Source of the DNA: Clostridia bacterium | GTDB lineage: Bacteria; Bacillota; Clostridia; Oscillospirales; CAG-272 | Assembly (NCBI GenBank): GCA_017503105.1 | Contig: JAFVTS010000001.1 | Location: forward strand, 1 to 55,476 | Direction of reading: 5' to 3' | Length of the DNA stretch: 55,476 bases | Shown: positions 1 through 55,476 of the stretch, one piece after another | How positions within the stretch are numbered: position 1 is the stretch's first letter | How the letters are laid out: each line of letters begins with the position of its first letter | Translations under genes and position numbers: made by a program | The notes under the pieces: model-generated | What the model was told of the DNA's origin: nothing | Database searches by the model: none | Seen by the model: the letters and a program-made list of their open reading frames with translations, nothing else

Positions 1-45
1 ATGTATTCAGTTGACCGATACTAATAGACCGAGGGCTTGAACAAC
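1..45 (+). rRNA. 23S ribosomal RNA, 3' end (partial)
   Basis: The first 45 bases contain the conserved 23S 3'-terminal segment (ACTAATAGACCGAGGGCTTGA), which lies before the 3' end of bacterial large-subunit rRNA. The gene runs in from the left edge of the window. The exact mature 3' end cannot be fixed from sequence alone. No 5S rRNA follows within the next several hundred bases, so the operon ends here or carries its 5S elsewhere. Confidence 0.93.
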
Positions 46-155
46 TGTTTTGTATACCGAAACAACTTCAAGCATCTAAACTTTGAGCTTTTCGTTTCTC
101 CTTATTCGGTTTTCAATCGGCATTTGCTAAAACGAATGCTTTAATATATTTGGAG

Positions 156-184
156 TCCTGCAAGACGCAGGGCTTTTTGTTTTA
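156..184 (+). terminator. Rho-independent terminator of the rRNA operon
   Basis: CCTGC (157-161), a five-base loop and GCAGG (167-171) form a short GC stem followed directly by a T-rich tract (CTTTTTGTTTT). It lies about 110 bases after the 23S end, with no recognisable 5S or tRNA between. Confidence 0.75.
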
Positions 185-645
185 TATAAGGAAAGGGAAC
201 GATTGATAAGTGCGCGCCTTTATGAAGATTTGAACACGTTCGTTTATGAATGCAAGCATCCAGCACTACCGTATTCAAATCTTCCGCGCTCCCGAAGGAG
301 CGCGTCGGCGGGGAGCTGAGTTCCGAAAACGGCAAGAAAAAGCGGAGCAGAGAGCTGTTCCGCGTTTATTTTTTATTTGGATGTTAAGCCGTCCGCTTCA
401 CCGAACGCCCCATTTTCGCGCGGACGGCTTATATACGCTTGCCGCGCTCTTCGCTCTCGCTTCGTGACGCTTACGCGCCACCCGTGTCGCATAACTGCGC
501 CACTCGCGCGCCTGCGGTATGGACAAACGCCTTAAACGGGATCATCGCAAAAACGCGAAATTTGCATAAGAAAATTAGATAACGATGTGGCAATAGATAT
601 GGATGAAAGTTTTGCAAAAACGCCGAGTCGGTTGCAGAAAGTTAG
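185..645. other. Gene-poor spacer after the rRNA operon
   Basis: I see no convincing gene. The stretch is locally GC-rich and rich in CGC/GCG words, so open frames occur by chance. It holds a perfect 12-base inverted repeat (listed separately) and two copies of the word GCAAAAACG (547-555 and 614-622). That word also occurs in the promoters of the large surface-protein genes further on. Confidence 0.6.
385..431. repeat. Perfect 12-base inverted repeat
   Basis: TAAGCCGTCCGC (385-396) is exactly complementary to GCGGACGGCTTA (420-431), with a 23-base loop. There is no T-tract after it, so it is not a standard terminator. It could be a folded RNA remnant, a protein site, or a leftover of a mobile element. 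Confidence 0.7.
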
Positions 646-855
646 ATGACGGTATGGAGCAAAAAGTTAGTCGAGGGAGAGGCGAAATTTGATCCTGAGA
701 AGGTAAAAAAGCCACAGAAAATAATAACATTTAATGTAGTGCCTGATCAATATTTGAATATTCCCTTCAAAAGAGCAAAATCTCTTGACAAACGGAGTTT
801 TTGTATGTATAATAATCTTGCAAATTTGCGACAGAGAGCGATGAAGGGGTTTTAA
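646..855 (+). CDS. Possible 69-residue hypothetical protein or gene relic
   Basis: An open frame of 69 codons ends two bases before the HAD hydrolase start. The product is lysine-rich and I recognise no family. There is no clear ribosome binding site before the ATG at 646. The frame just upstream (about 583-648) also reads as plausible protein up to a stop at 646-648, which suggests remains of a longer decayed gene. It might instead be translated and coupled to the next gene. Confidence is low. Confidence 0.25.
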   Translation: MTVWSKKLVEGEAKFDPEKVKKPQKIITFNVVPDQYLNIPFKRAKSLDKRSFCMYNNLANLRQRAMKGF

Positions 856-857
856 TT

Positions 858-1526
858 ATGAGCATCAAGGGCGCGATTTTTGATATGGACGGGACGCTTG
901 TGGATTCTCTCGGCGTTTGGGAAGAAATCTGGTCGGGGCTTGGAGCAAGATATAAGGACGACCCTGCTTTCCATCCCGACGAAAGCATAGACAAAGCTTG
1001 CAGAACTATGACGCTATCCGAGGATATGCATCTTATACACAAAGAATTTGGCTTCGGTGAGTCGGCAGATGAGCTTTTTGATTTTGTGATGGAGCTTTGC
1101 GTAGATTATTATAAGGAGAAGGTAGAGCTCAAAGCGGGCGTGGAAGAGTTCCTTGAATATTTGAAAGTCTTGGGAGTTAAGATGTGCCTCGCGACGGCAT
1201 CACCCATAGTTTTCGTCGATATAGCGCTTGACAAACTTGATATAAGGAAGTATTTTGACTCGATCTTAAGCTGCGAGGAGGTAGGGAAGAACAAGGCATT
1301 CCCCGACGTTTTTCTTGAAGGTATGCGCAGAATCGGATGCGAGCTTTCCAATACGTGGGTCTTCGAGGATTCGCTCACTTCAATAGAAACGGCGACGGCT
1401 GCGGGATTCAAGACTGTCGGCATTTATGACCGGAACAATTTCGGCGCGGAGCGTGTGGCGAAGATCGCGACCGAGTACGTCGGCGCGGACGGCTCTTTCC
1501 GAGAACTCATAGGGAAAATCAAATAA
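858..1526 (+). CDS. HAD-superfamily hydrolase (beta-phosphoglucomutase-like)
   Basis: This 222-residue protein belongs to the haloacid dehalogenase superfamily, cytosolic Mg-dependent phosphatases or phosphomutases acting on small phosphorylated sugars or nucleotides. Motif I is FDMDGT near residues 8-13, with the nucleophile Asp followed two residues later by the acid/base Asp. A helical cap follows. Motif II is in ATASP (about 114-118), the lysine of motif III is near GKNKAFPDVF, and motif IV is VFEDS. The order and length match the subfamily with a cap between motifs I and II, as in beta-phosphoglucomutase and sugar phosphatases. An AAGGGG ribosome binding site lies 9 bases before ATG 858. 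A terminator follows the gene, so it is probably transcribed without the next gene. The exact substrate cannot be read from sequence. Confidence 0.9.
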   Translation: MSIKGAIFDMDGTLVDSLGVWEEIWSGLGARYKDDPAFHPDESIDKACRTMTLSEDMHLIHKEFGFGESADELFDFVMELCVDYYKEKVELKAGVEEFLEYLKVLGVKMCLATASPIVFVDIALDKLDIRKYFDSILSCEEVGKNKAFPDVFLEGMRRIGCELSNTWVFEDSLTSIETATAAGFKTVGIYDRNNFGAERVAKIATEYVGADGSFRELIGKIK

Positions 1527-1547
1527 TGCGGCACAAAGCGTGCAAAG

Positions 1548-1580
1548 CAGAGGAAGAACGGGGTTCTTTCTCTGTTTTTT
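1548..1580 (+). terminator. Rho-independent terminator after the HAD hydrolase
   Basis: CAGAGGAAGAAC (1548-1559) pairs with GTTCTTTCTCTG (1563-1574) with one G-U pair, and TTTTTT follows. Confidence 0.85.
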
Positions 1581-1629
1581 ATATGAGCTCTGCCGTGCTA
1601 AGCTTATAATATGAAAGAATGGAGCTTTT

Positions 1630-1740
1630 GTGAAGAATTTTAGATAAGAAATGTTTTAAAACTTTACGATTTATGTAATTCTTGCAAAAACGTTTACGAT
1701 TTTGTATTGCCAAAAAGGTGTAAATATGTTATCATATAAT
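1630..1740 (+). promoter_or_regulatory. Promoter region of the first giant lyase-like gene; shared operator block
   Basis: A TATAAT box sits at 1735-1740 but the -35 position (about 1712-1717) is AAAAAG-like, so the promoter probably needs an activator. Upstream, bases 1660-1703 are identical to 7577-7620 in front of the next giant gene. This block holds two direct copies of TTTACGAT (1663-1670 and 1693-1700), 30 bases apart, and the word GCAAAAACGTTT between them. Direct repeats suit AraC-family binding, and the AAACGTTT core also resembles LacI-family sites. The regulator is inferred, not shown. Confidence 0.7.
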
Positions 1741-1777
1741 ACGGAGAAATTTTAGTTAATAAAAGAAAGGGTTTGTT

Positions 1778-4700
1778 ATGAAAATGACGAAAAACGCTTT
1801 TAAACCGTTAGTTATATCATTAACGGCGGTGCTGCTATTGGTGCTTGCGCTTCTTTGCATTGATTCGAGCGCAGAGAAAAAAGCGATAACCGAGAATGAG
1901 CCGTGTATCGAGCTGCTCTCCGAAGAAGAGGTTACGCTTATCTCTAAAGGAGAGTCTAACAGATACAAGATAATCTACGTTTCCGATGCGGAAAACGGAG
2001 ATAACGCGCTCGCCGTAGATCTCAGAAAGAAGATCTATTCCACCCTCAAAGTTAATCTTACGCTCAATTTTGACACAGACGCGCGAGAGAGTGAGCACGA
2101 GATCCTTCTCGGAAACACAAACAGAGCTATTTCCGCCGAGCTTTACGATATCGTAAGCGCTGCGGCGAACGCAGGTGAATATCTTGCGGCGGCTATTATG
2201 TATGCTGACGGCAAGCTCGCGTTCGTTGCTTCGAGCACGGAGGCTTACGAGTATTATTCGGATATGATCTTCGATTTCATATCGGAGGACGGCTTTACCG
2301 TTCCGAGTGATCTTTTCATTCTTAACACGAAGCTTTATTCCGAATATCTTGAAGATAAAAAGGCTGCCGAGGAGGCGGAAAAAGAGGCTGCAAGACAGAA
2401 GAGAATCGACGAGCTTCTTGCTATTCAAGCGGCGTTCACGCAGGAGCAGTTCGGTGAATATAAGCCTATGATCGGAGAGAACGGATATTACCAGACTAAT
2501 CCTTACGAAGATCCGTGGGTTTATCCCGTGTACGGTCAGCATCCGCGTCTTTTCATTAACGAGTGGGACCTTGATACTATTCGCGAGATACTCGCTGATC
2601 CTGAATACGCAGGGCTTGCGGAGAATTTTTGGAGCCTTGCAAACGATGACATAAACAACGGCGTCCTTGAGGATACCGTTCATAAACCGTCGGGCAAAAT
2701 TTACAGATATAACTACCATTATAACCACTGTATGGTTGCAAAAGCTCTTGCATACCTTCTGACGGGTGATGAGATTTACGCCCTTGAGGCTATCGTCGGC
2801 ATCAAGAACAGTATGCTGACGTTCTTTATGATTCCCGAGGTCGATGCCGACACGTATGCGGGTGCATCCAACATACTTTATGCACTTTCTTTCGTATACG
2901 ATTGGTGTCACGACTACCTCACCGATGCGGATAAGGCACAGATCATCGCGGGCGTTCCCAATCACATTTTCACCGAGCTTGAGTTCTCGTATCCTCCGAC
3001 GAATATGAGCTACGTCAACGGACACGGCACAGGACCTCAGTTCCTTCGTGATTTTATGGTTATGGCAAACGCTTTTGCTGACGAGTGCCCCGATTGGTGG
3101 GATCTCATCGTGGGAAGATACTTCGAGCAGTATTTCCCTGTTGGTGATGCTACGTTCGGCAAAGGTTGGGTTTCACAGGGTACTGCAAACTATGCATACA
3201 ACAAGCTTTCGACTCAGCTAAAATCCACGGTTTCGATCTACACCGCGACAGGTGAGATCTTCTTCGATTCCGAGGCGAACGAAAGCGCCTACTTCCTTAT
3301 GAGCCACACTATGCCGAGAACGGGGCTCTTCTTCCCGACGGGTGACGGTGGAAGAACTCCGGATGGATCTTACCGCGCTTGGGAATATGGTCCGTATCTT
3401 TTAGCGGCGGCACTGTACAGAGACCCTACGATGTTTGCGTACGCGAAGGATCACAGTGAAGGATTCACGATTTACAGATCCACTTCTATCACGGCGCCTT
3501 CTCCGGCACTTATTCTCGCGTTGATGTCATTATATCTTCGTGACGCTGAGGATACAGGTGAGAACCCATACGATAAAATTGATACTATTCAGTATTTCGA
3601 TTTTCCTGCAGGTCAGATGACCGCCCGCGACTCTTGGACGGATGATGCCGCCGTTGTTCTTATGAAGATCGGCAACCTCACGATGGCGAATCACGATAAC
3701 CACGATTACGGCACATTCCAGATATATTATAAAGGTCTGCTCGCGTGTAGCTCTGGTGCTTATAAGCACTACGGCGGAAATACGCATATGTATTACCTTC
3801 AGGCGACCGTTTCATCAAACGGACTTCTGGTATTTAATCCGTCACTGTCAGGTGACGATCCCGCAAAACCACAGACGTATTTTTATTCCGGCGGACAAAG
3901 AACCAAAGTAGACCCAAAAAATCTTGATCAACTGCTTAACGGTGATTGCACGATGGGAACAACTATCGGAGCATCACTCGGCTATACAAACGATGGTAAG
4001 GCGGAGTACGGATACATAGCGGGTGATCTTACTAATGCTTATGCGGAGAACACGGTCAAATACTTAAGCAGAAGTATGCTTACACTCTACACGGGCGATG
4101 CAGACTTCCCGATGCTCTTCTTTACCTACGACACTATTACGCCCGTTGATCCCGAATTTGAGAGAACGTATCTTCTCCATACCGTTAAAGAACCCGAGAT
4201 AGACGAGGCTACCCTTTCTGCTACGATAGTAGAGGGTGATGGAAAAATGCACGTGCAGTCGCTCTTCGGTGCTATGGAATTCGAGAAGATCGGCGGCCCC
4301 GGCAAGGCGTATTGGATCAACGGCAAAAACTGTGTAGACGAGTATAACGATGACGATTCTGCGGACGTAATCTGGGGCAGAATAGAGTACAGAGCCTCGG
4401 GCGAGGAAACCACGAGAATGCTCACGGCGATGTACGTTACAGACGCGGATAACGAGAAAACGCTTGATATAGACAAGTATGAATCGGATGATTTCCACGC
4501 CGCAGCGTTTAGTGACAAGATCGTTTTGTTCGCAAAGAGCGAAGAAGAACTTATTTACAAGGAATCTTCAATAAATATTGATAGGCAGGGGCTTTGTAAG
4601 TATTACGTTTCCGGCGTGGAATCGGGAACGTGGAACGTGTGTGTTGACGGCATTCGCGTGGCGCACGCTTACGCCTCGGAGGGTGAAGGCTTCATAACCT

Positions 4701-7432
4701 TTACTGCGCCTGCAGGTGAAATTGTTCTTACCCCCGGTACTGACGTTATAGGCGCAAACGGAGGAAAGATACAATATTCTACGGGCGGCGGTATTCTTCC
4801 CGCCGATGCACCCTTCTTCTATAACAACGATTACGAGGTATTTCTTCCCGAAACTCTTACCAAAGATGACGGCACGTTCTTAGGCTGGTATACATCTCCG
4901 ACCTTCGAGCCCGAAACGCTTGTGACAAAGGTGCCGCAAGGCATTAAGGGTACCTTCAGAGTCTATGCAAAGTGGCTCAACATTTACATTGACGAAAACT
5001 TCGAGGGAAGGAGCCTCTATGCTTACGAAAAGAACGCGACCATAGGACGCATAACTACGGACGGCAGCAGCAAGCCCGGCTCGATCTATGAAATAAAGAC
5101 GGATGAAAATAACGTAAGCTATCTTCATTGGACTAAAGGAACAAAGGATTCGTCTTTGGGTGTCAACGGAGGCACTAGCGGAATTCATACATCTGCCGCG
5201 GACGACCTTTGCATATCCTTTACATTGAAGCTCGGCAGAGATGCGGATAAGCCTGTTTCAAAATCTGTAATAAGACTTATCGCGAATACTGACGTAAACG
5301 GTGTGGCACTTTCGTCTACCTCTAAGTTGGAATTCTTTAATATAACAAACGACGGTGTCATCAACTGCAAGGGCTCTCAGGTTGCGACACTTGAGGCAGG
5401 GAAGATAACGACACTTCGCTTTGTAGTTGACTTCGCTAATCTCGAGATAAGAGTCCACGATGAGGATTATAACCACATAGTTACAAAGACGTTTACTCTT
5501 CCGAAGGCAAACGGTGCCACCACGGGTGCTGAATTTATGAAGTGCTTCCAGAGGAGAATCCTTCATATTTACGGCAATACCGACGCAGAGAATCCCGACA
5601 GCACGCTCAGAATATACGGTATCAGAGTCGAGGACACCGACGTTCTGACGCCTAATATCCCCGTTCTTGAAAAACCCATCGTTTATGATCTTGGCGGCGG
5701 CGTGCTTCCGTTTGATGCACCGAGATCATTCTCCGAAACAGAGTCGGTAAAGCTTCCGATACCTATGAAGGCTAATTCCCAATTCCTTGGTTGGTATACG
5801 ACACCCACCTTCAAGGCTTCCTCGAAGATAGAGGAAATACCTCCCACATCTGCTGATGAATTCAAGGTCTACGCAAAGTGGTATACTGTGATCTATGAAG
5901 AGGATTATACCGAAACAGAGGTCGATGTAACCGAAGCGAGCAAAAGCGTAAGCGGTATAGGATACAATGCTTCGGGCAAGGCGGGCGCGACGTACGTCAC
6001 GAAAACCGATGAAAAGGGCATCAAATATCTCTCGTGGATAAACGGAACGAACGACCCTGCGCTCAGCATTGTCGGAACGGGAAATAACCTGACGAATACG
6101 ACCGCGTCGGAAATATCGTTTACGTTTACATTTGCCAAAGAACCCGGCAAAGAGATGCCGAATCTCGAAACACAATTCGTTGCCGGCGTGGATGTTTTAG
6201 GTAATAAACTTTCACCGACGGGGAAGGTAAACTTGTTTGCCACGAAAGACGGTAAAGTATATCTTAACGGTAAAACCGAGTTCGCTACCGTCACGGAAGA
6301 ACCTACCGTCATTCGCATAGCGGTTGATTTCGAAAGACTTGAAATGCGTGCTTATGACGAGTCCGGAGAGGTGATTGCAAGCAATTCGTTCTCAATACCT
6401 GCAACTACTAAAGCAACTACGGGCAAGGAGCTTATGACTTGCTTCAACTCAAGAATCCTCAACGTTCGCGGAAACACTGCAAGTGATGAAAGGGCATTCC
6501 GTATCTACGGCGTAAAGATCACCGAGGGTGATGAATTCAAGGTAGTATACGAGAACTCGATAGAGTACGTAACGGACGGCGGAGAGCTTCCGACCGACGC
6601 TCCGAAGCAGTATTCGAAGACTGAAGAAACTCTTCTTCCTATCCCGACTAAGAACGGCTCTGTGTTTGCAGGCTGGTACACGTCACCAACCTTCGAGGAG
6701 TCCACTCGTATAAGTGCGATCCCCACGGACGCGAATGACGATCCGTTTATCGTCTACGCAAAATGGAATAACACCATCTTCTCCGAGGATTACACCGAAT
6801 CCGAGATAGACGTAACGGAAACGAGCAAAAACGTAAGCGGTATAGGATACAATGCTTCGGGCAAGGCGGGCGCGTCTTTCGTCACTAAAACCGATGAAAA
6901 GGGCATCAAATATCTCTCGTGGATCAACGGAACGAACGACCCTGCGATCAGCATCGTCGGAACGGGTAGTAATCTGACGAATACGACCGCGTCGGAAATA
7001 TCGTTTACGTTCGTATTTGCCAAGGAGCAGGGTAAAGAGATGCCCAATCTTGAAGCACTGTTCGTTGCGGGAATTGACGTTTCGGGCAATAAGCTTTCAC
7101 CGACTTCAAAGATATCTTTGTTCGCCACGAGAGACGGTAAAGTATATCTTAACGGTAAAACCGAGTTCGCTACCGTCACGGAAGAACCTACCGTTATTCG
7201 CATAGCGGTTGATTTTGAAAGACTTGAAATGCGCGCTTATGACGAGGCAGGCGAGGTTATTGCAAGCAATTCCTTCTCCATACCCGCGGCAACGAATGCC
7301 GCAACGGGCAAGGAGCTTATGAAGTGCTTCAACTCAAGAATTCTCAATATTCGCGGAGTTAGCGCAGTCGATGAAAGAGCGTTCCGCGTCTACGGCATAA
7401 ATATCACCGAGGGTGACGTATTCAAAAAATAA
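1778..7432 (+). CDS. Giant secreted heparinase II/III-like protein with three InlB-type repeat/beta-sandwich units
   Basis: This 1884-residue protein has a signal peptide (cleavage probably near residue 32), an N-terminal domain of about 190 residues with the motif EHEILLGNTNR, then a heparinase II/III-like catalytic part. Landmarks are HPRLF (about 255), GHGTG (415-419), SQGTANYAY (466-474) and NHDNHDYGTFQIYYKG (about 638-653). The last resembles the H-x-x-x-D-x-G-x-F signature of this polysaccharide lyase fold. By family analogy the His of GHGTG and a Tyr of SQGTANYAY are candidates for catalysis; that is inference. The C-terminal half has three units, each an InlB/Listeria-Bacteroides repeat ending in GWYT...YAKW (about 992-1064, 1298-1368, 1594-1664) followed by a beta-sandwich of about 220 residues. 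No LPXTG, SLH or dockerin is visible, so surface retention is unexplained. ATG 1778 follows a GAAAGGG site. The substrate is unknown; a uronate-containing polysaccharide is likely. Confidence 0.82.
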   Translation: MKMTKNAFKPLVISLTAVLLLVLALLCIDSSAEKKAITENEPCIELLSEEEVTLISKGESNRYKIIYVSDAENGDNALAVDLRKKIYSTLKVNLTLNFDTDARESEHEILLGNTNRAISAELYDIVSAAANAGEYLAAAIMYADGKLAFVASSTEAYEYYSDMIFDFISEDGFTVPSDLFILNTKLYSEYLEDKKAAEEAEKEAARQKRIDELLAIQAAFTQEQFGEYKPMIGENGYYQTNPYEDPWVYPVYGQHPRLFINEWDLDTIREILADPEYAGLAENFWSLANDDINNGVLEDTVHKPSGKIYRYNYHYNHCMVAKALAYLLTGDEIYALEAIVGIKNSMLTFFMIPEVDADTYAGASNILYALSFVYDWCHDYLTDADKAQIIAGVPNHIFTELEFSYPPTNMSYVNGHGTGPQFLRDFMVMANAFADECPDWWDLIVGRYFEQYFPVGDATFGKGWVSQGTANYAYNKLSTQLKSTVSIYTATGEIFFDSEANESAYFLMSHTMPRTGLFFPTGDGGRTPDGSYRAWEYGPYLLAAALYRDPTMFAYAKDHSEGFTIYRSTSITAPSPALILALMSLYLRDAEDTGENPYDKIDTIQYFDFPAGQMTARDSWTDDAAVVLMKIGNLTMANHDNHDYGTFQIYYKGLLACSSGAYKHYGGNTHMYYLQATVSSNGLLVFNPSLSGDDPAKPQTYFYSGGQRTKVDPKNLDQLLNGDCTMGTTIGASLGYTNDGKAEYGYIAGDLTNAYAENTVKYLSRSMLTLYTGDADFPMLFFTYDTITPVDPEFERTYLLHTVKEPEIDEATLSATIVEGDGKMHVQSLFGAMEFEKIGGPGKAYWINGKNCVDEYNDDDSADVIWGRIEYRASGEETTRMLTAMYVTDADNEKTLDIDKYESDDFHAAAFSDKIVLFAKSEEELIYKESSINIDRQGLCKYYVSGVESGTWNVCVDGIRVAHAYASEGEGFITFTAPAGEIVLTPGTDVIGANGGKIQYSTGGGILPADAPFFYNNDYEVFLPETLTKDDGTFLGWYTSPTFEPETLVTKVPQGIKGTFRVYAKWLNIYIDENFEGRSLYAYEKNATIGRITTDGSSKPGSIYEIKTDENNVSYLHWTKGTKDSSLGVNGGTSGIHTSAADDLCISFTLKLGRDADKPVSKSVIRLIANTDVNGVALSSTSKLEFFNITNDGVINCKGSQVATLEAGKITTLRFVVDFANLEIRVHDEDYNHIVTKTFTLPKANGATTGAEFMKCFQRRILHIYGNTDAENPDSTLRIYGIRVEDTDVLTPNIPVLEKPIVYDLGGGVLPFDAPRSFSETESVKLPIPMKANSQFLGWYTTPTFKASSKIEEIPPTSADEFKVYAKWYTVIYEEDYTETEVDVTEASKSVSGIGYNASGKAGATYVTKTDEKGIKYLSWINGTNDPALSIVGTGNNLTNTTASEISFTFTFAKEPGKEMPNLETQFVAGVDVLGNKLSPTGKVNLFATKDGKVYLNGKTEFATVTEEPTVIRIAVDFERLEMRAYDESGEVIASNSFSIPATTKATTGKELMTCFNSRILNVRGNTASDERAFRIYGVKITEGDEFKVVYENSIEYVTDGGELPTDAPKQYSKTEETLLPIPTKNGSVFAGWYTSPTFEESTRISAIPTDANDDPFIVYAKWNNTIFSEDYTESEIDVTETSKNVSGIGYNASGKAGASFVTKTDEKGIKYLSWINGTNDPAISIVGTGSNLTNTTASEISFTFVFAKEQGKEMPNLEALFVAGIDVSGNKLSPTSKISLFATRDGKVYLNGKTEFATVTEEPTVIRIAVDFERLEMRAYDEAGEVIASNSFSIPAATNAATGKELMKCFNSRILNIRGVSAVDERAFRVYGINITEGDVFKK
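5887..7432 (+). repeat. Recent in-frame tandem duplication of a repeat/beta-sandwich unit (period 885 bases)
   Basis: Bases 5887-6547 and 6772-7432 are near-identical at an exact offset of 885 bases. Long runs of perfect identity include about 60 bases covering the segment that encodes KVYLNGKTEFATVTEEPT. Identity extends to synonymous positions, which points to a recent duplication or gene conversion. The first beta-sandwich of the same protein (about 4980-5650) is far more diverged. Confidence 0.9.
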
Positions 7433-7447
7433 AATCTCAGTTTAAAG

Positions 7448-7478
7448 CACGGACTTCAGAGTGGAGTCCGTGTTTTTT
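7448..7478 (+). terminator. Rho-independent terminator of the first giant gene
   Basis: CACGGACT (7448-7455) pairs with AGTCCGTG (7465-7472), followed by TTTTTT. The two giant genes are therefore separate transcription units. Confidence 0.88.
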
Positions 7479-7546
7479 GTATCAAGAGGTGTTTTTTCGT
7501 TATATGCGCTGTGCTTGGGCGTTTTTTAAACGTAAATAACGGTTTT

Positions 7547-7660
7547 GTGAAGAATTTCAGATGATAATTTTTTTGTAACTTTACGATTTATGTAATTCTT
7601 GCAAAAACGTTTACGATTTTATATTGCATAATAGATAAAAATATGATAGAATTATATTGC
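7547..7660 (+). promoter_or_regulatory. Promoter region of the second giant lyase-like gene; shared operator block
   Basis: Bases 7547-7627 align without gaps to 1630-1710, with 44 identical bases at 7577-7620. The TTTACGAT direct repeats are at 7580-7587 and 7610-7617. A weak -10 (TAGAAT at about 7647-7652, or TTATAT just after) occupies the same relative place as TATAAT in the first copy. A long untranslated leader of about 65 bases follows. Confidence 0.68.
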
Positions 7661-7725
7661 AAATTTATATTACTGTCATAATTATTCTCATAATGCTATG
7701 AGTTTGTAAGAAAGGGATGTTTGAA

Positions 7726-10700
7726 ATGATTAAAGTCTTGAGATGGTGCGGGACGGTATTTTTTGCCGTACTCGCCGCTGCTTTGATGATCGCTATATTG
7801 CCCGAGAGCGGGAGTAGCGTGTCAGCAGATGACGGAAAGCTTGTTGCAGAGCTTTGCTCCGAGGAAAGGGTCGATATAGTCGTCGGCTCCGAGAGCGATT
7901 ACACCATAGTATTTTCCACGGATTCTAAGACTCCCGGTAACGAAATTGCCGCAAAGGTCAGATCGACAGCGTCATCACTTCTCGGAGCGAGGCTGACGAT
8001 GAAGGCAGATAATATGGCAAAGGAAACGGAGCACGAGATCATCGTCGGTTACGTTGACCGTGATATTATTACGGAGCTTCACGCAATCTTTGATTCGTAC
8101 GACTCGTCCGATATCCTCGTTTGGGGCTGTATGTATAAGGACGGAAAGCTTGCGTATTCCGCAAATTCTCCCGAGGCGCTTGACTACGGTAAGTACGCGC
8201 TCCTTTCTCTTATAACCGAGGACGGCTTTTCGGTTGACTCGGATTATTTATCAATAGGCTCTATCACTCGAGCTGAGTACGAGCAGTATCTTAAAGATAA
8301 GGCTGAAGCTGAAGAGGCGGAAAGAAGAGAGAAGAAGTTCGCGGAGCTTAACGCTATGCAAAACGCCTTCACTCAGGATCAGTTCGGCGAATATAAGTCG
8401 ATAATCGGTGAGGACGGATACTACGAGAAGAGTCCTTACGCATCGCCTTGGTTCTATCCCGTTTCGGGTGAGCACCCGCGTCTTATAGTAAATAAAGGCG
8501 ATTTGAAGACCGTCAAGGCTCTTCTTGAAGACCCCGAATACGCGGATCTTGCGGAAAACTTCTGGAATATGGCAAACGCGTCTTGCGAGTACGGTATATT
8601 TCCACCCAAGCTCGGAGCGTCGGGCGAGTATTACAGATTTAATGCGAACTATCTCGGTATTATGACTACGAAAGCCTTCGCTTACCTTCTGACGGGCGAT
8701 GAGCTTTACGCCCTTGAGGCAATAGTAAGTATAAAGAACGCTATGCTTACCTATAAGTATACCGCTGATATTCATTCGGACACATATCACGGCGGCTCGG
8801 AGGTCCTCTTCGCGGCATCACTGATATACGACTGGTGCTACGATTATATAACCGAAGAGGATACCTATCATTTCCTCGCGGGTATCGTCAATCTTTGTAT
8901 ATCAACGATGGAGATAGACTATCCTCCGTCAAATATGGGCTACGTTTCGGGTCACGGAACGGGACCGCAGTTCCTTCGCGATATGATGGTAATGGCTACC
9001 GCTTTCTCGGATGAAGCTCCTGACTGGTGGGAGTTCATCGCAGGAAGATACTTCCAATACTATCTCCCCGTCGGCAACCTTGCCTACGGCTCGGGTTGGA
9101 TATCGCAGGGAACGGCAAACTACGCTTACAACAAAATGAACGTTATGCTCTGGGCGGCGGTTTGCGTCTACGGTGCTACGGGTGAGATCGTGCTTAACGA
9201 AGGCGCTAACGATTCGATGTACTTCCTCCTCAGCCATACGATGCCCGAAACGGGGAACTATTTCCAGACTGGTGACGGCGGACGTACCGCAAACGGTGCC
9301 TCGCGCAGCTGGGAGTACACGGCGTTCTTCTTAGCGGCGGCGCTTTACAGAGACCCGATAGTTTTCGCAAACGCTAAGTATTTGACGGAGAATTTCTCCC
9401 AATACAACACGAATTCCGTTTCCGTTCTTACTCCTGCAATGCAGCTTGGATTTATTTCCGTTTATATGCGTGACGGTGATGACACGGGCGATTGGCGCTA
9501 TCAGGATATTCCGCTTATTCAGTACTGCGAGCCTCCTGCGGCGCAAATGACCGCGCGTAATTCCTGGACGGACCCTGACGCTGCTGCGGTGTTTATGAGA
9601 ATAGGCACAAAGACGATGGCAAACCACGACTGCTTCGACCACGGCACCTTCCAGATATATTATAAGGGACTTCTTGCCTGCGCGTCGGGCTCTTACCACG
9701 ATTACGGCGGATATATTCACAAGTACTATCTTCAGGCAACGATCTCGCACAACGGTCTTCTTGTCTTTAACCCCGCTTATGCTGACGAGGAGCCCGAATA
9801 CGGAACGCTTCCCGACGGAAGCGTCGACAAGATGACGGTGCTCAACCACAAGCGCTATTTCTACTCGGGAAGCCAGGAAAGCCTCCGCGAGGCGGGTAGC
9901 TTTGAGGCGTGGGTCGGCGGAGATTACGATATGGCGGAGATGCTCGGAGTTTCCTCGGGGTATAATTCCGACGGTTCCGCTGATTACGGTTATATCGCGG
10001 GCGATATAACCAAAGCGTATGCCATAGACACAGTCGAGTTTATAAGCAGAAGAATGCTCACGGTATACACGGGCGACACCGAGTTCCCGATGCTCTTCTT
10101 TACTTATGACAACATTACCGCGATGGATGAGAGCTTTGCGAAGACGTATCTTCTTCACACCGTAAAAGAGCCCGAGGTGGATACGGAAAACTTCGTTGCT
10201 ACCGTTACTCAGGACAGAGGAAAGATGTACGTCCACTCTCTCTTCGGCGCGGATGAGATCCGTAAGATAGGCGGAGAGGGCTACGCTTATTGGATAAACG
10301 GCAAGAACTGCTACGATTCGGGCAAGCAAAATGACAGCGCAAATACCATCTGGGGCAGAATAGAGTTTACCGCCGCAGGCGAAAAGAATACCAACTTCTT
10401 GACGGCTATGTACGTCACGGATGCGGAAAACACGAATACGCTTCCCACCGAAAAGTTTGAATCGGACACGGTTCAAGCCGCTGTAATAAAGAATAAGGTT
10501 GCCGTCTTTGTAAAGTCGGACGCTGCAGCGTTCAAGGAATTCTCCTTCACCACCGAAGGAGTAGGACTTTACGATTACTATATCTCGGGTGTTGAGAACG
10601 GCACTTGGAACGTCATAGTAGACGGCATTTCAACAGCTTACGCTTATGCGTCCGAGGGCGAGGGCTTCATAACCTTTACCGCTCCTTCGGGTAACGTGCG

Positions 10701-13413
10701 CCTTGTTCCGGGGAAGGACGTTATCGGTGCTAACGGCGGAAAAATCCAGTACAACGCTATGGGCGGAGTAGTTCCCGACGACGTGCCTTTGATATATAAC
10801 AACGAAGAGGACACGCCTCTTCCGACGAACGTCACGAAAGAAAACTGCACGTTTATCGGTTGGTATACGAGTCCCACCTATGACCCCGAAACGCTCGTGA
10901 CCTTTATCCCCGCAGGCACGCAGGGGACGTTCAAGGTCTATGCAAGATGGCTTAACGTCTACGTTAACGAGGATTACAGCGAGAATAGCGTAGACATCTT
11001 AGAGGGCAACGTGTCGGTTGGCGGAATTTCATATTCGGGTTCATCCAAGCCCGGTGCCGAATTTAAAACCGAGGTGGCAGAGGACGGCTCGCGTTACGTT
11101 GTCTGGATCAAGGGAACTAAGGATCCTGCGCTCTCGGTTCCCGCAGGAGCAAGCAACGTAAGTAATACGGGCGTTGATGATAAATGCATATCTTATACAT
11201 TAAAGCTTTCTCGCCACGGCGACGCTCCCGTTATTCCTGCTACCATTCGTATGATAGCTTCTCACGACGTCGCGGGCGCAGAGCTTTCACCGACAACGAA
11301 GATAAACCTCTTCAGATTTGACGCATCGGGCTCTGTTACGCTCGAAAACCAGGTGATACACACCCTGAGGGCGGATAAGATCACCGAGCTCAGGTTCGTT
11401 CTTGACTTCAAGAACTGCGAGATAAGGGTATACGCCGACGACTATACGGTTCTCGCATCCGCGCCTATCCCGCTTCCTGTGGAAACGGGAGCGCAGAGCG
11501 GTGAGGAGCTTATGAAGTGCTTCCGCAAGCATATGATACACTTCTACGCGTCAAGCGGAGGCTCGGGTGATCAGGCTATACGCATCTTTGGAATAAGAAT
11601 AGAGGACGGCGACGTATTCTCGCCTCTTACACCTAATTACGAGAATCCTATAAAATACGTGACCGACGGCGCGGACCTTCCCGCCGACGCTCCTCGCGAG
11701 TATTCCAAGGAAGTGCCTACGGTCCTTCCCACGAATATTACGCGTGAGAACGCTGTATTCGTCGGTTGGTATACGTCCGAGACCTTTGCCGAGGACACTC
11801 TTATAAAGGAAGTGCCCGTTGAAACCGAGGGTGAGATCACGCTCTATGCAAAATGGAAATGGCTGCTACTCGATGAGGATTATTCCGAAACGGAGATAGA
11901 TTTCACAGAGGTAAACGGTGAAAAGAACGGAATGACGTACTCAAGCAACTCTAACGCCGGTGTTTCTTATAAAACCAAGACCGACGAGAGCGGCAAAAGA
12001 TACCTTGAGTGGCAGAAGGGCGTGGGCGACCCCGCGCTTGCGATAGTAGGAACGGGCAGAAATCTTACCAACATATCTTCGGGGCAGGTTTCCTTAACCG
12101 TGAAGATAGCTAAGGACGGAGCGTCCGCCGTTCCGAATATGAACGTCAATTTCATAGCCAATCGCGATGCGTCGGGCACAAAGCTCTCGTCATCCGCGAA
12201 AATCCTTGCGTTTAATATAACGGGAGGTAAGATCCTTCTTGCGGGCAAGAGCGAGGTCGCGACGGTTACGGAAGAAATCACCATTCTCAGATTCGTCGTT
12301 GATTTTGACGAGCTTGAGATGCGCGCTTATGATGAGGCGGGCGAGGTTATAGCAACGGAGTCATTCGCTATTCCCGAAAAAACGGGAGCCGCAAACGGCA
12401 GAGAGCTTATGACCTGCTTCAATCAGCGTATATTGCACTTCCACGCTCAAAAGAGCACCGAGGAGCGTTCCGTCAGATTCTATGGCTTCAGAGCTGTCGA
12501 GGGTGACGAGTTCACCCCCGTCTATGAAAATCCGATAGACTATCAGCTCGCAGGCGGAGATCTTCCGAGCGGTGCGCCGAAAGAATACTCTAAGGATGAG
12601 CCCACCGTGCTTCCTATCCCTACGAAGGAAAAGGCGACGTTCTTGGGATGGTACACGTCGGCGGACTTCTCACCCGAGAGCCTTATAACGGAGATACCTA
12701 CCGATTCGGACGGCGCGATCACGGTATATGCCAAGTGGCGCGGAATTCTCCTTGAGGAGGACTATTCCGAAACGAAGGTTTCCATAGAAGCCGCAAAGGA
12801 CACTATAAATCTCGTGGGATACGTTGGTAACAGCAAGCTCGGTTCATCGTATATCACAAAGACCGATGAAAACGGAAGACCCTACCTTGAATGGGTAAAG
12901 GGTGAAAATGACCCGTCCATCTCTCTTTATCCCGGTGAGAACAACTTCACGAATTCCACCGCCGACGAAATTTCATTCACCTTCGAGCTTTCTGCCGAAG
13001 CGGGGAAGACGGTTCCAACGACGACCCTCCGTCTTATAGCAAATCACGATGTAAACGGCACAAAGCTCAGCTCAAGCGAGAAGACTACGCTTGCGTATAT
13101 CACGACCGCGGGTGCCGTAAGCCTCGGAGGCACAGAGCCGATAGCCACGATTGAAGAGGGCGTGATAACAACTCTTCGCATAGTAGTGGACTTTGCGGAC
13201 CTTGAGCTTCGCGCGTACGACGGGAACGGTGAGGTTCTGGCAAGAACGAAGCTTGCGATCCCCGAAAAAACTCTTGCGGAAAACGGCAAAGAGCTTATGA
13301 AGTGTTACACGGGCTACCTTGCTCAGTTCTGGATGTCGTCAAAGGGCGATGCGACGAATACTCTTCTTATCTACAGTATGAAGGTTGAAGAGGGCGACGC
13401 TTTCGCAAAGTAA
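7726..13413 (+). CDS. Giant secreted heparinase II/III-like protein, second paralog
   Basis: This 1895-residue paralog has the same order: signal peptide (cleavage probably near SVSA), N-terminal domain with HEIIVGYVDR, catalytic part with HPRLI, GHGTG (His about 410), SQGTANYAYNK and NHDCFDHGTFQIYYKG (about 633-648), then three InlB-type repeats and three beta-sandwich domains. The position held by His in the first paralog's NHDNHD is Phe here, but the outer His and the Asp before x-GTF are kept. The following SHNGLLVFNP matches the classic heparinase II/III 'HN' motif better than the first paralog does. I chose ATG 7726 over 7717 because the AAAGGG site (7711-7716) is 9 bases before it and would abut the earlier ATG. 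It probably acts outside the cell on the same class of polysaccharide, perhaps with a different linkage preference. Confidence 0.82.
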   Translation: MIKVLRWCGTVFFAVLAAALMIAILPESGSSVSADDGKLVAELCSEERVDIVVGSESDYTIVFSTDSKTPGNEIAAKVRSTASSLLGARLTMKADNMAKETEHEIIVGYVDRDIITELHAIFDSYDSSDILVWGCMYKDGKLAYSANSPEALDYGKYALLSLITEDGFSVDSDYLSIGSITRAEYEQYLKDKAEAEEAERREKKFAELNAMQNAFTQDQFGEYKSIIGEDGYYEKSPYASPWFYPVSGEHPRLIVNKGDLKTVKALLEDPEYADLAENFWNMANASCEYGIFPPKLGASGEYYRFNANYLGIMTTKAFAYLLTGDELYALEAIVSIKNAMLTYKYTADIHSDTYHGGSEVLFAASLIYDWCYDYITEEDTYHFLAGIVNLCISTMEIDYPPSNMGYVSGHGTGPQFLRDMMVMATAFSDEAPDWWEFIAGRYFQYYLPVGNLAYGSGWISQGTANYAYNKMNVMLWAAVCVYGATGEIVLNEGANDSMYFLLSHTMPETGNYFQTGDGGRTANGASRSWEYTAFFLAAALYRDPIVFANAKYLTENFSQYNTNSVSVLTPAMQLGFISVYMRDGDDTGDWRYQDIPLIQYCEPPAAQMTARNSWTDPDAAAVFMRIGTKTMANHDCFDHGTFQIYYKGLLACASGSYHDYGGYIHKYYLQATISHNGLLVFNPAYADEEPEYGTLPDGSVDKMTVLNHKRYFYSGSQESLREAGSFEAWVGGDYDMAEMLGVSSGYNSDGSADYGYIAGDITKAYAIDTVEFISRRMLTVYTGDTEFPMLFFTYDNITAMDESFAKTYLLHTVKEPEVDTENFVATVTQDRGKMYVHSLFGADEIRKIGGEGYAYWINGKNCYDSGKQNDSANTIWGRIEFTAAGEKNTNFLTAMYVTDAENTNTLPTEKFESDTVQAAVIKNKVAVFVKSDAAAFKEFSFTTEGVGLYDYYISGVENGTWNVIVDGISTAYAYASEGEGFITFTAPSGNVRLVPGKDVIGANGGKIQYNAMGGVVPDDVPLIYNNEEDTPLPTNVTKENCTFIGWYTSPTYDPETLVTFIPAGTQGTFKVYARWLNVYVNEDYSENSVDILEGNVSVGGISYSGSSKPGAEFKTEVAEDGSRYVVWIKGTKDPALSVPAGASNVSNTGVDDKCISYTLKLSRHGDAPVIPATIRMIASHDVAGAELSPTTKINLFRFDASGSVTLENQVIHTLRADKITELRFVLDFKNCEIRVYADDYTVLASAPIPLPVETGAQSGEELMKCFRKHMIHFYASSGGSGDQAIRIFGIRIEDGDVFSPLTPNYENPIKYVTDGADLPADAPREYSKEVPTVLPTNITRENAVFVGWYTSETFAEDTLIKEVPVETEGEITLYAKWKWLLLDEDYSETEIDFTEVNGEKNGMTYSSNSNAGVSYKTKTDESGKRYLEWQKGVGDPALAIVGTGRNLTNISSGQVSLTVKIAKDGASAVPNMNVNFIANRDASGTKLSSSAKILAFNITGGKILLAGKSEVATVTEEITILRFVVDFDELEMRAYDEAGEVIATESFAIPEKTGAANGRELMTCFNQRILHFHAQKSTEERSVRFYGFRAVEGDEFTPVYENPIDYQLAGGDLPSGAPKEYSKDEPTVLPIPTKEKATFLGWYTSADFSPESLITEIPTDSDGAITVYAKWRGILLEEDYSETKVSIEAAKDTINLVGYVGNSKLGSSYITKTDENGRPYLEWVKGENDPSISLYPGENNFTNSTADEISFTFELSAEAGKTVPTTTLRLIANHDVNGTKLSSSEKTTLAYITTAGAVSLGGTEPIATIEEGVITTLRIVVDFADLELRAYDGNGEVLARTKLAIPEKTLAENGKELMKCYTGYLAQFWMSSKGDATNTLLIYSMKVEEGDAFAK

Positions 13414-13429
13414 CCCGTTAAATAAAAAC

Positions 13430-13469
13430 AAGCGGATGCGCTCCTATCAAAAAGAGCGTATCCGCTTTT
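13430..13469. terminator. Hairpin after the second giant gene
   Basis: AAGCGGATGCGCTC (13430-13443) pairs with GAGCGTATCCGCTT (13454-13467) with one mismatch or wobble, followed by a short TTTT on the plus strand. The stem is strong and the T-tract modest. The next 100 bases have no gene but include a C-rich/G-rich inverted segment. Confidence 0.75.
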
Positions 13470-13571
13470 GCCGCCCCCTCGCGAACTCCCAAAGAATCCG
13501 ATTGAGTCCTTCGGAAACTCCGACGGGGAAGGGGGGCTGATTTACTGAACCAAAGCAGCCGTTTCGCAAAC

Positions 13572-13613
13572 AAAAAAGCTTCCGTCACGTTGATTTGTGA
13601 CAGAAGCTTTTTT
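13572..13613. terminator. Bidirectional terminator
   Basis: AAAAAAGCTTCCGTCAC pairs with GTGACAGAAGCTTTTTT (one mismatch), giving A-tract/T-tract flanks in both directions. On the minus strand it ends the alanine dehydrogenase-like transcript. Confidence 0.88.
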
Positions 13614-13700
13614 GTTACCTCAAACACCGTAAGTGCGGAGGATCTTTTTCTCCACACAAGATGCTGCGGCAGTTTCGTTTTCTTGAGAATCAGAGGATGC

Positions 13701-14864
13701 TTATTTATAGAAATTATCACTGCGGGTGGTTGTAGCGGGCGGCGCGGGATCAAGTGCGCGGTCTGCAATACCCAAAATATTCTCGGGTCTGATCCACGGA
13801 CGGTTTTGAATGGCGCTGGTCTCCTCGTGAGTAAGCTTGCCTTCATACGCGGTAAGGCTGCGTCTGATGAAGCCGTCCCGCACGCAAGCCTCGGTCAGTC
13901 CGTTGTTCATAATGTTTAAAAGCATAGGCAACGTCTCCGATGCCAGTGCCACAGACGTAGATTGCGCCACAGCTCCGGGAATATTGCTCACACAGTAATG
14001 CACAACTCCGTTGACTACGTAACGGGGATCGTTGTGATGAGTCTCGTGGCTGGATTCAATGGCACCCGGGTCGTCGTTGGAAATATCGACCAAGACGCTT
14101 CCGGGCTCCATAAGCTTAAGCATTTCCTTGTCGATGAGGAAATCCTTGCGTTGCTTCGGCCATTTCACGCAGTTGAGCACCATATCTGTTTGCGGCAGTA
14201 CCGACGCTATGGTTTCCTTCGTGCAATACATAGTATTTATCTTGCTGTTGTAGCGGTCGGACAGCGTCCTGAGCAGACCTATGTTGATATCCATAACCGT
14301 AACGTTGGCGCCGAGAGCGTGTAACACGGACAATGCGCCTTGACCCACGAGCCCTCCGCCGAGAATCAATACGTTCATCCCGGGAGCGCCTGCAAATCCG
14401 CCGACGAATTTACCCTTTCCGCCGTTGATGGAGAGCATACTCTCAAGCCCGAACAACGCCCCTTGCTTACCGGCAGCCTCGCAGTTGGGCGAGCCGTATC
14501 TATGGCTGTCCTCTGCCGTGATCGCAATACAACCGGAATCGAGTAACGCCTGCACCTCGTCGGGATGTCCTGCGGGATGAATACAGCAATAGATCATCAG
14601 CCCCTTACGTAAATATTTAAACTCCGAGGGTTCAATTTCCTTTACCTTGGCAACAAAATCACAGGTCGACCAAAGCTCCTCCGCGGTATCACACAGCTGC
14701 GCTCCCGCCTTTTCATAAGCTTCATCGGCAAAGCCCGCTCCGACACCGGCTCTCCTTTGTACCAGAACTTTATGACCTGCGTTAACGATGGACTTGACCT
14801 CCACGGGAGTACAGATCACGCGGTTTTCTCCGTCTTTGATGTCCTTAAGTATTCCAAAAATCAT
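13701..14864 (-). CDS. ald: Alanine dehydrogenase-family NAD(P)-dependent enzyme
   Basis: The 387-residue protein matches the alanine dehydrogenase / pyridine-nucleotide transhydrogenase alpha-like fold. The N-terminal domain starts KDIKDGENRV and contains VLVQRRAGVGAGF. A central Rossmann motif GGGLVGQGA is followed by VTVMDIN, whose acidic residue suggests NAD rather than NADP. The substrate-binding lysine is probably in AKVKE. The expected His loop is present as IHPAGHPDE, and a V-D-I-S-N-D-D segment sits where the catalytic Asp is expected. Its length is close to the roughly 370 residues of Ald. It would interconvert alanine and pyruvate plus ammonia. Relatives such as carboxyethyl-ornithine synthase or saccharopine dehydrogenase-like enzymes share this fold, so the substrate is less certain than the family. 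It is a single gene with its own promoter and terminator and no evident link to the lyases on either side. Confidence 0.75.
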   Translation of the reverse strand: MIFGILKDIKDGENRVICTPVEVKSIVNAGHKVLVQRRAGVGAGFADEAYEKAGAQLCDTAEELWSTCDFVAKVKEIEPSEFKYLRKGLMIYCCIHPAGHPDEVQALLDSGCIAITAEDSHRYGSPNCEAAGKQGALFGLESMLSINGGKGKFVGGFAGAPGMNVLILGGGLVGQGALSVLHALGANVTVMDINIGLLRTLSDRYNSKINTMYCTKETIASVLPQTDMVLNCVKWPKQRKDFLIDKEMLKLMEPGSVLVDISNDDPGAIESSHETHHNDPRYVVNGVVHYCVSNIPGAVAQSTSVALASETLPMLLNIMNNGLTEACVRDGFIRRSLTAYEGKLTHEETSAIQNRPWIRPENILGIADRALDPAPPATTTRSDNFYK

Positions 14865-14929
14865 AATTTTCTCCTGATATTCCCATATTGATATTTGTGA
14901 ATTTGCGTAGATCCCTACTTATCTTTAAT

Positions 14930-14958
14930 ATTTTATCATAAAATAATGCAAAAGTAAA
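14930..14958 (-). promoter_or_regulatory. Promoter for the alanine dehydrogenase-like gene
   Basis: On the minus strand TTTACT, a 17-base spacer and TAAAAT are followed about 65 bases later by an AGGAG site and the start codon. Confidence 0.5.
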
Positions 14959-15057
14959 TAGGTTTATGCAGAAAAGATGAAAACGAGTATTCTGTAATTT
15001 GCTCCTCTGCGGCTGCTCAAAAAATCAAACAGATTTTTATAAATTCCGAAAAAAGCA

Positions 15058-15086
15058 TTGCAATAAACCGATTTCAATGTTATAAT
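15058..15086 (+). promoter_or_regulatory. Sigma-A-type promoter for the amidotransferase-like gene
   Basis: TTGCAA (15058-15063), 17-base spacer, TATAAT (15081-15086), followed by a GGAAG ribosome binding site before ATG 15117. Confidence 0.75.
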
Positions 15087-15116
15087 TTATAAAAAAGGAA
15101 GTCGAGAGGGATCGAT

Positions 15117-15830
15117 ATGAAAAAAATAATAGGAATAGTGCCTGCGTCCGCTATGGCAAATTCGGAAGAGAGCTCAATGAAGGATCACTACAGGCTATGT
15201 AATAACTATATCAAGAGAACCGTAGATGCCGGCGGCATACCCGTGGGACTTGCGCCCTGTAACGGTTGGCTCACGGAGGAAGCGTTAGATATTTGCGACG
15301 GATTTCTGGTGCAGGGCGGTGCTGAGTTTTATCCTTATCATTTCCAGGTCATGCACCACGCGATTACCCGTGGCAAACGCTACCTCGGTATTTGCCTTGG
15401 TGAGCAGCTTATTTACGTATACCTTAAGCTCCGCAGTATAGTTGAGGAGCGTGGCTACGAGGGGGATCTGATCAAGGCTATGTGTGATTACGTCGCCGAG
15501 CAATCGTCTGATTTCACGCTTCAAAGACGAATCGACGGGCACTGCTATGAAAAACCGCCGAGAGGAAAAGAGGACGATGGCAAGCATTGGATAAAAATAG
15601 TTCCGAAAACGCTTATGCATCGCGTGCTTGGCAAGGATCGCGTTTTCATATCCTCGTTCCACAGACTGTGTACGCCAACCGATCAGGATCTCGTTACAAT
15701 AAACGCCTGGTCTGAGTTTGGAGACGGTGTCGTTGAAGGAACCGAGTACGGTGAAAATATCCTTGGAATACAGGGACACCCCGAGGTCGACGGTACGCTC
15801 CCCGAGCTTTTTGATTTCCTTTGTAAATAA
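15117..15830 (+). CDS. Class I glutamine amidotransferase-like / gamma-glutamyl hydrolase (peptidase C26)
   Basis: The 237-residue protein belongs to the C26 family, which includes PuuD-type gamma-glutamyl-gamma-aminobutyrate hydrolases. The nucleophile elbow is GICLGEQ with Cys at residue 93. The catalytic His is in QGHPE, about 15 residues from the end, and the Glu two residues later completes the triad. The upstream GGIPVGLAPCNGW segment is the usual family start region. It probably hydrolyses gamma-glutamyl amide bonds in the cytosol; the substrate is unknown. It has its own promoter and a terminator, so it appears monocistronic. Its place between lyase genes gives no clear functional link. 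Confidence 0.85.
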   Translation: MKKIIGIVPASAMANSEESSMKDHYRLCNNYIKRTVDAGGIPVGLAPCNGWLTEEALDICDGFLVQGGAEFYPYHFQVMHHAITRGKRYLGICLGEQLIYVYLKLRSIVEERGYEGDLIKAMCDYVAEQSSDFTLQRRIDGHCYEKPPRGKEDDGKHWIKIVPKTLMHRVLGKDRVFISSFHRLCTPTDQDLVTINAWSEFGDGVVEGTEYGENILGIQGHPEVDGTLPELFDFLCK

Positions 15831-15889
15831 AATATACAGTCTTTTGACTCAAAGCTATCGGGATTGTGTTTTGTTCCCATATAAAAAAA

Positions 15890-15931
15890 CTCTTGCGGCA
15901 GATATTTCTATTCTATCGCAAGAGCCTTTTT
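15890..15931 (+). terminator. Rho-independent terminator after the C26 gene
   Basis: CTCTTGCG (15890-15897) pairs with CGCAAGAG (15917-15924), followed by CCTTTTT. A-rich bases precede it, so it may also work in reverse. Confidence 0.82.
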
Positions 15932-16235
15932 ATTCAATATCCGTTTCATAGAAGAGAGAGGGAGGACAGTGCGTTTTTCACAGTATATTATCCGCTTATG
16001 CCTGAATGCGATAGAACCGTTTTTCTCAGCGGTCAGTCCGCAAGCAGGCAGATAGCGAGTAAAGAAGCCGATAAAATTTTACGAGCGCTCCGTAAAGAAT
16101 AACATCGTAGCCGAAATCGCGTCGCTAAGCTTAAAAAAGATGGTGCCGCATGGGCATAATGCAAAAAGCGTGAAAGCTTTTATGTAAAGCGTGCATATTG
16201 TAAGGGCGCTGCCTTAAAGGTGACTTAAGGGTACT
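15932..16235. other. Intergenic stretch with possible gene relic
   Basis: No intact gene is seen. On the plus strand, about 15993-16102 reads as a protein-like C-terminus (MPECDRTVFLSG... ending ALRKE) without a start signal, which could be a decayed fragment. On the minus strand this region lies just past the end of the 1117-residue protein gene and no strong terminator is visible. Confidence 0.4.
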
Positions 16236-19200
16236 TTATCTGTTTTTGCTTTTTTGGAAAACACAGCCTTCTGATATTTTTATGGAATAAAGTCGTATTT
16301 TCGCTCCAATATTGCTGTCCGACGGTTCGGCGTTCCAATAGATATTCTCCAGCATCAGATAGTTTTTCCACTCGGCAAGCGAGCGTATGCCCACCGTCAA
16401 AGCTTCTTTTGGCAAGGAGATTTTTTCTTCCGAAATCACGCGCTCGCTCTCGTCAAGATAACGTACTGTACCGCTTTCAAAATTTAAAACCAGACGGACG
16501 GTGCAAACGCTTTTGCTTCCAACCTCTGCAATTTTTTTGCCAAAGACCGCAGAAAGTATTTCGGCATCACCGTTATCAAGAGCTTCGTATTTGAACAGTT
16601 CGATTTTGCCGACGGAGTGATACGGATTCCAACCGTCACCCGTGCGGAGCATAGGATTTGAGAATTTTACGAGCGGAGTATCGCCGTCGCGACGTATTCT
16701 GAACTCAAAAGAGAACTCACTTTCCTCGGAATCCGAAATCGTTTTACCTCTGTTGAAGGTGCGGAAGTACATCTCGTTCTGCGTTCTTGTCCACTCAAGG
16801 TATATATCTCCGTTTTCGTCGCTTTTATAAGCAGCTCTCGGCATTACGGGCTTATACGATAAATCGGAGGTTCCTATATTCTTGCACGATTGGTTTTCGA
16901 ATGAAATATTCGCGTAATTAAACAGCCACTTCGAGTATACTCTGATCTCGCCGTGCATCCCTTGAGGTATAAATTCAATTTTGCTGTCCTCGGAGAGCGT
17001 TCTTTTGGTGTGCCATCCGATAAAACGCTTGTACGGGTGCGTCAGAGTAGGTAGGAGAGTGTCCTCGTCTGAGTTGTACGTAAGCGGCGCGCCGACGGGC
17101 AATTCGGTTGTAAACGAGCCTGCGTCATAGCGAATTCTACCGCCGCGCTTGCCAAGCACGTCAAGAGCGGGAACGAGTCTGATCTTGCTTCCAACAGCTT
17201 TGAAAACCATAATAGCAGAACCCTTTGTGAGTGTTTGCTCGGCTATTTTGTTACCGTCGGCGTACGCGTACCAAGTACCGAATTCAAGCCCGCAAATATA
17301 GTATTCAAGTAAAGATTCTGCGTGCGTATCAAACTCAAATTCTTCGAATCTCGGAGTGTCGCTCTTTGTGAATACCGCCACTGTGTTTTCTATTCTCGCG
17401 AGGTATGCCGCGTCTGTTTTATGTCCTGTGACCGCGGCGCTTTTATCACACTCTGCATCGGATACGTAAATTGCGTTAACAAGCTCGTCACGAGCGTTGC
17501 CTTTCGTGACAAGCTCGATTCTGCCCCAAATTATATTACTTCTATCGCTTTTTGTTGCACGATCCAGACAGTTTTTGCCGTTAAGCGTTCCGTCGTCGTT
17601 TTTGTACTTTTCCGAAGAGAGCCAATACGCATATCCCTCTCCGCCGATTTTTTCAATTTCGTCTGCGCCGAACAGTGAGTGCAGCGTGAGCCGTCCACCT
17701 TCGTTTAAAGAAACGGCGGTCTTTTTACTTTTATCGATCATCGGTTCCTTGTTGGTGTGCAAAAGGAAGGTCTTGCGCATATCACGTCTTTGATCTGCGC
17801 TTTCCATAGTGTCGTAGACGAAGAAACGCAAGGGAAACTCGCCCTCTGAGAATACGGCGAGCATTTTTCTTCCGATGTATTCCGCGGAGCATCTGTGATA
17901 CGCTTTCGTTATATCCGATGCGGTGTATGCATATTTTCCTTCACCGTCATCACCGACACCCCGAGCGGTACCGATAACTTCCGCCATATCGTAATCGCCG
18001 CCAAGCCAATTGTTTATCGTTTGTGGCTCGAAACGGTATTTCTGCGAACCCGAGTAGTAGTGACGGCGTCTGTTCACGACGTCGTTGTTGCCCTTGAAAT
18101 GCGATGGGTCTTGGATGAATACGGGGTCTTTATCATACAAATCCTCGTTGAATATAAGCAGACCATTATACGCCACCGTTGCCTGATGATAGAACAGGTG
18201 ATTAAGGTTACCGTAGCTCGTGTATTCACCCGATGCTCCTGCCTGGACGCCCTTGTAATATATCTGGAATGTGCCGTGGTCATAGTTATCGTGGTTTGAC
18301 ATAGTCATATTTCCCGTTTTCATAAAGACCACGGGGGAATCCTCGCGCCAGCGCTTACGGGCGGTTATCTGTGCAGCAGGGAAGTCAAAGCACTGTATCG
18401 TGTCAAGCTTGTCAAAGGGATTTTCCTCATCGTCCGTTCTCGGCATATAAGCGAGCATTGTGAGTAATCTTGCCACGGTAAAGTCGTTTGAAAAGTCCGG
18501 TGCAGTATCAGAGAAATTACCCGAGCGCTCCTTGATGTAAAGCGCGAGCGTTTTATCGTTTGTGAGTGCGCTGACCATATACGAGCCCCAAAGGTAGGAG
18601 TTGTTGCAGCCTTGAGAAAGCTTCAGACCGTCTCCGTTACCGAACATTTTGCCGTTAGCCATTTCGTGACTCAGGATGAAGTATGAAGCCGTTCTTGTAT
18701 CCTCAATGTCATAAGGAAATTCACCGAGCGCAACGTAGAGCATCCATCCGGGAACCAAAGCGTCCATAAATTTTCCGGGCCCGTAGCAGGCTGTGCCTTG
18801 TGAGACCCATCCGCCCTTTGTTTGCGCAAGAATTACGGGAACGTACTGAGCGTAGTAGCGACCTATTATGAAATTCCACCAATCAGGCATTTCGTCCGCA
18901 AACGAAATTGCCATCATAACGCAAAGAGTGAGGAAAAATGGCCCCGTGCCGTGTCCTGACACCGCAGACATATTCGCCGGCGGAAATTCCCACTCCGCAA
19001 ACTGAGGAATCATAAGATTTGAAAGTCCGCCTATAAGCTGTCTTTTATCGTCATCCGTAAGCAGGTCGTAACACCAATCGTATACCTTCGAAACGACGAG
19101 TATGACGTGCCGCGCTCCCTGCACGGGAGTAGAGTGAATGAGAGTGGTATATTTTAGTGTCAGTATTATATTCTTCGCGCCTATTATTGCTTCGTACCCG

Positions 19201-19589
19201 TAAATTTTATTTCTCGTAAGAAGGTATGCAAGAGCTTTGGCTTCAAGTGAAGCGGTTATTTTGTTATTGTATCGAAATTTTTCGCCTTGCATTACCTCTT
19301 CAAAGAATCCGTCGGCAACTCTGTGTCCGTCTACGTCCTCTCTGTCCGCTTCGAGAAAGAAGAGCTCTCTCAAATGGGCGTATTGAGGATCGTCGAGTAT
19401 CCTTGTTATTTCCGGAAGCTTATCTCTCGTTATATATACCCTCGGATGTACACCGTGAGGATGAGAGAAAGGGGGCGGCGGAAAAATGCTCTCGGACATT
19501 TTCCTAGGGTCTCCCCCAAACATTTCTTGCGTAAAAGAATTTTTTTCGGCAAGGAGGAGAGCTTCCTTATTTGCATCGTAATAAATCAT
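16236..19589 (-). CDS. Heparinase II/III-like protein lacking signal peptide and N-terminal domain
   Basis: This 1117-residue paralog begins about where the catalytic part of the others starts: its NSFTQEMFGGDP corresponds to the FTQEQFGEY segment near residue 220 of the first giant protein. There is no hydrophobic leader. It keeps HPRVYI, GHGTG (His about 213), SQGTACYGPGK and NHDNYDHGTFQIYYKG, then a single InlB-type repeat (GWHT...YSKW) and one beta-sandwich domain. An AAAGGA site lies before ATG 19589, and only 14 bases separate it from the stop of the 2211-residue gene upstream, so the two are one operon. It may be a cytosolic lyase for imported fragments, or a gene trimmed at its 5' end that now depends on the upstream gene for expression. 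The frame is intact and the catalytic motifs are conserved, which argues for function. Confidence 0.8.
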   Translation of the reverse strand: MIYYDANKEALLLAEKNSFTQEMFGGDPRKMSESIFPPPPFSHPHGVHPRVYITRDKLPEITRILDDPQYAHLRELFFLEADREDVDGHRVADGFFEEVMQGEKFRYNNKITASLEAKALAYLLTRNKIYGYEAIIGAKNIILTLKYTTLIHSTPVQGARHVILVVSKVYDWCYDLLTDDDKRQLIGGLSNLMIPQFAEWEFPPANMSAVSGHGTGPFFLTLCVMMAISFADEMPDWWNFIIGRYYAQYVPVILAQTKGGWVSQGTACYGPGKFMDALVPGWMLYVALGEFPYDIEDTRTASYFILSHEMANGKMFGNGDGLKLSQGCNNSYLWGSYMVSALTNDKTLALYIKERSGNFSDTAPDFSNDFTVARLLTMLAYMPRTDDEENPFDKLDTIQCFDFPAAQITARKRWREDSPVVFMKTGNMTMSNHDNYDHGTFQIYYKGVQAGASGEYTSYGNLNHLFYHQATVAYNGLLIFNEDLYDKDPVFIQDPSHFKGNNDVVNRRRHYYSGSQKYRFEPQTINNWLGGDYDMAEVIGTARGVGDDGEGKYAYTASDITKAYHRCSAEYIGRKMLAVFSEGEFPLRFFVYDTMESADQRRDMRKTFLLHTNKEPMIDKSKKTAVSLNEGGRLTLHSLFGADEIEKIGGEGYAYWLSSEKYKNDDGTLNGKNCLDRATKSDRSNIIWGRIELVTKGNARDELVNAIYVSDAECDKSAAVTGHKTDAAYLARIENTVAVFTKSDTPRFEEFEFDTHAESLLEYYICGLEFGTWYAYADGNKIAEQTLTKGSAIMVFKAVGSKIRLVPALDVLGKRGGRIRYDAGSFTTELPVGAPLTYNSDEDTLLPTLTHPYKRFIGWHTKRTLSEDSKIEFIPQGMHGEIRVYSKWLFNYANISFENQSCKNIGTSDLSYKPVMPRAAYKSDENGDIYLEWTRTQNEMYFRTFNRGKTISDSEESEFSFEFRIRRDGDTPLVKFSNPMLRTGDGWNPYHSVGKIELFKYEALDNGDAEILSAVFGKKIAEVGSKSVCTVRLVLNFESGTVRYLDESERVISEEKISLPKEALTVGIRSLAEWKNYLMLENIYWNAEPSDSNIGAKIRLYSIKISEGCVFQKSKNR

Positions 19590-19603
19590 ACTTTTTTTCC
19601 TTT

Positions 19604-22600
19604 TTACACGAAGATATTTCCTTCTGCTATCTTGATATTGTAGAATCTGATGGCTGATTCGGGTACTACCGCTGCCGCGGTGTTAGCCTTTACGTAAAGA
19701 AGATACTTGTTTATCAGGCTTTTCCATTCAAGAGTGCTTGAAGCTCCGGATTTCGTCGGAGCTGAGAACGTACCGCTCGTAACGATCTCAAGCGCGTCGC
19801 CGTAAATTATGAACTCTCCCTTTTTAAAATCAAGCGTGAGTCTGAGGGTGAATATTGTGCCGTCACTGATGTTTCCGATCGTAACGTTATTGATGGCACA
19901 CCTTATTTCACCGTCGGTGTAGCTCTTTATCAGCTGCAGCGAACCCGTGGTGCTTTGTCCGGTTGTATTGACCGAGGATTCAAGGTCGAAGTTCATCAAC
20001 GGAAGTATGGGCGTGTTTCCATCGCGAGAGAATGAGATCTCGTAGCTTATGACATTCTCCTTCATTTCCGCAACGGTACCGGTAGAGGCGTTTAAAATGG
20101 AGAAGTTGGGGTCGCTCTCTCCCTTGACCCAACGGAGGAATCTGCGACCGTTTGTGTCAGTATCCGTCTTGAAGGAGGCGCCGAGCTTTCCGCGCGTTAC
20201 GTAAGTAATATTGTTATGCACGAGATTTGACGCGACGTCCGCGGTGGCGTCTATATCATCGTCAAAGCTTTCGTCGATAAAAACTGTGAGCCATTTAGCA
20301 TAAAGCGTGAATTTGCCTTCCGCATCGACGGGTATCTCTTTTATAGCTTCTCCCGAGAAGTCCTCACTTGCGTACCATCCGCCGAAAATCGCGTTTTGTT
20401 TGCTCGGCGTGGGTAGGGTTGTAGGCTCATCCTTTGAGTATTCGTCGGGATAAGTCTCGGGGAGTGAGCCGCCTGCGAGATTGTACTTGATAGCGTTATA
20501 CTTTTCGGGAACGTCTTTGACAAACAGGTTCCCCTCTGCGATCTTGATCCCGTAAATGCGAAGCGTAGCATCGGCGGGCACACTGCTGAGATTAGCGCGC
20601 CAATATATCATATATTTTTGAATGAGTGTCTTCCATTCGGCGGTAGTTTCGGCACCGGATTTTTCAGGAGCGGAGAAGCTTACGGAATGGATCTCGCTAC
20701 CGCTTTCACGATAGAATGAAATTGTTCCGTTTTGGAAATCTATGACCATTCTCACCGTCAGGATCGAACCGTCCGCAATTGATCCTATCACGGTAGAATC
20801 AACTCCGCACGCTACGCTGCCATCGGAATAGATTTTAAGTAGATTCAGCGTGCCCCAAGCGGAATTTCCGCTCATGTCGACGTTTGATTCGAGAATGATT
20901 TCCGTGCTGGCAAGAATGGGGGCATCCGCGTCGCGGCTTATTTTTATTTCATAGCTTACCGAATCCGCTTGCATTGCGGCAAAGCTGTATCCGCTTGGAT
21001 TTGTTATGGAAAGACCAGGGTCGCTCGTTCCCTTGGTCCACAAGAGGTAGGAAGCTCCGTTTTCATCTACGCGCGATGCGAAGGATGCCTCGCTTTTGCC
21101 CTTAACGGTCAGATTCAGTCCGTTAAACGAAGGGTTGGACGAGGTGCTGTGGTCGTGGTTTATCTCTGTCTTGGAGAAGTCCTCATTGAAAAGCACGTTA
21201 TTCCATTTTGCATATACGGCAAACGGTCCTTCACTGCTTGTCGCAACCGATGTAACTTTGGTCGACTCCTCGAAATCCATCGACGTATACCAACCTATAA
21301 ATATAGCGTTTTGCTTCGTGGGAATGGGGAGAACGGTGGGGGAGTCTTTCGAGTATTCGTACGGAGCGCCTTCGGGAAGAATGCCACCGTTAGTAAAATA
21401 TTCAATATCTCTTTCTCCGGCTTCCTTTTCAAAGAAATTGCCCTCTCCGATCTTTATACCGTAGAAACGAAGTGCCGCATCGTCAGATACGCTGCCCGAA
21501 TTTGCTCTTACGTAAATCATATAACGGGTTATGAGGGATTTCCATTCCAGCGTAGAGGAAGCCTCCGACTTTTCGGGTGCTGTAAAGCTCTTTGAATGTA
21601 TAGCCCTTCCAAGCTCGTTATAAAACGTGAGAGTACCGCTTTCAAAGTTTATCACCATTCTTACCGTAAGAACGGAGCCGTCGCTTATGTTACCTATCGT
21701 GACAGAGTCCGCCGCGCATTTTATATCGCCATCGGACGTAATGCAGAGAAGCTTTAAAGTGCCCCACGCGGATTCTCCCGCCGTGTTTTTGTCGGATTCA
21801 AGTATTATTTCCGACGTAGCGAGTATTGGTGCGTCTGCATCTCTTGAAATCGAAATTTCATAGCTCGCGCATTTTTCGGTCATACCTGCGAAGCTGTAAG
21901 CACCGGGGCTGTTAACGGAGAAGCTCGGATCGCTTGAGCCCTTTACCCAACGCAAGAAGCGTCTGCCGCTTTCGTCCTCGTCGGTTTCAAAAATCGCGCC
22001 CGCTTTTCCCGCGGCGACGTAAGACAAACCGTTGCTCTTGAGCGCGGAGACGGTTTCGCTGTTAATATGAAAATCGGTTTCGCTATAATCCTCGTTTACG
22101 AAAATGTTATTCCACTTTGCGTAAACCTTGAAGATGCCGTTTGCATCGGTCGGTACCTCGGTGATCTTTGAAGCCTTGTCGAAATTCGGGTCGGTAAACC
22201 AACCGATAAAGGTGGCGTTTTTCTTGAACGGGACGGGGAGGGGAGTAGGAACGTCCTTTGAGTATTCTCTCGGAGCATCCTGCGAAAGCTTACCGCCGGA
22301 TAAATCGTAATCAATGGATCCTTCGGAAAACGTACGCTTGAAGCGATCTCCCTCCGTAATTGTTATATCGTATATTCTGACAGATTTCGGAAGCCCGTCC
22401 TTATTTGAATCGCATCTCCAATAAACCACGCTGCTTTGAATAAGCAATTTCCATTCAATGCCCGTGGTGGCACCGGATGCTTTGGGAACTGTGAATTTTT
22501 CACAAGAATACACGTCGTTGTTTTCATCGTAATAAACGAGCAATTCGTTTTTGAAATCGATCGTGAACTTCACGGTAGCGGCATTGTCGGCGGTAGCAGT

Positions 22601-25600
22601 CGCCAGCTCTGCTCCATTGACACCGCTTTTTATGACGAGATCGCCTTTAGAGTCCTTTTCAAACGTGAGCAACGGGAGAGTACCCCATACCCGGTCTTTT
22701 CCGTTTATATCCTTGTTGGATTCAAGAACGAGGGAATTGAAATTCGGGAACTCACCGTCCGCGTCGCGTCCGAACGTAAAGGAATAGCTTACCGTATCCG
22801 AATGCATATTTGCGAAATTCTGCGCAGAGTTCGTGATCTGTAGACGGGGGTCATCCTTAATCTGTGTCCACTCTATATAATCTTTTCCGTTTTCGTCACG
22901 CATCGCATATGCCGTCGAAAGCTCGGGGGTAAACGTTATTTTTGAGATTCCCGTATTTTTGAAAAGACCGTTGTTAAAATCGAGCAGAGTGAAGGATACA
23001 AGCCATTTTGCGTAAACTCTGAAGGTTCCTGTCGTACCTGCGGGAATGGAGTAGATCCGCGTTCTTTCATCGTAATTGGGACTTGTAAACCATCCGACAA
23101 ACACGTTGCCGTTAGGATGCGTCATATCCGTAGGAAGAAGCGTCTCTTCCTCGTTGTTATAGACTATCGGAGCACCGTCGGGCAACTTTCCGCCGCCAAG
23201 GTTGTAGTGGATCTTTCCGCCGTTCATTCCTATAACGTCAGGACCGGGCGTGATTTCGATTTTTCCGGGGGGCGCATAGAAATTAAGGATTCCTTCACCT
23301 TCCGCAACGTAAGTATGAGCTACTCTGATGCCGTCGACGTAGATCTGCCACGTGCCGGATTCCAGTCCGGCAATATAGTATTCCGTCAGTCCGGGATCGG
23401 ATCTTGAAAACTCAAAGCTCTTGTACCACAGCTTGTCACTTTTTATAAACGCCGCGGAAACGGCTCCGATCTCTGCACCCTGTAAAAATTCGTTTTCGTA
23501 TTTTTCTACGTTAAGCGTATTCTTATTGTCACTGTCCTTTACGTACATAGCAACGAGCATATCGTCGTGAACGTTACCGCTCGCGGTGAGTTCGGCTCTG
23601 CCCCATATTATATCGCTCCTGTCGTTATTTGACGTTGCGTTAAGCAGATTTTTGCCCGAAAGAGAACCGTCGGTATTGTAGTAATTCTTACCGTTGATCC
23701 AATATGCAAAGCCCTCGCCGCCTATTTTTTCGACGGTTTCCCATCCGAGAAGAGAGTGCATAACGAGCGTGCCTTCACCTTCCGTTACCGTCACGGTCAT
23801 TGCATCCTTGTCAAGCTCGGGCTCCTTTGCCGTATGTAATAAGAATTGCTTTCTGAAATCGGGGTTGTTTCCGGCGTTGGTTATAGAATCGTGTACGAAG
23901 AAATACATAGGGAAATCTTCATCTCCCGTAAAGATAGAGAGCATACGTCTTCCAACGTAATCTACCGTTTCGGGGTTGTAAGACGTTGTGATATCTCCGG
24001 CTATATATGCGAATTTGACGGTACCGTCATAGTTATATTTGGAAGATACGGAAATCAGATCCCCCATATCATAATCTCCGCCTTGCCACGCGTCGATAGT
24101 GCCTGCCTCACGTCTGTATTGCTGGCTTCCCGAGTAGTAATATCGGCTGCTGTTGGCTAATCTGCCGTCGACGTAAAGAGGCTCGTCATCCGCCAGTGTC
24201 GGATCGAAAATAAGCAGCCCGTTGTACGCGACGGTTTGCTGCGCGTAATAAATATGCTCATCGGAGCCGTAGGTGGGATAAGAGCCGGAGGGACCTGTGA
24301 GCAAGCCCTTATAATAAATTTGGAATGTGCCGTGATCGTAGTTATCGTGGTTTGCCATGGTAAGCGTGCCTATTCTCATCATTATGGAAACGGCATCGCT
24401 GTCCCAAGAGCTTCTTGCCGTGATCTGTGCGGCGGGCTCGGCAAAGCTCTGTATCAACTCAAAGTTATCGTAATCAATGTTCTCAAGGAAGTGAAGTGGC
24501 ATATAAGCAATTAAAGTCAAAAGCTTTGCCCAGGTAACGTCGTTTGAAAAATCTGATGCGCACGAGGAAAAATTCTCAGATTTCGTTTTTAGATAGCTTG
24601 AAAGCCCCATATTTTTGGTAAGTGCGCTTATCATATAAATGACCCAAGGATAGGTCTCGGAAACGCCGGTGTTGAATTTCACACCGTCGCCGCTTGCGAA
24701 ATATCTTCCCGATGGCATTTCATGAGACAGAATGTAATAAGCTGCCGTTTCTATGTCGTCAATGTTATATGGGAAAATACCGTTTGATATGTAGAGCATA
24801 TATCCCGGGACGAGGGAGTCGTAAAGCTTGCCGGGACCGTAACAAGCAGTACCCTGAGATACCCAGCCGCCCTTTGTTTGTTCAAGAACTACGGGAACGT
24901 ATTCCTCGTAGTATCTTCCGCCCACGAATTCCCACCAATCGGGCATCTCGTCGTAAAAGGCGAGCGCGAGCGACATATAATTTACGAAGAAGAGCGGCCC
25001 CGTTCCGTGACCGGAAACCGCAGACATATTTGCGGGCGGGAACTGCCACTCGGTAAAGTGAGGGAGCATAAGATGGCAAACGCCGCCGATGATCTGGTTT
25101 TTGTCTTCCTCGCTCAAAAGGTCGTAGCACCAATCATAAACGCGCGAAAGGGTAGCGGTGACGTGTCTTGCACCCGTTGCCTGCGAATCGTTAGGGGATA
25201 CGTTTCGGCTGTATTTGAGCGTAAGCATCATTTGCTTTATGCCGATTATAGCTTCGTAGCCGTAGATCTCATCACCCGTAATAAGATAAGCAAGTGCTTT
25301 ATTTTCAATGTATGAGTTTATAGCTCCGTTGTATCGGTAAAGCTCTCCGTTTTTCCATTCGTCGTAATATCCGTCTATTATTTTGTATCCGTTATGGTAA
25401 ACGGCGTCAGCTTCTTTCCAGAACTCGTGCGCTATTTTTAAATATTCGGGATCGTTCAGTATATTCCGAATATCCACGATGCGGTCACCTGTGAGGAAGA
25501 GTCTTGGGTGTTGCCCCTTTGTGGGATAGGATTCGGGCGGAAGATAAGGGGATTTGCCCATAGATTTAGGGTCGCCGCCAAACATATCCTGCGTGTATGA

Positions 25601-26239
25601 GTCGTTGCGCGCAATGAGATCGTTCAGGCTTTTTTCGCGCTCAAGCCGCTCTTGCTCCTTTAGCTCCTCCTCGTATTCGGAAATAGCTTTTGTTTTAATT
25701 ACGTACAAATTTTCGGGCACACTGAGCGTACCGTCCTTGGAGATCAAAGAAAGAAAGTCGTTTTTGCCATATTCGAAAGCGGTATCGGAGTTGGCAAGAT
25801 ATGCAAGATGCCCGTTCTTGAAAGCGTATGCCCATATGAGTTGACTTCCGTCATCAGTAAATTCAATCACGGAAAGAAGTTCCTTAGACAACGCTCGGTT
25901 CGTTTTTCCTATGAGTATTTCGTACTCTGTCGCCTTTCCGGCACTGTCGGGGATCGAACGCACGCGGTAACCGCCTTCGGAAAAAATATTCGAAAGCTCG
26001 GAAGAGAGTACTTGGTCCGCAAAGCTCGAATCGGACGAATAAACGAGCCTGTATTCGGGAGCGCTGTCACCGATAATGCTAATGCTTGATGACGTTTCGG
26101 ACAAAAGAATCGCCTTATCCGCGTTCGTTTTAATTTCATCAGGGGCCGTTCTTTGAGCAAATAAAAGACAACAAACGGTAATAAACAGTATTAGCGAAAA
26201 GAGTGAACACCTTAACTTTTTTGAATTCAATTTTTTCAT
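19604..26239 (-). CDS. Giant secreted heparinase II/III-like protein with four repeat units
   Basis: At 2211 residues this is the largest gene here. It starts with a basic stretch and a hydrophobic signal segment (about 13-29). An N-terminal domain with TEYEILIGKTNR follows, then the catalytic part: HPRLFLTGDR, GHGTG (His about 411), SQGTACYGPGK and NHDNYDHGTFQIYYKG. The C-terminal half carries four InlB-type repeats, each ending GW[FY][TA]...YAKW, alternating with four beta-sandwich domains that end in RxY[GND]I[KT]I-x-EG. The protein stops right after the last domain with no anchor. Its catalytic part is closer to the 1117-residue partner (SQGTACYGPGK in both) than to the two plus-strand paralogs (SQGTANYAYNK). 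It is divergent from an AraC regulator. Its -10 box lacks a good -35 box, as expected for an activated promoter. The substrate is not deducible; an acidic polysaccharide is likely. Confidence 0.82.
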   Translation of the reverse strand: MKKLNSKKLRCSLFSLILFITVCCLLFAQRTAPDEIKTNADKAILLSETSSSISIIGDSAPEYRLVYSSDSSFADQVLSSELSNIFSEGGYRVRSIPDSAGKATEYEILIGKTNRALSKELLSVIEFTDDGSQLIWAYAFKNGHLAYLANSDTAFEYGKNDFLSLISKDGTLSVPENLYVIKTKAISEYEEELKEQERLEREKSLNDLIARNDSYTQDMFGGDPKSMGKSPYLPPESYPTKGQHPRLFLTGDRIVDIRNILNDPEYLKIAHEFWKEADAVYHNGYKIIDGYYDEWKNGELYRYNGAINSYIENKALAYLITGDEIYGYEAIIGIKQMMLTLKYSRNVSPNDSQATGARHVTATLSRVYDWCYDLLSEEDKNQIIGGVCHLMLPHFTEWQFPPANMSAVSGHGTGPLFFVNYMSLALAFYDEMPDWWEFVGGRYYEEYVPVVLEQTKGGWVSQGTACYGPGKLYDSLVPGYMLYISNGIFPYNIDDIETAAYYILSHEMPSGRYFASGDGVKFNTGVSETYPWVIYMISALTKNMGLSSYLKTKSENFSSCASDFSNDVTWAKLLTLIAYMPLHFLENIDYDNFELIQSFAEPAAQITARSSWDSDAVSIMMRIGTLTMANHDNYDHGTFQIYYKGLLTGPSGSYPTYGSDEHIYYAQQTVAYNGLLIFDPTLADDEPLYVDGRLANSSRYYYSGSQQYRREAGTIDAWQGGDYDMGDLISVSSKYNYDGTVKFAYIAGDITTSYNPETVDYVGRRMLSIFTGDEDFPMYFFVHDSITNAGNNPDFRKQFLLHTAKEPELDKDAMTVTVTEGEGTLVMHSLLGWETVEKIGGEGFAYWINGKNYYNTDGSLSGKNLLNATSNNDRSDIIWGRAELTASGNVHDDMLVAMYVKDSDNKNTLNVEKYENEFLQGAEIGAVSAAFIKSDKLWYKSFEFSRSDPGLTEYYIAGLESGTWQIYVDGIRVAHTYVAEGEGILNFYAPPGKIEITPGPDVIGMNGGKIHYNLGGGKLPDGAPIVYNNEEETLLPTDMTHPNGNVFVGWFTSPNYDERTRIYSIPAGTTGTFRVYAKWLVSFTLLDFNNGLFKNTGISKITFTPELSTAYAMRDENGKDYIEWTQIKDDPRLQITNSAQNFANMHSDTVSYSFTFGRDADGEFPNFNSLVLESNKDINGKDRVWGTLPLLTFEKDSKGDLVIKSGVNGAELATATADNAATVKFTIDFKNELLVYYDENNDVYSCEKFTVPKASGATTGIEWKLLIQSSVVYWRCDSNKDGLPKSVRIYDITITEGDRFKRTFSEGSIDYDLSGGKLSQDAPREYSKDVPTPLPVPFKKNATFIGWFTDPNFDKASKITEVPTDANGIFKVYAKWNNIFVNEDYSETDFHINSETVSALKSNGLSYVAAGKAGAIFETDEDESGRRFLRWVKGSSDPSFSVNSPGAYSFAGMTEKCASYEISISRDADAPILATSEIILESDKNTAGESAWGTLKLLCITSDGDIKCAADSVTIGNISDGSVLTVRMVINFESGTLTFYNELGRAIHSKSFTAPEKSEASSTLEWKSLITRYMIYVRANSGSVSDDAALRFYGIKIGEGNFFEKEAGERDIEYFTNGGILPEGAPYEYSKDSPTVLPIPTKQNAIFIGWYTSMDFEESTKVTSVATSSEGPFAVYAKWNNVLFNEDFSKTEINHDHSTSSNPSFNGLNLTVKGKSEASFASRVDENGASYLLWTKGTSDPGLSITNPSGYSFAAMQADSVSYEIKISRDADAPILASTEIILESNVDMSGNSAWGTLNLLKIYSDGSVACGVDSTVIGSIADGSILTVRMVIDFQNGTISFYRESGSEIHSVSFSAPEKSGAETTAEWKTLIQKYMIYWRANLSSVPADATLRIYGIKIAEGNLFVKDVPEKYNAIKYNLAGGSLPETYPDEYSKDEPTTLPTPSKQNAIFGGWYASEDFSGEAIKEIPVDAEGKFTLYAKWLTVFIDESFDDDIDATADVASNLVHNNITYVTRGKLGASFKTDTDTNGRRFLRWVKGESDPNFSILNASTGTVAEMKENVISYEISFSRDGNTPILPLMNFDLESSVNTTGQSTTGSLQLIKSYTDGEIRCAINNVTIGNISDGTIFTLRLTLDFKKGEFIIYGDALEIVTSGTFSAPTKSGASSTLEWKSLINKYLLYVKANTAAAVVPESAIRFYNIKIAEGNIFV

Positions 26240-26276
26240 TATGCGGATCTCCTGTTGCGTGTTTTCTTCAATATAA

Positions 26277-26335
26277 ATTATAATGGATTTTAGCGTGGAT
26301 TTCTATTGACAAAGCATATCATTATATGGTAAAAT
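26277..26335. promoter_or_regulatory. Divergent promoters between the 2211-residue lyase-like gene and the AraC regulator
   Basis: On the plus strand TTGACA (26306-26311), 18 bases and TAAAAT (26330-26335) form a good promoter for the regulator. On the minus strand TATAAT (complement of 26277-26282) lacks a matching -35 box. The lyase promoter therefore probably depends on an activator, and the adjacent AraC protein is the obvious candidate. Confidence 0.7.
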
Positions 26336-26363
26336 CATACTAATCGGCACGGAGGTGAAACGT

Positions 26364-27170
26364 ATGCAGGAGTTGTTAGTTCAAAAAAATGAGCTTTTAA
26401 ATTTTAACGTCATAAGCATAGGAATAGAAGAGGATTATAAGCTCGCACACTGGGGACGCGGTCGCAGAACGTTTTTGGTTCTGCAGTACGTCCTTTTGGG
26501 CAAAGGCTATTTTAACGGGAAAGAGGTTAGAGCGGGGCAGGGGTTCGTTGTAGAACCGGGCGAGATTAACGAATACCATTCATCCGAGGATGAGCCATGG
26601 ACGTATTTTTTTATAAGCCTTTCCGGCGAAAACGTTACTGAGGTCGTAAAAAGATATTTGGGTCAAACGGAAAACGGGATTTTCAATTACGATTTTAAGG
26701 CAAAGCTTATGGACATAGTGACGGAAACGATAAGAAGCAATTTCAGCGGTCGAGGCAACGGAAAAGCGTTTATATCATCTTCATTCGCACTGTCGTGCTT
26801 CTGGCGCATTATGTCGTACCATGAAGAGAATCTCGACAACGATATAAATCATTACGTCAGAGATGCTAAAAATTATATGCGCTTGCATTTTCATCAGGCG
26901 TTAAGTATTTCCGAGATAGCGAAAGCGTTGAATATCAGCGACAGATATCTCTATAACCTTTTCATCAAGCACTTAGGGGCTTCCCCAAAGCGTTATTTGA
27001 ACGGAATAAGAGTTGCCCGTGCTGAAAAATATCTTTTGAGCACTGAGGCTTCGATCACCGAAATTGCAGTTTCCGTCGGAGTTCCCGATGTTCTTGCGTT
27101 TTCAAGATTCTTTAAAAGATATACGGGAGTGTCCCCTACCGAATACCGCAAGAGGAGAAAAAATCAGTAA
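26364..27170 (+). CDS. AraC-family transcriptional regulator
   Basis: About 268 residues. The N-terminal half is a cupin-like sensing domain (YVLLGKGYFNGKEV... GFVVEPGE), as in AraC_binding. The C-terminal 100 residues hold two helix-turn-helix motifs: SISEIAKALNISDRYLYNLF and SITEIAVSVGVPDVLAFSRFF, followed by the family signature YTGVSPTEYRKRR. Such proteins usually bind a sugar and activate neighbouring catabolic genes. ATG 26364 is preferred over the GTG at 26355 because GGAGG (26351-26355) is 8 bases before it. It is divergent from the 2211-residue gene and upstream of the 854-residue protein, and may also act on the TTTACGAT repeats of the two other giant genes. That last point is inference. 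Confidence 0.9.
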   Translation: MQELLVQKNELLNFNVISIGIEEDYKLAHWGRGRRTFLVLQYVLLGKGYFNGKEVRAGQGFVVEPGEINEYHSSEDEPWTYFFISLSGENVTEVVKRYLGQTENGIFNYDFKAKLMDIVTETIRSNFSGRGNGKAFISSSFALSCFWRIMSYHEENLDNDINHYVRDAKNYMRLHFHQALSISEIAKALNISDRYLYNLFIKHLGASPKRYLNGIRVARAEKYLLSTEASITEIAVSVGVPDVLAFSRFFKRYTGVSPTEYRKRRKNQ

Positions 27171-27196
27171 TTCTTCCGCGAGAAGCAAAATATTAA

Positions 27197-27240
27197 GCAA
27201 AAACGGTACTGTTAAAAAAATGTATATAGTGTGTTTTTGC
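27197..27240. promoter_or_regulatory. Inverted repeat GCAAAAAC/GTTTTTGC upstream of the 854-residue protein gene
   Basis: GCAAAAAC (27197-27204) is mirrored by GTTTTTGC (27233-27240). The same half-site word occurs in the promoters of the two plus-strand giant genes (1684-1691 and 7601-7608). No T-tract follows directly, so it is less likely a terminator for the AraC gene and could be an operator. A TATAAT-like box lies further on in the AT-rich leader (about 27285-27292). Confidence 0.5.
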
Positions 27241-27351
27241 CATATTTTAATATGTTTTATGCATTTAAATTCTTCATTTTTTATTATATAATGATGATGT
27301 TAAGCGCTGTAAGTGTGTTAACAAAAAATCAAAAGAAAAAGGAGAATTTTT

Positions 27352-29916
27352 ATGAAAAAGCAAAGAATTTTTGCAGTTATCCTCGTGGTAGTAATGCTCG
27401 TTTGTGCTTTGCCGCTCTCGCTTTTCGCAGAAGCGGAAGGCGAACAGGCTACCGCGGCGCAGGGAGAAAGCACGCTGTCGCTCTCCGGGGTCAGTGTTTC
27501 GCTCGGAAGCAAAATCGCACTTAATTTATTTGTAGATGCGGATGATGCCGTCATTGAGGATACCACCGCAAAGATTTCCGTTGATGCAAAGACGAGTGAG
27601 ATCAAGCTCTCCGATGCGGATAAGACGGAAAGCGGCGTGAAGATATCCGTTCTTCTGTCCTCTACTCAGCTTTCGAAGGACGTTAAGGTTTCTTTTATTG
27701 ATAAGGAAGGAAACGTTCTTGATTTTGCGACATCCGAGGCAGGGTCTGTCACCGAGTATTCTACGAGCGTAATGCAGTACTCGAAAAGAATAGTGAATGA
27801 CGCAAGCTTTGACGCAAAGGCAAAGAATGCCGTAAAAGCTATGATGGCGTTCGGTGCATATGCGGAAAAGTATTTTAATGGTACGGAGCCTTCCGCGTCC
27901 GAGGTCCTTACAGCGGATGAGCTTGCAAACGTCGTGGCAGCCGATTTCGGTACTGTTATAAAGAGCGATGGAACGGTTGAAACGCTCATTGACGAAAGCC
28001 TTAATGAAACTATCGTGGCAACGGGCGATACGAGCAATCTCGGAAAAGTATGTCTCGTGCTTGACAGCTACAATAAAATAAGAATAGACGTTTCTTCCGA
28101 TGCGAAGCCCGAGGTTTCATCCTCTAATGCGACGGTCGAGGTATTTTCGAAGGGGAATAACTTGTACTCCGTTGACATCACCAAGATTCAGGCAAGAGAT
28201 CTCAATACCGTCTATACCGTTAAGATCGGCGATGCTACAGTAAGTCTTAGTCTTCTTGCTGTTGCAAAGCTCGTGGCTGATGCCCCGTATGCTTACGGAG
28301 AGGATTTTGTAAATCTTGCGAAGGCTCTCTACAATTATTATCACTACACTCATTCTTATGAAACGCCAAGATATTTCGTTTACGAGGACTTTTCCAAGAG
28401 CGTAATTGATCTGGATGATACCTCGGAGCAGGTCGTTATCAACAACATTACTTACAGCATTAAAGATCAGACGGGCGTGAGCCTGAAGACTGTCACGGAC
28501 GGTGGCGAGAGCTATCTTCTCGTGACCAAATCGGGCAGCGGTGACCCAATATTCAGAGTACAAAATCCTACCACCGGCACTATCGCCGATATGAAGTCAA
28601 ATCAGATCAGCTACGAGTTCTCGTTCTCTGCCGACGGAACAAATAAATTCCTCGGTATCGACAACATTTACCTCTCTTCATCCAAGGGCGATCCTAAGCT
28701 GCTTAAGATATATAGTGATAAAGACGTCGTATACTACGGCACCGAGGCATACAGCTCCTCTAACAGCCTCGGATTCGTATCGTCGGACATATTTACCGTA
28801 AGATTGGTAATTGACTTTGAAAGCGAGCTTGTCAAGTTCTATAATGATGGCGGCGAGCTGATTATGGAACGTGCTCTTGCCAAAAAGTCGGCAGCTAACG
28901 GTCTTGCGCTTAAGGCTGCCTTGACGGAAAATCTCTTCTCTCTCAGGGCTGATGCCGACAGCTTATCGGGCTCCATCCGTATCTACGGTCTTAAGATCGC
29001 GGAAGGCAATATTTTTGAAAACTCCAACAGCATTGTATATGACCTTGATGGCGGTACTCTTCCCGAGAAGGCACCTATGACCTATTCTCAGGAAGAAGAA
29101 ACATTCCTTCCGACTCCCACTCATCCCACTAATGATTTTGTCGGTTGGTTTACGAGCGCAAGCTTCGATCCCGCAACCAAAATAACCTCCATTTCTCCGC
29201 AAACGCGCGGAAAAGTAACCGTTTACGCGAAGTGGATCAAGTATTTGATCAATGAAGATTTCTCCGGTTTGAATATTGATATGGATGAAAATTCCGAAAA
29301 TGTTACCGCAAATAACATACTCTTCGCATTCAGCGGTAAAACGGGAGCGTCATTAAAAACGGGCACAGACGCGGCAACGGGTAAGAGCTACGTTGTTTTG
29401 ACAAGAACTAACAACGACGGTCGTCCCGTACTGAGGATCGATCCTGGCTCGTCCGTCCAATCCATCGCAGACGTGTCGTCAAATCAGATCAGCTATGAAA
29501 TTTCGTTCGGTGCTGACGGAACGAACTCGCTCGTGGGCATTGACGAGTTGTATATCGGATCCTCGGGTGGCGGAGCCTACAATCTTTTAAAAACTTGGGG
29601 CAGCGACGGTTCTGTTGCATACTACGGAAATAAGTCTTCCGGCGATGTTGTTGCACACATCGACAAAACGGGCGGCGCTATCACCACTGTCAGAATGGTG
29701 ATCGACTTTGAAAACGAGAATATCAAATTCTACGCTGCCGACGGCGAAGTAATAAAAGAGTGGAGCCTTCCCGTCCCGTCGCTTGTTGAATCCGGTCTTG
29801 ATTGGAAGGCGACTATGACAAACGAGCTCTTGTACATTCGAATCAATTCCCCTAATTGGTTCGGTTCCGTTCGCATCTACGGTATCAAGATCGCGGAAGG
29901 AAACATCTTCGGATAA
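27352..29916 (+). CDS. Secreted non-catalytic protein with the lyase-type repeat/beta-sandwich modules
   Basis: The 854-residue protein has a clear signal peptide (MKKQRIFAVILVVVMLVCAL... cut after LFA). Residues about 35-350 form a region often seen in Clostridial surface proteins: a SLGSKIALNLFVD strand motif, a helical YSTSVMQYSKRI... AFGAYAEKYF segment and a short beta domain. It then has a beta-sandwich domain, one InlB-type repeat (GGTLP... GWFT... YAKW) and a second beta-sandwich ending RIYGIKIAEGNIF. No heparinase motifs are present. The C-terminal units match those of the giant enzymes, so it may bind the same polysaccharide or mediate cell attachment while the enzymes cut. An AAGGAG site precedes ATG 27352. 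It is followed 12 bases later by a 53-residue small gene. Confidence 0.8.
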   Translation: MKKQRIFAVILVVVMLVCALPLSLFAEAEGEQATAAQGESTLSLSGVSVSLGSKIALNLFVDADDAVIEDTTAKISVDAKTSEIKLSDADKTESGVKISVLLSSTQLSKDVKVSFIDKEGNVLDFATSEAGSVTEYSTSVMQYSKRIVNDASFDAKAKNAVKAMMAFGAYAEKYFNGTEPSASEVLTADELANVVAADFGTVIKSDGTVETLIDESLNETIVATGDTSNLGKVCLVLDSYNKIRIDVSSDAKPEVSSSNATVEVFSKGNNLYSVDITKIQARDLNTVYTVKIGDATVSLSLLAVAKLVADAPYAYGEDFVNLAKALYNYYHYTHSYETPRYFVYEDFSKSVIDLDDTSEQVVINNITYSIKDQTGVSLKTVTDGGESYLLVTKSGSGDPIFRVQNPTTGTIADMKSNQISYEFSFSADGTNKFLGIDNIYLSSSKGDPKLLKIYSDKDVVYYGTEAYSSSNSLGFVSSDIFTVRLVIDFESELVKFYNDGGELIMERALAKKSAANGLALKAALTENLFSLRADADSLSGSIRIYGLKIAEGNIFENSNSIVYDLDGGTLPEKAPMTYSQEEETFLPTPTHPTNDFVGWFTSASFDPATKITSISPQTRGKVTVYAKWIKYLINEDFSGLNIDMDENSENVTANNILFAFSGKTGASLKTGTDAATGKSYVVLTRTNNDGRPVLRIDPGSSVQSIADVSSNQISYEISFGADGTNSLVGIDELYIGSSGGGAYNLLKTWGSDGSVAYYGNKSSGDVVAHIDKTGGAITTVRMVIDFENENIKFYAADGEVIKEWSLPVPSLVESGLDWKATMTNELLYIRINSPNWFGSVRIYGIKIAEGNIFG

Positions 29917-29928
29917 GGAGGAGCAAAA

Positions 29929-30090
29929 ATGAAAAAATATGAAATCCTTAATATAGAGTTAGAAAACGTTACGGACGTGATAGTGACGAGTGCCGATGTA
30001 ACAACAGGCTCGATAACTATTCCTTGGCAGGAGTCGGACCGCTCAGGCGAGGGCTTGGCATTATCCGCGGAAGAAAACTTTATGTTGTAA
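29929..30090 (+). CDS. Small 53-residue protein (MKKYE-type)
   Basis: A short gene starts at ATG 29929, 12 bases after the stop of the 854-residue protein, with a strong GGAGGA site 7 bases upstream. The product begins MKKYEILNIELENVTDVIVT, is acidic and Thr/Ser-rich, and ends in FML. It lacks a signal peptide and membrane segment. Small proteins that start MKKYE... with a following D-[VI]-I-x-T-S motif recur in gut Clostridia (from memory), usually unannotated and without known function. Tight spacing and the strong ribosome site argue that it is translated with the upstream gene. A precursor peptide role is possible, but no modification enzyme is nearby. A GC hairpin follows it. Confidence 0.7.
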   Translation: MKKYEILNIELENVTDVIVTSADVTTGSITIPWQESDRSGEGLALSAEENFML

Positions 30091-30124
30091 AATTTTCAAC
30101 ACCGCTTTAAGATGGTGAAAAAAG

Positions 30125-30163
30125 GCCGCCGTGGAATGCTGCTTCGGGCGCTTCTGCGGCGGC
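30125..30163 (+). terminator. GC-rich hairpin after the small gene
   Basis: GCCGCCG (30125-30131) pairs with CGGCGGC (30157-30163), preceded by an A-tract and followed by CTTTAG rather than a full T-tract. It is probably a terminator or processing hairpin, possibly leaky into the next gene. Confidence 0.55.
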
Positions 30164-30191
30164 TTTAGTCAAATTTAAAAGGAAAAAGAAA

Positions 30192-31451
30192 ATGAAAAGC
30201 GAAACAGCGAAAAAATGTGATAATATCGTACCGTTATTTACCGATTCCGCTTGGCGTACTTACGATCTTCCTTACGGAGAGAAAGCGCGATTCACCGTAG
30301 CGGAAGACGGACAACGCGCTACGATAAAAACTACTTCTGATTATGGGCTTGGAAAATGGATATGCACCGTGCAGGTAGACGGCGGGGCGTTCTACGATTT
30401 TTCCGCTGCGTGTAAAACCGAGCTTGACGAGTGTGATGCGTTTCTTATTATAACTCAGTATGACGCACACGGAAGAATGCCTATCCGTGAGCACGTAAAG
30501 GACACTGTTCGTGACGGTGAGTATCTGCGTTTTTTTGACAAGCTTGATATAACCGAGAAAACCGTAAGGATCGATATCGAGCTTTGGGCAAAGGGGAAAG
30601 GAGCGTTCGCCGTATGGGAAAGACCGACGCTCGTCCTCTCCGAGCCGCTCCCCGAAAACAAGGTCAAGATAGCGGCGGTGCAGATGAAGTGGGACGGCGA
30701 AATCGGAGCGACCGAGGAAAGCCGTAAGCACGAGTATCTGAAGCTTGCGGACGAAGCGGGAGCGAAAGGTGCCGATCTTATCGTGTTTGGAGAGGGACTT
30801 TATTCAGGCGGCATTGGTCTTTCGCTCCCTGTGCGAGCAAGGGAGCGAGATGAGAAAATGCTCGGTTTTCTTTCGGAAAAAGCAATAGAGCATAATATGT
30901 ACATAGTTTTTAACGGTGTCGAGGAGGACGGCGATCATTATTATAACACGTCGTTTATTATTGACCGTAAGGGCAGGACAGTAGGCAAGTACAGAAAAAC
31001 ACATATTACCGTCGTTGAATACGAGGAGGGGTATACCCCGGGAGAGGGGTTCCCCGTGTTTGACCTTGATTTCGGACGTATCGGTATCCTGATATGCTAC
31101 GATCAATTCTTTCCCGAAACGGCAAAGGCGCTCGCGCGAAAGGGCGCGGAGATCATCTGCATTTCTACCGCGGGTGACGATTCTCACGCTTGTATGTCTT
31201 TGGCTATGGATTCGGGTGTATATCTTGCCGTCGCAGGTATGAATAAGGAAAATAATTTCGGATGGGGACCTACGAGAGTAGTTGACCCACTTGGAAATTT
31301 GATTTCGCATACCGATAAAAATCTTACTCTCGCTTTCGCGGAGGTAGACCTGAACAAAAAGGTTCGCCGCTTTTGGATGTCCACAGGATCGGCTCAAAGC
31401 ACGGTACACGACGATTACCGCTATGAGGTAAACCCCCACAGCTTTATGTGA
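30192..31451 (+). CDS. Carbon-nitrogen hydrolase (nitrilase superfamily) with N-terminal beta domain
   Basis: The 419-residue protein has two parts. Residues about 1-150 look like a beta-sandwich resembling carbohydrate-binding folds (YDFSAACKTELDEC, ...FAVWERPTLVLSEP). Residues about 155-410 are a nitrilase-superfamily domain with the Glu-Lys-Cys triad: Glu in VFGEGLY (about 201), Lys in KYRKTH (about 269) and Cys in LICYDQFFPE (about 302). Such enzymes cleave or form amide bonds in the cytosol. The fused N-terminal domain is not part of the usual family of about 270-300 residues and suggests a glycosylated or sugar-linked amide substrate; that is inference. An AAAGGAAAAAG stretch precedes ATG 30192. 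A terminator follows. Confidence 0.88.
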   Translation: MKSETAKKCDNIVPLFTDSAWRTYDLPYGEKARFTVAEDGQRATIKTTSDYGLGKWICTVQVDGGAFYDFSAACKTELDECDAFLIITQYDAHGRMPIREHVKDTVRDGEYLRFFDKLDITEKTVRIDIELWAKGKGAFAVWERPTLVLSEPLPENKVKIAAVQMKWDGEIGATEESRKHEYLKLADEAGAKGADLIVFGEGLYSGGIGLSLPVRARERDEKMLGFLSEKAIEHNMYIVFNGVEEDGDHYYNTSFIIDRKGRTVGKYRKTHITVVEYEEGYTPGEGFPVFDLDFGRIGILICYDQFFPETAKALARKGAEIICISTAGDDSHACMSLAMDSGVYLAVAGMNKENNFGWGPTRVVDPLGNLISHTDKNLTLAFAEVDLNKKVRRFWMSTGSAQSTVHDDYRYEVNPHSFM

Positions 31452-31509
31452 TCGCATTGAATACGACGAGCAAATTAAGAAAGAGAAGTTAAAGTCGAAT
31501 AATAAAAAT

Positions 31510-31547
31510 GCCGATGAGGAATTGAAAGAAAACTCATCGGCGTTTTG
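31510..31547 (+). terminator. Rho-independent terminator after the carbon-nitrogen hydrolase
   Basis: GCCGATGAG (31510-31518) pairs exactly with CTCATCGGC (31533-31541), followed by GTTTTGTT. A-rich bases upstream could let it serve the convergent AraC gene. Confidence 0.85.
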
Positions 31548-31560
31548 TTATTGCAAATAT

Positions 31561-32370
31561 TTAATTTCCGCTTCGGGCTTTTTTATACTCGCTTGGCGTC
31601 GTGCCCGTTGCTTTTTTGAATGCGGTGAGAAAGGTCGAGAGGGAGCCAAAGCCCGATCTGTGGCAGGTCTCGGTGACGGAAAAGCCGCTGTCAAGCATAT
31701 TCTTCGCGTAGTCTATTTTAAGCTCGGCAAGATAAGAAGAAAAGCTCTTGCCCGTAACGCGCCCGAAAAGCTCGCTGAAGTAGTGCGGATGAAAGCCCGC
31801 CTGCGCCGCGACGGTATCGAGGCTTGGATCATCTCTGAAATGTATGTTCATATAGAGTATGGCTCTGCCGATGCCTCCGTCGCTTGAGCGTTCCTTTTTT
31901 GCTTTTGAGCCTTGTCTTGCCAAAACGGTCAGAAGACATTCGCAAAGCTCTGCCGAGCAACCTCCGTCCGAGCGCTTTGACTCTCCCGAAAGCAGATTCA
32001 TTAAGGACACAGCCTTTTCGAGAGTATCCTCGTCTAAAGTCAGCTCTCTGACTCTTTCGGGCCTCGAGAGCTCTGTCAGACGTCTTTGCGACAGCAGGGA
32101 TTCGTCGAAGGACACGTTCCAAAGCTTCATAGGGGAAAGCGGCTCGATTCCGTGAAAATCGGTCGGTGCTATTATAACGAGGCTTCCGCGTCCGATCTTT
32201 GAGCTTTTTCCGTTCAGGTGGTGTATAGCTTCGCCGTCGACCACAAGCTCTAACTCGAAATACGTGTGCCAATGAATTCCGTAATTCGTCCGCACGTCGC
32301 GAAGTTCCGCGCGAATGTGTTCTCCAAGCTCTTTTTTGCTGTACATTAAACTTTTTTCTTTCAAAGCCAT
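31561..32370 (-). CDS. AraC-family transcriptional regulator (second)
   Basis: About 269 residues from ATG 32370, which follows an AAAGGGGG site; upstream in-frame starts lack one. The N-terminal half is a cupin-type sensor (GIHWHTYFELELVVDGEA... VIIAPTDFHGIEP), with the HWH-x-x-x-E-L pattern typical of sugar-responsive AraC proteins. The C-terminus has two helix-turn-helix motifs (SLDTVAAQAGFHPHYFSELF and SVTETCHRSGFGSLSTFLTAF) and the signature ATGTTPSEYKKA. It is divergent from the ROK-SIS / GH2 / GH5 genes and is the likely activator of that operon. Possible binding sites are the CCGAAAA direct repeats just upstream of the ROK promoter. Confidence 0.92.
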   Translation of the reverse strand: MALKEKSLMYSKKELGEHIRAELRDVRTNYGIHWHTYFELELVVDGEAIHHLNGKSSKIGRGSLVIIAPTDFHGIEPLSPMKLWNVSFDESLLSQRRLTELSRPERVRELTLDEDTLEKAVSLMNLLSGESKRSDGGCSAELCECLLTVLARQGSKAKKERSSDGGIGRAILYMNIHFRDDPSLDTVAAQAGFHPHYFSELFGRVTGKSFSSYLAELKIDYAKNMLDSGFSVTETCHRSGFGSLSTFLTAFKKATGTTPSEYKKARSGN

Positions 32371-32401
32371 CACCCCCTTTCTTTTAATTTTAACACGAAA
32401 A

Positions 32402-32485
32402 ATTCCGAAAATCAAGAAAAATCCGAAAAAACAGTAAAAAAATCTGTATTTATTCGTTGCGTATATTTCTGATTTAATATATAAT
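32402..32485 (+). promoter_or_regulatory. Promoter and candidate AraC sites for the ROK-SIS operon
   Basis: TTGCGT (32457-32462), a 17-base spacer and TATAAT (32480-32485) form the promoter. Two direct repeats, TTCCGAAAA (about 32403-32411) and ATCCGAAAA (about 32421-32429), lie 18 bases apart some 30-50 bases upstream of the -35 box, a usual place for AraC activator sites. Confidence 0.6.
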
Positions 32486-32513
32486 TAAATTAAAAAATAT
32501 TATGGAGATCTTT

Positions 32514-34094
32514 ATGTATATCGGTATTGATATAGGTGGAACGAAGAGTGCTGTCGTAAAAGCTGAAGTTACCGTTTCGGGTGCGATAAAAATACTTGAA
32601 AAACGACGCTTTGTCACCGCAGACGTAAAAAGCACGCTTGAGTCGATATTCGCCGCAGTCAAAGAGCTTATGCCCTGTGACGCGATAGGTATTTCCTGCG
32701 GTGGACCTCTTGATGAGGATAGCGGAATAATAATGTCACCGCCCAACCTTCCGGGGTGGGACGGAATAAAAATCGTTGATATGATAAGAGAACGCTTCGC
32801 CGTTCCCGTAAGACTTATGAACGATGCAAACGCTTGCGCTCTTGCCGAGTGGCGCTTCGGTGCGGGACGGGGAACGAAAAATATGGTCTTTCTCACCTTT
32901 GGCACGGGACTTGGCGCAGGGCTCGTATTAGACGGCAAGCTCTATACGGGTACTAACGGAAACGCGGGCGAGATCGGGCATATAAGGCTTTCGGACGACG
33001 GTCCCGTGGGCTTTGGAAAGGCGGGCTCGTTTGAGGGCTTTTGCTCGGGCGGCGGTATTTCAAGGCTCGCCGAGATGAAAAAGATAGAGGCAAAGGCTCA
33101 GGGCAGGGATATATTCCCTTGCGGATGCGACGCAAAGACTGTTGCCGACCTCGCTTACGCCGGTGACGCAGATGCTATCGCCGTTTACAAAGAAAGTGCG
33201 AAGGCACTCGGTAAAGGTCTTTCCGTGATAGTAGACGCCTTCAACCCCGAAAGAATAGTCATAGGCAGCGTTTTTGCCCGTGCGCAGGATCTTTTTACCG
33301 AAGAAATGGAAAGGGTAATGAAGGAAGAGGCGCTTCCCGAAAGCCTTGCGGCGTGCCGCGTCGTTCCCGCAGAGCTCGGCGACTCGATAGGCGACTTTGC
33401 GGCCGTTGCGGTAGCGGAGATGGCTGCATCGGATACGTCGGCAGCCTCTGTTTCCGATGAATACGAAACGAAATACACGGATGCTCTTAGTGATCGTTAT
33501 CCTAAGCTTTTGCCGATCATCCCCGAGGTAAAGATGGCTGTTTCTAAAATAGTCAATGCTTATAAAAAGGGCGGCAAGATCCTCCTTTGCGGAAACGGCG
33601 GAAGCGCCGCGGATTGCGAGCATATTTCGGGTGAATTTTTGAAGGGCTTTCTTATGAAGCGCACGCCGAAAGGAGAGGAGCTTGCCGCACTTTCCTCGAC
33701 GCTCGGCGATGACGCGAAGCTTCTTCAGGGCGGTGTTCCCGCCATACCGCTGACGTCCCTTACGGCGTCACTCAGCGCGTTTGCGAACGACGTATCACCC
33801 GAGCTCGTTTACGCGCAGCTCGTTTACGCGCTCGGACGCGCGGGCGACGTGCTCGTAGCGATCTCTACCTCGGGAAATTCAAAGAACGCAGTGCTTGCCG
33901 CGAAATGCGCGAGGGCGCTTGGCATCGACGTGATAGCTCTTGTAGGCGAGGGCGGCGGAGAGCTTGCGAAAATTGCCGACACCGTGATAAGGGCGCCCGA
34001 ATGCGAAACGTTCAAAATTCAGGAATATCACCTTCCTATATATCACGCTATATGCTCGGACGTCGAGGCGATAATCTTTGAAAATAGAGAATAA
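32514..34094 (+). CDS. ROK-family sugar kinase fused to a SIS sugar-isomerase domain
   Basis: About 526 residues. Residues 1-300 form a ROK kinase: phosphate loop IGIDIGGTKSA at the start, FLTFGTGLGAGLVLDG, and G-x-GEIGHI with the catalytic region around NDANACALAEW. Residues about 325-526 form a SIS domain like phosphoheptose isomerase GmhA (LLCGNGGSAADCEHISGEF... AISTSGNSKNAVLAAK... HLPIYHAICSDVEA). The usual ROK zinc motif C-x-C-G-x-x-G-C after GEIGHI is absent; only FCSGGG with one Cys aligns there. One protein could thus phosphorylate a sugar and isomerise or bind the phosphosugar. GGAG lies 6 bases before ATG 32514, so I prefer it to the earlier ATG 32502. The next gene starts one base after its stop, implying translational coupling. 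Confidence 0.88.
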   Translation: MYIGIDIGGTKSAVVKAEVTVSGAIKILEKRRFVTADVKSTLESIFAAVKELMPCDAIGISCGGPLDEDSGIIMSPPNLPGWDGIKIVDMIRERFAVPVRLMNDANACALAEWRFGAGRGTKNMVFLTFGTGLGAGLVLDGKLYTGTNGNAGEIGHIRLSDDGPVGFGKAGSFEGFCSGGGISRLAEMKKIEAKAQGRDIFPCGCDAKTVADLAYAGDADAIAVYKESAKALGKGLSVIVDAFNPERIVIGSVFARAQDLFTEEMERVMKEEALPESLAACRVVPAELGDSIGDFAAVAVAEMAASDTSAASVSDEYETKYTDALSDRYPKLLPIIPEVKMAVSKIVNAYKKGGKILLCGNGGSAADCEHISGEFLKGFLMKRTPKGEELAALSSTLGDDAKLLQGGVPAIPLTSLTASLSAFANDVSPELVYAQLVYALGRAGDVLVAISTSGNSKNAVLAAKCARALGIDVIALVGEGGGELAKIADTVIRAPECETFKIQEYHLPIYHAICSDVEAIIFENRE

Positions 34095-34095
34095 T

Positions 34096-36348
34096 ATGAG
34101 GCAGAATGTGAAAAGAATTGATTTGAATGGAATGTGGCGGCTTTACGGCAGATCTGAGCACGATCCCAAAGGTGAAAAAATCTTCCTGCGCGCAAAGGTT
34201 CCCGGAGTGGTACAGCTCGACCTTTCGCGTGAAGGATACTTACCCGCAGATCTGTTTTGGGGAGAAAATATTCTCGAAACCGAGAAGTATGAGAGCTATG
34301 AGTGGTGGTATGAAACCGAGTTTGAAGCTCCCGATGAGCGAGAGAATGTATTCCTTGTTTTTAGAGGAGTCGATACACTCGCACAGTATTATTTGAACGG
34401 CGAAAAGCTTGGCGAGAGTGATAATATGTTCATTCCGCACGAGTTTGATATAGGGGGACTTTTGAAGAACGGAAAAAACACCCTTACCGTTCACATTTCT
34501 TCTGTGACGGAGTATGAAAACCGCGAGGATTTTGACATTAAGAGCGTTCTTTCAAGTTGGTTTCCCGTGTCGCACACTCCTCTCAGAAACGCGCCGCACT
34601 GTTACGGTTGGGATATAATGCCGCGAGCGGTAAATTCGGGTCTTTGGCGCGACGTTTATATCGAAGTGCGCGACGAGATTCGCTTTGCTCAGACCTTCTT
34701 CGAATTTACGGGAAAGAACCTTCGTTTCGCTTACGTCCTTGACTGCAAAACCGAAGATATCAAAAAGCTTACTATCGAAATCTCAGCATCTTCAGGCGAA
34801 AGTCGCGCGTATATTCGCTTTCCGGTCAGAACAAAGGCGGGAAGATCGCCTGCTTTTGTTGAGCTTCCGAATCCCAAGCTTTGGTGGCCGCGCGGCTACG
34901 GAGAGCCTTTCGTTTATGACGGATTTATCCGCATTTTTAGGGACGGTGAGCTTGTTCACGAAAAACAAACGAGCTTCGGACTTCGTACTGTCGAGCTTCA
35001 GCGTTCCGATGTGACAGACGGTAAAAACGGATACTTCCGCTTATTGGTAAATGGCAAGGAGATACTTTGCAAAGGCTCAAATTGGGTTCCTCTTGACGCA
35101 TTCCATTCGCGCGATGCCGAAAGGTACGAAAAGGCGCTCGCGCTTGTAAAGAATGTAGGATGTAACATTGTTCGCTGTTGGGGCGGTAACGTTTACGAAG
35201 ATCACGCATTCTTTGATTTTTGCGACAGAAACGGAATTATGGTTTGGCAAGACTTTGCGATGGCTTGCAACAGCTATCCTCAAAATGAAGATTTCTGCAA
35301 AAAAATAGAGGCAGAAGCGGTATCGGTCATAAGAGAATACCGTCAGCATCCGTCTTTGATTCTTTGGAGCGGTGATAACGAGATCGACTTTATGCACGCA
35401 GGCTTCGGTGTTGATCCTTCGACAAACCGCATCACTCGTGATATTTTGCCAAGAGCTGTATTTGCAAACGATTCCTCAAGGCCCTACCTTGCATCATCCC
35501 CATACGTTTCAAAAGAAGCGCTTGAGAAAGGACTTTCTTATCTTCCCGAAGACCATCTTTGGGGACCGAGAGGCTATTACAAAGAGGATTACTATAAAAA
35601 CTCAAAGGCTCATTTTGTCAGTGAAACAGGGTATCACGGAATGCCGTCGCTTGAATCGGTCAAAAAGTTTATCACCCCCGAGCGACTTTGGCATTATCAT
35701 AAAAATCCCGAGTGGATTCTCCATTCAAGCGATCAAAAAGGCGACGACTCTCGTATGATGCTGATGGAGAATCAGGTGCGCTTTATGTTCGGATTTGTTC
35801 CGGAAAATATTGAAGACTTCATTCTTGCTTCACAGATCACCCAAGCGGAAGCAAAGAAATATTTCATAGAGCGAATAAGAGTAGGGCGACCTTATAAATC
35901 GGGAATAATTTGGTGGAATATTCTTGACGGTTGGCCTCAGATGTCCGATGCTGTGGTTGATTATTATTTTAAAAAGAAGCTTGCGTATGAGTATATAAAG
36001 AGAGCACAATCTCCGTTTATTCTTGCCCTTGACGAGCCGCAGGGAACAAAACAGCGGCTTGTCGCTTGTAACGATACGCTGAGCGCTGTCGTTGGAACGT
36101 ATGCTGTTGCCGATGCCGAAAGCGGCGAGATACTTATAAGCGGCGACTTTGATATAAGTGAAAATTGCAGTGCCGAGATTGCATCGATTTGTGCTGAGCA
36201 CTATGAAAACCGTATGCTTATGATCTCTTGGAAAACGAATTTGGGAGAGGGGAGAAGCCATTATCTTTGCGGTCATCCGCCATTCTCACTTGAAAAATAT
36301 AAGGCTCTTATGAAAAAACATCACCTTGACGGTGAAATAAGTTTATAA
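34096..36348 (+). CDS. GH2 beta-mannosidase-like glycoside hydrolase
   Basis: About 750 residues with the GH2 layout: N-terminal sugar-binding domain (KVPGVVQLDL... ESYEWWYETEF), immunoglobulin-like domain (ELPNPKLWWPRGYGEP) and TIM barrel (LLVNGKEILCKGSNWVPLD... VRCWGGNVYED). WWPRGYG and the C-x-G-x-NWVPLD segment are characteristic of beta-mannosidases. The acid/base is the Glu in SGDNEID (about 430) and the nucleophile the Glu in SETGYHG (about 511). There is no signal peptide, so it probably works in the cytosol on short manno-oligosaccharides or other beta-mannosides. The start at 34096 is one base after the ROK-SIS stop. Length is somewhat below the 820-860 residues of many beta-mannosidases. 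Confidence 0.9.
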   Translation: MRQNVKRIDLNGMWRLYGRSEHDPKGEKIFLRAKVPGVVQLDLSREGYLPADLFWGENILETEKYESYEWWYETEFEAPDERENVFLVFRGVDTLAQYYLNGEKLGESDNMFIPHEFDIGGLLKNGKNTLTVHISSVTEYENREDFDIKSVLSSWFPVSHTPLRNAPHCYGWDIMPRAVNSGLWRDVYIEVRDEIRFAQTFFEFTGKNLRFAYVLDCKTEDIKKLTIEISASSGESRAYIRFPVRTKAGRSPAFVELPNPKLWWPRGYGEPFVYDGFIRIFRDGELVHEKQTSFGLRTVELQRSDVTDGKNGYFRLLVNGKEILCKGSNWVPLDAFHSRDAERYEKALALVKNVGCNIVRCWGGNVYEDHAFFDFCDRNGIMVWQDFAMACNSYPQNEDFCKKIEAEAVSVIREYRQHPSLILWSGDNEIDFMHAGFGVDPSTNRITRDILPRAVFANDSSRPYLASSPYVSKEALEKGLSYLPEDHLWGPRGYYKEDYYKNSKAHFVSETGYHGMPSLESVKKFITPERLWHYHKNPEWILHSSDQKGDDSRMMLMENQVRFMFGFVPENIEDFILASQITQAEAKKYFIERIRVGRPYKSGIIWWNILDGWPQMSDAVVDYYFKKKLAYEYIKRAQSPFILALDEPQGTKQRLVACNDTLSAVVGTYAVADAESGEILISGDFDISENCSAEIASICAEHYENRMLMISWKTNLGEGRSHYLCGHPPFSLEKYKALMKKHHLDGEISL

Positions 36349-36365
36349 AAGGAGAAACGGTAAAA

Positions 36366-38303
36366 ATGGAAAACAATATCTTTGAATCGGGAAAATTCTT
36401 TCTCGGATGCAATTGGTGGGCATCTCACGCGGGAACTAATATGTGGCACGATTGGGATGAAGCGGCGGTTGAAAGCGATATAAAGCGCCTTAAAGAAGCG
36501 AAGATGTCGGTTATGCGCGTCTTCCCGATGTGGAGCGATTTTCAGCCCCTTCGTATGCATTTTGGCGGCAGCAGCTCGCGCCGTGAATTAAGACTCAGAG
36601 AAGATCCACTTCCCGAAACGGAGGCGGGCAGAGCAGGAATCGACGAGGTAATGGTCGAGAGATTCGAGAAGCTTTGCGACATCGCGGAAAAGTACGATAT
36701 GAAGCTCATCGTAGGCCTTGTCACGGGTTGGATGAGCGGAAGGATGCATATGCCCGAGGCTTTTGCGGGACTCGATCTTATCAAAGACCCGATGGTAGTC
36801 CGCTGGCAGGTCAAATTCGTTAAATATATGGTGCGCCGCTTCAAGCATAAAAAAGCCATCGCCGCGTGGGATCTCGGAAACGAGTGCAACTGTATGGCAA
36901 ACCCCGGGATCACCAGAGATGAATCTTACGTTTGGGTATCGCAGATAACCAACGCTATAAAATCCGAGGACAGCACCCGTCTTGTAATTTCCGGAATGCA
37001 CGGCAACCGCCCCGAGGATGATATGAGGTTCAACGCGCGGGATCTCGGCGAGATACTTGACGTTCTTTGCACGCATCCCTATCCTCTGTTTACACCCCTT
37101 TGCGACACCGATCCCTTGAACGAAATGAAGAGCATTCTTCACGCGACTGCGGAATCGACCTTTGTCGCCGACGTCTCGGGCAAGCCTTGCTTCGTTGAGG
37201 AGATAGGCACTCTCGGTCCGATGATTGCAAACGAACGCATTGCAGCGGATTACATAAGAGCGTCCGCGTTCTCCTCTTGGGCGCACGATCTTCGCGGCTT
37301 CGTCTGGTGGTGCGCAAACGAGCAGTCGCATCTGACGCACACTCCTTACGATTGGAATTCCGTTGAGCGCGAGCTCGGACTCTTCCGTGCCGACGGAACG
37401 AAAAAGCCCGTCCTTGAAACGATGACGGAGTTCTCCGAATTCGTTGAAAGCTTCGAGTTTGGAAAGCTCCCGCCTCGCATAAAGGACGTGACCGTAGTTC
37501 TTACGAGAACGCAGGACACCTGGGGGGCGGCTTACGGCTCGTTTGTATTGGCGAAAGAGGCGGGTCTTGACGCGCAGTACGTCTGGCACGGAGATAAGCT
37601 CCCCGACTCGGACGTCTACGTTCTTCCGAGCCTTGTGGGCGACACGTCGCTAAATCTCGGCAAATATATGGAGCTTATAAAGAAAGCTGAGTGCGGCGCG
37701 ACCCTCGTTATGAGCATCGACAACGCTCTTCTTTCACCCTTCGAGAGCGTCACGGGTATGTCAGTCACCACCCGTTCAAGAAGAAAGAAGACCGACACCG
37801 TCACTCTTCCCGACGGCACGAAGCTTCCGTTTACCTCCTCCTTCAAGCTCGTCACCGAAAGCGTCGGAGCAAAGGTGCTTCTCACGGCAGACGACGGCAC
37901 TCCTGCCGTTACGGAATATAAGTACGGGAAGGGAAGAATATGCCTTATCCTCTCGCCGATAGAGACCCAGACCTCCTCCGTGCCCGGCGTTGTCAGCGGA
38001 GAGGACGCCATCCCTTACTATAAGATCTATGAGCTCCTCGGACTTCGCTCCGCGAAAAAGTGTGCGACCTCGTCCTCGCAGTATACCTGCCTGACCGAGC
38101 ATCCCCTTGATGAGAAGACCCGCATCCTCACACTGCTCAATCACCGCCCCGAAAGTGAAAATGTCAGTGTCACGCTCACGGGCGGATATAAATTCAAGAA
38201 GCTCATAAACGTCCACGGCACGACCGAAGCCGAGGCAACGAAAGACGGCTTCACCCTCAACCTTGCGGGAAACACGGGCGTCGTGGCAGTAATAGAAAAA
38301 TAA
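36366..38303 (+). CDS. GH5-like glycoside hydrolase with C-terminal trimerisation-type domains
   Basis: About 645 residues. The first 370 form a TIM barrel like GH5 or related clan-A enzymes: FLGCNWWASHAG at the start, MRVFPMW, acid/base Glu in DLGNECN (about 174), the HPYP loop and the nucleophile Glu in CFVEEIGT (about 279). The rest resembles the amidotransferase-like and small beta domains found at the C-terminus of GH42-type enzymes (VYVLPSL... YGKGRICLILSPIET... LLNHRPESENVSVTL). There is no signal peptide. AAAGGAG precedes ATG 36366, 17 bases after the GH2 stop, so it is the third gene of the ROK-SIS operon. It probably acts on beta-mannoside or beta-glucoside oligosaccharides in the cytosol; the exact linkage is unknown. 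Confidence 0.82.
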   Translation: MENNIFESGKFFLGCNWWASHAGTNMWHDWDEAAVESDIKRLKEAKMSVMRVFPMWSDFQPLRMHFGGSSSRRELRLREDPLPETEAGRAGIDEVMVERFEKLCDIAEKYDMKLIVGLVTGWMSGRMHMPEAFAGLDLIKDPMVVRWQVKFVKYMVRRFKHKKAIAAWDLGNECNCMANPGITRDESYVWVSQITNAIKSEDSTRLVISGMHGNRPEDDMRFNARDLGEILDVLCTHPYPLFTPLCDTDPLNEMKSILHATAESTFVADVSGKPCFVEEIGTLGPMIANERIAADYIRASAFSSWAHDLRGFVWWCANEQSHLTHTPYDWNSVERELGLFRADGTKKPVLETMTEFSEFVESFEFGKLPPRIKDVTVVLTRTQDTWGAAYGSFVLAKEAGLDAQYVWHGDKLPDSDVYVLPSLVGDTSLNLGKYMELIKKAECGATLVMSIDNALLSPFESVTGMSVTTRSRRKKTDTVTLPDGTKLPFTSSFKLVTESVGAKVLLTADDGTPAVTEYKYGKGRICLILSPIETQTSSVPGVVSGEDAIPYYKIYELLGLRSAKKCATSSSQYTCLTEHPLDEKTRILTLLNHRPESENVSVTLTGGYKFKKLINVHGTTEAEATKDGFTLNLAGNTGVVAVIEK

Positions 38304-38315
38304 ATAAAAAAGTTA

Positions 38316-38372
38316 AATTCCCTTAAAGAAAAGCGCATATGTTTTGCGAAAAATCTTTAAGGGGATTTTTTT
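38316..38372 (+). terminator. Rho-independent terminator of the ROK-GH2-GH5 operon
   Basis: CCCTTAAAGA pairs with TCTTTAAGGG across a 24-base loop, with ATTTTTTT following. Confidence 0.85.
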
Positions 38373-38380
38373 ATAAGTTA

Positions 38381-38409
38381 TTTACAAATCGAAAAAAGTG
38401 TGCTATAAT
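38381..38409 (+). promoter_or_regulatory. Strong sigma-A-type promoter for the structured leader
   Basis: TTTACA (38381-38386), exactly 17 bases, TATAAT (38404-38409). Transcription would begin near 38416, at the first paired base of the long stem that follows. Confidence 0.85.
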
Positions 38410-38412
38410 GTA

Positions 38413-38590
38413 GTTGCCAAACAAAAACGAATAACGATTTAAGGATGAGCTCGCTATTTTTATAGGGGGTTCCATACCCTTTTTAATTTTTTACACCAAC
38501 TGGGGCAAACTAAGGTAAAAATGCAAGCTCCGCTAGTTGGTGTGTGAGTTTTATCCATATCGTTAGTTTTTGTTTGGCGACAATTGGAGT
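38413..38590 (+). ncRNA. Highly structured leader RNA or small RNA of unknown class
   Basis: The closing stem pairs GCCAAACAAAAAC (38416-38428) with GTTTTTGTTTGGC (38566-38578), and TAACGAT (38432-38438) with ATCGTTA (38559-38565), leaving a GAA bulge. Inside, GGAT/ATCC and CTC/GAG (38443-38452 with 38547-38556) extend it. A small hairpin GGG-TTCCATA-CCC follows. An apical arm pairs ACACCAACT (38493-38501) with AGTTGGTGT (38535-38543) and GGGGC with GCTCC. Together this is a three-way junction of about 165 bases. A perfect promoter starts it and no terminator ends it; the ribosome site of the next gene is 8 bases beyond the stem. I do not recognise a known riboswitch, tmRNA, SRP or RNase P signature. 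A 6S-like or raiA-like RNA cannot be excluded. Confidence 0.72.
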
Positions 38591-38598
38591 TTTGCGTT

Positions 38599-39105
38599 TT
38601 GTTAGGCGTTGCTCCGTTTACTTTGTTAAAAAATACGTTGGGGCATATTATCGAAACCTTGGGGTACACGGTAAGAATGTTCTTCGGTGACAATTCGGAT
38701 TACGATGATGACTACGTCCCGCAGAGAAGACCGTCGGGAGCAAGTGCCGGGGCAGGAAGAAGCAGCGGTGCGCAATCGTCCTCGGGAGCGAAGCCCTTTG
38801 CTTCAAGAATGAACGAAGTTGCTATAAGAGCAAATGGATATATTTTAGGAAACAATTTTGTAACTATCTATGCCGATCATATGCACGCGAGCTGTCCGCT
38901 TTCGGGCGCGTCGCGCGTTACCTTTACAGGAACGCTCAGAATAGAGGTTGAAAATCCTACTTACGAGTACCTGCAAAGTGACGTGGATGAAGCGGGTGAA
39001 GAGCTGATGAGAAAAATCGAGCGCTTGATAGAAAACGTTCAAGCAGATGAAGACGGAGATATTGATATAAACCTTGAACTGAAAAACGAGGTCAAGTGCG
39101 TTTAA
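38599..39105 (+). CDS. Unknown protein behind the structured leader
   Basis: About 169 residues if it starts at TTG 38599, which has GGAG (38586-38589) 9 bases upstream; the in-frame ATG at 38677 has no ribosome site. The N-terminus (GVAPFTLLKNTLGHIIETLG) is hydrophobic/amphipathic. Then come an acidic stretch (DNSDYDDDY), a Ser/Gly/Ala-rich linker and a C-terminal alpha/beta domain (VAIRANGYILGNNFVTIYAD... ENVQADEDGDIDINLELK). I recognise no family. It directly follows the folded leader, so its translation may be controlled by it. A terminator follows. It is either a small cytosolic protein or a protein loosely held at the membrane by its first 30 residues. Confidence 0.62.
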   Translation: MLGVAPFTLLKNTLGHIIETLGYTVRMFFGDNSDYDDDYVPQRRPSGASAGAGRSSGAQSSSGAKPFASRMNEVAIRANGYILGNNFVTIYADHMHASCPLSGASRVTFTGTLRIEVENPTYEYLQSDVDEAGEELMRKIERLIENVQADEDGDIDINLELKNEVKCV

Positions 39106-39133
39106 TATTTACGCTTGATAAAAATTAAGGTAC

Positions 39134-39168
39134 GCCCTCCGAAAGCAAAAATGCTTTCGGAGGGCTCT
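39134..39168 (+). terminator. Hairpin terminator after the unknown protein
   Basis: GCCCTCCGAAAGCA pairs perfectly with TGCTTTCGGAGGGC (39152-39165). The T-tract is weak (TCTTGACTTTT), and the downstream promoter's -35 box begins within it. Confidence 0.75.
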
Positions 39169-39196
39169 TGACTTTTCTCACGTAAAAGTGTAAAAT
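39168..39196 (+). promoter_or_regulatory. Sigma-A-type promoter for the SGNH hydrolase
   Basis: TTGACT (39168-39173), 17-base spacer, TAAAAT (39191-39196), 28 bases before the start codon. Confidence 0.75.
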
Positions 39197-39223
39197 AATA
39201 AAAAACAAAAGTGAGGCACTTTT

Positions 39224-40237
39224 ATGAAATTTGATTTTGAAAAGCTGAAAGAATGCACGAACGGCATAGAATATTTGGAAAAGACGGAAAACGGCTTTAT
39301 TCCGCACAGATTTTCTCTCGACGAGGAGAGGGCATACAAGGAATACCGTTCCGATTATTATACGAAATGTCTGTCACCCGCAAGTGTCAGAATCGAGTTT
39401 AAAACGGACGCTGAAGCGCTCTTTATTTCATATAACGTAAAAGAGTCGTCCTCGCGCTTGTATTTTGCCACTCAGGTTTTCGTAAACGGCGAATATAAGG
39501 GCGGCAACCGCAATTTTAACAGCACCGAAGAGATTCAAGGGAACCCCTCGGCGAAGTTTGAACTCGGCACCTTCGGCGCTCGGGTCGATCTTGGCGAGGG
39601 TGAAAAGGACGTCAGCATAGTTCTTCCGTTCAGCGTTATTCTGGAGATAACCGAGCTTCGGCTTGACGGCGCGACTTATGCCAATCCCATAAAGAAGAGC
39701 AAGACCTTGCTTGCCTACGGTGACTCCATCACCCACGGTTATGATGCCTTCTATCCCGCAAATTCGTATATTAACCGCCTTGGCAGTATGCTTGACGTTA
39801 CCGTTTGCAACAAAGCTATCGGCGGCGAGATATTCTTCCCCGAGTTGCTCGGCGCGGAGAACGGCGCAGATCCCGATTACGTCACCGTTGCCTACGGCAC
39901 CAACGACCACTCGAGAGGGAAGAGGGAAAAGACCGAGAGGGATGCAAGACTCTTTTACAAGACCTTGAGGGAAAAGTATCCCCGTGCAAAGATCTTTGCC
40001 ATCACGCCGATCTGGCGTTGGGACGTAGATACGGTGAAGCCTTTCGGAGATTTTCACGACGTTGAGAAGATCATAGCCGCCGCAATAAAGGATCTCGATG
40101 ACGTTTATCTCATCAGGGGCTTTGATTTTGTACCGCACGCCCCCGAGTATTTTGCGGATCTCTCCCTTCACCCGAATGATACGGGCTTTGAGCATTACGC
40201 AAAAAATCTTTACGAGCAGATAGTAAAGTACCTTTGA
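39224..40237 (+). CDS. SGNH/GDSL hydrolase with N-terminal beta domain
   Basis: The 337-residue protein has a beta-rich N-terminal domain (about 1-155), like the domain that precedes SGNH hydrolases in sugar esterases, and a C-terminal SGNH domain. The nucleophile is in YGDSITHG (about 168). The oxyanion Gly is in KAIGGE, the Asn is in AYGTNDHS, and the Asp/His pair is in DLSLHPND near the end. It probably removes acyl, for example acetyl, groups from carbohydrates. There is no signal peptide, so it works in the cytosol. It has its own promoter and a strong terminator. It fits the surrounding glycan-processing genes. Confidence 0.87.
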   Translation: MKFDFEKLKECTNGIEYLEKTENGFIPHRFSLDEERAYKEYRSDYYTKCLSPASVRIEFKTDAEALFISYNVKESSSRLYFATQVFVNGEYKGGNRNFNSTEEIQGNPSAKFELGTFGARVDLGEGEKDVSIVLPFSVILEITELRLDGATYANPIKKSKTLLAYGDSITHGYDAFYPANSYINRLGSMLDVTVCNKAIGGEIFFPELLGAENGADPDYVTVAYGTNDHSRGKREKTERDARLFYKTLREKYPRAKIFAITPIWRWDVDTVKPFGDFHDVEKIIAAAIKDLDDVYLIRGFDFVPHAPEYFADLSLHPNDTGFEHYAKNLYEQIVKYL

Positions 40238-40245
40238 CCCGATAT

Positions 40246-40284
40246 AAAAACCGGCGAGCCGATTTTCGGCTCGCCGGTTTTTTT
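40246..40284. terminator. Strong bidirectional terminator
   Basis: CCGGCGAGCCGA and TCGGCTCGCCGG form a perfect stem flanked by AAAAA and TTTTTTTT. It serves the convergent SGNH gene and the TRIC-type channel operon. Confidence 0.93.
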
Positions 40285-40289
40285 CGCTA

Positions 40290-40934
40290 TTACTTTTTGA
40301 AAATTATTGCCTTTGGCATATCAAGTTTAAATACGGTCGCAACGATTCTTATCGCAACAACTGCCAAAACTCCGAAAATCAGGGATATAAATTCGGGCAG
40401 AGAAGTGAACTTGAAAAGAACGTAGTAGAGTGAAGCCCCTATCAAAGAAGCGACTGCGTAGATTCTTTTCTTAAGTACGAAGGGAATCTCACCGAGGCAA
40501 AGGTCTCTTATCATACCGCCGCCGACGCTCGTGATCATTCCGAGCGAGATCGCCGCAAGAGCTGAATCAAAGCCCGAACCGATGCAGATTTTAGCGCCCG
40601 TGACCGCGAAAACGCCGAGTCCGAGAGCGTCGAAATAGTTGTTTATCCCCTCAGCTATCTTTTCTCTCTTTACGTAGCTTTCTTTAAATGCCGCCGCGAG
40701 CAGGAAAACCGCGAGAGCGGCAAAGACCGCACAGCCGATATTGAAATACGCCGTGAAAAACGACGGAGTTCTGTTTATCAGAACGTCTCTGAGCATCCCG
40801 CCACCGAAGGCTGTTACGAGTGAAAGAAACAGGACGCCGAACAGGTCGCTTTCCTTGTCTATCGCGGCAATAGCGCCCGAGATCGCAAAGGCGACCGTCC
40901 CCACGGCTTCAAGCACGAAGAAAAACGTATCCAT
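40290..40934 (-). CDS. TRIC-type / UPF0126 membrane protein
   Basis: The 214-residue hydrophobic protein has two homologous halves, each with a glycine motif: GGGMLRDVL (about 45) and GGGMIRDLC (about 130), and about seven membrane segments. This is the UPF0126/YicG family, related to trimeric intracellular cation channels. Some bacterial members have been linked to glycine or cation transport. It lies 4 bases downstream of glycine C-acetyltransferase in the threonine-to-glycine operon, so a role in moving glycine or balancing charge during threonine breakdown is attractive, but it is inference. Confidence 0.88.
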   Translation of the reverse strand: MDTFFFVLEAVGTVAFAISGAIAAIDKESDLFGVLFLSLVTAFGGGMLRDVLINRTPSFFTAYFNIGCAVFAALAVFLLAAAFKESYVKREKIAEGINNYFDALGLGVFAVTGAKICIGSGFDSALAAISLGMITSVGGGMIRDLCLGEIPFVLKKRIYAVASLIGASLYYVLFKFTSLPEFISLIFGVLAVVAIRIVATVFKLDMPKAIIFKK

Positions 40935-40938
40935 TGCT

Positions 40939-42123
40939 TTAAATGCCCATTTCCTCCTTCACCTCGCGGAAGGCGTTGACTATGTAAAGAATGTCCTCTT
41001 CGGAAAGAGCTGCAGACATCTGCGTTCTTATTCTTGCGCGTCCCTTTGGAACGACGGGGTAGGAGAAGGCAACGACGTAAACGCCCTTTTCCATCATTCT
41101 CTTAGCCATCTCCACAGCCTTATGCTCGTCGTAAAGCATAATGGGAATAATAGGCGTTCCTCCGTCCTGAACGTCAAGGCCGATCTCTTTTATCTTCTCG
41201 GCAAAGAGCTTGGTGTTCGCAAAGAGCTTGTCGCGTCTTGACGTGTCGTTTTCTATAAGCTCAAGGACCTTAAGCGAGCCTGCCGCAACGGCGGGTGCGA
41301 GAGTGTTGGAGAAAAGATAGGGACGCGAGCGCTGACGGAGCAGGTCGATTATCTCCTGCCTTCCCGAGGTAAAGCCGCCCGATGCACCGCCGAGTGCTTT
41401 TCCGAACGTTCCCGTTATAATGTCAACTCTGCCCTCAACGCCGCAGTGCTCGGCAGTACCTCTTCCGCTCTTGCCCATAAAGCCCGCCGAGTGGCTGTCG
41501 TCGACCATAACGAGAGCCCCGTATTCGTCCGCAAGATCGCAAATGCTCTTAAGGTCTGCGACCGTTCCGTCCATTGAGAAGACGCCGTCCGTCGCAATGA
41601 GCTTTATCCTTGCGTCCTTTGCCTCCTCGAGCTTTGCCCGAAGGTCGTTCATATCGTTATTCTTATAGCGAAGCCTTGCCGCTTTGCAAAGACGAATTCC
41701 GTCGATGATGCTTGCGTGGTTGAGTTCGTCGCTTATAACGGCGTCCTTGTCGGTAAGAAGCGTTTCAAAAAGACCGCCGTTTGCGTCAAAGCAGGAGGAG
41801 TAAAGAATAGTATCGTCCGTACCGAGAAATTCGCTGACTTTCTTTTCAAGGTTTTTATGTAGCTCTTGCGTTCCGCAAATGAATCTTACGGATGAAAGAC
41901 CGTATCCGTATTTATCGTAGCTTGCCTTTGCCGTTTCTATGAGCTCTTCGTTGTTTGCAAGCCCGAGATAATTGTTCGCACACATATTGATCACGGTCCT
42001 TCCGTCGGCAAGGCCGACCTTTGCCCCCTGCGGGGTGACTATGATCTTTTCGTTCTTCTTGAGTCCGTCTCTTTCTATTCCTTCACATATTTCGGTAAAA
42101 TAATTAAGCACGCTCTTTTTCAT
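40939..42123 (-). CDS. kbl: Glycine C-acetyltransferase (2-amino-3-ketobutyrate CoA ligase)
   Basis: About 394 residues, a PLP-dependent alpha-oxoamine synthase. Visible landmarks are [10 protein letters not shown] near the start, [20 protein letters not shown], the cofactor-contacting [11 protein letters not shown], and the PLP lysine in [14 protein letters not shown] (about 240). It cleaves 2-amino-3-oxobutyrate with CoA to glycine and acetyl-CoA, the second step of threonine breakdown. ATG 42123 has an AAAGGAG site; the longer frame would begin at a TTG inside the tdh gene. It is 14 bases downstream of tdh in one operon. Confidence 0.96.
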
Positions 42124-42137
42124 TTTGCTTTTCTCCT

Positions 42138-43172
42138 TTAATTTAACTTGGTCCAATCAAGAATGACCTTGCCGGACTTTCCGCTGTTCATAGCCGCAAA
42201 TCCCTCTTCAAAATCTCTGACGTCCATTCTGTGCGTTATGATAGGTGAGATATCGAGTCCGCCTTGGAGCATCGCCGACATCTTGTACCACGTTTCGTGC
42301 ATTTGTCTGCCGTAAATGCCTTTGATGGTAAGGCCGTTGAATATGACCTTGGACCAGTCGATCTTTGCGTCGCTTTTCAGAATTCCGAGCAGTGCTATCC
42401 TGCCGCCGTGTACCATATTGTCTATCATCGAGTTAAAGGCGATCTCGCTGCCCGACATCTCAAGACCGACGTCAAAGCCCTCTTTGATAAGAACCTTATC
42501 CATAACGGCTCTGAGACTTTCCTTTGCCGTGTTTACGGTAAGAGTAAGCCCAAGCTTTTTGGCAAGCTCAAGTCTTTCGTCGTTTATATCCGTGATAACT
42601 ACGTTTCTCGCACCCGCGTGCTTGCAAACCGCACCCGCCATAATTCCGATGGGTCCTGCACCCGTTATGAGCACGTCCTCGCCGACAAGATCAAAGGAAA
42701 GCGCCGTATGAACCGCGTTTCCGAACGGGTCGAATATCGAATACAATTCCTCACTGATGCCGCTTTGACATTTGCGCACGTTTTCCTCGGGAATCACGAG
42801 GTATTCCGCAAATGCTCCGTCACGGTTGACACCGACGCCGACGGTTTCCTTGCAAAGATGTCCGTTTCCTGCAAGGCAGTTGCGGCATCTGCCGCACACG
42901 ATGTGTCCTTCTCCCGAAACGAGCTCGCCTATTTTAAGCCCCGTGACGCCCTCGCCGAGCTCCGCGATCTCACCCACGTACTCGTGTCCGATGACACGGG
43001 GCGTCTTTATGTTTTTCTGTGACCACTCGTCCCAATTATAGATGTGCAGATCCGTGCCGCAGATGGCGGTCTTATGTATCTTTATTTTTACCTCGCCGAC
43101 ACCGACCTTCGGTTCTGGAACTTCTTCGAGCCACAATCCGCGCTCGGGAAATTTTTTAACTAACGCTTTCAT
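42138..43172 (-). CDS. tdh: L-threonine 3-dehydrogenase
   Basis: The 344-residue zinc-dependent medium-chain dehydrogenase oxidises L-threonine to 2-amino-3-oxobutyrate with NAD. Catalytic zinc ligands are Cys in AICGTDLH (about 38), with the His and Glu in IGHEYVGE. The structural zinc site is the four-Cys cluster in [15 protein letters not shown]. The Rossmann motif is [12 protein letters not shown], and the NAD-selecting Asp is in VITDINDER. The length matches E. coli Tdh (341). Its start codon follows the LysR stop directly, so regulator and enzyme are translationally coupled. Confidence 0.96.
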
Positions 43173-44093
43173 TCATTCTCCTTCTTTCGGTCTTATCTCT
43201 TCAACCGATATTTCAAGTTTTTTTATAAATTTTTCCGTCATATCGGAAAGCTTTCGCGCTTCGTTCAATATATATCCTATGACGTAACGCTCTTCACTTT
43301 GAAGTGGAATGCTCACAATGTCGCCGTCGTTGAGCGCGGACGGCATAATTCCCGTTCCGACGGTGTAAGAATCCGTCGTAAGCAACAGGTTCATAAGCGT
43401 TGCTCTGTCGCTTATCTCTATATGCTTCGTGACGTTTGATGAATCGAAGATCTCCTCCGTAAAGTAAGAGCTGTTGTGCTCGCCTTGCTCGTATGAAACG
43501 TAAGGGAAGGGCTGAAGCTCGAAGAAGCTGAGCGCCGCGCAATTTTCAAGCGGATGACCGCGCCTGAAAAACACGTGCGGAGAAACGGTGAAAAGCTTCG
43601 TGAAGGAGACACCCCTTTTTCCGAGGTAACGCTTCATAGCATCGAAATCCCCGTCCTTTATAGCGATGACGCCGATATCGCTGTTTCCCGTTTCGACCTC
43701 GGTTATAACGTTGTAGGTTTCGATCTCTTTTATCGAGAATTTGTATCGCTCCGCTTCCGTTTCCTTTAGAAACGTGCCGAATATATCGGCAATAAAATCG
43801 TAGTGCTGCGTAGCAATGCGGAGCTTGCTCGTCGCTTTGTCGTTTTTATACCTTTTTAATATAAAGTCCTCGCAGTCAACTATATGGCTTGCATACCTCA
43901 CGAACTCGGAGCCGTCCTCCGTGAGATAAACGCCGTTGCTTGAGCGCTCGAAAATTTTTATATCAAGCTCACTTTCAAGCTGCTTTACGCTTATCGACAG
44001 CGACGACTGAGCAACGAAAAGCTGCTTTGCCGCCTCGCTGAATGAGCCGGTCTTGGCAATTTCCAGAACGTATTTGCACTGCTGTACTGTCAT
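43173..44093 (-). CDS. LysR-family transcriptional regulator
   Basis: The 306-residue protein has an N-terminal winged helix-turn-helix (KTGSFSEAAKQLFVAQSSLSIS) and a C-terminal periplasmic-binding-like sensor domain (SNDIGVIAI... TDSYTVGTG). Unlike the common divergent layout, it is the first gene of the operon it probably controls, with its stop abutting the tdh start. A good GGGAGG site precedes its ATG. The inducer is unknown; threonine or a related amino acid is the natural guess from context. Confidence 0.93.
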   Translation of the reverse strand: MTVQQCKYVLEIAKTGSFSEAAKQLFVAQSSLSISVKQLESELDIKIFERSSNGVYLTEDGSEFVRYASHIVDCEDFILKRYKNDKATSKLRIATQHYDFIADIFGTFLKETEAERYKFSIKEIETYNVITEVETGNSDIGVIAIKDGDFDAMKRYLGKRGVSFTKLFTVSPHVFFRRGHPLENCAALSFFELQPFPYVSYEQGEHNSSYFTEEIFDSSNVTKHIEISDRATLMNLLLTTDSYTVGTGIMPSALNDGDIVSIPLQSEERYVIGYILNEARKLSDMTEKFIKKLEISVEEIRPKEGE

Positions 44094-44123
44094 TTTTACC
44101 TCCCGTACTGTTATTTTACTTTT

Positions 44124-44152
44124 ATTATAGCAAATTTAATACTCATTTTCAA
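44124..44152 (-). promoter_or_regulatory. Promoter of the LysR-tdh-kbl-TRIC operon
   Basis: On the minus strand TTGAAA (complement of 44147-44152), 17 bases, TATAAT (complement of 44124-44129), about 30 bases before the LysR start. Confidence 0.82.
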
Positions 44153-44176
44153 ATATAAATTATCTATAGCCTCCGT

Positions 44177-44848
44177 TCAGATTTTCTTTTTGCACTCGTT
44201 TTTTAAATAAGCGATAGCCTCTTTTATGCCGCCTATCTCGTCGATAAGACCGCACGCCGTTGCCTCGTAGCCGTCAAGAATTGAGCCGATGTCGTTCACG
44301 AGAATATCCGTTCTTGAAAGCAAATGCCTCAGGTGCTCGTCCGACACGCGTGAGTGCGAGGTGATAAAATTGATAATTCTGTTCTGCATCTTCTCAAGAT
44401 AGTCAAACGCCTGCGGAACGCCGAGCACAAGCCCGCTCGTCCTGACGGGGTGTATCGTCATAGTCGCGCTCGGCACTATAAACGATCTTTTCGCGCTCAC
44501 CGCAAGCGGAACGCCTATCGAGTGACCGCCGCCAAGGACTATCGACGCCGTCGGCTTCGACATACTCGCTATCATCTCCGCCATAGCAAGCCCCGCCTCC
44601 ACGTCACCGCCAAGGGTGTTAATGAGTATCAGGACCCCGTCGACCTTGTCGCTCTCTTCTATTGAAACGAGCAGGGGAAGGATGTGGTCGTATTTCGTGG
44701 TCTTTTGCGAAGAGTCGGAAATATAGTGCCCCTCCACCTGTCCTATTATCGAAATGCAGTAAAAGGTCTCCCCATCCGATTCTATCTGCGCCGTACCGAG
44801 CACTCTTGCGTCGGTGCCTTCTTCCTTGTTGTTTTCTAAATTTTCCAT
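44177..44848 (-). CDS. ClpP-like serine protease (TepA type)
   Basis: The 223-residue protein belongs to the ClpP/crotonase-fold proteases of the TepA (translocation-enhancing protein) branch. The family's ILINTLGGDVEAGLAMAEMI segment is present. The nucleophile Ser is in GGGHSIGVPLA (about 111) and the catalytic His in MTIHPVR (about 135). It lacks the IGG segment specificity features of housekeeping ClpP and has a longer N-terminus. It is probably cytosolic, possibly membrane-associated, and degrades small or misfolded proteins. A GGAG site precedes the start. It appears to be a single gene. Confidence 0.9.
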   Translation of the reverse strand: MENLENNKEEGTDARVLGTAQIESDGETFYCISIIGQVEGHYISDSSQKTTKYDHILPLLVSIEESDKVDGVLILINTLGGDVEAGLAMAEMIASMSKPTASIVLGGGHSIGVPLAVSAKRSFIVPSATMTIHPVRTSGLVLGVPQAFDYLEKMQNRIINFITSHSRVSDEHLRHLLSRTDILVNDIGSILDGYEATACGLIDEIGGIKEAIAYLKNECKKKI

Positions 44849-44983
44849 TTTCTTTTTGCTCCAAAATCATTGTTTTTCGTTATTTTTTCTCCGATTTCGA
44901 AGTTTATACGTCGCATTTTTTATTCTGCGACGACCGTGTGAGTTTGCTTGTTAAAAAAATCTCAAAAATATTCCTCCAATGCA

Positions 44984-45012
44984 TTGATTTTCTTCAAAAA
45001 CTATGATATAAT
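44984..45012 (+). promoter_or_regulatory. Sigma-A-type promoter of the PduL-GGGtGRT operon
   Basis: TTGATT (44984-44989), 17 bases, TATAAT (45007-45012). A small hairpin (ACGGAGC/GCTCCGT) lies in the leader before a GGAG site. Confidence 0.82.
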
Positions 45013-45068
45013 ATACGTTGGATTATTACGGAGCATAGCTCCGTCAGTAAAGAAAAGGAGTTTTTAAA

Positions 45069-45644
45069 ATGAAACAGGTAATCGTTGAAACGTCCGCAAG
45101 ACACATCCACGTATCAAAGGAGGCTCTCGAGGTCCTCTTTGGAAAGGGCTACGAGCTCACCAACAAGAAGGATCTTTCTCAGCCCGGTCAGTTCGCTTGC
45201 GCGGAAAAGCTTGAGGTAGTAGGACCCAAGGGCAAGCTTAAGGCTTCCATACTCGGTCCCGTCCGTCCCGCAAGCCAGGTCGAGCTTTCTCTCACCGACG
45301 CGCGCACCATCGGCGTAAACGCGCCCATTCGTGAGAGCGGTGACGTTGCGGGTACCCCCGGCTGCAAGCTTGTAAACCCCGAGAACGGTGCGGAGTACGA
45401 GCTCGCTGAGGGCGTTATAGCCGCAAAGCGTCATATCCACTTCACTCCCGAGAACGCGGCTGAGTTCGGCGTTTGTGACAAGGAGATCGTTTCGGTTAAA
45501 ATAGATTCCAACGGCAGAAGCACCGTTTACGGCGACGTCGTTGTAAGAGTCAGCGAGAAGTTCGCTCCCGCAATGCATATCGATACCGACGAGGCTAATG
45601 CCGCGTGTGCATTCGGTGAAATATACGGTACTATAGTAAAGTGA
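45069..45644 (+). CDS. pduL: Phosphate propanoyltransferase / phosphotransacylase PduL
   Basis: The 191-residue protein matches PduL, a zinc-dependent phosphotransacylase that interconverts acyl-CoA and acyl-phosphate and feeds acetate or propionate kinase for ATP. Two related halves carry the metal-binding motifs ARHIHVS (His 12 and 14) and KRHIHFTPENA (about 117-127). The short N-terminus has no extension resembling a microcompartment-targeting helix, and no shell protein gene is nearby. It is therefore probably the cytosolic enzyme used in place of Pta. It starts a likely four-gene operon. Confidence 0.95.
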   Translation: MKQVIVETSARHIHVSKEALEVLFGKGYELTNKKDLSQPGQFACAEKLEVVGPKGKLKASILGPVRPASQVELSLTDARTIGVNAPIRESGDVAGTPGCKLVNPENGAEYELAEGVIAAKRHIHFTPENAAEFGVCDKEIVSVKIDSNGRSTVYGDVVVRVSEKFAPAMHIDTDEANAACAFGEIYGTIVK

Positions 45645-45652
45645 TTAAAAAT

Positions 45653-46270
45653 ATGAGAATAGTATTTCAAGGCGACAGCATTACCGATGCGGGCAGGGAC
45701 AAGCGTAACTACCGCGACCTCGGATTTGGATATCCAAAATACGCCGCAGAGGCTTTAAAAGAACAATTTCCCGACGTTGAGTTTGATTTCATCAACTTCG
45801 GCATCAGTGGAAATCGCACCTGTCAGCTCTTTGACAGACTTTATTCTGACGGGCTTGCCTTTGAGCCTGATGTGATTTCCATACTTATAGGTATCAACGA
45901 TATTTGGCATCGCTACGGTGACGGACGAATCGCCACCACCGATGAGCAGATCGCTCTTAACTATCGCTGTATCTTAGAGCGTATAAAAAAGGAAACCAAT
46001 GCCAAAATAGTAATGCTCGCGCCCTTCGTTCTCGATGCTCCCGACAAGGATCATCTGCGTAGGGACGTAAAGACCGTCCTTCCGATAGTAAGAGAGCTCG
46101 CAGAGGAATTTGCCGACGTGTACATACCGCTCGATGAGCATTTTGAAGAGGCACTGAAAACGCAGCCCGAAGCGCTCTATTATTCTGCAGACGGTGTGCA
46201 CCCCAACGACAACGGACGCAAGTTTATCGGAAAGATATATGCAGAGGCAGTTTCCAAGCTCATAAAATAA
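45653..46270 (+). CDS. SGNH/GDSL-family esterase
   Basis: About 205 residues and a complete SGNH set: FQGDSITDAGRD with the nucleophile Ser near residue 9, ISGNRT, GINDIWHR and DGVHPND near the C-terminus. It resembles rhamnogalacturonan acetylesterase-like or lysophospholipase-like GDSL enzymes that remove acetyl groups. There is no signal peptide. ATG 45653 is used here; a GTG at 45641 overlaps the PduL stop by 4 bases and would give translational coupling, and neither has a strong ribosome site. Its position just after PduL, which handles acetyl-phosphate, may reflect use of released acetate. Confidence 0.86.
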   Translation: MRIVFQGDSITDAGRDKRNYRDLGFGYPKYAAEALKEQFPDVEFDFINFGISGNRTCQLFDRLYSDGLAFEPDVISILIGINDIWHRYGDGRIATTDEQIALNYRCILERIKKETNAKIVMLAPFVLDAPDKDHLRRDVKTVLPIVRELAEEFADVYIPLDEHFEEALKTQPEALYYSADGVHPNDNGRKFIGKIYAEAVSKLIK

Positions 46271-46298
46271 GTTAATTTAAAAAAAGGAGATAAAAGTT

Positions 46299-47009
46299 AT
46301 GGCAGAACTCGTCTATTCGCACGAAGTACAGAATATGTGCGTAGTAGCAAAGGGCCCGAACCACGGACCCGCGCCCATTCCCGAAGAAGGTCTTTGGGTA
46401 AAGGCGAAAGAAATCAAGGATATCTCGGGTCTCACCCACGGTATCGGCTGGTGCGCACCTCAGCAGGGCGCTTGCAAGCTCACCCTTAACGTTAAGGACG
46501 GCGTTATCCAGGAGGCTCTCGTTGAGACCATCGGATGCTCCGGTATGACTCACTCCGCGGCAATGGCGGCAGAGATCCTTCAGGGCAAGACTATCCTCGA
46601 GGCTCTTAACACCGACCTTGTTTGTGACGCTATCAACACCGCAATGCGTGAGCTCTTCCTTCAGATCGTTTACGGACGTACTCAGTCCGCATTCTCCGAG
46701 GGCGGTCTTACCATCGGCGCAGGTCTTGAGGACCTCGGTAAGGGCTCCCGTTCTCAGGTAGGAACGATGTACGGCACGGTTGCAAAGGGCGTTCGTTACC
46801 TTGAGATGGCAGAGGGCTACGTTACGAGAATGGCTCTTGATGAGAACGATCAGGTTATCGGCTACGAGTTCGTAAACCTCGGCAAGATGACCGACTTCAT
46901 CAAGAAGGGCGACGATCCCAACACCGCATACAACAAATCTATGGGTCACTACGGCAGATTCGCTAAAGAAGACGGCGCCGTTAAGTACATTGACCCCAGA
47001 AAAGACTAA
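46299..47009 (+). CDS. NifU/IscU-like iron-sulfur scaffold-type protein
   Basis: The 236-residue protein carries NifU_N/IscU-like features with Cys in GWCAPQQGACKL (about 49 and 56), ETIGCSGMTHSAAMAAEIL (about 78) and LVCDAI (about 108). In Clostridia, proteins of this type sit next to GGGtGRT proteins, as here. A role in holding or building an iron-sulfur cluster is the natural inference, but the N- and C-terminal parts are unlike the 130-residue IscU, and no IscS gene is nearby. A GGAG site precedes the ATG, and codon use is strongly biased, suggesting high expression. Confidence 0.85.
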   Translation: MAELVYSHEVQNMCVVAKGPNHGPAPIPEEGLWVKAKEIKDISGLTHGIGWCAPQQGACKLTLNVKDGVIQEALVETIGCSGMTHSAAMAAEILQGKTILEALNTDLVCDAINTAMRELFLQIVYGRTQSAFSEGGLTIGAGLEDLGKGSRSQVGTMYGTVAKGVRYLEMAEGYVTRMALDENDQVIGYEFVNLGKMTDFIKKGDDPNTAYNKSMGHYGRFAKEDGAVKYIDPRKD

Positions 47010-47024
47010 GGGAGGCGAGCGAAA

Positions 47025-48023
47025 ATGGCTTTGTTTGAAAACTACGAAAGACGCGAAGCGAAAATTCTCGCTACGCTTAAGGAATACGGCATTAACTCTA
47101 TCGAAGAGTGCCGTGATATCACTCTTGCAAAGGGCGTTGACTGCGACAAGATCGTAAGAGGCACTCAGCCCATCTGCTTCGAAAACGCTGTTTGGGCATA
47201 TACCGTTGGCGCAGCTATCGCTATTAAGAAAGGCTGCACCAAGGCTGCTGACGCCGCTGCCGCAATCGGTATCGGTCTTCAGTCCTTCTGTATCCCCGGC
47301 TCCGTTGCTGACAACCGTCAGGTTGGTCTTGGCCACGGTAACCTCGGCTCGATGCTTCTCTCCGAGGAGACTGATTGCTTCTGCTTCCTTGCAGGTCACG
47401 AGTCCTTCGCAGCAGCAGAGGGCGCAATCAAAATCGCTCTTAACGCAAATAAGGTAAGAGTAAAGCCCCTCCGCGTTTGCCTTAACGGTCTTGGCAAGGA
47501 CGCTGCTATGATCATCTCCCGTATCAACGGCTTCACCTACGTCCAGACTGAATTCGATCCTTACTCCGAAACCGTAAAGATCGTAAGCGAGACCGCTTAT
47601 TCGAACGGCGACAGAGCAAAGGTTCGTTGCTACGGCGCAGACAACGTTCCCGAGGGCGTTGCTATTATGAAGCTTGAGAACGTCGGCGTTTCCATCACAG
47701 GTAACTCCACCAACCCCACCAGATTCCAGCACCCCGTTGCAGGCACCTACAAGAAGTGGTGTGTTGAAAATGGCGTTAAGTACTTCTCCGTTGCATCGGG
47801 CGGCGGTACGGGACGTACCCTTCACCCCGACAATATGGCAGCAGGCCCCGCATCCTACGGTATGACCGACACTATGGGTCGTATGCACTCCGACGCGCAG
47901 TTCGCAGGTTCTTCCTCCGTTCCCGCTCACGTCGAGATGATGGGTCTCATCGGCGCTGGTAACAACCCCATGGTTGGTATGACCGTTGCTGTTGCAGTTG
48001 CTATCGAAGAGGCAAGCAAGTAA
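47025..48023 (+). CDS. GGGtGRT protein (family of unknown function)
   Basis: The 332-residue protein contains the naming motif SVASGGGTGRTLHPDN (about 263-278) of the Pfam GGGtGRT family, whose function is unknown to me. Other conserved-looking parts are GHGNLGSMLLSEETDCFCFLAGHESFAAAEG and MHSDAQFAGSSSVPAHVEMMG. It has several Cys (KGVDCDKI, PICFENA, LQSFCIPG, DCFCF) that could bind a metal cluster. It starts 15 bases after the NifU-like gene with a GGAGG site, so the two are co-transcribed and probably partners. Strong codon bias, with almost no rare codons, points to abundant expression. Confidence 0.9.
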   Translation: MALFENYERREAKILATLKEYGINSIEECRDITLAKGVDCDKIVRGTQPICFENAVWAYTVGAAIAIKKGCTKAADAAAAIGIGLQSFCIPGSVADNRQVGLGHGNLGSMLLSEETDCFCFLAGHESFAAAEGAIKIALNANKVRVKPLRVCLNGLGKDAAMIISRINGFTYVQTEFDPYSETVKIVSETAYSNGDRAKVRCYGADNVPEGVAIMKLENVGVSITGNSTNPTRFQHPVAGTYKKWCVENGVKYFSVASGGGTGRTLHPDNMAAGPASYGMTDTMGRMHSDAQFAGSSSVPAHVEMMGLIGAGNNPMVGMTVAVAVAIEEASK

Positions 48024-48090
48024 TTCCTTGATTTTCAAGGCTTTTCAGAGCTTTTCGGAGTTTCTTTAAGGCATTGTAAAATCTGATTAC

Positions 48091-48158
48091 GCAAAATTCA
48101 ATAACAAAAAAGTTGGACACATCATTTTGGAGTTTTTCCGTGTGATGTGTCCAATTTG
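48091..48158. repeat. Dispersed hairpin repeat, copy A
   Basis: TTGGACACATCA (48113-48124) mirrors TGATGTGTCCAA (48143-48154), with an inner GGA/TCC stem. It is preceded by the A-rich flank GCAAAATTCAATAA, which recurs at copy D (53682-53695). It lies after the GGGtGRT stop and could serve as its terminator. Confidence 0.85.
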
Positions 48159-48200
48159 CTTCCTATGGATTTTATAGAAAAACAGCGCGTCACATAAAAA

Positions 48201-48240
48201 ATATGCCCCAAAAAAGTTAAGCACTTTTGGGGCATATCAT
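48201..48240 (-). terminator. Rho-independent terminator of the esterase gene
   Basis: ATATGCCCCAAAA (48201-48213) is perfectly complementary to TTTTGGGGCATAT (48225-48237). On the minus strand the stem is followed by a run of T, as expected for the convergent hydrolase gene. Confidence 0.85.
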
Positions 48241-48274
48241 ATTTCAGTTTTTTGTAACATTCAAATGGATTTTT

Positions 48275-49261
48275 TTATTGCATAAATCTGTCAATATAAT
48301 CGTATGCAAGCTCGCGCACCGAGTCAACGGTATCGTGGCTGTCACCGTGAATATAGAAGCAAAGGCGTTCAGGATGCTCAAGCAGCGCGTAAACCTTGTG
48401 TGCACTGTATACGCAATCATAGACGACCGATGTATAGGGGTTATACTTATCGTTGAAGGGCTCAAGCAACAGTAGAGCACGCGGTGCGCAAAGTCCGAGC
48501 ATTTCGTTTAACTCCCAGGGGGACTTGCCATTTTTCTCAAGCATTTTTGCCTCGTGGGGATGAATAGGATGCGCTGTGTGAACGAGTCTGTAAGCATTGG
48601 TTGCAAACGGAGAGATTCCGGTTGAGGGAATAGAAACGCGAATACGCTCATCCATACCGGCGAGGAAGAGTGCTGCCTGACCGCCAAGCGAGTTGCCGAT
48701 AACACCATATCCGTCGTGCTTAACGTAGTCAAGTGCGTCCAGAACGTCAACAGCTCTCATATGACCGAGCACACGGCGTCCGGTCAGCGACCAGTCGGGA
48801 TAGTTCTTATAAAAGTCGGCAAAACGCGCCTTTCCTTCTTTGGTTTTCATATCTTCTCCGAAGCCGAACTGGTCGGGAGAAATTGTGACGTATCCGCGCT
48901 TTGCAAGCTCAATGGCATAGGCACGACGCGGAGTGTTTACAGGGTCCATAACACCGTATTTTCCGACTTCGTGATTCGTGCCGTGAATGGTAACAACAGC
49001 AGGAGCACTTCCTGTCTTTTCAAGCCCTTTGGGAAGAATTATGACAGCGTAATCCCATTCATCAGCGAATACGTGGTATTTGATTTTTATATGAGTCAGA
49101 CCGTGCTCCTCATATTTTTCAAGCTCCTTGAATTGTGCCTTCGCAGGCTCGAGTGCTACGGGTGATTTGCCGAGATTTTCAAGTATTCTCATCTTTAGTC
49201 TATCGCGTATTCCAGCCCACTCATCGGGCATAGTATCTTTAAGTATAAGATCGTTTATCAT
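48275..49261 (-). CDS. Alpha/beta hydrolase, acetyl-xylan-esterase-like
   Basis: The 328-residue protein has the alpha/beta hydrolase fold. Landmarks are APAVVTIHGTNHEVG (oxyanion region), TISPDQFGFGEDM, the nucleophile elbow VIGNSLGGQAALFLAGMD (Ser about 192) and a C-terminal HGDSHD with the catalytic His. The order resembles acetyl-xylan esterase or dienelactone-hydrolase-type families found in plant-fibre degraders. No signal peptide, so a cytosolic deacetylase is likely. GAGGAG precedes the ATG. It is probably a single-gene unit. Confidence 0.82.
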   Translation of the reverse strand: MINDLILKDTMPDEWAGIRDRLKMRILENLGKSPVALEPAKAQFKELEKYEEHGLTHIKIKYHVFADEWDYAVIILPKGLEKTGSAPAVVTIHGTNHEVGKYGVMDPVNTPRRAYAIELAKRGYVTISPDQFGFGEDMKTKEGKARFADFYKNYPDWSLTGRRVLGHMRAVDVLDALDYVKHDGYGVIGNSLGGQAALFLAGMDERIRVSIPSTGISPFATNAYRLVHTAHPIHPHEAKMLEKNGKSPWELNEMLGLCAPRALLLLEPFNDKYNPYTSVVYDCVYSAHKVYALLEHPERLCFYIHGDSHDTVDSVRELAYDYIDRFMQ

Positions 49262-49391
49262 TTTCTTGCTCCTCGCGTTTACTTATTGTAATAATTATAC
49301 TACATTTTGCATTTAATGTCAACAAATATTTACAATAAAAATCAATATACGTATAAAACATCTTAATAACAACTTTTAACTAAAAATAGAG

Positions 49392-49440
49392 TTAGACACA
49401 TCATTTTCGCATTTTGCGTGATGATGTGTCTAATTTTTTT
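49392..49440. repeat. Dispersed hairpin repeat, copy B
   Basis: TTAGACACATCA (49392-49403) mirrors TGATGTGTCTAA (49422-49433), with inner CGCA/TGCG and a T-tract after it. The G-to-A and C-to-T changes relative to copy A keep the pairing. It lies directly before the recombinase fragment. Confidence 0.85.
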
Positions 49441-49452
49441 AGGAGAAAAAGT

Positions 49453-49660
49453 ATGAAAAAAATGCGATTGGTGGAAGAGAACAGTCTGTCGCTTGAAGAG
49501 GGGTGCAACAAGTATTTAGACAACTGTCGGGCAAGAAACTTGAGGGAAGGAATGGAAAGGGCATGAGAGGGTACCAATTTAAAGAACTCTACACTATAAC
49601 GGCCTAACAATATACCAAAGAAGATGGCAGAAGGCAAATTTTTACAAAAACGTGTTTGTT
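49453..49660 (+). pseudogene. Remnant of a tyrosine recombinase (integrase) N-terminus
   Basis: From ATG 49453, with AGGAGA upstream, the frame reads LEEGCNKYLDNCRARNLREG, typical of the SAM-like N-terminal domain of phage-type integrases, but it stops at 49566. Another frame continues weakly for a few dozen codons. Only the first 10 percent of such a gene is left, so it is a decayed element. Confidence 0.65.
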
Positions 49661-49665
49661 TTGTC

Positions 49666-49694
49666 TTGTAAAATGTGCTTGAGTGTGCTATAAT
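49666..49694 (+). promoter_or_regulatory. Promoter of the GH20/DUF4838-like gene
   Basis: TTGTAA (49666-49671), 17 bases, TATAAT (49689-49694). The transcript would start just before the long leader hairpin. Confidence 0.75.
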
Positions 49695-49702
49695 GAAAAG
49701 GC

Positions 49703-49757
49703 ATAGCCGAAGAGAGTCGAAACCGAGAGGCTTTTGTGTTCGACTCTCTTCAGCTAT
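49703..49757 (+). promoter_or_regulatory. Long 5' leader hairpin
   Basis: A 19-base arm (49703-49721) pairs with 49739-49757 with one mismatch; the core is GAAGAGAGTCGAA/TTCGACTCTCTTC. It begins within about 9 bases of the -10 box and ends before the GAAAGGAG ribosome site. It has no T-tract, so it is not a simple attenuator; it may protect the transcript or bind a protein. Confidence 0.8.
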
Positions 49758-49778
49758 ACCAATGAAAGGAGTGTTTCA

Positions 49779-51518
49779 ATGAAAATTAATTTGAAAAGCA
49801 ACGGCTTTTTAAAACACGCCGAGCTCTTTCAAAAGATGGTTTGTGATAGAATTTCTGCTGAATTTACAAAAGAGGGAATGGTTGTTGAATTACAGATTGA
49901 TAAAACCATTCCCCATAAAGAAAGCTTTTTGATTCGCGGTGAAGATGAGAGCTGGACTATTACGAGTTCGGACGAGCTGGGGCTGTATTTTGGCATCGGC
50001 AAATTTTTACATACTGCAAAGTGGGATGAATACAGCTTTATTCCCAAGGTAACAAATGGTGTTGTAACTCCCGAGTGCCGGTTCAGGGCTATGTATTTTG
50101 CAACGCATTTTTACAATTTTTATCATGCGGGAACGGTCAAGGCTCTCAAGGAGTACGTTGACGACATGCTTTTGTGGGGATATAATACGATTTTGTGTAT
50201 TATTCCCGTTATCACGTTGAATGAGGAGGATCCGAAATTTCCCTTAGAGGTTGACAGAGTCAAAAGGATTTTCGATGCGGCAAAAGAGCGCGGTATGCGC
50301 ATAGGAATTCTTATTTGTGCAAACCAAGGCTTTATGGATGCCCCGGCAGAGCTGAGCAGTGAGCTTCCTGACGATTTGTCTTTTAGAGGTGACCTTGGAA
50401 GAAATATTTGTATTTCCAAACCGGGGGGACTCCCGTATATGCGTCGCGTTTGGCAAAAAATGCTGCAAGCCTTCAAGCAGGAAGGGCTTGAATATATTGT
50501 CACTTGGCCCTATGACGAGGGGGGGTGCGGCTGCGAGGATTGCCGCCCGTGGGGTGCCCGTGGATATTTAAAAACTTGTATTGAGCTACGCAAGGAAGCG
50601 CTTAGCCTATACCCGAATGCGAGCTTTATCGTATCTACCTGGGCCTTTGATGTGCCCGAAAATGAAGGGGAATATGAAGGCCTTTATCAGCATCTTACAG
50701 GCGATATGAGTTGGGCGGATTTTCTGATGGTTGATGCGCACCGCGAATATCCCAGATATCCGCTGGAGCACAAGCTCATCAAGCCTATCGTCAATTTCCC
50801 TGAAATCAGCATGTGGGCGCTTAGCCCGTGGGGTGGATATGGCGCGAATCCTTTGCCCCTGAGATTTCAGCGGATTTGGGACGAATCGAAGCATATTCTT
50901 GACGGAGGCCTTCCTTATTCCGAAGGCATTTATGAGGATATTTCCAAGATCCAGTTCTCGGGATATTATTGGAGTAAGGAGCGCCCGTGGACGGATATCC
51001 TCGCGGAATATATCAATTATGAGTATTCCTCCGACGCCACGGTTATAACGGATGCTTTGGAGCTGATGAGATTAATTGAGATTAACCACACAAGATGTGC
51101 AAGGCCAAATCTCTTGCAGCCCCAAATGGACGTGGCAGAGAAAGCAAAGGAATTGGCAGAAAAAATCGACTCAAAATTGTCTAATAAGAGAAAAAATTCC
51201 TGGAGATGGCGCATCCTCTATATTCGCGCTATCTTAGACTACAAGCGTTACAAGGCATACATGGCGTGTCCCGAAAGCGCCGATATTCCAATCGCATCAA
51301 TGGCCTACGGCTCGGATCTGCTTGTTTGTGATGAGCAGGCACAGGATTTTTTCCGCGAGCTTATCAAATACTATCACTGTGTGCCGCCGAATGGCAAAAA
51401 CACGTGGACCTATCCTCCGCTTGGCGGCTCAAGCGCTCGCAGTAAAATATTGGTCCCTGACAGAAGAGATCAGGCGAAAAAGAGCGGAAAGAACGCTGTG
51501 AAGGAAAACGAAGGGTGA
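49779..51518 (+). CDS. GH20/DUF4838-like glycoside hydrolase-type protein
   Basis: About 579 residues. The N-terminal domain (about 1-95) resembles the GH20b/GH67N domain, ending with the ELGLYFGIGKFLHT strand-turn. A TIM-barrel region follows (FRAMYFATHFYNFYHAG... LLWGYNTILCIIP) with WPYDEGGCGCEDCRPWG (about 246-262). The YDEGG acidic pair and the C-x-C-x-x-C cluster recall DUF4838-type and hexosaminidase-like enzymes. The C-terminus is helical and lysine-rich. There is no signal peptide. ATG 49779 has an AAAGGAG site; an upstream in-frame ATG at 49734 lies inside the leader hairpin. The substrate is unknown; an N-acetylhexosamine or uronic-acid glycoside is plausible. Confidence 0.72.
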   Translation: MKINLKSNGFLKHAELFQKMVCDRISAEFTKEGMVVELQIDKTIPHKESFLIRGEDESWTITSSDELGLYFGIGKFLHTAKWDEYSFIPKVTNGVVTPECRFRAMYFATHFYNFYHAGTVKALKEYVDDMLLWGYNTILCIIPVITLNEEDPKFPLEVDRVKRIFDAAKERGMRIGILICANQGFMDAPAELSSELPDDLSFRGDLGRNICISKPGGLPYMRRVWQKMLQAFKQEGLEYIVTWPYDEGGCGCEDCRPWGARGYLKTCIELRKEALSLYPNASFIVSTWAFDVPENEGEYEGLYQHLTGDMSWADFLMVDAHREYPRYPLEHKLIKPIVNFPEISMWALSPWGGYGANPLPLRFQRIWDESKHILDGGLPYSEGIYEDISKIQFSGYYWSKERPWTDILAEYINYEYSSDATVITDALELMRLIEINHTRCARPNLLQPQMDVAEKAKELAEKIDSKLSNKRKNSWRWRILYIRAILDYKRYKAYMACPESADIPIASMAYGSDLLVCDEQAQDFFRELIKYYHCVPPNGKNTWTYPPLGGSSARSKILVPDRRDQAKKSGKNAVKENEG

Positions 51519-51710
51519 GCACCGTAGGACGTGATCGAATTACCATAAAGCATTTCTAAAACGAGGAAAGACACACATAACAGCTCTTGATGCTTGGGTG
51601 TTGAAAAAACGGTACGCTGTTTCGTCGTGCGCCGTTTGGCAAAAGAATGTAATAAACACGTAAAATCTATTGGTGGAAAATAAAATTGTTGACATAAGGA
51701 CGGTAACGGT
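51519..51710. other. Non-coding stretch with possible mobile-element debris
   Basis: No intact gene. One frame (about 51576-51654) reads as a short protein-like piece (ALDAWVLKKRYAVSSCAVWQKNV) with no start, possibly part of a decayed mobile-element gene. Confidence 0.35.
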
Positions 51711-51960
51711 ATGAAGAAAATGCGCATTCCTTCTTCCTTGAATATGCACGCGTACCCAAGAAAGGATATTTTGGAGTTTTTCCGTGTGATGTGTCCATTT
51801 TTTGAAGAGGGGATGAAATACTTTGAAAGCCGTCGAGCGTAACGTGTCAGAGCTTGCAGGGGGATTCGATATGAGCAGAACAACTGTTTATAAGTACATA
51901 GATTTTTTTAAGATAAGAAAGGCGAGCCGTTTTCACGGCTCGCTAATAGTTTTTTGTTGA
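51711..51960 (+). pseudogene. Decayed recombinase/transposase-like fragment carrying hairpin-repeat half (copy C)
   Basis: An ATG at 51711 opens a 43-codon frame beginning MKKMRI, like the fragment at 49453 (MKKMRL). Bases 51768-51797 are identical over 30 bases to the right half of hairpin repeat copy A, and here they are read as LEFFRVMCP. After a frame break, about 51823-51890 reads NVSELAGGFDMSRTTVYKYI, a helix-turn-helix typical of the C-terminus of resolvases and similar DNA-binding proteins. The whole is broken. Confidence 0.5.
51922..51957 (+). terminator. Rho-independent terminator
   Basis: GCGAGCCG (51922-51929) pairs with CGGCTCGC (51936-51943), and TTTTTTG follows shortly. It closes transcripts coming from the relic region toward the convergent lipoprotein gene. 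Confidence 0.82.
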
Positions 51961-51988
51961 ATGACAGCTAAAAACGTAATGAGATATT

Positions 51989-52369
51989 TTATTGCCTGCT
52001 AAATTGTCCCAAGCTTACATCCGCAGAGTAGTAGTCGCTTTCCGCATTGTATTCAACATAAGCATCGTAATTTGCGGTGTGGAAATTACCGTAGTCATCT
52101 CTCGCTCTGACGGTTCCGCTTATTTTAAAGTTGTTATTGCCAAGATGCGTTGTAGTAGAGAAAGTGCAATTTGAAAATCTCAAATGAGTACCGTCGCCCA
52201 ATGAGCCGCTTAGTAACTTTGCCGCGATTTTGCCTCTAACAGCTTCTTTCGCTAATGCTTCAGGTGTGGATTCATAAGACTCGGAATCATTCGATGTATA
52301 GCAACCGGATAAAACGGTACTACATCCCAGAATGACGATTAAAGAGAATAATAATGCGATTTTTTTCAT
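51989..52369 (-). CDS. Small predicted lipoprotein
   Basis: About 126 residues starting at MKKIALLFSLIVILG, with a lipobox LSGC near residue 23, so the mature protein is lipid-anchored on the outer face of the membrane. The mature part has a helix (TPEALAKEAVRGKIAAKLL) and beta strands (THLRFSNCTFSTTT... NFKISGTVRARDDYG). I recognise no family. An upstream in-frame ATG (52408) would place 13 odd residues before the signal, so I use 52369. It is separated by a hairpin from the second lipoprotein upstream. Confidence 0.78.
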   Translation of the reverse strand: MKKIALLFSLIVILGCSTVLSGCYTSNDSESYESTPEALAKEAVRGKIAAKLLSGSLGDGTHLRFSNCTFSTTTHLGNNNFKISGTVRARDDYGNFHTANYDAYVEYNAESDYYSADVSLGQFSRQ

Positions 52370-52413
52370 TTTAATGTTATCCTTAACTTTTGTCAATATT
52401 AAAACCAAAATAA

Positions 52414-52453
52414 GGCTGTCTCAAATGCAAATTATTGAGCGTTTGAAACAGCC
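52414..52453 (-). terminator. Hairpin between the two lipoprotein genes
   Basis: GGCTGTCTCAAA (52414-52425) pairs with TTTGAAACAGCC with one mismatch. It sits just after the stop of the upstream (52485-52991) lipoprotein gene. GGCTGT-C-TCAAA ends also occur at termini of some insertion sequences, but no transposase is nearby. Confidence 0.6.
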
Positions 52454-52484
52454 CTATTTAGGAAAGCATAATTAACTTAATAAT

Positions 52485-52991
52485 TTAATTATGTGTCGCT
52501 TTTATAGTGATACTGTCAGCTGTTTGATCTACGCTTGCTGAAATAGTCCAACCTTCATAAGTTTTTGTGTTTTCATCGCAAATAATATTAAGAATATCTT
52601 CAATGTAATCGCCGGCAACAACAACGTTATTATAGAAAATACCTATTATTTTCATTGTTGCGTTAAACGCCTTGCATACCTTTAACTGCTCATAGGTTAT
52701 CTTACCGGGATTATTTAGTATTGTAGTTGCTGCGGTTCTTGTATAGCTTTTATTAATCAATTTTGAAGCATTTATATCGCTGATAACGTAAGAGAAAGCT
52801 TTTACATTTTCAGGTGAACCGCTGTCAATGGTTAATGTTCCGTCTAAAGAACCGTCATCGTTGGATAGTTCGGTTTTGATCGTGGATTCCGTAAGTGTTT
52901 CTTCTTGTTGTTGTTCTGTATCGTTACCGCACGACACAAAGCAAAGTGTTAAGGAACTGATTATTAATAAAACGCTTATTAGTTTTTTCAT
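52485..52991 (-). CDS. Predicted lipoprotein, second
   Basis: The 168-residue protein begins MKKLISVLLIISSLTLCFVSC, with Cys 21 the likely lipidated residue (Phe at -3 is not typical). A Gln/Glu/Thr-rich linker follows, then an alpha/beta domain (TIDSGSPENVKAFSYVISDI... GWTISASVDQTADSITIKATHN). No family recognised. Its ATG overlaps the stop of the zinc-ribbon gene upstream by the ATGA arrangement, so the two are translationally coupled, in an operon whose promoter carries an operator adjoining the XRE gene. Confidence 0.8.
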   Translation of the reverse strand: MKKLISVLLIISSLTLCFVSCGNDTEQQQEETLTESTIKTELSNDDGSLDGTLTIDSGSPENVKAFSYVISDINASKLINKSYTRTAATTILNNPGKITYEQLKVCKAFNATMKIIGIFYNNVVVAGDYIEDILNIICDENTKTYEGWTISASVDQTADSITIKATHN

Positions 52992-53131
52992 TTTTGATTA
53001 TTCTCCTTTTGTTCTTCTTTTTTTCTTTCCTCCGACACACAATGAGGGCAAGCGGGATTGCCGTTTTCTAAATATTCGACAAACTCTTCATCAAATTTTT
53101 GCCCACAAATAGGGCATTCCATTTTTGCCAT
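52988..53131 (-). CDS. 47-residue zinc-ribbon protein
   Basis: A short gene reads MAKMECPICGQKFDEEF... with a C-x-x-C pair (residues 6 and 9) and a second C-x-x-C (CPHC, residues 28 and 31), the pattern of a single small zinc ribbon. The C-terminus is a charged helix (SEERKKEEQKENNQ). AAAGGAG lies 9 bases before ATG (53131). The stop overlaps the start of the lipoprotein gene (ATGA). A small cytosolic DNA-, RNA- or protein-binding role is usual for such ribbons. Confidence 0.82.
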   Translation of the reverse strand: MAKMECPICGQKFDEEFVEYLENGNPACPHCVSEERKKEEQKENNQK

Positions 53132-53260
53132 TTTTCTTTTCTCCTTTTTCTGCTTTACTCGGTGTCATTTCAGCACGTTTTAGCTCCTCCTTTCAAAAGC
53201 CAAAAGTGCGTACAACCGAAGTTATACGCACCGAAAGATATAAAACTCCGATTGAAAACT

Positions 53261-53373
53261 TAACTCTTTTGAGTTATGTTTATATTATACAGTATAAAAT
53301 CTCTCTTGTCAACCCTTTTGGGGTAATTTTTTCTTAACTTATGCGGTACAATAATATTAACCCATAAGAGTTA
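53261..53373. promoter_or_regulatory. Divergent promoter region and operator of the XRE gene and zinc-ribbon/lipoprotein operon
   Basis: On the minus strand TTGACA (complement of 53307-53312), 17 bases, TATAAT (complement of 53284-53289) is a consensus promoter. A palindrome TAACTC-TTTT-GAGTTA (53261-53276) covers its expected start site. A related half-site AAGAGTTA (53366-53373) sits just before the XRE ribosome site, after a TACAAT -10 box (53347-53352). This suits repression of both transcripts by the XRE protein. Confidence 0.78.
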
Positions 53374-53384
53374 GGAGAAGAGTA

Positions 53385-53627
53385 ATGAACATCGGAGAAG
53401 CGGTCAGATTACGTATATTGGAATTATGCTCAGAACACGAAATAACGGTGAATAAATTGTCTACGCTAAGCGGTATTACACAGTCTACGCTTAACAATAT
53501 CGTAAGTGGGAGAAATAATTCCACGACTGTATCTACGGTGAAAAAGATATGTGATGGATTGGAGTTAAGCGTTATCGACTTTTTTACCTCTCCGCTTTTT
53601 GAGAATTTGGAGCAAGAGATCAAATGA
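53385..53627 (+). CDS. XRE-family helix-turn-helix regulator
   Basis: An 80-residue protein consisting of almost nothing but a Cro/C1-type helix-turn-helix (ITVNKLSTLSGITQSTLNNIVSGRNNSTTVSTVKKICDGL). Such small XRE proteins act as dimeric repressors in the cytosol. AGGAG precedes ATG 53385. Its gene is divergent from the zinc-ribbon/lipoprotein operon, and the palindrome between them is the likely binding site, including control of its own gene. Confidence 0.92.
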   Translation: MNIGEAVRLRILELCSEHEITVNKLSTLSGITQSTLNNIVSGRNNSTTVSTVKKICDGLELSVIDFFTSPLFENLEQEIK

Positions 53628-53681
53628 TTATATGATTTTGGAGGCTCATAAGCCCCAAATATAGCAAATAAAACCAAAACC

Positions 53682-53750
53682 GCAAAATTCAATAATAAAA
53701 AAGCCCGGACACATCATTTTAGGCTTTTGCCTTGGTGATGTGTCCAATTT
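53682..53750. repeat. Dispersed hairpin repeat, copy D
   Basis: GGACACATCA (53707-53716) mirrors TGATGTGTCC (53736-53745), with inner AGGC-TTTT-GCCT. The upstream flank GCAAAATTCAATAA (53682-53695) matches copy A except for one base beyond it. It may end the XRE transcript. Confidence 0.85.
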
Positions 53751-53901
53751 ATTTTTATATTCAAAACAAAGAGATTTTACAACGAAAAAGATCAAAATGT
53801 CAAGAGGCGTAACGCACACTTTTGAGTAAACTTGTAAATTGTACAGTTATATTTAATTCGAAAATTTACACATTGGCTATTTATGTTATACGGTGAAACC
53901 A

Positions 53902-53930
53902 TTGCTTTTTTGTATTGTTTGTGTTATAAT
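53902..53930 (+). promoter_or_regulatory. Sigma-A-type promoter of the CocE-like gene
   Basis: TTGCTT (53902-53907), 17 bases, TATAAT (53925-53930), about 25 bases before ATG 53956 with AGGAGG between. The stretch 53750-53900 before it is AT-rich and shows no other feature. Confidence 0.78.
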
Positions 53931-53955
53931 ATATAAAAATATTAGGAGGATAAAA

Positions 53956-55476
53956 ATGCAAGCATATCATAAATATTTGTTGAATGATGGTATAGAACTC
54001 TTTACTGTTGTATGTTTGCCTGCCGAAAAAGGAAAATTTCCCACCGTAATATACAGAACTCCTTACGTTGATGAGTCGGAGATGACGTCATACGATGTAA
54101 TTTGCGGAAAAAAGCTTGCAGAGTGGTCGGTTTGGACTGATGCAGGGTACGCAGTTGTATTTCAGCACTGTAGAGGCAAGGGTAAAAGCACAGGAGATTT
54201 CATTCCCCACGTAAACGAGCGCACAGACGGTTTAGCACTGCAAGCGTGGATAAGAGAGCAGAGCTTCTATAACGGAGAGCTCTACTTGTTAGGCGGAAGC
54301 TATAATGCTTACGTTCATTTTGCGACCGCTCCGTTTGCCGATGATATTAAGGGCGCGGTGCTCGAGGTGTCGGACTGCGAGAGATATAATTGGTGTTACA
54401 GAAACGGACTTTATAAGATACATCTGATCGGCAACTGGTACGTCAATCAATATAAGAAAAAAAGCAATCTCAAAAAGAGCTTTACCATCGATTCGTATAG
54501 GATGCTTCCGCTGTCTGATTTCAGCAAAACAGTATTTGATGAGCGTGCAGAAGTGTTTGACGAAATATTAAAGCATCCGAAAAAGGATGATGAATTTTGG
54601 AACACAAACTTTTGCGGCGCTAATACGCGCGACGCTATAAAACACACACGAATTCCGATATTGCTTACTACCGGATTTTACGACATTTTTACGGGCGGTG
54701 TGTTTGATATCTGGCGAGGACTTGATGAGCAGGCGCGTTCTATATGTGCTTTTGCGGTGCATCCCTTTAATCATTCCTGTAACGGTAATATCGAGCCTAT
54801 AAACTTTGAAAACGGTACGCTCTTAAAGGAATTTGAGAACTATAGATTAAGGTGGTTTGAATCTATCCGCAAGAACGTCGAGCCGCCGTTTGAAAGAGGA
54901 AAGGTTACCTACTATAAGCTCTTTGACGGCAAGTGGTGCTGTGACGATTTTTATAACGCAAACGAAACTAAAAGCTTTACGTTGGGTGAAGAAAGCGTAA
55001 CCTACAAATACAATCCTTACGCTCCGGCAAGAGTGAAGGGCGGTCTTTCGACAAACTTCGACGGTAATGCGTGGCAGATTGAGCCGAATTCAAGGTACGA
55101 TGTAATCAGCGTTTTTACTCCCGAATTCGAGGAGGATACCTTTATCAAGGGAAAAATAACAGCAAAGCTGAAGGTCAGCTCGGATTGCGAGGACACCTGC
55201 TTTTATATGCGTTTAAGTATCCCCAAAGAAGAGGGCTATTACGGCTTGCGTGACGATATTAACCAAATATCGAATTTTGATGCCGAATATAAGCCAAACA
55301 GTAAAATCGAAATGAGTTTTTCGTTTGACGAGCACGCGTTCGTCGTTAAGAAGGGCGAAAAGCTGAGAATTGATATTTCCTCGTCGGCGTACCCCAATTA
55401 CGTTCCGCACACTAATCAAAAGGGGCTTTTCTCCGAAAACACAACCGCCAGGGTGGCGACAAATACCGTCTATTTG
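53956..55476 (+). CDS. CocE/NonD-family hydrolase (partial, runs off the window)
   Basis: At least 507 residues, open to the window edge with no stop. It matches the CocE/NonD and X-Pro dipeptidyl-peptidase S15 family of alpha/beta hydrolases. Landmarks are FPTVIYRTPY near residue 30, VVFQHCRGKGKSTG, the nucleophile elbow LLGGSYNAY (Ser about 117), a cap region, and GFYDIFTGG with the probable catalytic Asp. The His lies in FAVHPFNHSC, and a C-terminal jelly-roll domain follows (GEKLRIDISSSAYPNY). The usual G-x-S-Y-x-G ends in Ala here, a small change. It would hydrolyse acyl or peptide substrates in the cytosol, since there is no signal peptide. AGGAGG is close upstream. Confidence 0.88.
   Translation, partial: MQAYHKYLLNDGIELFTVVCLPAEKGKFPTVIYRTPYVDESEMTSYDVICGKKLAEWSVWTDAGYAVVFQHCRGKGKSTGDFIPHVNERTDGLALQAWIREQSFYNGELYLLGGSYNAYVHFATAPFADDIKGAVLEVSDCERYNWCYRNGLYKIHLIGNWYVNQYKKKSNLKKSFTIDSYRMLPLSDFSKTVFDERAEVFDEILKHPKKDDEFWNTNFCGANTRDAIKHTRIPILLTTGFYDIFTGGVFDIWRGLDEQARSICAFAVHPFNHSCNGNIEPINFENGTLLKEFENYRLRWFESIRKNVEPPFERGKVTYYKLFDGKWCCDDFYNANETKSFTLGEESVTYKYNPYAPARVKGGLSTNFDGNAWQIEPNSRYDVISVFTPEFEEDTFIKGKITAKLKVSSDCEDTCFYMRLSIPKEEGYYGLRDDINQISNFDAEYKPNSKIEMSFSFDEHAFVVKKGEKLRIDISSSAYPNYVPHTNQKGLFSENTTARVATNTVYL

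Follow-up and report, generated by a model that had tools for sequence, protein, structure and literature searches.

Previous work showed that heparinase II uses His202, Tyr257 and His406 as catalytic residues, with Glu205 as the neutraliser (PMC12088678). In PCHepII, an enzyme of the heparinase II type, mutation of the His202 or His406 equivalent abolished activity, mutation of the Tyr257 equivalent left an activity too low for exact calculation, and EDTA inhibited the enzyme fully (PMC10656541). PL35 GAG lyases have His403, Asp405, Asp421 and His457 near Mn, and mutants of these ligands lost all or most activity (PMC12088678). Human dermatan sulfate epimerase 1 (DS-epi1; 6HZN) is described as an epimerase with a Mn site, and its metal-ligand mutants as inactive or not expressed. 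The characterised PL21 GAG lyases are reported to act on heparin/HS only (PMC11848413).

The locus described here resembles Pedobacter heparinus heparinase II (PL21; 2FUQ, 2FUT, 3E7J, 3E80) in a nearly full-length sequence match, a two-domain predicted fold and the His202/Tyr257/His406 set. The window proteins differ from it in being only about 24% identical, in replacing Glu205, Arg261, His408 and Asp425 (in the clade described below, also Arg148, Gly151 and Gly190), in adding long module arrays, and in belonging to a genome in which no PF00884 sulfatase was found. With the PL35 lyases (8KHV, 8KHW, 9O3Q) they share the fold and an alignable H-x-H-x-D motif, but that sequence match is partial, and PL35 enzymes keep and need their metal (PMC12088678). 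DS-epi1 gave no sequence hit at E 0.01.

A locus of PL21-type proteins with lectin-like modules

The window is the whole 55,476-nt stretch of DNA that was analysed. The first-pass annotation had placed in it four giant lyase-like paralogs and a non-catalytic partner of one shared modular architecture. The five large open frames, and all the motifs named for them, were found as it had stated. The features are as follows.

1778..7432, plus strand: P0001, 1884 aa; signal-like N-terminus, N-terminal domain, PL21-type catalytic domain and three units, each a List_Bact_rpt repeat plus a lectin-like module
2534..4723, plus strand: PL21-type catalytic domain of P0001, residues 253-982, from sequence match and predicted fold
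4745..7423, plus strand: repeat plus lectin-like array of P0001, three units, the second being the one folded (predicted)
7717..13413, plus strand: P0002, 1898 aa; architecture as P0001, three units
16236..19589, minus strand: P0003, 1117 aa; PL21-type domain and one unit
19604..26239, minus strand: P0004, 2211 aa; architecture as P0001, four units
26355..27170, plus strand: AraC-family regulator, flanked by the two minus-strand lyase genes on one side and P0005 on the other
27352..29916, plus strand: P0005, 854 aa; non-catalytic partner with an N-terminal domain, then module, repeat, module
48275..49261, minus strand: alpha/beta hydrolase; matches glucuronyl esterase at 44.5 bits, above the Pfam cut-off

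GHGTG, SQGTA and NHD-x-x-D-x-GTFQIYYKG are present in all four catalytic proteins. The two proposed subtypes were also confirmed, SQGTANYAYNK occurring in both plus-strand genes and SQGTACYGPGK in both minus-strand genes. The term giant holds for three of the four proteins; it does not suit P0003, which lacks the N-terminal domain and, by a hydropathy rule, a signal-like N-terminus. P0004 lies upstream of P0003 on the same strand, with 14 bp between the two. From its position, the AraC-family protein is a possible regulator of the locus, and the alpha/beta hydrolase, from its sequence match, a possible accessory enzyme. Further genes of the window encode GH2, GH5-like and GDSL proteins. Long frames lie on both strands at 46272-48038, 588 aa on the minus strand and 236 and 332 aa on the plus strand; neither Pfam nor NCBIfam matched the 588-aa frame at E 0.001.

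Motif spacing only loosely like that of known polysaccharide lyases had led to the proposal of an undescribed family. P0001, however, aligns with residues 22-736 of the 747 of heparinase II, and the profile of the catalytic region matches PL21 over nearly its full length. Matches to other families were weaker: PL35 was partial (best E 1.5e-16 for the profile, 0.55 for P0001), PL15 was partial (E 2.4e-13), PL17 reached E 0.008, and in the profile search PL12 gave no row at E 0.01 or better. Full-length similarity was found with none of PL12, PL15, PL17 and PL35, and PL12, PL15 and PL17 structures gave lower Z than heparinase II. The predicted fold of P0001, the protein modelled, is a high-confidence alpha/alpha toroid plus beta-sandwich, closest to heparinase II by the structural aligner. 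NCBIfam NF045571 matched the four proteins at E 2.7e-66 to 2.9e-88, far beyond chance, with scores of 224-297 bits, under the 600-bit cut-off for HepB equivalogs. Both the sequence and the predicted fold thus point strongly to heparinase II, a characterised PL21 enzyme. This is the outcome that the first-pass annotation had named as refuting its proposal, and an undescribed family is rejected. The active sites do diverge from those of characterised PL21 enzymes. Of the marks of a functional heparinase II, the 600-bit score, the neutralising Glu205 and a complete presumed structural metal site (ligands assigned by homology) are all missing. The evidence supports placing the locus in a PL21-type clade that is specific to this lineage, has a remodelled active site and carries arrays of lectin-like modules.

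The shared architecture is likewise supported, and its modules are lectin-like: the predicted fold is Concanavalin/LamG-like (compare the BT_1020 domain, 5MQR, and the V. cholerae sialidase CBM40, 2W68). In the window and 18 further stretches, chosen around lyase genes and module matches, most of the presumably secreted members have two to six units and P0003 has one. The units may serve to keep enzyme and substrate together. P0005 is absent from the 24 PL21 frames of the genome and has two copies of the C-terminal unit, in agreement with the non-catalytic role first given to it; it would be a glycan-binding partner without an enzyme. Its N-terminal domain recurs in the genome, in four further large proteins.

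Two observations concern other large proteins. A giant frame of a genus mate (G421:C3:11705-15262, 3888 aa) has about a dozen matches to the List_Bact_rpt portion of the unit; none of the matches listed is a complete lectin-like module, in a search that scored at most 40 candidates per genome. Two large BspA-type leucine-rich-repeat proteins of the own genome share a nearly identical C-terminal ending; one (C1:93898-97035) adjoins lyase genes, and the other (C25:51444-55247) shares its contig with the C25 lyase cluster.

Active site, presumed metal site and order of changes

Positions are given in heparinase II numbering. The presumed metal ligands were assigned by homology, the PL35 H-x-H-x-D motif aligning with heparinase II 406-408-410, and from spacing and alignment we take 425 and 451 to be further presumed ligands; residues 426 and 464 were considered for this role and did not fit the sequence. 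The outside set comprised 97 ORFs from the best 80 of 421 stretches, of which 88 were used; 9 of 121 domain hits were dropped because the catalytic region was not covered. The scan patterns fixed positions 410 and 412 and left 205, 408 and 425 free. His202, Tyr257 and His406 are kept in all 24 own-genome proteins and in all 88 outside proteins, rows that include near-duplicates from related MAGs and are not independent. Glu205 is kept in 6/24 own proteins (the others having 15 Gly, 2 Asn and 1 Ser) versus 77/88 outside, His408 in 9/24 versus 86/88, Asp or Glu at 425 in 9/24 versus 84/88, and all three presumed ligands (408, 425, 451) in 8/24 versus 80/88, the C25:34143-40583 protein being one of the eight. 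In the window, position 205 is Gly in all four proteins, and the presumed ligands kept number none of three in P0001, P0003 and P0004 and one of three in P0002.

P0001: N408, S425, S451, G205, K261, Y411; H202, Y257 and H406 kept
P0002: C408, A425, H451
P0003: N408, A425, Y451
P0004: N408, P425, Y451

Six outside proteins have Gly205 yet an intact metal site. Among 20 motifs in 37 loci from whole genomes, 19 have His408, and the one with Asn (L163) is P0004 itself. A PL21 relative from Poribacteria (L128) keeps Glu205 and has Cys408, Ser425 and Lys451, probably an independent loss of the presumed ligands.

In a quick tree of 113 rows, built without bootstrap, with the six trait columns left out and the root assumed on heparinase II, 15 own proteins and L061 form a clade of 16 (SH-aLRT 100). 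Its sister consists of three own proteins (support for their grouping 82), and together the two make up a clade of 19 (99). At position 261 these three carry Lys, and at 205 either Asn or Ser; two of them have a complete set of the presumed metal ligands, and C15, the third, has one ligand left. The other six own proteins are canonical; the 24 from this genome and L061 form a single clade at 93. The pattern suggests a stepwise change of the active site: the first step would be E205N/S with R261K, the metal site still complete in two of the three, and the second E205G with loss of His408 and Asp425. With these two ligands lost, the structural metal of the relatives is probably absent.

Within the clade of 16, His202, Tyr257, His406, Asn405 and Tyr436 are invariant in all rows, and column 408 varies more than most, at the 82nd percentile of entropy. 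Strict conservation of residues that would transfer protons argues for activity. Conservation reaches 90% or more outside the clade in 98 columns, and nine of these are lost within it, including 148, 151, 190, 242, 261, 408 and 425; general decay was rejected as the cause, the other 89 not qualifying as lost.

By analogy with PL35, DS-epi1 and PCHepII, in which the metal matters, part of the clade could be inactive. The alternatives for the clade are that the structural role of the metal is replaced, that the site is rebuilt around His411, or that the clade is partly inactive. The high-confidence predicted fold is compatible with a replaced metal role, and is no proof of it. A rebuilt site, in which D407-x-x-D410-H411 and His451 would hold a shifted metal, could be combined with the explanation favoured below, and we consider it unlikely. 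Asp410 is present in 15, the new His411 in 14 and His451 in 11 of the 16 clade rows, but P0001 has Y411 and S451, and His451 is also gone in P0003, P0004 and two other rows.

Substrate and downstream pathway

The genome encodes three GH88-like proteins, one under the Pfam cut-off; two were compared with the PDB, and both match the unsaturated glucuronyl hydrolase 1VD5 (E 2e-58 and 3e-58). On contig C14 (locus L140:1594-8894), genes for a GH2 protein, two GH88-like proteins, a gluconate-5-dehydrogenase/KduD-like protein and KduI all lie on one strand and are likely a catabolic operon for the lyase products. KduI scored 440 bits against a cut-off of 250. The best NCBIfam model for the KduD-like gene is gluconate 5-dehydrogenase, its score falling under the KduD cut-offs, and the GH2 protein is nearest beta-glucuronidase LacZ4, under that cut-off. 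UxaC is present in the genome. GH88 and KduI do not adjoin the window genes.

Twenty neighbours, hand-picked from frames in the stretches around lyase genes, were scanned. These stretches encode GH78, GH95, GH29, GH127 and GH2 enzymes and a PL8 closest to xanthan lyase, along with GH20C, GH65 and another GH78-like protein; the GH20C-type hexosaminidases are about 10 kb from lyases on C32. On balance, the enzyme set is what one would expect if a glucuronate-rich heteropolysaccharide, more likely an unsulfated one, were degraded by beta-elimination; host glycans would also suit GH20C and the fucosidases.

No PF00884 sulfatase was found in the own genome, in a search that was positive in 10 of 14 control genomes. 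Six of 12 genus mates have PF00884 and six do not. The PL21-rich mates G024 and G021 have sulfatases, none was found in the PL21-rich G015 (71% complete), and several mates that lack PL21 are likewise without them. Given this mixed pattern, sulfatase absence is not tied to the PL21 expansion. It is a weak argument for an unsulfated substrate, and a sulfatase could be encoded in sequence that the assembly lacks, or belong to a family other than PF00884.

The explanation we favour, and hold to be somewhat more probable than not, is that the four proteins are PL21-fold lyases with a remodelled pocket, in which the metal is probably absent and for which an unsulfated glucuronate polymer is the likely substrate. 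Presumably secreted, except perhaps for P0003, they would cut a uronic-acid-containing chain by beta-elimination, with Tyr257 and either His202 or His406 transferring protons. The substrate would be an unsulfated glucuronate-containing polysaccharide, of the plant gum/pectin type or a bacterial exopolysaccharide, rather than heparan sulfate. After import, the GH88 hydrolases would open the products, and KduI and the KduD-like dehydrogenase would take over from there.

It is distinctly unlikely, in our view, that the four are ordinary heparan sulfate/heparin lyases for grazing on host glycosaminoglycans, their residue changes being neutral drift. Heparinase II is their best characterised relative, the reported PL21 activities are as given above, and the GH20C-type hexosaminidases and fucosidases of the same stretches, like the sulfatases of G024 and G021, would fit such a diet. 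Against this, the own genome yielded no PF00884 sulfatase, the lost columns include active-site and metal positions (148, 261, 408 and 425 among them), and the same stretches hold GH78, GH127, GH2 and the xanthan-lyase-like PL8. Least probable is that the proteins act as C5-epimerases, or that they only bind glycans on a lyase scaffold without any catalysis, since the five invariant clade residues persist beside a variable 408 and unsaturated products could be handled by the GH88, KduI and KduD-like genes of the genome.

Expansion in the genome, genus and order

A search of the genome (2,603,637 bp on 44 contigs, 96.5% complete, 1.36% contamination) gave 26 matches, representing 24 PL21 proteins on 11 contigs; the 24 genes take up 144,756 bp (5.56% of the genome). 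In 21 of the 24, a simple hydropathy rule picks out a signal-like hydrophobic stretch at the N-terminus. The three without it are C1:97418, which is cut by a contig end, and the uncut C30:106407 and P0003. A binning artefact behind the copy number was rejected, given the spread over 11 contigs, some with ordinary metabolic genes (aconitase on lyase contig C32, for example), and the completeness and contamination values above.

In the genus, 20 of 69 genomes (own included) match the profile of the window's four proteins, among the matches listed. Nine genus mates (G021, G024, G424, G449, G450, G451, G456, G457 and G015) have 9 to 24 matching pieces each, counted among the matches listed as pieces and not genes; this is a second PL21 expansion, in other species and with shorter frames. 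His408 is present in 19/19 motifs seen in the loci examined from genomes other than the own. With at most 15 candidates scored per genome, no genus-mate match passes 537 bits among those listed, and the 15 own proteins scored, of 24 candidates, reach 810-1406 bits. In the order, 14 of 394 genomes (own included) have any match; first-look candidates number 25 in the own genome versus five or fewer in others listed, and at most two were scored per genome. Most of the named relatives are MAGs of Clostridia, and several of these come from the digestive tract of herbivores (yak rumen, roe deer cecum, colon of sheep and goat, horse feces). In the openly licensed literature, searched largely at title level, we found no earlier description of such a PL21/heparinase II clade or expansion; gut metagenome papers mentioning PL21 exist.

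We put forward tentatively, at somewhat less than even chances, that a gut Clostridia lineage turned heparinase II into lyases that work without a metal on an unsulfated glucuronate polymer from plants or microbes, with two dozen giant multi-lectin enzymes in one genome. If so, the metal would be dispensable in the heparinase II fold, whose studied relatives need it, PL21 would be widened to another substrate class with a new specificity, and the organism would be a gut specialist with 5.6% of its genome in one lyase family. Such genes should not be annotated as heparinases. Besides the 24, the genome encodes other heparinase II/III-like proteins: on contigs C24, C21 and C15, five frames of 596-661 aa match PF07940 above its cut-off.
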